Virus record (IMG/VR): IMGVR_UViG_3300010396_000081 | Coordinates: 1 to 32,021 of that record | Strand: one strand, 5' to 3' | DNA from: a virus | Length of the DNA stretch: 32,021 nucleotides | Part shown: positions 1 to 32,021 of the stretch, piece after piece | How positions within the stretch are numbered: position 1 is the stretch's first letter | Layout: every line of letters starts with the position of its first letter | Notes under the pieces: generated by a model | Database searches by the model: none | Told to the model about the DNA's origin: nothing | What the model saw: only the letters and a program-made list of their open reading frames with translations | Translations under genes and position numbers: made by a program

Positions 1-1300
1 GGTAAGGGTTGTTTATTTCATCCGGGTAGGTCCCGTTGAGATTGCCATCGTAATACTGGCAAGACGCGCGCCCGTTAGCCGTTTGCATGGATTTTCCGCG
101 ACCCCAGGTCCAATTCTCACCTAAGCTATTGACGAACGAGGCATTCCAACAGTTTGAGGGTCCCATGTAGCCTGCCACCCAATTGTGAGCACCGGGGCAG
201 ATACGGACAGGTCCGGGTAGCATATCCTCTTCCAGGCCGTTGTCATAGGAATACGGTTGGGGCGTAGTGCCATTGGGGGCACCTGTGCCAGCTTTATAGC
301 CGTACATCGGGTACATCTGCCCGTTGCCTGCTTGCCCGCAAATGTTGTCGCCAGTGAATCCAAGGGTAGAATCGACGCCCTTATAATATATACCTCCGGA
401 ATTGGCATATACATTAGCGACAGACATAGTCTGTCCTGTAGCGGGATCGGGCCCCAGGCCTGCCGTCAAAAAGGACGTGAAGTCTTGCGGCGTGTTGGAG
501 ACGGAAGCACTTGATCCCCCCCAATATTTCGGATGATCGCCCATGCCCAACACATGATGATTGTCGAGCAGGATTACCCCGAAGTCTCCTTCTTCGCAAA
601 CATCGATCGCATATCTCCCTGCGCCGAGCTGTATAGTGTCGGGAAGCGTGTAAGACACAGCCGGGCTCGTGCCGCGTTGCAGCATTGCCTTGTTATTGCT
701 GCCTGCCCAGCTCCACACCCGGCCCTTACTATCCAGCGCCCGGAGAACGTACTGCCCGACCACCTTGACGATGTGAACCGGGATCGGAAAAGTCACCCAA
801 ACGATAGAGGCCTGGTTGACCGTTGTGTTTGTCCCGTTGCCATGAATGCCGCCGGATATGGACCCTGCCATTCCCACCTGGCGCCCGGTTGTACTATCGG
901 TGGTCCAAATAACATCAAGCCAGTAAGGGCTTGCGCTGGAAGCCGTACAAAGCAATCCTGAGACGAAAGGCAGTGCATTTCCGGCACTATCCGTGGTGAT
1001 GTGTGAAAAGGCCCCACTTCCCGTAGAGAACACGCTACCGAGCATATACAGGCCTCCACTGGCATCTCCTGCGCCCGCATCATGGGGGCCGCCTTCTACC
1101 CAGGCAACCGTCGCCGGTTGATTCGTGCAAAGAGCGGGTACCGTGTTCAAAAGGTGGTATGCTTGGTTGGTTGTACCGTCGAAGATGAGGTTATAATATT
1201 CTCCCAGCGACACGTATGTAGCGCCGCCGCTGTAATATTTTGCCTTTGGGATCGCTGAAACGATCGCCAGCAAACAGGCTATATATAGGATGCGTTTCAT
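1..1300 (-). CDS. RCC1-like repeat protein with signal peptide (partial, runs off left edge)
   Basis: The frame is open from an ATG at 1298-1300 to the window edge, so at least 433 residues are present and the C-terminus is missing. The first ~20 residues (MKRILYIACLLAIVSA) look like a Sec signal peptide. Several segments resemble RCC1 beta-propeller repeats: GRVWSWAGSNNKAMLQRG near residue 200, GFTGDNICGQAGNG near residue 315, and LGENWTWGRG near residue 395. A propeller surface is usually used for binding, so a role in attachment or in binding a host molecule is an inference; nothing catalytic is visible. It starts only two bases after the stop of the tailspike gene, so it is probably co-transcribed with it and belongs to the host-recognition or secreted end of the late operon. 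It could instead be a host-modifying secreted protein. The open frame is certain; the RCC1 assignment is moderate. Confidence 0.7.
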   Translation of the reverse strand, partial: MKRILYIACLLAIVSAIPKAKYYSGGATYVSLGEYYNLIFDGTTNQAYHLLNTVPALCTNQPATVAWVEGGPHDAGAGDASGGLYMLGSVFSTGSGAFSHITTDSAGNALPFVSGLLCTASSASPYWLDVIWTTDSTTGRQVGMAGSISGGIHGNGTNTTVNQASIVWVTFPIPVHIVKVVGQYVLRALDSKGRVWSWAGSNNKAMLQRGTSPAVSYTLPDTIQLGAGRYAIDVCEEGDFGVILLDNHHVLGMGDHPKYWGGSSASVSNTPQDFTSFLTAGLGPDPATGQTMSVANVYANSGGIYYKGVDSTLGFTGDNICGQAGNGQMYPMYGYKAGTGAPNGTTPQPYSYDNGLEEDMLPGPVRICPGAHNWVAGYMGPSNCWNASFVNSLGENWTWGRGKSMQTANGRASCQYYDGNLNGTYPDEINNPY

Positions 1301-1302
1301 GC

Positions 1303-4300
1303 TTATTGAATTGGGTATTGAAATGAATACTGAAGAACTATCGGAATCCCCGACGCCGCCGCTCCCGAAGCATAGGATAGTTCCGCGATATGATTCGTCG
1401 AATAGGTGGTAACGGTTATTCCTGTCCCATTTCCAACCGCCGTCCAACCACCACCCCAGCAGGCGTGGCCGCCATTTAAAAGAGATGCAACCGGAAGAGT
1501 GACCGAAATATTGACCTGCGAATTATTGGCGGAGGCGGTAACTGTCATGGACCCATACACGGTTACAACATTCCCACTCCTAGACCATGTTGCAGAATCC
1601 GCCGTTACGCTGGTCACAAAATTTATCCCGGTAACGGTGGGCACATATATGCCCGATGAACCGCCCCCAACACCTCCTTGGCTAACCGTATCTACTCTAT
1701 CGGTAGAAGTATTCCACACCAATAGGGGCATCGCAGACGTACCCGTCCCGGGCTTTGTGAACATAATCGAGTCAGGACTTACCCACATCGTAGCGCCAGT
1801 GTATGACCCGTGCGTAAGCGAAATGCTCTTGCCGCCCATCGCTACAAATCCAAGATCGTCGGTTTTCATTACCCATTGAGGCGTGAATGTTCCAGCGGCC
1901 GTAGAAGGATTATTGGAAAAAGCCAACTGACCATTGTAGAAATTGAACCCTTCCGAATACCCCGCGTTTGGTTTTGTCCATCCGCTGGCATACTTCATAT
2001 TGTCGAACAAGTTCATGTTATTTGCTGCCGCGCCACCTACCCATATATCAGATATCCGGGTTTGAGCGTTGGTCAGGGTATATGCGGCCGTATCGACGTA
2101 GAAAAGACTTCTCGATGCATCGAAACCAAGATTGGAACTGGCTCCGAAGGCGCCGGAATTATTATAGATAATCTGCGTATTTGAACCGGGTACACCTCCG
2201 CCAAAAGGGGCCGCAGCCCTCATTGTATTGTCGGCTGCATGATACACCAAAGGAGAGTCAGTAATCAGTCCACCAGCTAATGGTGTAGGGTTAATCCATA
2301 TTTTACTCGTTCCAACCACAACGGTCGACCCAGAAGTCGATCCAACCGACAACGAAGCATTGCCGCCTAAGTAGACCGACCCATTATCATTATAATCAGT
2401 CTTTAAAGATACATTAGGGGTGAAGGCGCCTGTACCAGTATTGTTCGTAAAGATGGCGAATTGGCCATTGTACATATTCACACCTTCCGTGAATCCGCTT
2501 ACTGGCCGCGTCCATCCGCTATTGTAATTGGCGTTATCGGCGAATATCTGATTATTTGCCGCGGCTCCTTGTAAATACATGCCGGAAATATTTCCCTGAT
2601 ACCCGGTAAGCGTATAGGTAGCAGGCTGTACGCTGAATGTAGAGTTGAATGTAGCAGCACCTTTGAATGTCGAAGTGCCTATTACCGATAGCGTTGTACT
2701 GTCAGTTACGGCTCCATGATTGATGACATTTCCGAAGATGTCATTTTGCTGAAAGGTAGAATTCGTAATATAGGCCAGTGATCCATATCCCGTTACATTC
2801 ATCGGCATAGCCACCGATAGATTGGTAATGCTGTCTATCCGCAGAGCGAATCCAGTGGGCTGACTTTGCCCTCCTAGAATAAGTCCATGCAATTGAACGT
2901 TGTAGAGATCGCTAAGGTCTATCGATGGAGAGGTAGTGGCGTTGGTGTTATAGGATTCAATTTCGTTATCGGCAATTATGACATTCCCTACATTCCCTCC
3001 CGACAGGTTATGAATATAGATAGGTGTCTTTTGGATGCCTTCTATCCAGTTGTTCGCTATCCGTATATCAGAGGTGGGGCCGTCCCTAGCGTCAATTTTA
3101 ATGGCATACCAAAAAGCTCCATTGGGCTTATTCACAAGCCCGCTGACCGAGCAAAATTGCACTTCAAGAGCAGATGGGTTAGAAACATACATCCCCACGG
3201 TCGTTGTCGATCCAGTAGCGAAAGTGTCTGACACGATATTGACATGGTGGATAAAGATGCCTCCAAAATCGGTTGTACCAACAACAATGTCTCGGATCAG
3301 CATTCCTGTGTCGACAGGGAATAGGACGTTAATGTGATCGTACGTCACCAAATTCGCAGACTGCTGATTGATGCCATTGAAGAATCGAACAATATTTAGA
3401 TTTTTGAAGTTCGATTCCTGGTTGTTGTTCTTGATGACGATCCCCGCTCCGGCGGTTGGGCGGGAAGATGCGATGTTGACGATGCTCAGGTCGTGGACGT
3501 TCATTACCGGGTAGACATTTGTGGTCGTTCTGTCGAAGACCAGGCCGTCCGCCGTCCCGTTGTCCATGTAGATCACGGAGGGATATAGCGAGGGGGTGTC
3601 CGATAGTTGATAATAAGTGAACTGTCCCTGACCAGCTCCGTATAGCTCGCCGTTCTTTCCCGAAAATAAAAGGGAGTCGGTAATGCGATATCCTAAATTT
3701 CTGGTCCCCGCTGTAGCGGGTGGGACATATATTTTGAATCCAAAAAGATTTGCCGCAGCAATCGCATTACGAAAGGCAGTTGTATTATTCGTTCCATTCC
3801 CGCTAGTCCCGTTGCAGTCTGCAACTGCTCCAAAGGCCGTGACCGGAATAATATATGGCGCGACCGATCCGCTTCCGCTACCCGCCCGGACATCCACCCA
3901 CGACCCATTGTCGTAACTCCATATGGCAGAATCTGCTGAAAAATAATAACATTGACAGTTAGAAGCAGCAGGGCGGGACAAATAGGCTCCGGCTGTAACA
4001 TTCGGCCCTTTGATCGCACTGACAGGAACGGCCTTTAATTGCTGGTTTGCCGTTTTGATGACCGCCGAATCTGTTCCGGCTGGCGTAGCCTGACCTGCTA
4101 GGCCGGTCCAATAGAAGGGGAACCCATTGATATAAATGGTATCCGCCCGACTGAATGCCCCGGCCGCACCGCCCAAGACTAAAGAATCCCCTCCTGAAGC
4201 GGACACGCCTTGGCGCCCGTAAATGGTAGACGTTATCGACAACCAGACACTTCCGTTGCTATACTGAAAGAAGTTTGAATCGGTGTTGTAATACAGCCCC

Positions 4301-5448
4301 GGACCAGATGAAGCCGCTGGCATGATTGCCGTATTCCCTGAGCCGAGGATCTTGGCTCCTCCGGAGTTAGTGACGAAGTTCAAAATACTTTGAACTTGGG
4401 TAGGCGTGAGATCCTGCGGAACACCGGCGCTCACCGCGCCTTTGATGGTATTGGCGCCCATGTTGTTTAGGGCGGAATTGGGCACATTGGCCGATCCGAT
4501 TAAACGAGTATCATTGCCCTTGACTGCCTGGGACGAACTTGCGTTTCCGGATGCAGGAACATCGACAACTGCGGCTGTACCTAAACCAAGGTTAGTGCGT
4601 GCCGTCGAAACATTATTTAGGTCGGACAAATTGCTGGCTATCGCCAATTTTAGATTGAGCGCATTTTGCAGATCTGTTTGGCTGGCGAGCGATCCTGTTA
4701 TTGCCCCCCAACTGACGGTCCCGGAACCACCACCACCCGCTGCCGTCAGCCAGGTCGAGCCGTTATCGAAATATATTTTCGCCGAGTCGGTTGCAAAATA
4801 AAACCTGTAGGGAACACCCGCCGATGGCCTGCTGCTGTACGTGCCGGACGCCCAGCTGTAGGCGCCTCCCGCATTGACTACCTGTTGAAAATTGATGACG
4901 TTCGGTAAACCGTTAGATGTCAAATAACCTGCTGGATTGGTAGAGAGCGGATAGAAAGACGCCTGAGCAACCGACAGCCTAACATAGGCCGCCAACATAG
5001 CAGCTGTATCACCTGGTGCTATGGGCTTATATCCTAATGCTCGCTGTCTTGCTTGAAGGGAGTCGTATAGGTCGGTTTGGCTGGTCAATGTCCCCAGTAT
5101 CGTTCCCCAAACAGGAGCGCCTCCGGCTGCCGAGCTATCTACCATATGCCATGCCTTCAAGGATGGATCCCATACATATAGATGATGCCCGCATGAATCA
5201 TAGTAAGGTGTGAATAGCGGCAGTATCTGCCCGTGCCCAAAGCCGATCGAAAAGAGAAAAGTGGAATCGGTCGGCGCTCCGCAGCCGGTAGGACCATATA
5301 ACACGGAATCAAAAACACCGCGACGCGGGTAAATTCCCCAGCTATTTGACGGAGACGGGAAAACCTGGGCCGAAGAGATAATCGAATAGAGACAGAAAGC
5401 TACTGCTGGTATAATTCGGCAGAATATCGATTTGGTTCTGGCGTTCAT
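1303..5448 (-). CDS. Tail fibre/tailspike with beta-helix (pectate-lyase-like) domain and signal peptide
   Basis: A 1381-residue protein with the modular look of a phage fibre. Residues 1-28 form an apparent Sec signal peptide ending IISSAQ, which is unexpected for a virion protein. Residues ~30-520 hold fibre-type repeats: two LxSQTDLxxxL motifs and three modules with the pattern DSxxxxYxNGSxW, two of them preceded by SRP. Residues ~525-830 start with VTAFGAVADCNGTSGNGT, typical of the pectate-lyase-3 right-handed beta-helix of tailspikes, followed by N-rich helical rungs. Residues ~950-1230 contain two copies of a module including SGWT+P..G++EG.N+YNGQ. The C-terminus (~1266-1381) resembles a trimeric knob found at the end of many fibres (RSGNVVTVYGSMTV, then LPVASLLNGG). 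No intramolecular chaperone peptidase motif was seen. The fold suggests binding or cleaving a host surface glycan; catalytic residues cannot be assigned. Confidence 0.85.
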   Translation of the reverse strand: MNARTKSIFCRIIPAVAFCLYSIISSAQVFPSPSNSWGIYPRRGVFDSVLYGPTGCGAPTDSTFLFSIGFGHGQILPLFTPYYDSCGHHLYVWDPSLKAWHMVDSSAAGGAPVWGTILGTLTSQTDLYDSLQARQRALGYKPIAPGDTAAMLAAYVRLSVAQASFYPLSTNPAGYLTSNGLPNVINFQQVVNAGGAYSWASGTYSSRPSAGVPYRFYFATDSAKIYFDNGSTWLTAAGGGGSGTVSWGAITGSLASQTDLQNALNLKLAIASNLSDLNNVSTARTNLGLGTAAVVDVPASGNASSSQAVKGNDTRLIGSANVPNSALNNMGANTIKGAVSAGVPQDLTPTQVQSILNFVTNSGGAKILGSGNTAIMPAASSGPGLYYNTDSNFFQYSNGSVWLSITSTIYGRQGVSASGGDSLVLGGAAGAFSRADTIYINGFPFYWTGLAGQATPAGTDSAVIKTANQQLKAVPVSAIKGPNVTAGAYLSRPAASNCQCYYFSADSAIWSYDNGSWVDVRAGSGSGSVAPYIIPVTAFGAVADCNGTSGNGTNNTTAFRNAIAAANLFGFKIYVPPATAGTRNLGYRITDSLLFSGKNGELYGAGQGQFTYYQLSDTPSLYPSVIYMDNGTADGLVFDRTTTNVYPVMNVHDLSIVNIASSRPTAGAGIVIKNNNQESNFKNLNIVRFFNGINQQSANLVTYDHINVLFPVDTGMLIRDIVVGTTDFGGIFIHHVNIVSDTFATGSTTTVGMYVSNPSALEVQFCSVSGLVNKPNGAFWYAIKIDARDGPTSDIRIANNWIEGIQKTPIYIHNLSGGNVGNVIIADNEIESYNTNATTSPSIDLSDLYNVQLHGLILGGQSQPTGFALRIDSITNLSVAMPMNVTGYGSLAYITNSTFQQNDIFGNVINHGAVTDSTTLSVIGTSTFKGAATFNSTFSVQPATYTLTGYQGNISGMYLQGAAANNQIFADNANYNSGWTRPVSGFTEGVNMYNGQFAIFTNNTGTGAFTPNVSLKTDYNDNGSVYLGGNASLSVGSTSGSTVVVGTSKIWINPTPLAGGLITDSPLVYHAADNTMRAAAPFGGGVPGSNTQIIYNNSGAFGASSNLGFDASRSLFYVDTAAYTLTNAQTRISDIWVGGAAANNMNLFDNMKYASGWTKPNAGYSEGFNFYNGQLAFSNNPSTAAGTFTPQWVMKTDDLGFVAMGGKSISLTHGSYTGATMWVSPDSIMFTKPGTGTSAMPLLVWNTSTDRVDTVSQGGVGGGSSGIYVPTVTGINFVTSVTADSATWSRSGNVVTVYGSMTVTASANNSQVNISVTLPVASLLNGGHACWGGGWTAVGNGTGITVTTYSTNHIAELSYASGAAASGIPIVLQYSFQYPIQ

Positions 5449-5467
5449 TGCACTAAGGATTTTAGCT

Positions 5468-5505
5468 TCTGTCTGCCAAATATTTTAGCAATACCGTCAG
5501 ACAGA
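5468..5505. promoter_or_regulatory. Inverted repeat upstream of the tailspike gene
   Basis: TCTGTCTG at 5468-5475 and its exact reverse complement CAGACAGA at 5498-5505 are separated by 22 bases in the 130-base gap 5449-5578 between the collar-fibre and tailspike genes. On the minus strand an AAATATTTG sequence lies between the arms and resembles the Bacteroidota -7 element TAnnTTTG with one mismatch; no convincing -33 element was found. It could be an operator or a weak promoter region for the last two genes. This is a sequence observation with an inferred role. Confidence 0.3.
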
Positions 5506-5563
5506 TAAAGGTAATTGAATGTTTTTGTCGTCTTTGTTGTCGAAGGGTCGAATTTTCGGTTAA

Positions 5564-5577
5564 CCGTAGATTTACGG
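5564..5577 (-). repeat. 14-bp partial palindrome, copy 1 (CCGTAAATCTACGG)
   Basis: On the minus strand CCGTAAATCTACGG starts two bases after the last base of the TAG stop of the collar-fibre gene. It has 5-base complementary arms around a 4-base loop and overlaps the perfect 10-bp palindrome CGGTTAACCG at 5557-5566. An identical copy lies at 24822-24835 and a 12/14 match at 29386-29399, each at the 3' end of a gene. There is no strong T-run after it, so it is a poor terminator; it may be a protein-binding site or an RNA processing signal. Confidence 0.5.
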
Positions 5578-5578
5578 A

Positions 5579-7024
5579 CTACACCAAAAGCCATTTACGG
5601 ACGGCAATGTTTGCTGGGCAGTGATCGTTGCCGCCAGTACTGCTTGTTAGTCCTTGATAAGTATCGCCGGGTGGATTACCGTTCTGTATTTGACCGTTTG
5701 CAAATCCGGGCATCCCCGCAGTTGTTGTGCCGTACACGAACACGTTTCCGGCTGCTCCTGGTGCTTTATCATCAGCCACACCATTGTAATGGCTATGGCC
5801 GAGTAATTGAGGGCCACCATAATTCCCCGGAGACCTGGTCCCATCGGTAATTCTCTCGAACATGTTGAGCCGATTCGGAATGTGAAACTTGCCGTTGTTC
5901 GCCGGGTTGGCTGAATTCGCCAATGAATAAATATATTTATTGTTGCCTGTGGCCCAATCGTCGTAATTACACACTTCCGCCGGCGGCAGGTTCAATACAA
6001 AATCATTATACAGCCGCGCATATTGCTGGTTATCAAGAGCCGTACCATCGAGCATTTGTTTATTGAATACGTTCGCAGCAATATTATCGTCAACAACCTG
6101 CTCTCCTATACGCAACCAGTTCCCGAACGGACAATCCACTCTCCAACGCTTTACGGCGTCCGTATCAACGAAGGGGTAGATATATAGGCTTTCCAGGTTG
6201 CAGATATAGAGGTTGTTTCTATTCCCTTGCAACCACGATAGAACCTCGCCAGGTTGGAAAATTAGTTTTGCGCATTGTTGTATTGCTCCGGGATCGAACT
6301 CTATTTTTATCCGTTTGTTCGCCGGAACGCTGGCAATAGCAGGGAAAGTGACCTCCAAATAAGTTCCAGCGGGCCGAATGATCAATCCTCCACCAAAGTC
6401 AGCGCCTGCGTCAACCGGATAATTTGCCGTGATCACCTTTGGAGTGGCAAAGGCCGGATAGCTAGCAGGCGGCGAGGATGTTTGCTGCGTAACCTGTAAA
6501 ACGAACGATACATTAAACCATTCGCCGGGATTGAATAGGTCGCCGGCCGTGAGAAGCTGCAGGGTGCCCGTGTTGGGATTCCAGGAATATTCGACGCCCT
6601 TTTTCATCACGCCTTCGCCCCCCATGCGGTTTAGCGTGCCAATATCGAAGCCGCGCCAATCCTCTTTTCCGCCTGTGCCGTCGAAAACCACCGTATTCAC
6701 ACCGCTGCTGAAACCGGTTGTAGTGTCCGCCGTGATCTGTTCCGGCGCCCTGGCCGTAACTTGAGAATAAGCGCCAGGAACTACATTCATATCCTTTCCC
6801 AACTGCTGGATGATATTTCCCGATCCGTCGACCTCGTAAACCCTGAAAAGAATATTTACCCGGTCAAGTCCCGGGAAACTCCATGTTTCCTGATCATTGT
6901 GTGGCGCGGCGTGCGTTTGCGAAGTCACAATGGCCAGTGGATCGCTTTCATAGTAAACGCGTACCTGGATGGGATTAACGATCGAAGGATATGCGCCGGT
7001 CCATACTTGAAGTGTTGTCGTCAT
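5579..7024 (-). CDS. Tail fibre/baseplate protein with C-terminal tail-collar-like domain
   Basis: A 481-residue protein. The C-terminal ~105 residues look like a phage tail-collar domain: FHIPNRLNMFERITDG (compare the F.iPdLRGRF pattern of collar proteins), then GGPQLLGHSH, ending in NIAVRKWLLV. Residues ~97-178 carry a module with FDGTGGKEDWRG and YSWNPNTGTLQLL that is clearly homologous to residues 108-187 of the connector-region protein at 19205-20077. The N-terminal ~90 residues are beta-rich by appearance and probably anchor it to the tail tip. The ATG lies two bases after the stop of the upstream tail-tip gene, so they are translated from one message. It is most likely a short fibre or an adaptor at the distal tail; the exact position in the virion is inferred. 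Confidence 0.75.
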   Translation of the reverse strand: MTTTLQVWTGAYPSIVNPIQVRVYYESDPLAIVTSQTHAAPHNDQETWSFPGLDRVNILFRVYEVDGSGNIIQQLGKDMNVVPGAYSQVTARAPEQITADTTTGFSSGVNTVVFDGTGGKEDWRGFDIGTLNRMGGEGVMKKGVEYSWNPNTGTLQLLTAGDLFNPGEWFNVSFVLQVTQQTSSPPASYPAFATPKVITANYPVDAGADFGGGLIIRPAGTYLEVTFPAIASVPANKRIKIEFDPGAIQQCAKLIFQPGEVLSWLQGNRNNLYICNLESLYIYPFVDTDAVKRWRVDCPFGNWLRIGEQVVDDNIAANVFNKQMLDGTALDNQQYARLYNDFVLNLPPAEVCNYDDWATGNNKYIYSLANSANPANNGKFHIPNRLNMFERITDGTRSPGNYGGPQLLGHSHYNGVADDKAPGAAGNVFVYGTTTAGMPGFANGQIQNGNPPGDTYQGLTSSTGGNDHCPANIAVRKWLLV

Positions 7025-7026
7025 AG

Positions 7027-10000
7027 TTAAGATGTTTGATCGTCAGTTACGTTAATAACTCCTTCATTTTGACCAAATGCCGTCGCGTCATAAGTGAAGG
7101 TGATGGCGTCGATATCTGCATCCCCGGCTGTCGCGAAGGTCGTACCGGTGACATTCTCCGTCGGATATAGGTCGATCTTCACTTCCAACTGTGGTACGCC
7201 CTGGCCGAGATCCTGCGGTTCCCACTTGCTATCAGCCCCACGGTTGTAGGCCTCGTTTTCGATCCTGAGGTTATCGAGGCCGGTGATCATGTTCATCTTC
7301 AGGGCCATATAATCGGCGAGTAGTTGATCTTCGGTGCCATATTGTACGGTGCGGAAACGTTTCGGCAGGTTGCGGGTAGTTTCATAATCCCCTACCTCAT
7401 CCTCATAGACATCCACTTCACTGTCAGATTGCCAGGGATATAGCTTGCCTTCTACCCGGAGCATAGTTTTGATGCCGGTGGAGAAGTAATAATCAATGCG
7501 GTCCACCGAACCGTCATATTTGTGCCTCAGCGTCCCCGGGAAATCGGTTTGAAAGTTGAGTTTGTTGGTAATGCCGACGATATTACCGTCGGCCACAAGG
7601 GCCGCCCAATACAATCCAGCGGGATAGCTCGCAAGCGGAATACTTACCTCGAGTAAAACATTTGGCGACTGCACGACCGATCCGGCAGGAGTTGAATACG
7701 GTATGACGTCTACAACAAGGCCGGTGGCCACTGACACCAGGTGTAATTCGCATTCCCCCACACCATTAGTGATCATCTGGTCGACAATGGTATCTGTGGG
7801 TATCTCCCAGGGTTGCTTGTAGTCGGGGCGGCCGTATGCGCTATAATTCGGCCAACGGTTTTCCTCCCAATCGTCGTAGATGTCCGCAAAGTGGCAACCG
7901 GCCACCGGCGTAGCATTGTATTTGACGAAGTGAAGGGGATTATAATCGGATCGGTAGATCATATGTTTGCCTATTTGAATGGAGGTTCCGTTTTGAAACA
8001 GGGCCAGAAGCGTCGAGAAAGGCGTTTTGCCAGAAACGAGCAGCTTCCAGGTTTGGGCCTGGTCGGTAGCCGGCTTCATCGTCATTTGGCCAATGGGAAG
8101 TAAATAGAGCTCCAACCCCTTGTATTCCGCCGTGATATAGCCACCGGTCTGCAGCTGGGTCATGATCTCGTTGAACGTGTTTGGGACCGGAGATTTTAAG
8201 GAGACATAGAAGGGCCAGTATAGGGGAGCAGCTAGGCTGTTCACGGGAATATTGGCGTTCTCGCTCACCACCAGGCCGTTTTTGCTGCGGGTGAGGTTAG
8301 CGTTTACCTCGGCACCATTGAAAAGGATGCGTTGAAGAGCTTGCTGGGTGAGGAAGGATGATAGTGTGTTGTCGTGGGCCCTCAGACATAGATAAGGCGA
8401 CGTTTCCTCGATATTGAATAGCGTCTCAGGATGCAGAAATTGTCCAAGTGTCGGCGGCAAGGTCGAAGGATCGACCCCGGCGGGGACATATTGATCATCC
8501 AGCCGGATGGAGTCGTAATCCATGACCGGGCCCTTATTGGTGCCGCGCATGAGACGGAAACCGCTGATAGACGCGGAAACATTGACTGGCAAAGAGGTGG
8601 TCCCAAAAACATGCAGCCCATCTGGGATATAATTGATGATCAAATCCGTCGACGGATCGGTCATTTCGGTAAACTGGAATTGCCAACGGCCATTAGCGTC
8701 GGCTACGGTGGTGCCGACCGGTCCGGCGATATCAGTTATAAGGTCTATCGGCCCCCCGCCTCCATCGATGAAGATGTCAATCGTTGCGCCTGGCTGGGCT
8801 ACGCCCTTTAATAATGGCGTGTTGGTATAGAGTGTGTCGTTGTAAAGGATGCTGGTAATGAGCGGCATTGACAGATCGTTGCTGACGATTAGGGAAATTG
8901 CCGGAGTCACCGGCAAGCCCGGGGAAGTCGCTGTGAGCGTGTGGTTGCCGTTGGATATTGGAGCGGTTGTCTGGAATGACCATAGGCTTGATGAATTGGC
9001 TACGACGCGCCCGATTTGTACGCCGTCGAGCAAGACAGATACAACATTGCCTTGCGGAGCCGTGCCGGTGATCTTTGGCAGATTATCATACAAGGAGTCG
9101 CCGGAAGTCGGGCTGGTGATGACGAAAGAAGCAGTAAGCGCCGGATTTACCGTCAGCAAGACGGCCGGGCTGAAATCGCTAATATTGCTTGGATCGGTTT
9201 GAGCGTTGGCAGTGATAGAATGCACCCCATTGAAATTGAGCGACATCACCCGAAGCGCCGTCTGTATCTGATAGGACCAATTGCCATTAGCATCAGCCAC
9301 CGTGGTACCATCTATCTGACCGTCAGCATAAATGGTTATGGTTACATTCGCCTGCGATATGCCTGTAATCGTAGGGTATTGGCTATATACCAACGTACTC
9401 GAATAGGGCGTCCGGATAACGGGGGCAGCCAAGATAAGCGTAACGATGGTCGCGGGAAAAGCATTGTCGATTACGCCCGGCGCCTGCCCGATGACGTCGG
9501 TTACCATAGCAACGAAGACATCCGTATCCCCCTTGTCGTCCGTTGTGGTCAGGTTCGGGTAGTTGGTTCGTATGAACTCCATACCAAAAGAGTCCGCCCG
9601 ATAGGTCGATACCAGGTCCATAGAATTGACCACCGTCGTGATTGGAAAGGTATAGTTGTGTGTGCAGTTGAATTCGTACCTACCATTGCGCTGGTTGTAC
9701 GTCTGTTTCAGGTAGCCGACCTTCGCCGAGGCATAGATGAATTCCTTAGCCACCGATAAGATGACGTTGCTGACATTGGGCAGCCGCATAATCTCATTAT
9801 TGCTATTATATAGGTCAGTGACCGGCTCAAGCCACAAGACCCCGTTGCGGACGGCAATGCCTAATTCGTAGGGAACAAAAAAGGACTTGTAGAAATCTGC
9901 AAAACACGTCATGATCTGAGCGTCCGGGAAACTTCTAAGTGATGACCCGGAGAGCACGCATTTGCGATTATTTTGCCGGAGAAAATTGCTATCCGCCGTA

Positions 10001-11124
10001 TATCTGCCGAGCGTAATTTGCGAAACCAGACTTTGGAGCACATCTATGGGCCTGAGAGCATAGTTTACAGACGGCTGCTGTTGACTGGCATATACCGCCG
10101 AAATAGTCGTAGCAAATGGCGTGATCGTCATGGAATTGATCTCCGGATCGGCTATTTCCATGAAAAGGAATAGCTTTTCATTCGCGGCCAGCGATATCTT
10201 CATATTGAATGCTACCGTATAGGTTTGGCCTACAACAAAAGCGGGGTGGGGCGTTCCCAGTGCCGGACCGATATTTTGCCAAACGACCTTATTGGGGTCG
10301 GGTCTTGAATCCAGGCTAGTAAAAAACAATACCCCGATGCCGCCGCCATTATACCTAAGCGCGCTCCATTTGAAGGAGAATGTGCCGGACAACTTTACCA
10401 CTGTCGGAACATCGAAGACGAGGAAATCATTGGCCGTTGCTGGGTCTTGCGCGTAAGTAACAGGGTTGTCGAAATTGGCGTAGTCCTCCGAGCCGAAAAT
10501 CGCTCCTACACTATCGCCCTCGTTATTTAGAAAGGTGAGTGGGACAGCAAACCAGAAATGGCCGGTGTTGTTGACGATAGGAATACTCGTTACGCTATAG
10601 TTCAACTTATCCTGCAGTAGAATGCCATCGAAAAGAACCGGTATAGCTAGAGGATTGGATGAATTGCAGGGGATGGAATACATCGTACTCTCGTTGGCTT
10701 GCGCCAGGGCGAAGACATCGTATTGCAAGGTGTTGGCGGAAATGCCGGTACGAGGGTCGCCGACGATGGAGCTAATATCCACCCGCTCCCTGTACTCCAA
10801 TTCGTAATAGTTCAGCCCTTTGGCCGGATTATTCCGCAGGATGACCAGATAGAGTATTTCTTCCGTTCCGGCGCCATTGATCAGCCGGTCCATTAAGATC
10901 GCCTGGCCATCCTCGATGAACTTTAGCGCGCTGGAAACTGATCTGAGTGTAGCAAAATAGTTCTGGTTGAAGTCGAATTGCAACGTATAGTCCTTCCAGC
11001 CGTTGGGATTTTTCCTTAACGCTTTGGGGATAGAACGCGGTTTCACAACGCCATTGTCCACGTAATAACACCGGTTGTAGGCATCCGTAAAGAAGAATTG
11101 CAGTTTTTTGGTTGCTATACTCAT
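7027..11124 (-). CDS. Large tail-tip/baseplate protein with Ig-like repeats
   Basis: A 1365-residue protein encoded directly after the tape measure gene, the usual place for tail-tip or tail-associated proteins. The N-terminal ~550 residues are not recognisable by eye but begin like a structural protein with no signal peptide. Residues ~560-855 contain three bacterial Ig-like repeats of ~95 residues, marked by PTITGISQANVTITIYADG and by two VADANGxW segments (TTVADANGNWSYQ and TTVADANGRWQFQ). The C-terminal ~500 residues include acidic stretches such as SEVDVYEDEVGDYETT and an aromatic-rich region. Ig-like domains on tails commonly bind weakly to cell-surface carbohydrate. The gene overlaps the tape measure stop as ATGA, indicating coupled translation. 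A role as the central tip or receptor-binding hub is inferred from order and size; no peptidoglycan hydrolase motif was seen. Confidence 0.7.
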   Translation of the reverse strand: MSIATKKLQFFFTDAYNRCYYVDNGVVKPRSIPKALRKNPNGWKDYTLQFDFNQNYFATLRSVSSALKFIEDGQAILMDRLINGAGTEEILYLVILRNNPAKGLNYYELEYRERVDISSIVGDPRTGISANTLQYDVFALAQANESTMYSIPCNSSNPLAIPVLFDGILLQDKLNYSVTSIPIVNNTGHFWFAVPLTFLNNEGDSVGAIFGSEDYANFDNPVTYAQDPATANDFLVFDVPTVVKLSGTFSFKWSALRYNGGGIGVLFFTSLDSRPDPNKVVWQNIGPALGTPHPAFVVGQTYTVAFNMKISLAANEKLFLFMEIADPEINSMTITPFATTISAVYASQQQPSVNYALRPIDVLQSLVSQITLGRYTADSNFLRQNNRKCVLSGSSLRSFPDAQIMTCFADFYKSFFVPYELGIAVRNGVLWLEPVTDLYNSNNEIMRLPNVSNVILSVAKEFIYASAKVGYLKQTYNQRNGRYEFNCTHNYTFPITTVVNSMDLVSTYRADSFGMEFIRTNYPNLTTTDDKGDTDVFVAMVTDVIGQAPGVIDNAFPATIVTLILAAPVIRTPYSSTLVYSQYPTITGISQANVTITIYADGQIDGTTVADANGNWSYQIQTALRVMSLNFNGVHSITANAQTDPSNISDFSPAVLLTVNPALTASFVITSPTSGDSLYDNLPKITGTAPQGNVVSVLLDGVQIGRVVANSSSLWSFQTTAPISNGNHTLTATSPGLPVTPAISLIVSNDLSMPLITSILYNDTLYTNTPLLKGVAQPGATIDIFIDGGGGPIDLITDIAGPVGTTVADANGRWQFQFTEMTDPSTDLIINYIPDGLHVFGTTSLPVNVSASISGFRLMRGTNKGPVMDYDSIRLDDQYVPAGVDPSTLPPTLGQFLHPETLFNIEETSPYLCLRAHDNTLSSFLTQQALQRILFNGAEVNANLTRSKNGLVVSENANIPVNSLAAPLYWPFYVSLKSPVPNTFNEIMTQLQTGGYITAEYKGLELYLLPIGQMTMKPATDQAQTWKLLVSGKTPFSTLLALFQNGTSIQIGKHMIYRSDYNPLHFVKYNATPVAGCHFADIYDDWEENRWPNYSAYGRPDYKQPWEIPTDTIVDQMITNGVGECELHLVSVATGLVVDVIPYSTPAGSVVQSPNVLLEVSIPLASYPAGLYWAALVADGNIVGITNKLNFQTDFPGTLRHKYDGSVDRIDYYFSTGIKTMLRVEGKLYPWQSDSEVDVYEDEVGDYETTRNLPKRFRTVQYGTEDQLLADYMALKMNMITGLDNLRIENEAYNRGADSKWEPQDLGQGVPQLEVKIDLYPTENVTGTTFATAGDADIDAITFTYDATAFGQNEGVINVTDDQTS

Positions 11125-14100
11125 TTTTTACGGATGCCTTTTACCATCGTGTTATAATAATCTCTGGGAAGACCAATAGTGTCCCCCGGGATATGAATGT
11201 GGTTGATGATCTTCCTTTGGGAGCGTTTGAGGGCGCGTTCCAATCTTGTCGTCTGGTTGTCGATGGCCCGCTCAATGGCATGGTCCTGGCCAGATGAGTT
11301 GAGGATAGCGAAGCTTCGCATAAGACTTGCCCCGCCGAGATCTGCGACGATATCCTTATTCAATGGCTGCACTTTGGAATCGGGTGCCAGGTCGATGAGC
11401 GTGGCCTGATCCACAACAAAGGGCTTGCGGCCAGGGATGGATACCAATTCTGGTCCGGCCTCTCCGACAATGGCCTCGCCACCCGGGTGACGACCTTTCC
11501 CCGGAATACCAACACCTTCTGCGTAGGCTGGTATTGGCTTTGACTCGATCGTTGCTACTTCTATAGCACCAATGGCAGCCAGTGCGGCTGCCGCAGCAAA
11601 CCCCAGAGGCGTAAATCCATAGGTAGAGAAAGTCTTCATTATAGCGGAGGCAGTATTCCAAATTGCCTGCGCAAGAGAATAATCGCGCTCAAATTTGGCC
11701 TCTTCGATTTTTTGGGCTCGCTCTTCTTTTTGAGCGGCTGTATCCCGGGCTCTCTTTTGCGCGGCAAGAATGGCGATTTCTTCGGCCTGCTGACGGACGG
11801 TTAAGGTCGATTTTTGTACGGCAGCAATTTGGGCATCTGAGGCGGCGTCAGCCAATTCGGTTTCGCGTTCAATATTTTGGATGCGCTTTTCATGCTCGTT
11901 ATCATATATTGATATTGTTGCCTCCGCCGCCTTGGATGCAAGCAACTTTAGATCGGCCATTAAATTGCCGGCCGCAGCAACCGTCTTTGCATTATGGGCC
12001 TTGATGGCTGCGTCCTGATCATCTGCTGTTTTTTTGGATAGTTCCGATATGAAATCGGCCGACTCCTTCTGGAGTTTATTGATAGCATCGACTTCCGCTT
12101 GTGCCTTAGCGATCTTGCCTGAATCTCCGCCAGCCTTCGCAAGATCTAACTGTCCGTTAGCAAATGCTGCCTGTATATCCAGGTACTTCTCTTGATAGTC
12201 CTTTTGCCGCTGCAATTTCTTTTTGTCATCCTCCACCTGAGCGTCGGCGCTATCGATTGCGTATTGCTCGTCAAGTTTTTTGCGCTTTCCATCGTAATTA
12301 ATAACCGACAATAGGTTACTGGCTAAATTTTTATCAAGCGCATCGCTCCGCAGATTATATTTAGCGGTTACATCAGTGACGGAGTTTTCAGCCTTATTTT
12401 GTTCATCGATCGCCTTGAACCTCTTCTCGCCCCAGCTGACCACCGTGTCATATATCTCCTTTTCGGTGTTGGCATTGAGCTCCACCAAAGCCTTAGCCCG
12501 GTCGCTTTCGATCTTGTCGAATTCCTCCTGCGTTTTGTTATGCTCGATGGCAAGTTTTAATTGCAGGGCATAATCTCCGGCTATAGCCTGCGAACGGTCG
12601 CTTATATTTTTATACAGTGCCGTCAGTCGAACATCTAATTCCTTGGTATCATTCTCAGATATAGCCTTTTGCACGGCAGCATCGCTATCCAATTCATTCT
12701 TATTGATCGAATTGAGATAGGACAACCGCGCATCATTATATTGAACAATGAGCTTATATTGCTCCTGCTGGGATTGTTCGGTGATCTTGGTGCGCTCTTC
12801 GGCAGCTTTTTGGATGGCAATCGTTGATGTACCAGTTAATGCTCCGTTTGCATCCCGAGCACCAGGCCTGGAAAGTTGCTCATTGAGATTGGCCGCCAGG
12901 ATGTCCTTTTCCTGCTGCGCATTGGACCGGATAGCGGCCAGCCGCTGTTCAAGGGTGCTTCTGTCATCATTAAGTATCAACTGATTTTTGGCCTTAATGG
13001 CATCAGCCTGCTGGAGTGAAGTTTGGAGGGTGATCTGCCTAAGCTCTTCGGCGTCATGCTGCTGTTTATCAATAACGACGGCTTCGCCGGCGATCACGGC
13101 CTTATTGTAATTATCGCGGATATCAGTTTGATCCTTGGCCGTCTTTTTAATGGCATCAGCAGCCTTTGTGACCGATTCTAATTGAGTTTTGGCATCTTCT
13201 GCACTTAATTGATTACCGAATTTCTGATAGATTTGCAGGTATGCTTCGCCTTGGTTGATATTTCCTCTCTGAACCTGCTGCCAAATTTTACCTATTTCGA
13301 CAAGCTCTGTTTGCTTTTTCAAAAGCGGATTTAACGAATCGTCCAGGCTTTTCACATTTCCATCGATAATTCGATAGGCTTCGCCGAGATCGTTGGTATT
13401 AGCGGCTTTTTTCAAATCGTTTTGCGCCGTCTGAAGATCGAGATCGGCAGTGGCCTTTTTAATACTATAGATGTCGTTGTAGCTTTGTTTATTCGCCTGA
13501 GCCAATGTCAATGCATCCTGAAGGTTTTGTTTGGTGTGCTGCGAGTCTTCATCCGAAAGCCGAATTCGTTCCAGAAGGATTTCATTGATCTTTTCCATAG
13601 CCTCAGCGAGTTCAGCAGATTCCGCAGCAGCCTTATTTTCTGCCTCAGACCATTCGATAATCTTGGCAACCAGGACGCCGACGGCGATGATCACAGCGCC
13701 TATACCAATACCGACCAAGGCTGTTCTAAGCCCAATAGTGGCTTCCGTGGCGCCTTCCGTTGCCGCAGTCTCAGCTTCAATGGCTGTTGTGTTCGCCACT
13801 GTACCGGCTACGCTGGCCTCGGTAGCGGCGACATTGGCCTCCTTTGCAGCGGTGTCAGCGACTTCAGCGACCTTTGCTTCGCCGAATAACCGCACCTCGA
13901 TCGCCTTAATGAAATTAAGGGCCTTTGTTGCTTCTGCCTCCAAAGCTGTGGCGATAGCATTTCGATCTTTTAAAGCAGCCGTAGCCTCTTCCAGGCCTTG
14001 CAAAAAGGTCATTACAGCTACGAGCTTATTCAATTCCTTTTCAACCTTCTCATTGCCGTCGGCAAAAACACCTGCCGCGCTAGCGCCAATCGCGTATGCG

Positions 14101-15245
14101 CCGCCCAATCCTTTCGCCACGCCGGTCAGGGCAGTAATAGCCGGCGCGTCACCGGTCAAAATAGCTTGCTCCCGATGCAAGTCCTTTATTTTCTGCTCGG
14201 ACTGAGTATAGACTGTATTCAACTTTTCAAACTCCTCAGAATCCTTGGCGCTGGTCAACGAAAGAGCATCAAGGGTGTTCTTGACATTCCGCATCTCCTG
14301 GTTAACATTGGAAAAGCCGACTTTCTGGCGGCCCAGACCGCCTTCCAAAATCTTCTGTTGAACGATCAATTGTTCGTAGGCAGCTGCATCCTGCTGTAAT
14401 ACAGGTGCGGATGCGCCAGCGCCCCCAGCGAAACCGCTAACATTATTGCTATTGCCGCCATAGCGTCCATTGTCAAATCCTATCGGCACCCTGGTTAGAT
14501 CCTTTGCGGCGCTCTGTCCTCTCGTCTCGATAGCCGCGATCTTTTCATTGACACCTTCCAAAAGTTCATTGAGCCCTTGGAATGCGGGAGCAAGAGATCC
14601 GGCATAGTTGCCGATATTCATCTTCTGCTTTTCGGCGACCGATGCGTTTTCGCGGATGAACTCTGTGTTTTTGTTGAGCTCGGCATTGATCTCCTGCAAC
14701 CGCTGTTTGCCCTCTTCCGTTTCGAGATTTAGGTTTTTCTTTTCTATCGTCAATTTGGCATTGGCGGCCTCTGCTTCGTTGATAGAATTAACCTCCGCGC
14801 TTTGGAGACGGGCGGACGCAGATAATTCTGCGTTGCGCTCCCTCAAAGCCTGCTTTTCCATAGCCAGACCTTCGGCCGCATCGCTGGAAGCGGCATTGTT
14901 CTTCGCCTGGGCGGCAGCAAGCTGGTCTACAATCCGCTGATATTCTTTCATCGCGGTCGATAGATCGCTGGTAGTCTGCTTGCTGGCAGCTTGGCGCTTT
15001 GCCTGCTCAGTTATTGTATCGTTATATTTCTTAGCGGTATCGTTAAAGGCGCTGAGCGCTTGCGATCCTTCGGTAATGGACCTTTTAAGGTCGGCAAGGC
15101 CGCCATTACCTAATGGGTTGAACTTGGTCCCGTCATATTCTTTAAGCTTGCCGAACATATCGACGAAAAGGTCGAGCACCTGCTTTTTTTCGGCATTCAG
15201 TTCATCGATGTTGAACCCAAACGATATAATATTTTGAGCTGACAT
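11121..15245 (-). CDS. Tail tape measure protein
   Basis: A 1374-residue protein, the largest helical protein of the cluster and placed between the tube region and the tail tip. It is rich in A, E, K and Q with long coiled-coil stretches (~20-250 and ~560-1170). Hydrophobic segments occur near residue 515 (GIGIGAVIIAVGVLVAKII) and near 1220 (GFAAAAALAAIGAIEVATI), as expected for a protein that crosses or disturbs the host membrane during DNA entry. The C-terminus has the GEAGPELVSIPG motif common at the end of tape measure proteins. At roughly 0.15 nm per residue the length predicts a tail of about 200 nm, consistent with a siphovirus. It starts 10 bases after the homing endonuclease gene and overlaps the tip gene by 4 bases. 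Confidence 0.92.
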   Translation of the reverse strand: MSAQNIISFGFNIDELNAEKKQVLDLFVDMFGKLKEYDGTKFNPLGNGGLADLKRSITEGSQALSAFNDTAKKYNDTITEQAKRQAASKQTTSDLSTAMKEYQRIVDQLAAAQAKNNAASSDAAEGLAMEKQALRERNAELSASARLQSAEVNSINEAEAANAKLTIEKKNLNLETEEGKQRLQEINAELNKNTEFIRENASVAEKQKMNIGNYAGSLAPAFQGLNELLEGVNEKIAAIETRGQSAAKDLTRVPIGFDNGRYGGNSNNVSGFAGGAGASAPVLQQDAAAYEQLIVQQKILEGGLGRQKVGFSNVNQEMRNVKNTLDALSLTSAKDSEEFEKLNTVYTQSEQKIKDLHREQAILTGDAPAITALTGVAKGLGGAYAIGASAAGVFADGNEKVEKELNKLVAVMTFLQGLEEATAALKDRNAIATALEAEATKALNFIKAIEVRLFGEAKVAEVADTAAKEANVAATEASVAGTVANTTAIEAETAATEGATEATIGLRTALVGIGIGAVIIAVGVLVAKIIEWSEAENKAAAESAELAEAMEKINEILLERIRLSDEDSQHTKQNLQDALTLAQANKQSYNDIYSIKKATADLDLQTAQNDLKKAANTNDLGEAYRIIDGNVKSLDDSLNPLLKKQTELVEIGKIWQQVQRGNINQGEAYLQIYQKFGNQLSAEDAKTQLESVTKAADAIKKTAKDQTDIRDNYNKAVIAGEAVVIDKQQHDAEELRQITLQTSLQQADAIKAKNQLILNDDRSTLEQRLAAIRSNAQQEKDILAANLNEQLSRPGARDANGALTGTSTIAIQKAAEERTKITEQSQQEQYKLIVQYNDARLSYLNSINKNELDSDAAVQKAISENDTKELDVRLTALYKNISDRSQAIAGDYALQLKLAIEHNKTQEEFDKIESDRAKALVELNANTEKEIYDTVVSWGEKRFKAIDEQNKAENSVTDVTAKYNLRSDALDKNLASNLLSVINYDGKRKKLDEQYAIDSADAQVEDDKKKLQRQKDYQEKYLDIQAAFANGQLDLAKAGGDSGKIAKAQAEVDAINKLQKESADFISELSKKTADDQDAAIKAHNAKTVAAAGNLMADLKLLASKAAEATISIYDNEHEKRIQNIERETELADAASDAQIAAVQKSTLTVRQQAEEIAILAAQKRARDTAAQKEERAQKIEEAKFERDYSLAQAIWNTASAIMKTFSTYGFTPLGFAAAAALAAIGAIEVATIESKPIPAYAEGVGIPGKGRHPGGEAIVGEAGPELVSIPGRKPFVVDQATLIDLAPDSKVQPLNKDIVADLGGASLMRSFAILNSSGQDHAIERAIDNQTTRLERALKRSQRKIINHIHIPGDTIGLPRDYYNTMVKGIRKK

Positions 15246-15255
15246 TCAGTTAATT

Positions 15256-15828
15256 TTATGGCCGTTTCCAGATAAAACCACCAGCCGATCTCGCCTTCCC
15301 TTGAATCGCCGAATTAATATTGGACTGTCTAATGCCCGTTTCGCGTTGCGCATCTGCTTCGCTAAAAAACACCTTCACCAGCTCTCCTAATTTTGTATAT
15401 TGAGCAACCGGCTTTGAAAACCTACGTCTGCATGATTCGGCGCATTTTTGAATCGTATTTGCATGCAATCCTGTTTTATACGCATGCTGCTGATTCTCTT
15501 CCCTCGTATTCCATTCCAGATTGTCTTTTCGGCAGTTGAGTTTATCTCCGTCTTTATGATTGACTTCTGGTTTGCATTCTGGATTTGATATATGCGCGAT
15601 GGCAACAATTCGGTGAACTAAAACATTTTTTGAAATTCCGCTCTTGACTAGATTTACAGTTAGATAACCTCCTTCACATTGCAAACCGGGTCGCAGAATT
15701 CTATCTGGCTGATGACGGACAGCGCCACGGCCCCAAACCCAAGATCGAGCCAATGATTTTATACGTCCTAAGTCTGACACCTCGTATACCCCTTCATATC
15801 CTGGTATGTCTTTCCATTCTTCCATCAT
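15256..15828 (-). CDS. Free-standing HNH homing endonuclease (NUMOD4-HNH)
   Basis: A 190-residue protein with the standard domain order of this family. Residues ~1-30 form a NUMOD4-like start (EEWKDIPGYEGVYEVSDLG followed by RIKSL). An HNH core follows, with VHRIVAIAH, NHKDGDKLNCRKDNLEW and NTREENQQHAYKTGL. A C-terminal NUMOD1-like DNA-binding segment has AQYTKLGELVKVF and FSEADAQRETGIRQSNINSAIQGKARSAGGFIWKR patterns. Such enzymes cut related genomes that lack the gene and so spread by repair. It sits between the gene at 15825 and the tape measure gene and probably is a late insertion, as it is not structural. The first of two tandem ATG codons gives an ATGA overlap with the upstream stop; the second, three bases on, is also possible. 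All key HNH residues appear present. Confidence 0.9.
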   Translation of the reverse strand: MMEEWKDIPGYEGVYEVSDLGRIKSLARSWVWGRGAVRHQPDRILRPGLQCEGGYLTVNLVKSGISKNVLVHRIVAIAHISNPECKPEVNHKDGDKLNCRKDNLEWNTREENQQHAYKTGLHANTIQKCAESCRRRFSKPVAQYTKLGELVKVFFSEADAQRETGIRQSNINSAIQGKARSAGGFIWKRP

Positions 15829-16484
15829 CTTGGTTTCTTTATTCTTTGTTGAGCTTTTGATTCCTCTACCTCATCCCTCCGGTCTTTGATCATGAGGGCT
15901 AACTCTTCAACTGATGTTTTTTCCTTATCTATGTGAAAGCCGGATTGCGAAAGGCGGTTAAGCGTGGTCACAAAATCCTTTCGGCTTTCCAATATGGAAT
16001 GCTCTTTAGTCTGCTTCTTTTTGCGAAGAGCAATCAGCTCGTTGACTTTTTTGTCTACGATAGCCTGGTATTTTGTTTCACGGGCCTCGATCTTGATCAA
16101 CTTTTTCAGGAAGCCTTCTTTATCCGGATAGTTTTGGTCCCAATAGATTTCATGTCCGTATTTTTTTACCATCTTTAATTCTGGCAGGTACGGAATATCG
16201 AAGTGTTTTAAGAATTTTCTTTGCAGATCGATAAACCGTTTTATGGTCTGGATGCGATTATCAAGCGAGTTTATGTAGGATACGATATCAAATTCTTGAG
16301 ACTGGAACAGACCGGAATAGTCGGCGTATTCGGCGTAGATGTATTCGAAGGCTATCCGGAGATCATCCTCCGATGCCTCGCCTTCGATCAATAGCGCCTT
16401 GTATTTATGATCGAACGAGCATTGCATGAACTGCTTTACCGAACAATCGGCAGCGCGTTGGATAATATTTTCCGGAATAGGCAT
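15825..16484 (-). CDS. Hypothetical tail-region protein, helical and charged
   Basis: A 219-residue protein I do not recognise. It is rich in K, E and aromatic residues, with likely helices throughout and a coiled-coil-like end (~125-219, KVNELIALRKKKQTKEH). It begins as TAATG over the stop of the upstream gene and overlaps the endonuclease start by ATGA. Before the endonuclease arrived it would have been the gene just ahead of the tape measure gene, where tail-assembly chaperones are usually encoded. A chaperone role is therefore an inference from position only. No programmed frameshift signal was found at its boundaries. Confidence 0.6.
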   Translation of the reverse strand: MPIPENIIQRAADCSVKQFMQCSFDHKYKALLIEGEASEDDLRIAFEYIYAEYADYSGLFQSQEFDIVSYINSLDNRIQTIKRFIDLQRKFLKHFDIPYLPELKMVKKYGHEIYWDQNYPDKEGFLKKLIKIEARETKYQAIVDKKVNELIALRKKKQTKEHSILESRKDFVTTLNRLSQSGFHIDKEKTSVEELALMIKDRRDEVEESKAQQRIKKPR

Positions 16485-16957
16485 TATTTGTGGGTTACAA
16501 CAATTCCAGTTTTTTCAAGCAGTTGCGCTTCAACCGAAGGCATCGTATAGTTTTCCGCGAATTCAAGCCGGTGATCTTTGTCTACCTCCAAAAGAGCATC
16601 ATCGCTGTACAAGGTGATATCGCCGAAATAAGGCACATCGCTGTCGGCCTCGATCAATTGTCCTTCCGTTTTCATCTCCAGCGATTCGTAAAAAGCGCCG
16701 GTCATATAGTTGGTGACCCTGTCTATGACCGCCCCTAACCCCTGGCCGTTTGCCTTTTTGATCTCGACGGTACGCGGCGAATACCCATTGCGACCGAAGA
16801 TCGTGTTGGGCTTGTCGTTGCCGTCTTTGCCTTCTTCCAGTTGTTCGCGGATCATCGGCGGAAGCTTGTCCGCATTGTCTTCGACAGCGGTTTGTAGGGC
16901 TTGCCCGAAATCAAAGGCCTGGAGCTTAGATATCCGCTCAGCAAAATCATCCAGCAT
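16484..16957 (-). CDS. Hypothetical phage structural or assembly protein
   Basis: A 157-residue protein between the tail tube region and the tape measure gene. The segment TNYMTGAFYESLEMK (~95-110), followed by a beta-rich stretch ending near MPSVEAQLLEKTGI, resembles by memory a family of small proteins in Bacteroidota phages with a TGxFY pattern, whose function is not established. The N-terminal half is helical and acidic. It is preceded by a hairpin at 16972-17001, so its level may differ from that of the genes before it. It could be a tail completion or assembly factor; I cannot decide from sequence. Confidence 0.6.
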   Translation of the reverse strand: MLDDFAERISKLQAFDFGQALQTAVEDNADKLPPMIREQLEEGKDGNDKPNTIFGRNGYSPRTVEIKKANGQGLGAVIDRVTNYMTGAFYESLEMKTEGQLIEADSDVPYFGDITLYSDDALLEVDKDHRLEFAENYTMPSVEAQLLEKTGIVVTHK

Positions 16958-16971
16958 AAAGAAAGTTTTGA

Positions 16972-17001
16972 AATAAGGCCGCAGTCTTCCACGGCCTTAT
17001 T
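16972..17001 (-). terminator. Intergenic hairpin, possible weak terminator or attenuator
   Basis: AATAAGGCCG and CGGCCTTATT form a perfect 10-bp stem around a 10-base loop in the gap between the 78-residue gene and the 157-residue gene, starting 6 bases after the TAA stop. On the minus strand the stem is followed by TCAAAACTTTC rather than a clean T-run, so termination would be partial at best. A hairpin just after the tail-tube section could lower transcription of downstream assembly genes or stabilise the upstream message. Confidence 0.5.
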
Positions 17002-17007
17002 AGGTTA

Positions 17008-17244
17008 TTAAGCAGGGGTACCGGCAGGCTTAACCGGAGAAACGGCCACGCTCTTGGGGATGCCCAATTCAGCGGCCAGCTCTTCATAGGCGACATCCTG
17101 CGCACCTTGCGGCAGGTGTCCGAATATCTTGCCAGGTTCCTTTTTAAGGTCGTCTAGCGACTTATAGGAAGCGAAGGCTTCAAGGTTCACATCGACACCT
17201 TTGATGCCTTTTTCGTCTACCGGGCCAAATCTTTTAGTTGCCAT
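17008..17244 (-). CDS. Small hypothetical protein after the tail tube gene
   Basis: A 78-residue protein with no recognised domain. It contains DLKKEPGKIFGHLP and ends in a P/A/V-rich tail (SVAVSPVKPAGTPA). It lies between the putative tail tube gene and the tape measure group and is followed by a hairpin. The FGHLPQGAQDVAYEELAAELG stretch suggests a small helical fold. Its place is compatible with a tail-assembly helper, but this is only positional. The ATG start is clear and the gene has a 45-base spacer from the upstream stop. Confidence 0.55.
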   Translation of the reverse strand: MATKRFGPVDEKGIKGVDVNLEAFASYKSLDDLKKEPGKIFGHLPQGAQDVAYEELAAELGIPKSVAVSPVKPAGTPA

Positions 17245-17289
17245 GTTATTTAAGCTTTTAAAAATGATAAATTGGATGATAGCAACGGA

Positions 17290-18219
17290 TTACGGGATCG
17301 TGATGTTAACCGATTGGATTCCTTCATATCCTTCGACCCCGTTGGTAAAGAGCGTAGAAACAGAAGCCAACGCAACCGTATACTCCGTACCGCTGGCAAA
17401 AGTGCCGGTGAGCTCGATATGTCCGCCTACGATTGCGGCTGCGGTGATCGTTACTGGCGTTCCTGCAATAGTTGCCGTTACAACGAAGTTGGCAACAGCG
17501 GCCAGCGGCGATCCAACCAGCGCTACCAGGTCAGTATTGGCGCAAAGGGTTTCGACGCCGATCTTCAGTTTGGTAGTGCTCGATCCTGTTGCATCGGTTA
17601 CTTCTACATCCAGCAGTCCCGTCAGATCGGTGATCGCGGCATCGCTCTGGAAAATCTCACCGAAATTGACATACTCCTGCACGTCAATCGTCATCTGGAA
17701 ATAGATATATCCCGGATTTTTGAAATCGGCGAAGTCTGGCGACGGGCTGTACATAAAACTCGTCTTGATGCCACTGAAAGTGCCATCCTCATTCGCCCGC
17801 ATAAGCACCTGGTTGGCATTGTCGACCTCGATGAACGAGTAGCCGGCCCTTAACAGCGACTCAAGCACCTGCGCATAGCATATCCCTCCCTCCGTCGTTC
17901 CAAACATCCGGGTGATCTTGCCGTAACGAACGAATATCGGGGTGCCATCATCCTGAATGGGGATAACGTCGCCTTCTTTGTTCACGGTCAGTTTACGGAT
18001 CGGAACATCGGGACCAAACAACGGATAGATCCGCTGTCCTGCCGCCGCGTGAATTTGCGTTTGCAGGTAAGCGTCGAAATTAAGCATGTCCGTGGCCGTC
18101 CATTTGAGGTTCGGCGGCACCATGAACAGCATTGAGGTCGGCCCCATCGATTCGCTGCACTCGGAGCCGGAGTTTTTTATCGTAAGCGCTTTTAAGCACG
18201 CTTTAATTAAAGCACCCAT
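17290..18219 (-). CDS. Putative major tail tube protein
   Basis: A 309-residue protein in the position expected for the tail tube, after the connector genes and before the tape measure group. The first ~200 residues are beta-rich with a pattern of short strands (for example PGYIYFQMTIDVQEYVNFGEI), and the last ~100 (LDVEVTDATGSSTTKLKIG to the end) look like an added Ig-like or surface domain of low complexity, rich in T, A and V. Tube proteins of siphoviruses often carry such a C-terminal decoration. The N-terminus has two Cys residues (C8, C20). I call it tube by context and fold impression; no specific motif proves it. Confidence 0.6.
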   Translation of the reverse strand: MGALIKACLKALTIKNSGSECSESMGPTSMLFMVPPNLKWTATDMLNFDAYLQTQIHAAAGQRIYPLFGPDVPIRKLTVNKEGDVIPIQDDGTPIFVRYGKITRMFGTTEGGICYAQVLESLLRAGYSFIEVDNANQVLMRANEDGTFSGIKTSFMYSPSPDFADFKNPGYIYFQMTIDVQEYVNFGEIFQSDAAITDLTGLLDVEVTDATGSSTTKLKIGVETLCANTDLVALVGSPLAAVANFVVTATIAGTPVTITAAAIVGGHIELTGTFASGTEYTVALASVSTLFTNGVEGYEGIQSVNITIP

Positions 18220-18232
18220 TGAAAAAGTGTTT

Positions 18233-18757
18233 TTAAGATTTACATTTTGTTACTGTCTTGAAAGTCAATTCCAGGTTCTGCAGCTCGATCGCGTCGATAT
18301 AATCGTTCAGTTTCGCTTCCGCTTCCGACCCAAACCTGTCCCACTTGACCATCTGGAAAGCTCCTGGGTCATTGCCCACGACATTGGGATGCTTTGCAAG
18401 CTGACGCAGGAACTCTCCATAGATCGGATAAAGAACAGGTTTCATGGTCTTCGTCATGCGTGCCTGCGGTTCATCCGTCAGGTTAGATAGCATGGCAATG
18501 GATATCTTGGGAAACTTCACGACGGCATAGTAGCCGGTGCCGGTTTGTTCCGGGAAATCCTGGAACACGGCGAAGAGTGGATACTTGTTATCTTTCAACG
18601 TGATTGAGCCATTGAGCTTTTGGAGCTTCGTCAGGATTTGAATAGGCCGGCCGTAGTAATAGAGGATATGCTTGTTGAGGACAGGGAATAAGACGTCGTC
18701 GACGGCCTTCACTACCTCGCCAAGAATATCCACGATATATAGCGGCTGCCATTTCAT
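18233..18757 (-). CDS. Putative tail completion/head-tail joining protein
   Basis: A 174-residue protein with no firm family match. It lies between connector-type genes and the putative tube gene, where tail terminator or completion proteins are encoded. The sequence starts MKWQPLYIVDILGEVVKAV and has an aromatic-rich middle (TGYYAVVKFPKISIAML) and a C-terminal stretch of alternating hydrophobic residues (NLELTFKTVTKCKS). The start overlaps the stop of the signal-peptide protein as TAATG, and the next gene begins 13 bases after its own stop, so all are in one operon. Confidence 0.5.
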   Translation of the reverse strand: MKWQPLYIVDILGEVVKAVDDVLFPVLNKHILYYYGRPIQILTKLQKLNGSITLKDNKYPLFAVFQDFPEQTGTGYYAVVKFPKISIAMLSNLTDEPQARMTKTMKPVLYPIYGEFLRQLAKHPNVVGNDPGAFQMVKWDRFGSEAEAKLNDYIDAIELQNLELTFKTVTKCKS

Positions 18758-19185
18758 TAGTCCGTCTGTTTACGAGCTACGAGTTTGCCACTGATGGACC
18801 CCGACATGGTTCCGGTACCGGTCCATTGCACGCCATACCATTTCCATCCCTTTTGAAAGCTGTAGCCTTTGATAAGGTTCCCATTGGGGACGGTAACTGT
18901 GTCTTTGGTGATCTGGCTGATGTCGTGCCAATTAGTCCCATCGTCACTGCCGACAGGAACCATCGTTCCCCCATTGGTGCCGGATATCTTCGTGATCACG
19001 ACGGTCGCCGTGATCGTTTCCTTGTATCCGATGGTGTTCAGGGCCATAATGCGAGCAGTGGTGCCGGTGACCGTATCCAGCACTCCGCCGCTGGTCGTCG
19101 AAAGCAGGCTCGATTGCGCCGATCCTGCAAAAGCCATCGCCAACAGGCAAATGGCTAAAAAAGATGCTTTGAGATGCGTTTTCAT
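18757..19185 (-). CDS. Small beta-rich protein with signal peptide inside the connector cluster
   Basis: A 142-residue protein. The first ~23 residues (MKTHLKASFLAICLLAMAF then AGSAQ) form a textbook Sec signal peptide with the SAQ end common in Bacteroidota. The mature part is beta-rich and contains VGSDDGTNWHDIS and a repeated G/T pattern near the end (GTGTMSGSISGKLV). DGTNW-type segments occur in small beta-sandwich proteins of phages, but export of a protein encoded between connector genes is unexpected. It may be a secreted accessory protein acting in the envelope, such as superinfection exclusion, or a virion decoration with an unusual N-terminus. Both are inferences. It starts 19 bases after the connector-region gene. 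Confidence 0.7.
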   Translation of the reverse strand: MKTHLKASFLAICLLAMAFAGSAQSSLLSTTSGGVLDTVTGTTARIMALNTIGYKETITATVVITKISGTNGGTMVPVGSDDGTNWHDISQITKDTVTVPNGNLIKGYSFQKGWKWYGVQWTGTGTMSGSISGKLVARKQTD

Positions 19186-19204
19186 TATCTGAAAATGTTG
19201 TTTG

Positions 19205-20077
19205 TTAAAAAATTGGGTTCATAAAACCAAAATGCTTCAATGCATGATGTTCGTCGGGGAGTGTCCATTCCGGATAGATCGTCGGATCAGCTATCTGCGT
19301 GGCTTCCATGAATGCGCAGAACTGCTTCACCCACCCGCTCATCTCATTCCAGGCGGCGGCTATCTTTTTACGAGGGCTGGCGTTGATGGAATTTTCTGCG
19401 GTGGTAACCACTTCGCCGAAATCAGTGGTCTGCGTGGCATTTCCGCGCCGATACCAGTAGTAGACATATCCGGCAATACAACTCTCGCTCGGCGTGATGT
19501 CCGGGGCATTGATCGGATCGGTCCGTTGATCGAATTGAGCAAAGAACTTTTCCGCAGGCCCAAAGACATCATTGAGCGCGAGAAGCGTCAAAACGCCAGT
19601 TGCTATATCCCAGGAATAGTCCACGTCAGGAGTCAGTGGCGCGCTTCCACGAAATAGGATGGGAGTCCATCCGCGCCAATCGTCCGTCCCATTCGTCCCA
19701 TCTAAGGTTGCCACCTTCGTGTTAGCCGTAAATCCAGCGGTTGTTCCGACGGCGATGTAGACCGGCTTTTTATAGGAAGCATTGCCTGCGATCGTAAAAA
19801 CGGGAGTGTCCGTCACGATGAGCCCTTTCCACAACTGGATGCGGTCCTGAAAGTCCGTGTACTCTTTGCCGTACAGGATATCCAAAAACCGTTGATCCGG
19901 TGGTGTATTCGACATCCCAGCGACGAACGCCTTATAAAGCGGATAGCCGAAGAGCTTTTGCAGGAACAGCGGTTCATATTTTTGTATGTACCAACTGATC
20001 CGCTCAGCTACTTCAGGGCTGCCCGAATTCGGAATGGTTAGGTCCCCAACGAAATATGATGCATCGATAAATGACAT
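19205..20077 (-). CDS. Head-tail connector-region protein with an inserted shared module
   Basis: A 290-residue protein just after the capsid genes. The ends (~1-90, helical, with ERISWYIQKYEPLFLQKLFG, and ~190-290, helical, ending DEHHALKHFGFMNPIF) resemble the helical adaptor-type proteins of Bacteroidota phages. Between them, residues 108-187 form a beta-rich module with LDGTNGTDDWRGW and DYSWDIATGVLTLL that is homologous to residues 97-178 of the collar fibre at 5579-7024. This suggests domain insertion or sharing. The start overlaps the stop of the 120-residue gene as TAATG. Connector function is inferred from order and helical content. Confidence 0.6.
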   Translation of the reverse strand: MSFIDASYFVGDLTIPNSGSPEVAERISWYIQKYEPLFLQKLFGYPLYKAFVAGMSNTPPDQRFLDILYGKEYTDFQDRIQLWKGLIVTDTPVFTIAGNASYKKPVYIAVGTTAGFTANTKVATLDGTNGTDDWRGWTPILFRGSAPLTPDVDYSWDIATGVLTLLALNDVFGPAEKFFAQFDQRTDPINAPDITPSESCIAGYVYYWYRRGNATQTTDFGEVVTTAENSINASPRKKIAAAWNEMSGWVKQFCAFMEATQIADPTIYPEWTLPDEHHALKHFGFMNPIF

Positions 20078-20439
20078 TACTTCGAATTATCCTCTTTTAC
20101 CAGGGTAGCAAAACCGGCTTTGATGAACTGATCGGCTGTTTCCGGCGCGATCTCTTTGATGTCGCCATCTTTGAGATGCTTCTGCTTTTTCCAGTCCTTA
20201 GGATACTTTATCAACACCTTCACCCTTTCGGATGGAGCATGTTGACCGTCAGCAGCCGCAGAGATCATGGATACCGTGCTCACCGTTACATTATGGCCCG
20301 GCTGCGGTTCGTCACCGCCGACCATCATAATCGTATTGACCGTGGATTTGGGTTGGCTGATCTCTTCTTTTTCCAGCTCACCGACCGATTCATCTTTTTC
20401 GACTGCAGTTTCCTGCAAGTCTTCCGATTCTTCTACCAT
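20077..20439 (-). CDS. Small capsid-adjacent protein
   Basis: A 120-residue protein directly after the major capsid gene. The N-terminal ~60 residues are acidic and low in complexity. The last ~50 follow a pattern seen in small proteins beside capsid genes: RVKVLIKYPKDWKKQ, then GDIKEI, then ETADQFIKAGFATLV, where a short beta-hairpin is followed by an [AG]xx[AL]I.xG[LF]A helix. The role in virions is not established; head decoration or connector support are possible. It is coupled to the next gene by a TAATG overlap. Confidence 0.6.
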   Translation of the reverse strand: MVEESEDLQETAVEKDESVGELEKEEISQPKSTVNTIMMVGGDEPQPGHNVTVSTVSMISAAADGQHAPSERVKVLIKYPKDWKKQKHLKDGDIKEIAPETADQFIKAGFATLVKEDNSK

Positions 20440-20466
20440 GATAAAAAGTTTAACCGTTACGAAATA

Positions 20467-21801
20467 CTATACGGTGATAGCCGCTTTGACGGTGGCGAAA
20501 TCCGGTCCGCTTACGATGGCTACTTTCCGTACGGTGGAGATGTAGTCATAGTAGAACTGCTCCATCACCGTTGAGAATTTGTTATCGCCGAAATCGGTAC
20601 CGTTGTAGCCGACCCGAACAATCAAACCACCACGCAGGATGATATTGTATTGTTTCAGATCACCGGCGAGCAAACCATCAGCACCCAGCGAAGACGTGTC
20701 AATCGACGGGTTGCCGACGAACGACACGCCATTGAGAACCTCGGGCGGGTTCAGGTACGATCCCTGATTGTTCTTCTGAATACCCATCCGATACTTTTTG
20801 TTGGTGCCCATGATGGCAGTGTTCGTCTTTGCGCTGCCGAACGTCGCATTGTCTACCTGAGCGGCCAGTGCTGCGACAGCGTCATAATCATTCACATCCA
20901 CTACGCCAGCACCGCCTTTGAAGGCTGCACCCTGGTTGTAAAGAGTAGCGGCTGCGATGATGTTGGGAAGAATGGCCTGGTTGACGCGGTTGATCACGTC
21001 GATACGGCCCTTATTCAACAGATCGCTTTCCAGCTGGGCGAAATCGATGTGAAACTCTTCGGTGATGCCGATGATCGTCGCTTCCTTTTTGTAGGTCGCG
21101 CTGTTCAGCTTGTAGATGTACTGCGTCGGGGTCTTGGTTACGCCTTCAGCCGTGGTAACCGATCCGCCAACTTTGGGCTGTTCATCGAACCACATGGCGA
21201 AAGGTTGCGCGGAGATGTAAGACGCGTTGATCGTATTACACAGATCGAAAATCCAGGCGGAGTTACGATACTGGCTATTAATCACCGAGCCAGCACCTAC
21301 GCGAAGCAACGTAGCCGGATCAAGCGCCTGCGTGATAGAAGCCACGGCGCAGGCGGGAACGCCGTCGATGGTGGCTTCCAAACCAGTCGTCTTGGTCATG
21401 TCGATCGGCTTCATCACCCATTCGCCTTTGGCGTTCAGGTTGAGCATGTAGGTCTTGGTGCCCTGGCCCTGCTGATAAATCTTCCGCAGGTTTTCGGTGT
21501 CTTCGCGAAGTACCTGGCCGTGAGATTTGGTACCGACCTTGTCGGCGCCCAGCTGCAACGCAACTTCAGCCAGCGTAGTGCCCTGCTTTTCGCAGATTGC
21601 TTTTACAGCATCTACGGCTGTTTCGGCTGCATTCTTGTACTCATCGAAGGATTCCTTCGATATGTAATTGCCGTTTTTAACGGCATCAATGGCGAACTGC
21701 TTTACTTTGGCCTCGTAAGCATCAATCTCGGTTTTAACCTTTGCCGCCATTTGCGGCCCGAGTTGCGCAACGAGCGCGTCAAGTTCTTCTTTCGTAATCA
21801 T
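20467..21801 (-). CDS. Major capsid protein (HK97-like)
   Basis: A 444-residue protein between a prohead protease and the connector genes. Residues ~1-110 are helical and charged (MITKEELDALVAQLGPQMA, then AEVALQLGADK), which fits an HK97 delta or scaffolding domain that the adjacent protease would remove. The rest is mixed alpha/beta with features expected of the HK97 fold: an RVGAGSVINSQYRNSAWIFD stretch near residue 170, a long spine-helix-like region near 270 (FAQLESDLLNKGRIDVINRV), and a late IILRGGLIVRVGYNGTDFG strand pair near 395. Length is typical for such proteins with a delta domain. No other capsid candidate exists in the window, so the assignment is strong by elimination and context. 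Confidence 0.85.
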   Translation of the reverse strand: MITKEELDALVAQLGPQMAAKVKTEIDAYEAKVKQFAIDAVKNGNYISKESFDEYKNAAETAVDAVKAICEKQGTTLAEVALQLGADKVGTKSHGQVLREDTENLRKIYQQGQGTKTYMLNLNAKGEWVMKPIDMTKTTGLEATIDGVPACAVASITQALDPATLLRVGAGSVINSQYRNSAWIFDLCNTINASYISAQPFAMWFDEQPKVGGSVTTAEGVTKTPTQYIYKLNSATYKKEATIIGITEEFHIDFAQLESDLLNKGRIDVINRVNQAILPNIIAAATLYNQGAAFKGGAGVVDVNDYDAVAALAAQVDNATFGSAKTNTAIMGTNKKYRMGIQKNNQGSYLNPPEVLNGVSFVGNPSIDTSSLGADGLLAGDLKQYNIILRGGLIVRVGYNGTDFGDNKFSTVMEQFYYDYISTVRKVAIVSGPDFATVKAAITV

Positions 21802-21823
21802 CTTCTTTTACAATTTGAACGGG

Positions 21824-22834
21824 TTAGATAAATTTTGTTTCTGCTATGGCGCGGAGCGAATCGAAGGTTCCCACTTCTGCCGTATTACTGTCCGGCGAAC
21901 AATACTGTCCGCAGGTAGGGCATTTGGAGGAACCGGAATCCGGCGCGCTATACACCGTCATACACCCCTGGCATAGGACGATGCCTTTGATCGCCCCTAA
22001 CGAGTCAAATGACGGCTGGTCCTTGTCAGTGCTTTGCAGCGGCTGGGTGCCAGTGTCGGACTTTACGTCCAGGGTCGGTGTCAATTCGTTTGAGCCAAAA
22101 AGAACGCAGGAATTTTCAAGCAGCTTGATCTCGGTCACTACCCAGAAATAACCGCGGGCGTCGACGACGTCCTTATTGATGATCTGCGGGTAGTACTTGT
22201 TCCAGAAATCATATTCTTTCTCGCTATCCTTGTCGTTGATGCAGAGCGATATCTTCACGTACTGCAGGCCAATGGAGTGTTGATTGATCTTCCCGAGCTT
22301 GTACTGGTTGAAAATCTTCTCGTTGTACGACGCCATTACGTCCGTTTCGAAGATCAGGACCTGGGTGGTCCCGGATTGGTTCAAACCCAGGTCCGTAAGC
22401 TTCATATCCTTGCTGTAGATCTTCGCTACTTCGCCGATCTTGGCCTCGATCTGGTGGATGTGGTCATGCAGGTGCGGGATCATGCCCTTGCGCTGCTTGA
22501 TCGAGCTTTTCCAGCAATCGGGGATCAGTACATCCAGCTGGCTATCGCACCAGTTAGCGGTATTGGCGACGACAGTCACATGGACGCTTTCGTCATCTGG
22601 GATCATCGTCCCGCCGTCGGCGTCGCCATCTAGGTCGCCGTCGCCGGTTGCGTCAGCCTTGATGATTGAACCGTCTTTCGTGATCTTCATCCGGCTGATC
22701 TCCGGCGACCATGAAAATGGGTCCGCATGCTTGACGATGGACTTCTTTTCGGCAATCAGGGCTTCTTTGTTCGTCTTGAGATAGTCGAACAGCGGTTTTC
22801 CCGATAGGTCCTTCAATGCCAATAGCTTGCTCAT
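21824..22834 (-). CDS. Prohead protease with C-terminal zinc ribbon
   Basis: A 336-residue protein just before the capsid gene. The core matches the S78-type prohead proteases: DSQLDVLIPDCWKSSIK (~97-113), a His-rich IPHLHDHIHQIEAKIGEV (~119-136) that holds the catalytic His, and QHSIGLQYVKIS (~185-196) with a likely nucleophile Ser187; the TEIKLLENSCVLFGSNE segment matches the post-Ser strand. An Asp-rich insertion at 61-74 (DATGDGDLDGDADG) looks like a calcium-binding loop. The C-terminal ~60 residues are an addition: a zinc ribbon with C288, C291, C305 and C308, flanked by two FDSLxAI motifs at 276 and 324. The enzyme would mature the capsid by cutting the delta domain and itself. Its start overlaps the 37-residue gene as ATGA. 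Confidence 0.85.
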   Translation of the reverse strand: MSKLLALKDLSGKPLFDYLKTNKEALIAEKKSIVKHADPFSWSPEISRMKITKDGSIIKADATGDGDLDGDADGGTMIPDDESVHVTVVANTANWCDSQLDVLIPDCWKSSIKQRKGMIPHLHDHIHQIEAKIGEVAKIYSKDMKLTDLGLNQSGTTQVLIFETDVMASYNEKIFNQYKLGKINQHSIGLQYVKISLCINDKDSEKEYDFWNKYYPQIINKDVVDARGYFWVVTEIKLLENSCVLFGSNELTPTLDVKSDTGTQPLQSTDKDQPSFDSLGAIKGIVLCQGCMTVYSAPDSGSSKCPTCGQYCSPDSNTAEVGTFDSLRAIAETKFI

Positions 22835-22944
22835 TTCTTGACGATTTCGTTTGTTTTAACCTGGCGCTCCTTGATCTCCCGCTGTGCCTCCAAAGCGGCT
22901 TTATCGACTTTCGGCTTCTCAGCCGGCTTAGTTTCCGTTGCCAT
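22831..22944 (-). CDS. Small 37-residue protein between portal and protease genes
   Basis: A short frame starting with ATG at 22942-22944 and ending in TGA at 22831-22833. It encodes MATETKPAEKPKVDKAAL and then a basic, helical end (QREIKERQVKTNEIVKK). It overlaps the 3' end of the portal gene by 17 bases and its stop overlaps the protease ATG as ATGA, exactly the coupling used by other genes here, which is the main evidence that it is real. It fills an otherwise empty 93-base gap. The charged helical makeup would suit a small scaffold or assembly peptide, but no function can be given. Confidence 0.6.
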   Translation of the reverse strand: MATETKPAEKPKVDKAALEAQREIKERQVKTNEIVKK

Positions 22945-24400
22945 TGTTGGAATTGTTTTGATTATTGGAATTGGTGGCCGCAGTATCTGACGATACATTG
23001 GCCGTGTTAGGCGCCGGTAGTTTCGGTTGGATCAGTCCTTGGGTGATCATCTCACTGTAATACAAATCGCGGCCGGGAACCGTGTCCATGCCGAGCATTG
23101 CGCGCCACTCGTTCCAGGTGATCAGATCGTGTTCGAATTCGATCGTCAGCGCCTGGTCCATATACCAGCGCCCGCGTCCCTGTTCAGTTATGTCCTCCTG
23201 CAATGCCGGCAGATGACTGAAATCGGTGCTGATCTTTAGCCCCAGCTTATCCAGGCCTAACCGGTAGGTCCAAATTTCGTCGTCGCTATCACTGTCCGGG
23301 ATGATGGAGTTGGTATATAGTGACCGTTCGGCAATGTCCTGGTTGTCGAACTTGGCATCGACCAGGCCAAGCAGATACGGCGGATAGTTTAGGCCGTCGC
23401 AAATCTGTTTGGCATCCTGGAGTTCACCTTCCAGTAGTTTGAGTTGAGCAACATCAAAACCGACAGTCTGAAGTTTCAGCTTCGCGTCAGTGATGATGGC
23501 TTTTCGCTGCCCATGCATGATGCCGTATTGCAGAAAGTCTTTATGCAGGTCTTGCAGTTGTAGTGGATCATTCGGGAAGATGCCGGCTTCCGGATTGTCG
23601 TTACTGTCGTTGGTCAGCAGCCACTGCGGACCGCGATTGCGGATCAGCGATCCACGGCTGTTGAGCGACGCAATGAAGTTGTCGATCGGCTTTTCCAAGG
23701 CGAAAAGCTTGCTGTCGGGCAGGAACAACGACACGTTGTTCTCGGAACTGTTGTTCATCATGTACGTGCCCGTACTGATCTGGTTTTCCCGCAGAAAGAT
23801 GATGCTGTTAGGGTCCAATTGCACCGAATGGCCCATGTAGGTGAGCCAAATCGATTCAAAAGGCTGATCGCCGTTCGCGTAAAACAGATTCGTGCTGTCG
23901 CGGATCTGTAGCATCCACGGTGGAATGTTCCATAGCTTCCACCGGGACGGGTCGTTTTCGAAGCCGACGGGCTTTACGATAAGCACGGGGCAGTAGCCGT
24001 AGATCTGCTTGTAGATGTTGCCTTGCGCCTTGAACTGCTTGCCGGTTTGCAGCAGGTTCGGCCGCTTCATCAGTTTAATATACGCTTTGGCCGCGGGTGT
24101 GATGACTTCGCGCTTGTCATCATCGGACTTGACGACCGTCTTGCCGTTGACCAGGGCCTGCGCCTTTTTGTTGATGACTGCGGATACAATGGGGCAAAAC
24201 TGATACGCTATTAGCGAGCTATTGAAGTTGCCCCAGATGAAGGCTTTATCGGCGCCATTGACGCCGAAGAAGAAATTACCGTTGCGCCAGCGGGAATGTT
24301 GGATGAGCTCGGAGGTGACGGATTTCGTCGCGATCGCAGCAATAGCGTTGCCGATATTGCCTTTCATCAATTCCCTGCCTGCGATACCGTATTTGTTCAT
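22928..24400 (-). CDS. Phage portal protein
   Basis: A 490-residue protein located between the terminase/accessory block and the prohead protease, the usual place of the portal. It has the mixed fold expected: a FCPIVSAVINKKAQALVNGK start to the clip/stem region (~68-87), a PPWMLQIRDSTN segment, the ...LLEGELQDAKQICDGLNYPPYLLG helix (~330-355) that matches the late stem helix of HK97-type portals, and a low-complexity N/S-rich tail of ~30 residues. The portal forms the dodecameric DNA channel at one capsid vertex and docks the terminase. The ATG lies only 12 bases beyond the end of an intrinsic terminator, so its expression depends on read-through or a start inside that short gap. Confidence 0.88.
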   Translation of the reverse strand: MNKYGIAGRELMKGNIGNAIAAIATKSVTSELIQHSRWRNGNFFFGVNGADKAFIWGNFNSSLIAYQFCPIVSAVINKKAQALVNGKTVVKSDDDKREVITPAAKAYIKLMKRPNLLQTGKQFKAQGNIYKQIYGYCPVLIVKPVGFENDPSRWKLWNIPPWMLQIRDSTNLFYANGDQPFESIWLTYMGHSVQLDPNSIIFLRENQISTGTYMMNNSSENNVSLFLPDSKLFALEKPIDNFIASLNSRGSLIRNRGPQWLLTNDSNDNPEAGIFPNDPLQLQDLHKDFLQYGIMHGQRKAIITDAKLKLQTVGFDVAQLKLLEGELQDAKQICDGLNYPPYLLGLVDAKFDNQDIAERSLYTNSIIPDSDSDDEIWTYRLGLDKLGLKISTDFSHLPALQEDITEQGRGRWYMDQALTIEFEHDLITWNEWRAMLGMDTVPGRDLYYSEMITQGLIQPKLPAPNTANVSSDTAATNSNNQNNSNNGNGN

Positions 24401-24412
24401 TGGGCGTAAATG

Positions 24413-24451
24413 AAAAAAGCGCCAACATCATCTTTCGATGATACTGGCGCT
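24413..24451 (-). terminator. Strong intrinsic terminator directly before the portal gene
   Basis: On the minus strand AGCGCCA (24451-24445) pairs with TGGCGCT (24424-24418), with an inner 6-bp ATCATC/GATGAT stem and a 4-base GAAA loop, a 2x2 internal mismatch between, and six T residues at the end (24418-24413). This is a full Rho-independent terminator shape in the gap between the Com-like gene (stop at 24497) and the portal start (24400). In the plus direction the hairpin lacks a T-run. Confidence 0.85.
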
Positions 24452-24496
24452 CAACTATGTGGCGCAACTTAATTTGTAATCGACAACGCTGGGGCT

Positions 24497-24757
24497 CTAT
24501 CTACCTGTCTTCTTGGAAAAACATCCTGGCATCAGGACGTTACCAAATTGATCTTGTACCCCATAAGGGATATGAACTACTTGGCTGACACGCTTACTCA
24601 ACTCACTCCGGCCCTCGGGTTTATGTTCTGCTTCGAGCTTATTAACCACGCCGCACTTACACCTGATCTCGATGCTGCCGGCGTCGATATAACCCTTGGC
24701 AATTAGCTTACCGCAGGAGATACAGCACACCGGCTTACTGGCTTGATTAATAGGCAT
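24497..24757 (-). CDS. Com-like zinc-finger protein
   Basis: An 86-residue protein. Residues 10-40 match the Com family pattern: C12-x2-C15, GKLIAKG, then IEIRCKCGVVN with C33 and C35. Com of phage Mu is a small zinc-finger protein that binds mRNA and lets the mom DNA-modification gene be translated; no mom gene is visible here, so the target is unknown. The spacing CxC in the second half differs from Mu Com (CxxC). The last ~20 residues (QDQFGNVLMPGCFSKK) resemble the segment DSQLDVLIPDCWKSS of the prohead protease, which is odd. The gene is the last before the terminator at 24413-24451, and an operator-like palindrome lies upstream at 24788-24804. Confidence 0.75.
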   Translation of the reverse strand: MPINQASKPVCCISCGKLIAKGYIDAGSIEIRCKCGVVNKLEAEHKPEGRSELSKRVSQVVHIPYGVQDQFGNVLMPGCFSKKTGR

Positions 24758-24787
24758 TCTGGTCTAAAAGTACAGTAATCCTATAAA

Positions 24788-24804
24788 TACTAAACTTTTT
24801 GGGA
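24788..24804. promoter_or_regulatory. Imperfect second copy of the XRE-adjacent palindrome
   Basis: TACTAAACTTTTTGGGA matches 14 of 17 positions of the perfect palindrome TACTAAACTATTTAGTA at 28947-28963. It lies in the 72-base gap 24758-24829 upstream of the Com-like gene. A weak -7-like TACTTTTA (minus strand, 24774-24767) sits just downstream. It could be a lower-affinity operator for the XRE protein encoded at 28965-29327, which would tie the Com-like gene to that switch. The match is visible; the regulatory role is inferred. Confidence 0.4.
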
Positions 24805-24821
24805 GGGAAAATTGGGGTCAT

Positions 24822-24835
24822 CCGTAGATTTACGG
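24822..24835 (-). repeat. 14-bp partial palindrome, copy 2 (CCGTAAATCTACGG)
   Basis: Identical to copy 1 at 5564-5577. Here the TAA stop of the winged-helix-like gene lies inside the repeat (CCG-TAA-ATCTACGG on the minus strand). Placement at a stop codon mirrors the other two copies. Confidence 0.5.
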
Positions 24836-25327
24836 TACCCACGTAACGGAAATTTCGGCGAAGGTGCTTAGGACATTGGCAAACTTTATTTCCCGGATCA
24901 TCCTTCCCAATTCCTCGCCGCTACACGAAAAAACATATTCGTTCGGCTTATCTTGCTTAAAAGACATAATGCAGTTGGTCCAATCGGTAAATCTCGGCTC
25001 CCGTTTCAGATGATCACATAGTGCGGTTTTCAATATCCCGTATTCCTCGGCGTTTAGAGCGCCGGCTAAGTCCCTCATCAATGACTCATGAATAGATGGT
25101 AAATCAAGTAATGCAAGGCCTTTAGCTGTTGGCCATGCCGACCTGAGCGATACGCCCCATTCGATATAGCCGCGATCAACTGCTCTTCCCATGGCGCTCA
25201 TCACCACCTTTTCTGGTGCCTGGAATTTTTCCATAAGCAATTCCGATGCAAAAGGGCCATGCGTCTCGTGGGCCCGTTTGCAAGCCAGGACGACTTCGAT
25301 GTCTGATATGTCGGATCGTTTGCTCAT
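24830..25327 (-). CDS. Winged-helix-like accessory protein
   Basis: A 165-residue protein. Residues ~8-75 have the pattern of a small winged-helix domain: SDIEVVLACKRAHETHGPF, then LLMEKFQAPEKVVMSAMGRAV and DRGYIEWG, followed by TAKGLALL. The C-terminal half (TAL.DHLKREPRF to VTWVP) is not recognised. It may bind DNA, for example in packaging or regulation, but this is inferred. It begins as ATGA over the upstream stop and lies in the run of small accessory genes between terminase and portal. Its stop codon is inside copy 2 of the 14-bp repeat. Confidence 0.55.
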   Translation of the reverse strand: MSKRSDISDIEVVLACKRAHETHGPFASELLMEKFQAPEKVVMSAMGRAVDRGYIEWGVSLRSAWPTAKGLALLDLPSIHESLMRDLAGALNAEEYGILKTALCDHLKREPRFTDWTNCIMSFKQDKPNEYVFSCSGEELGRMIREIKFANVLSTFAEISVTWVP

Positions 25328-25782
25328 TTCGGCTGATTTATAGGGCGCTCACGCATGGCCTGCGCCCTGTTCGCGTAAAACCTGTCTATCGCCTTCCTTG
25401 CCGCGATCAGATTAGCCACCGGCTCTTCCATGCACAGAAGTAGGCTTGTTTCACCCAGTTTTACGACCTCCGGTGAACTTTCGCCAATCGACAGCGGCCA
25501 TTCAGGGTAGATGCGTTCGGTATTCTTTGGAATAGGTGTACTCATCTGAGCCATTATTTGGGCAATGGTCATTTCTATGGACGCCAACATAGCAAACCCG
25601 CCTTGAGGATGACTCCTGCGCCGAAGTCTTTCAAGTCGGTCGCGCTTGGGAAATATGCGTTTGCGCGGATGACCATATTGCCAGCTCACAAAGGCGCCGA
25701 ACCGTTCACATATCCGACGAATCTCTTTATCTCTTCGCTGAATGACCGCAGTTCTCTGTGAAGGGATATTTTCCGTGACCAT
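25324..25782 (-). CDS. Hypothetical accessory protein, basic N-terminal half
   Basis: A 152-residue protein when started at the ATG at 25780-25782 (MVTENIPSQRTAVIQ). A TTG 27 codons further up is open in frame but would place the start 4 bases after the preceding stop with no other support, so the ATG is preferred. The N-terminal half is basic (RRDKEIRRICERFGAF, then RKRIFPKRDRLERLRRR); the C-terminal half contains ESSPEVVKLGETSLLLCM. No domain is recognised. It overlaps the winged-helix-like gene by ATGA. Confidence 0.55.
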   Translation of the reverse strand: MVTENIPSQRTAVIQRRDKEIRRICERFGAFVSWQYGHPRKRIFPKRDRLERLRRRSHPQGGFAMLASIEMTIAQIMAQMSTPIPKNTERIYPEWPLSIGESSPEVVKLGETSLLLCMEEPVANLIAARKAIDRFYANRAQAMRERPINQPK

Positions 25783-25829
25783 ATTGCTTATTTTATCGGT
25801 TAAGTGGGAATTTTGTTGTCTCTGGTCGG

Positions 25830-25844
25830 TGGCAAATGTTGCCA
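25830..25844. promoter_or_regulatory. Short palindrome before the 152-residue gene
   Basis: TGGCAA-ATG-TTGCCA is a 6-bp inverted repeat with a 3-bp centre in the gap 25783-25866. It would be upstream of the gene if translation starts at 25782. A binding site is possible, but an isolated 15-bp palindrome is weak evidence. Confidence 0.2.
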
Positions 25845-25866
25845 AAGTGGGAAAACAATCCAAATT

Positions 25867-26136
25867 TTATGCGCTTCCGGATTTACCACCCAATGCCAAT
25901 ACCAATAATTGCACGATCTCTGGTAAATAACCAACGTCGTCGCCAGGCTCATAGACTTCCTCCCTTGGAATATCTTCGCCGGTTTCTGCATCTACAAAAT
26001 CGTAATCAAATCGATCTTTGAAAACGCTGCAAACACAGAAATCGTGATAATGAACGGAGAAATTGCCAGTCTTAAAAAGCTCTATGACTGCCTTTTGTTC
26101 TTTCGTCAAATTTTTAAGCGTTAGTATTTTAGGCAT
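25867..26136 (-). CDS. Small hypothetical accessory protein
   Basis: An 89-residue protein not recognised. It has a KNLTKEQKAVIELFKTGNF start, a VHYHDFCVCSVF segment with paired Cys, and an acidic middle (DAETGEDIPREEVYEPGDD). The ATG overlaps the 3' end of the upstream gene by 8 bases. It belongs to the accessory run between terminase and portal. Confidence 0.5.
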   Translation of the reverse strand: MPKILTLKNLTKEQKAVIELFKTGNFSVHYHDFCVCSVFKDRFDYDFVDAETGEDIPREEVYEPGDDVGYLPEIVQLLVLALGGKSGSA

Positions 26137-26566
26137 CGTCTTTTATTGTTAATTCCTCACCGGTGAGGGCGAAATAAAGATTCTGTAGCTGATGGACGAA
26201 TTGCAATTCTACATCCGGGAATTCCAAATGAATGATGTCTCCTTTTGACCATAGCCGTCCTGTTTCTTCATCTTCTGGATCGCCTATATGCCAATAGTCG
26301 AACGAGTCGCCTTTTTCCGAATATGATTTGAATCCCATCTTCCGCAGCCATTCCTCGGTTAGGGGGATGGGATGTAAATCCGACTCTCGCCAAAATTGAC
26401 CATGTGGTTCAAGTTCTTCCCAAATGCTCGCGTCTTGATCTTTTCCAATCGCTCCTCCGACCAATATAACTCGCTCATAAGGCATAGATTTGTCTTCGCT
26501 GCTTGACCACCTATCATACTTTAAAAGGGCCAAATTGCCATATCGCAGCTCATTTGCTTTGATCAT
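26129..26566 (-). CDS. Small phage protein of the 'VHQLQNLYFALTGEEL' family, copy 1
   Basis: A 145-residue protein with the hallmark end FVHQLQNLYFALTGEEL (~121-137), an N-terminal ELRYGNLALL and IPLTEEWLRKMGF (~72-84). It belongs to a family of small proteins common in phages and mobile elements of Bacteroidota, with no known function that I can cite. A second member is at 29943-30344, so the window holds a paralogous pair. It overlaps the gene on each side (ATGA at its start, 8 bases at its end). Confidence 0.65.
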   Translation of the reverse strand: MIKANELRYGNLALLKYDRWSSSEDKSMPYERVILVGGAIGKDQDASIWEELEPHGQFWRESDLHPIPLTEEWLRKMGFKSYSEKGDSFDYWHIGDPEDEETGRLWSKGDIIHLEFPDVELQFVHQLQNLYFALTGEELTIKDDA

Positions 26567-26820
26567 AGTGTTTTAGTTTTGCCGCGACGTCTGCCACGGA
26601 CGGGATTCATAAATCTCGGTATCCTAACTCCCCTAGCCTCAAACACAATGGAATAAGTATTGGCGAACCAATCTTCGGTCGTCCATCCCATTCGCATCTT
26701 GATGGGTCCCAAGCGTTTCATGCTTTTATTGAAGAAATCCCTATCGATCGATCCGCGATGCGTTTTCGGATCGATTGTGATCTCGGTGGGGCTTCGAATA
26801 ATCTGGCCTAGTTTGATCAT
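26563..26820 (-). CDS. Small hypothetical basic protein
   Basis: An 85-residue protein, basic at the C-terminus (MNPVRGRRRGKTKTL). No domain recognised. It overlaps both neighbours by 4 bases (ATGA), typical of this block. The basic tail could contact nucleic acid, but this is speculation. Confidence 0.5.
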   Translation of the reverse strand: MIKLGQIIRSPTEITIDPKTHRGSIDRDFFNKSMKRLGPIKMRMGWTTEDWFANTYSIVFEARGVRIPRFMNPVRGRRRGKTKTL

Positions 26821-27029
26821 AACCCAAATTCGCTTTTAAGGTGTTCAATGAGCTTTTTCGCTTCCAATGCCGCCAATTCTTTTTTGCCGATACCTTCAAG
26901 CGCTGCAATATCATCGACCGTTTTAAACCGGAACTCCTGTTCGGGACTGGGTTTAGGAAACGATGAGATCGGTCCCAGCTTGCCCAACATGACCGGAGGA
27001 AAGAAGATTTGTTTTAGACTATTTTTCAT
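26817..27029 (-). CDS. Small protein with helix-hairpin-helix-like segment
   Basis: A 70-residue protein starting MKNSLKQIFFPPV at the ATG 27027-27029; a TTG three codons up is also in frame but less likely. The C-terminal ~35 residues (VDDIAALEGIGKKELAALEA) have the LxGIGKK pattern of a helix-hairpin-helix motif, which usually contacts DNA backbone without sequence preference. It lies just after the large terminase gene, so it could help packaging, but this is inferred. Confidence 0.5.
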   Translation of the reverse strand: MKNSLKQIFFPPVMLGKLGPISSFPKPSPEQEFRFKTVDDIAALEGIGKKELAALEAKKLIEHLKSEFGL

Positions 27030-27072
27030 GGCTTCCAAATTTACATCTTACCCTGCAAACCGCATCGAATAA

Positions 27073-28365
27073 CTACTCGCTTTCTTCCTCAACTTCGTCC
27101 TCTGCACCTTTATCGCTTTCTGTGGCGCGCATAGAATGGCCTTTTATCCCATATCGGCCCGCATCTAAATAGTGATCAGGGCGGCCGGCCACCGGCGTAG
27201 CCAGGTAGACTTCGTTGCCCGTGGCGAGGTCGACACCCTTTTCCCAGGTATACCCATCATGTTCACGCTCCAAGTTATCGTCTGGCAGGTAGAAGTTATT
27301 ATAGGCCTTGACCTTGCTAATACCCATGACGACGCTATTTGGCCCCTTCTTGATCATCCGGAAGGGAATACCAGCGCGGCGCAACTGAAATGACATATTC
27401 TTGTCGTGGTCACCCCAAACCATTGTAGATGTTGTACAGCCGTTATTTTTCAGGATACGCGCCATATATTGCGCCGGCGTGATCCGTAAATTGTCTTTGG
27501 CTATAAGATCCAACATCGCATTTTCAGAAAGGTATAATAGCGGCTCCCAATATCTATCCCGTCCGTTTATGTATATCTTGACGATGGCGCAAGGGTCGAC
27601 ATTGTAGCCAAAGTCTATGCCGAATACAAAGGGAAGGCCTGGCGGAATCTTTTCGACCTTCTTGAAATTGTAAATGCGGCCCATCAGCTTGCCCTTCAGT
27701 CCTCGAGCGTATACCTTCCAAATCTCTTCGTCGGTGATATTTTCTAGCTCATCCCTCTTTTCCTGGCTGATGAAATGATTGTGTATATGCCAGCTACGTA
27801 GGACCTTCACACTATTAAATTCCTTTTTCCCGGTCCTGGGGTTAACCTTGCAATCAATGATCTTATCGTCTACCCAAAAGTTTTGATAGGGGTTGTAATC
27901 AATATAGACCTTGAAATTGGTACGGAAAATGAGCCGGTATGCTACCCCCCATGACAGACGCGGAGCTTCGCAAATGTAAAGGATATCGCATTTTGCGCCC
28001 TCCGCCTGGAGGATGTTCTCAAAGGATGTGAACTTTATCGTCGTGCCGGTGCCGAACGTGATCTTGAATTCGCTTCGGTTGTATCCTTTGATCAGGCTTC
28101 TCAACACCGGATTCTTGCCATAGAGGCCCTCGAATATCGCGATGCCGTCTTCTTTGAGCTTAGTAAGGGTCCCCGAGCAGATCGTGATGCCATTAGGAAA
28201 GTACTTCATTGCCGCCCACGTCAGACATACCCGGATGATCGATTGTGTCTTTCCGGAATAGGTGCCACCAGGGTTGACAACGATCTTTTCCTTTGCCAAC
28301 AGATTCGCCCAATATAAGGGCATCCTGTCTGTTTCCGGGAAAAGGTTAATCGCTTCCTGCATCAT
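27073..28365 (-). CDS. terL: Terminase large subunit
   Basis: A 430-residue protein with the two expected domains. The ATPase has Walker A GGTYSGKT at 33-40 and a Walker B-like DILYICEAPRL (127-137), in which the acidic residue before the catalytic Glu133 is Cys132. The nuclease domain has Asp251 in FGIDFGYNVDP, Asp319 or Asp321 in WGDHDK, and Asp401 in HYLDAGRYG. The enzyme pumps DNA into the prohead and cuts it. Two ATG codons in tandem are present; either works. It overlaps the small terminase gene by 20 bases. Length is typical. Confidence 0.93.
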   Translation of the reverse strand: MMQEAINLFPETDRMPLYWANLLAKEKIVVNPGGTYSGKTQSIIRVCLTWAAMKYFPNGITICSGTLTKLKEDGIAIFEGLYGKNPVLRSLIKGYNRSEFKITFGTGTTIKFTSFENILQAEGAKCDILYICEAPRLSWGVAYRLIFRTNFKVYIDYNPYQNFWVDDKIIDCKVNPRTGKKEFNSVKVLRSWHIHNHFISQEKRDELENITDEEIWKVYARGLKGKLMGRIYNFKKVEKIPPGLPFVFGIDFGYNVDPCAIVKIYINGRDRYWEPLLYLSENAMLDLIAKDNLRITPAQYMARILKNNGCTTSTMVWGDHDKNMSFQLRRAGIPFRMIKKGPNSVVMGISKVKAYNNFYLPDDNLEREHDGYTWEKGVDLATGNEVYLATPVAGRPDHYLDAGRYGIKGHSMRATESDKGAEDEVEEESE

Positions 28366-28936
28366 CGGTCAGGTTGGACGGAAATTCAATATTCATACCC
28401 TCGGGTAGCATGATTCGCACGAAAGGATTTTTGGGAACATCATTACCATCCTTGTCCACGTCGCGCTTTTCCTGCTTTTCAACCAACCCTAAATCTCGGG
28501 CAATGATGTTCGCGTTGAGAAAGCCAGCGGCGGCCCCGGTGAACTTCTGCTCATAGATGATCTCCCGCACGCGTATACAGATTAGAGAAAAGTCTTTTGT
28601 GATCGGGTCGTCCTTTTTCGAATCTTCCTTCAAACTCTTTTCAAATTGCATGAACCACAACGTATTGCAATCGAGATATCGGCATAAACCCTGAATCGTG
28701 AATGCCCTCATCTTCGGCAACTCCACAAATTGCGACGGAGCAACCCACGTTCCGTCCTTGTCTTTGTATGGTCTAGGAGGATTTTTTATCTGTTCCAGTT
28801 CTATAAGCGGGTTATTCACACACCATTTGAAATATTGCTCGCAGGCTTCCCATAGCAAATCTGGGGTGGCAAATAGCTTGTCCCTCCCATGCTTGGATCT
28901 CTTTTTCCAAAACTGATTTCCTTTAGGTGCTCCCAT
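28346..28936 (-). CDS. terS: Terminase small subunit (gp3-like packaging protein)
   Basis: A 196-residue protein starting MGAPKGNQFWKKRSKHGRD, a hallmark of the gp3-like family of DNA-packaging proteins (as in P22-type phages). TPDLLWEACEQYFKWCVNNPL and KMRAFTIQGLCRYLDCN (helix-turn-helix region, ~75-91) and GFLNANIIARDLGL (~137-150) match the family in order. It recognises the packaging site on concatemers and hands DNA to the large subunit, whose gene overlaps it by 20 bases. A 17-bp palindrome at 28947-28963 lies 10 bases upstream of the ATG. Confidence 0.88.
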   Translation of the reverse strand: MGAPKGNQFWKKRSKHGRDKLFATPDLLWEACEQYFKWCVNNPLIELEQIKNPPRPYKDKDGTWVAPSQFVELPKMRAFTIQGLCRYLDCNTLWFMQFEKSLKEDSKKDDPITKDFSLICIRVREIIYEQKFTGAAAGFLNANIIARDLGLVEKQEKRDVDKDGNDVPKNPFVRIMLPEGMNIEFPSNLTDDAGSD

Positions 28937-28946
28937 AAGTTAAAGC

Positions 28947-28963
28947 TACTAAACTATTTAGTA
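28947..28963. promoter_or_regulatory. Perfect 17-bp palindrome between the XRE and small terminase genes
   Basis: TACTAAA-CTA-TTTAGTA has perfect 7-bp arms around a 3-bp centre. It lies between the XRE stop (28965) and the small terminase start (28936). Such a site next to an XRE gene is a natural operator candidate, and a 14/17 match at 24788-24804 lies upstream of the Com-like gene. It could also form a small hairpin in the mRNA leader of terS. The palindrome is certain; the binding role is inferred. Confidence 0.45.
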
Positions 28964-28964
28964 A

Positions 28965-29327
28965 TCAAGAAGGATCGCTGAGATCAACAAGGCCGAGCAG
29001 TAGATTTACGGCTAGCTTGTCTTTGATGTGAGCGTTCTCGTAGGCCCGCTGGAGAAGCGTCAGTTTGTGCGGCCTTGCCTCATCCCTGACTTTCGGCATT
29101 GATCGGGACGGCTGGAATTCATCATCCGAAATAAATCCTTTCAAGTCGGCGATGCCGAAATAGTCGGCGATCCGAATTAGAAGCTCCGACGGCGGAAAAG
29201 CCCTCCCTTCTTCGTATGACCCGTAAGCCGATCTTGTGATGCCGAGATCGGCGGCGACTTTCTCCTGCGTGCGCTTGGGTTTGTTCTCGCGGGCGGCAGT
29301 TAGATTTTTTGCAAATACTTCATTCAT
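28965..29327 (-). CDS. XRE-family HTH regulator
   Basis: A 120-residue protein with an N-terminal Cro/CI-type HTH (~5-60): NLTAARENKPKRTQEKVAADLG, then ITRSAYGSYEEGRAFPP and ELLIRIADYFGI. The C-terminal part is helical (HKLTLLQRAYENAHIKDKLAVNLLLGLVDL) and may dimerise. It lies directly before the small terminase gene on the same strand, so it may control the packaging and late genes rather than a divergent lysis-lysogeny switch. Candidate sites are the palindrome at 28947-28963, its second copy at 24788-24804, and the inverted repeats at 29376-29399. Confidence 0.85.
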   Translation of the reverse strand: MNEVFAKNLTAARENKPKRTQEKVAADLGITRSAYGSYEEGRAFPPSELLIRIADYFGIADLKGFISDDEFQPSRSMPKVRDEARPHKLTLLQRAYENAHIKDKLAVNLLLGLVDLSDPS

Positions 29328-29375
29328 CTTTAATGGGATAGTTGACTTTTGGCGGGACGGATCGAAAACGTTTCT

Positions 29376-29399
29376 CGTGAAACAGCCGTAGTTTCACGG
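29376..29399 (-). repeat. Overlapping inverted repeats after the LuxR-type gene; 14-bp repeat copy 3
   Basis: CGTGAAAC (29376-29383) and GTTTCACG (29391-29398) are perfect 8-bp arms around a 7-base loop directly after the stop of the LuxR-type gene. The same bases include CCGTAGTTTCACGG (29386-29399, plus strand), a 12/14 match to the 14-bp repeat at 5564-5577 and 24822-24835. No clean T-run follows. The site also lies in the 72-base gap upstream of the XRE gene, so it could be a terminator-like hairpin, an operator, or both. Confidence 0.45.
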
Positions 29400-29615
29400 T
29401 TAGGCAATAAGGCCCATGCGGATACCCATTGCGATTATCTCCCCGGGGGTGCGGGCGCGCATCTTTTTCATGATCGCGTTTACGTGATCTTCAACGGTGC
29501 GGGTACTTAATCCGAGTGAGGCGGCAATCTCCTTATACCGCAGGCCGTTGGCCATTCCTTGGATAACTTGGATTTGGCGGGGAGTGTACTTTAATAGGTC
29601 GTTGGATAGTTCCAT
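29400..29615 (-). CDS. Orphan LuxR-type HTH protein
   Basis: A 71-residue protein that consists only of a GerE/LuxR DNA-binding domain: LTPRQIQVI-like start (YTPRQIQVIQGMANGLRYKE), then IAASLGLSTRTVEDHVNAIMKKM. No receiver or sensor domain is present. Standalone LuxR HTH proteins are seen in Bacteroidota mobile elements, where targets are unknown. It is followed at once by the palindrome at 29376-29399, which resembles two other sites in the window and could be its own site. The Sequence-only call of a DNA-binding regulator is strong; the target is inferred. Confidence 0.85.
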   Translation of the reverse strand: MELSNDLLKYTPRQIQVIQGMANGLRYKEIAASLGLSTRTVEDHVNAIMKKMRARTPGEIIAMGIRMGLIA

Positions 29616-29654
29616 ATTGGATGGTTTTCACTTTTTGGGGGTCCGGCAGGAAAT

Positions 29655-29888
29655 TTAAATATCTGCGAGCTGCTTTTCCAATTCCGCGATATGCGCTGAG
29701 ACACGTAACCGATAGACATCTTCATCGAAAAATCCGCGCATTACGGCAGGCACATAATTAAAGCTTTTGCCGGATGGTGATGTCTGAAAGGTCGTTCGCG
29801 GGCATTCATCTAATTCAATAAGGCTTCGATTTATAAAATCGATCTCCTTCTTAATGGCAGTTGCCTTTTGAAGCTGTTCTTTGGTCAT
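29655..29888 (-). CDS. Small hypothetical protein
   Basis: A 77-residue protein not recognised. It has helical ends (KEQLQKATAIKKEIDFINRSL and LRVSAHIAELEKQLADI) that could form a small coiled coil. The middle contains a conserved-looking SGKSFNYVPAVMRGFFDEDVY stretch with an N-rich turn. It lies in the accessory block between the regulators and the paralogue of the VHQLQNL family. Confidence 0.45.
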   Translation of the reverse strand: MTKEQLQKATAIKKEIDFINRSLIELDECPRTTFQTSPSGKSFNYVPAVMRGFFDEDVYRLRVSAHIAELEKQLADI

Positions 29889-29942
29889 GTTTTGAGCAGT
29901 TTTCAGGATTTTGGGCCAGATCGGATTGTAATGGTTTGCGCC

Positions 29943-30344
29943 TTACTTTATCTCCAGCTCTTCGCCGCATAATGCGTAGAAGAGGTTCTGAAGTTGGTGA
30001 ACGTATTGGATTCGCCCTATATGCGTCCTGTCATCGATACTTAGCCCGGAATATTCCACCTCACAGAAACCCGCTACCGGTATTACCACACAGTTGCGGC
30101 GTCGGTAATCGCGATAGATAAAATGAAGCATTGATTGTTCGAACTTATCGAACCCGCATCTCTCCAACCAGGTCTCGTCCAGCGGGATGTATTCCAACCT
30201 TTCCTGCTCCAGGCTGATGTTTGAGCCGTCGGCCGCGTCTATGCCATCGATGATCACGCCGTCCGGGGTGATATATAAGACGGTGACGATCTTGTCCTCG
30301 AATTTGAGCTTGTTGCCTTGTCTCAGGTCCTTTGTTTGTATCAT
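29943..30344 (-). CDS. Small phage protein of the 'VHQLQNLYFALTGEEL' family, copy 2
   Basis: A 133-residue protein with YVHQLQNLFYALCGEELEI at its end (~115-133), an N-terminal DLRQGNKLKFEDK and YIPLDETWLERCGFDKFE (~51-68). The same landmarks, in the same order, occur in the protein at 26129-26566, showing that the two are paralogues. Function is unknown. It starts 5 bases after the stop of the 86-residue gene upstream. Confidence 0.65.
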   Translation of the reverse strand: MIQTKDLRQGNKLKFEDKIVTVLYITPDGVIIDGIDAADGSNISLEQERLEYIPLDETWLERCGFDKFEQSMLHFIYRDYRRRNCVVIPVAGFCEVEYSGLSIDDRTHIGRIQYVHQLQNLFYALCGEELEIK

Positions 30345-30349
30345 GGGGG

Positions 30350-30610
30350 TTATTCGTTTTCAGCTTTCATTTTTGCTTCAGTTTCTTTGAAGGCTTCCCC
30401 ATCGATGAGGAAGAGTCCGCCATGCTTGGTTTTGCCCTGCATCCAGTTGTGAACATCCTCCGGCGGTGTTCCCACGGTGAAGAATCCGTTCTTTCCCTTG
30501 ATCTCCACCTTGTCGATGTTGTTGAGGGATGCCAGGCGCAGGCCCGGGTTATTGTCGTCAGCCATTCGTTTGATGACGTCCAAGGAGGTGATTTTCTTTT
30601 CGGTATTCAT
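30350..30610 (-). CDS. Small hypothetical protein
   Basis: An 86-residue protein not recognised. It contains DVIKRMADDNNPGLRLASL, a VEIKGKNGFFTVGTPPEDV segment and a charged end (FKETEAKMKAENE). It lies 2 bases after the stop of the DUF551-like gene in the same direction, so both belong to one message. Confidence 0.5.
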   Translation of the reverse strand: MNTEKKITSLDVIKRMADDNNPGLRLASLNNIDKVEIKGKNGFFTVGTPPEDVHNWMQGKTKHGGLFLIDGEAFKETEAKMKAENE

Positions 30611-30612
30611 AC

Positions 30613-32021
30613 TTACTGTTTTTTGCTTTGAGGGTGAGAGGGTTGGGAGAGGGTTTCCTTTATCGCCGCGTTAAGTGCCCGCATATTGCTGGCCTGATAC
30701 CCCGTCGTGCTTGATTCTAAAACATGCAGCGCGTTGCGATAGTCATCCCTTTCTTTTTCCAAAGCGGCTATCCGTTCTGCATCGGCTTTTCGTTCGCGTT
30801 GGAGTTGTTCAATGAGCGATGCGTTGAAGTCGGCTTCGGTCTTGTGGTCTATCCGTAAAGTAGCCAGCTGCGCCTCTAATTGAACTTGCAACTTGTATCT
30901 TTCTGCATGTTCGGACTGTAGCTGAGAGAGTTCGTTTTGGTATTCATCTCGTCTTTTCAAATAATAATCTTCATGCTTTTGCTGCTCTTCCATCATTTTG
31001 CGGTACATGGCGATGGCTCCATTTCTGCAAGCCACCGTTTCGGAAGTCTGCCTGTAGAACCGCGACAATTCGAAAATTAAGTCTTTGATTTCTTTCGGCT
31101 CATTGCCATAATGAAGGGGGATTGGGTTTCCGTGCGCGTCCCAGCCTTTGACGTCGCTCTCTCCTTTATCCTCCTGTCCTAATGGTAGGGGTTCAGACTT
31201 TGGCTGCCGCAGATCGCCGCTGCAATTACTGCAAAGCGTCTTGCATCTATCGCCGCCGCCAAATTCGTGATGGCAGAAAAAGTTCTCTTGCTGTATGTCT
31301 CCGCCATTGGCGTCGGTGAGATGCCGCTTATCGTTTGGCCCGCGCATAAGGTGCGAATCCGGATGGAACGAAGCCGCTCCATCGCTCGGCGATCTCGTTG
31401 GCGCTTTTTGCTCTATCTCTATGGATGGGGAAGGCTGTTCCTTTTTGAAGGATAAGCGAAATTTATCGGGCGTTCCTTCATTAATTATGCCGGTTTCAAA
31501 GCCCCATTCCAACCCCAGCATGTAAAAGACCTTCAAAAAGGCTTTGCCGGTCGTCTGCAAGAACCCTTCGAAGAACTTTTGCTTATCGACATCTGGCAAT
31601 GACGAAAGGTCGGGGATAAGATCGTCTTCGGACTGCTGCTGTACGGATAATAGGGGCTGTTCTGGGACGCATTCCAATGGGGAAGCCGGTAATTCGGCCC
31701 AATAGGTAATACACTCTTCGAATGCCCATCCATAATCATCATCATCGTGTTTAAAACATTCGCCTTGCTCACCTAGGTAGCCCACGAACATTTCCGTAGC
31801 CGGTTTGCCTCTATGCATATATTCGGAAAACAGTAAAACTAGGCTACCAACTTCCGGCATACGTTCCGACACGGGAATCCATCTCAATCCTACCTGCTGT
31901 ATAGGCTCAGCCTGCTCTATTTTCTTTTGAAGGTCTTTCACCCATCCACGAAGAGCGTAGATTGCCCGCTCATATCCTTCCTTATCGGCTTGCGGGTCTC
32001 CTTCGTTGTCGAGCCATTTAA
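30613..32021 (-). CDS. DUF551-like protein with coiled coil (start lies outside the window)
   Basis: The frame is open from the right edge to the stop at 30613, giving at least 469 residues. A GTG at 31939-31941 is not the likely start, because the frame continues up to the window edge with a natural protein sequence (GYERAIYALRGWVKDL). Early on, LRWIPVSERMPEVG and YWAELP match the DUF551 pattern (W.PVSERLP...YW). Further on are a Cys/His-rich segment (CHHEFGGGDRCKTLCSNC) that may bind a metal and a coiled coil (~LQSEHAERYKLQVQLEAQLATL). DUF551 modules occur in phage and plasmid accessory proteins of unknown function. The gene leads the accessory block of this window. Confidence 0.65.
   Translation of the reverse strand, partial: KWLDNEGDPQADKEGYERAIYALRGWVKDLQKKIEQAEPIQQVGLRWIPVSERMPEVGSLVLLFSEYMHRGKPATEMFVGYLGEQGECFKHDDDDYGWAFEECITYWAELPASPLECVPEQPLLSVQQQSEDDLIPDLSSLPDVDKQKFFEGFLQTTGKAFLKVFYMLGLEWGFETGIINEGTPDKFRLSFKKEQPSPSIEIEQKAPTRSPSDGAASFHPDSHLMRGPNDKRHLTDANGGDIQQENFFCHHEFGGGDRCKTLCSNCSGDLRQPKSEPLPLGQEDKGESDVKGWDAHGNPIPLHYGNEPKEIKDLIFELSRFYRQTSETVACRNGAIAMYRKMMEEQQKHEDYYLKRRDEYQNELSQLQSEHAERYKLQVQLEAQLATLRIDHKTEADFNASLIEQLQRERKADAERIAALEKERDDYRNALHVLESSTTGYQASNMRALNAAIKETLSQPSHPQSKKQ

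Follow-up and report, generated by a model that had tools for sequence, protein, structure and literature searches.

Gene Organization of the Window

The stretch of DNA analyzed here, referred to as the window, is the whole 32,021-base IMG/VR virus record IMGVR_UViG_3300010396_000081. Its main genes are all located on the minus strand and are arranged in the order terminase, portal, protease-like, capsid, adaptor, tail tube, tape measure, tail tip, collar-like protein, tailspike, and RCC1-like protein. The virus is apparently a tailed phage of Bacteroidota, a host assignment based on the Q-rule signal peptides described below and on related phages. ORFs were called mechanically, and several of the compared phages are fragments. 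An initial annotation had assigned Sec signal peptides to three proteins of the virion gene cluster, and the three ORFs were indeed found on the minus strand at 1303–5448 (tailspike), 2–1300 (RCC1-like protein), and 18757–19185 (142-residue protein). The features considered in this study are the following.

2–1300, minus strand: RCC1-like protein, predicted to be exported; N-terminal 433 aa, running off the contig
1241–1300, minus strand: predicted signal peptide of the RCC1-like protein, residue 20 probably being the last before the cut, IPKA^K (signal-peptide rule and L149 alignment)
1303–5448, minus strand: tailspike/fibre, 1381 aa, ATG start, consisting of a signal peptide, a conserved N-terminal domain, a variable centre (beta-helix-like by eye), and a conserved C-terminal domain (phrog_25379 tail protein, E 1e-8)
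5119–5367, minus strand: conserved N-terminal domain of the tailspike, residues ~28–110, with a D-S-[TV] sequon at 47–49 and with Cys56 and Cys86 (PTGCG ... D[ST]CGH), defined by sequence conservation
5302–5310, minus strand: O-glycosylation-type sequon D47-S48-V49 of the tailspike, 19 residues past the predicted mature N-terminus
5368–5448, minus strand: signal peptide of the tailspike, residues 1–27, predicted signal peptidase I (SPI) cleavage SSA^Q
5579–7024, minus strand: short tail-fibre or collar-like protein lacking a signal peptide by the signal-peptide rule, directly ahead of the predicted exported fibres (weakly similar to gp17 of Pan5, “short tail fiber”)
18757–19185, minus strand: beta-sandwich protein predicted to be exported, 142 aa, ATG start, in the capsid gene cluster, “KISGT” family (family conservation, context, and predicted fold)
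19069–19077, minus strand: near-invariant sequon D37-T38-V39 of the 142-aa family
19117–19185, minus strand: signal peptide of the 142-aa protein, residues 1–23, predicted cleavage GSA^Q24
20467–21801, minus strand: major capsid protein, neighbour of the 142-aa family gene

No relatives of the capsid and adaptor proteins were found in the genome contigs searched, and a search for cultured-phage relatives of the 142-aa, tailspike, and capsid proteins gave nothing beyond short stretches. An HNH-endonuclease-like ORF (by eye) at 15256–15828 separates the tape measure gene from the small tail genes; it is missing at the corresponding place in the related phage L004.

Signal Peptides of the Three Proteins

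Tailed-phage fibres are held to fold and assemble in the cytoplasm, and the initial annotation was right to regard exported virion-module proteins as unexpected. Export signals were evaluated with a home-made rule that scores the n-region, the h-region, and the SPI site, and which accepted 10/10 textbook E. coli signal peptides. Among the 32 window genes, strong scores (4.36–4.86) were obtained for exactly the three proteins named in that annotation, the remainder scoring 2.4 or less, and a value of 4.3 was reached at 4 of 6,635 positions inside other window proteins. The predicted N-termini are MNARTKSIFCRIIPAVAFCLYSIISSA^QVFP for the tailspike, MKRILYIACLLAIVSAIPKA^KYYS for the RCC1-like protein, and MKTHLKASFLAICLLAMAFAGSA^QSSL for the 142-aa protein. 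The tailspike and the 142-aa protein exhibit a basic n-region, a hydrophobic core, a small residue at −1, and Gln at +1, thereby following the Q-rule of Bacteroidetes (PMC5837995, PMC10653852), where ~71% of the predicted SPI substrates have Gln directly after the cleavage site (PMC5837995). The SAQ ending, correctly recognized as a Bacteroidota pattern by the initial annotation, is present in these two proteins, for which alone it had been claimed, and not in the RCC1-like protein.

The RCC1-like protein carries a signal peptide with no Gln at +1. It aligns from residue 1 with the L149 protein encoded at 8549–10495 (32% identity over ~432 aa), whose own N-terminus, MRKLLFILLFFPALAHA^Q, possesses this Gln. 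The L149 protein contains RCC1-like and PKD domains, matching RCC1_2 and the RCC1-like domain, so that the label RCC1-like is justified by homology. The relationship came from this comparison with L149; a Pfam scan of the window fragment gave no direct RCC1 profile match, pattern and tblastn searches found no relatives, and a single-sequence fold prediction was useless (pLDDT 31).

No start codon exists upstream for any of the three ORFs. Since the next Met of the tailspike is residue 102, a cytosolic form of this protein could not keep its N-terminal domain. A lipobox Cys is absent at +1, which is occupied by Gln, Gln, and probably Lys, and no Pfam or NCBIfam match to a type IX secretion C-terminal domain was obtained in the tailspike, the 142-aa protein, or the relatives scanned, the C-terminus of the RCC1-like protein lying off the contig. 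When the prediction was extended to homologues, a check that the initial annotation had proposed, signal peptides were identified in 72 of 73 distinct members of the 142-aa family and in 10/10 tailspikes. Such conservation argues for the predicted export more strongly than the rule scores do, and the three proteins are very probably Sec substrates.

Tailspike and the Exported Proteins of the Fibre Locus

Using patterns placed outside the signal, the tailspike N-terminal domain was found in nine further phages, giving ten with the window. All ten possess a signal peptide in which a small residue precedes Gln (in the L185 tailspike, Gln lies one to three residues further on, depending on the site chosen), and DS[TV] is kept in 9/10. 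Cysteine counts were uninformative overall as a test of periplasmic residence, one Cys pair being conserved in this domain. A close relative, G017, shares both the N-terminal and C-terminal domains with the window and has a GDSL esterase as the centre, in contrast to the beta-helix-like centre of the window tailspike. An exchanged centre flanked by conserved ends is a usual design of phage receptor-binding proteins. The window protein has the position after the tail-tip genes, the modular architecture, and the fibre domains expected of a tailspike.

In most of the related phages whose tail end could be read, the fibre locus encodes 1–6 predicted exported proteins, often of 500–1,700 aa, which contain GDSL esterase, beta-helix, BNR, RCC1 plus PKD, and polysaccharide-lyase domains. 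In many relatives, the slot after the collar gene is filled by such long proteins. One of them (L062, 8790–10577) has a domain common to tail fibres or spikes of Proteobacteria, cyanobacteria, and Bacillus phages. In G004, a phage with no member of the 142-aa family, the fibres in this slot bear no signal peptides. No exported fibres were found in the stretch examined of G019, G020, G026, G031, G032, and G012, in Nonlabens phage P12024S, in Flavobacterium phage 6H, or in the tail genes of Bacteroides phage BO1, and a signal peptide was found in 0/22 fibre or tail proteins of phages of other phyla. Export is thus a lineage trait and not a property of all Bacteroidota phages.

The 142-aa Protein and the Head Module

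Family members of the 142-aa protein were gathered by the KISGT motif, which is located in the mature part, outside the signal peptide. Among the 73 distinct members, 71 passed the signal rule outright and one was just under the threshold; a small residue ([AGS]) followed by Gln is found in all 72 signal-bearing members (70 by automatic count and 2 by inspection). In the sole exception, L038, both the signal and the sequon are missing. This sequon, located 13 residues past the predicted mature N-terminus, has the form D[ST][AILVMT] in 63 of 66 aligned members. The predicted mature N-terminal tryptic peptide of the window protein, QSSLLSTTSGGVLDTVTGTTAR, takes in both the cleavage site and the DTV site. 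The capsid gene lies at most three genes upstream in ~62 of 73 loci, adaptor and tail genes follow downstream in most, and duplicated domains or tandem copies of the family occur in some phages.

An AlphaFold2 model of the 142-aa protein exhibited a beta-sandwich of moderate confidence (core pLDDT 70–86). A fold search against the PDB gave generic beta-sandwiches (best TM 0.46), with no known decoration protein among the best matches, and the best viral match was an uncharacterised phage protein (TM 0.61). PDB sequence matches for the family were rejected as weak or due to chance. The gene adjoins the major capsid gene, as expected of a capsid decoration (cement) protein; it was not classed as one because a structural match to a known decoration protein is lacking.

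Several peculiarities were observed in the head modules of related phages. In 15 of 62 related major capsid proteins (L006 1845–3317, L007 9725–11182, L019 2833–4281, L020 5692–7137, and 11 further loci), the part in common with the window capsid protein is preceded by a hydrophobic, signal- or membrane-anchor-like N-terminus. A ~120-aa protein with an N-terminal membrane segment is encoded between portal and protease in L006 (468–842), L007 (8305–8670), L019 (1481–1846), and L020 (4358–4705), that is, in the same phages as these capsid proteins, hinting at membrane-associated head assembly there. L012 encodes an 885-aa protein with an A^Q signal peptide (2351–5008) between the portal and protease genes, that is, in the head module and not at the tail end.

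O-Glycosylation Sequons

In Bacteroidota, D(S/T)(A/I/L/V/M/T) is the site at which exported proteins receive O-glycans in the periplasm; an excess of this motif in non-cytoplasmic proteins is a published signature of the phylum (PMC12871550). In the window, the large proteins with export signals contain 20 sequons versus 6.1 expected, whereas the non-exported large proteins contain 19 versus 19.5; the former thus combine an export signal with sequons above expectation, as Bacteroidota O-glycoproteins do. Over 24 phages, counted with slightly relaxed thresholds of the signal-peptide rule, 356 sequons were observed versus 152.8 expected in exported large proteins (2.33), and 228 versus 221.5 in non-exported proteins (1.03). 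The difference had this direction in 17 of 24 phages, with a within-phage permutation p of 2e-4, which is the floor for 5,000 permutations and is indicative, since phages of one lineage are not independent. Control motifs in the exported large proteins gave 1.21 (reversed), 1.0 (N[ST]h), and 0.61 (E[ST]h). Since T4 fibres alone show a mild excess (19 versus 11.3 over four proteins), a wider control was built from fibres of non-Bacteroidota phages, which gave 87 versus 80.9 expected (1.08). Six phages found later by the tailspike N-terminal domain alone gave 96 versus 24.9. The ratio was as high as 5.9 in small proteins with N-terminal membrane segments, many of which are probably periplasmic lysis proteins.

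The enrichment is not shared by all relatives. The exported fibres of G002, G009, G010, G022, G028, and G030 show none, so that glycosylation is not general; the hosts of such phages perhaps glycosylate differently or not at all. The exported fibres of G009, G010, G022, G028, and G030 have fewer sequons than expected (0.33–0.67), the reverse of the main pattern, and the small membrane-anchored protein of G009 and G010 is still sequon-rich. Structural constraints could also explain why the invariant sequons are retained, the 142-aa family being enriched 3.5-fold in D[NQG]h as well. For the window phage, the sequon pattern makes periplasmic O-glycosylation of the exported proteins fairly probable.

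A Possible Extracytoplasmic Maturation Pathway

The proteins encoded in the late virion operon may follow a common route. As Sec/SPI substrates, the three would cross the inner membrane and be cleaved, before Gln where the Q-rule applies, and a pyroglutamate would be expected at the new N-terminus. In the periplasm, the general O-glycosylation system of the host would then act at D(S/T)(A/I/L/V/M/T) in the window phage and many relatives. Since neither a lipobox nor a type IX signal is present, the proteins would stay soluble in the periplasm until lysis. On release they would attach to completed particles, where the 142-aa protein would probably decorate the head and the other two, the tailspike and the RCC1-like protein, would serve as fibres that bind or cut host glycans. 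The attachment to the particle is the least certain step, though it would fit the gene positions and architectures. Against the entire chain, some phages encode 3–6 exported proteins in tandem, seemingly in excess of what a tail requires, and the actual receptor-binding protein could be the collar-like one, which has no signal peptide. Assembly after lysis further requires free fibres to meet particles despite dilution, no known decoration protein is similar to the model of the 142-aa protein, and several phages lack the sequon enrichment. On balance, export, cleavage, probable O-glycosylation, and attachment at lysis as one chain appear about as credible as not. The wider proposal is somewhat more doubtful, namely that virion maturation in a clade of tailed phages is partly extracytoplasmic, with fibres and a capsid-associated protein Sec-exported, trimmed, pyroglutamated, O-glycosylated, and added at lysis.

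The main rival is that the exported proteins never enter the particle and form a periplasmic stock of enzymes or adhesins which, when freed at lysis, strips capsule, biofilm, and debris and aids the spread of progeny. The GDSL esterase, polysaccharide lyase, and beta-helix domains of the fibre-locus proteins suit such a role, as do PKD and RCC1-like domains, which are common in secreted proteins, the tandem arrangement of several exported genes, and the separate collar-like protein without a signal peptide. Free enzymes do not readily account for conserved N- and C-terminal domains around an exchanged middle, the tail-fibre domain homology of the L062 protein, the proximity of the 142-aa family to the capsid gene, or the ordinary fibres in the same slot of G004. 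We regard this possibility as serious though on the whole doubtful.

An action in or on the living infected cell, such as superinfection block or pre-coating of the surface, was proposed by the initial annotation, and many phages do encode exported exclusion proteins. Without a lipobox or a type IX C-terminal domain, the proteins have no known route to the surface before lysis, and soluble periplasmic proteins are not surface exposed; moreover, a late virion operon and a large, fibre-like size are at odds with such a function, which is improbable. The export design seen by that annotation therefore stands, while, of the roles it listed, a stable coating of the surface or a block of superinfection has the weakest support; either reaching the virion after lysis or acting outside on glycans may apply. 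Beyond what it described are the enrichment in sequons, the position of the 142-aa gene near the capsid gene, and the clade-wide nature of the trait.

The N-termini might instead remain uncleaved and, as anchors, draw the assembling virion to the inner membrane, in the manner of the hydrophobic N-termini of 15/62 related capsid proteins. Gln after a small residue in 72/73 fits cleavage by SPI, making this very improbable; the sequon enrichment, which implies a chain in the periplasm, argues weakly in the same direction, since an anchored chain reaches the periplasm too. Chance hydrophobic N-termini or wrong start codons, for which nothing was found in favour, are hardly credible given the rule background, the missing upstream starts, and the conservation across diverged homologues, which already refutes them.

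Comparison with Known Systems

Q-rule signals in Bacteroidota phages are already known from the P. gingivalis phages (“Nixviridae”), according to the main text of PMC10367356. These phages are similar to the window phage in having a Sec signal peptide followed by Gln, and some of their capsid proteins bear signal peptides, a situation similar to the hydrophobic N-termini of 15/62 window-related capsids. They differ in that five genes of unknown function are taken to modify the host envelope, and in that the capsid signals are thought to be removed by the prohead protease; that main text describes neither a fibre or tailspike family nor a sequon analysis. In the literature searched, which was partial and without supplements, exported tail fibres, O-glycosylation sequons, and glycosylated virions were not found for Bacteroidota phages.

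Modular tailspikes with enzymatic centres (beta-helix, GDSL/SGNH) resemble the window tailspike in their conserved ends, exchanged centre, and position after the tail-tip genes, but classical examples lack a signal peptide and are assembled cytoplasmically. The general O-glycoproteins of Bacteroidota (PMC12871550) are likewise exported and enriched in D(S/T)(A/I/L/V/M/T), whereas the window proteins are phage-encoded in a virion operon and their glycosylation is predicted from sequons. For the 142-aa protein, a homologue is the “cement protein” gp07 of Pseudanabaena phage Pan5 (ON968456; L040), linked to the family through an intermediate relative, which also adjoins a capsid gene and has an A^Q signal peptide. 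The Pan5 capsid protein looks unrelated to that of the window, and “cement” is the depositors’ label. Q-rule signal peptides are present on both gp07 and gp19 of Pan5. Pseudanabaena contributed only 70% of the 16S reads from the culture reported as its host, and the true host may be a Bacteroidota contaminant. Mass spectrometry of the Pan5 virion is reported in PMC9837993.

A group of Bacteroidota phages hence appears to route its fibres through Sec and to keep host O-glycosylation sites in them. Should the proteins not be in the virion, they would represent an overlooked set of glycan-active proteins freed at lysis. If they are virion components, phage assembly would have an unrecognised extracytoplasmic stage, fibres would be sugar-coated by the envelope pathway of the host itself, and the glycans of the host could influence how phages adsorb and interact in an abundant phylum.
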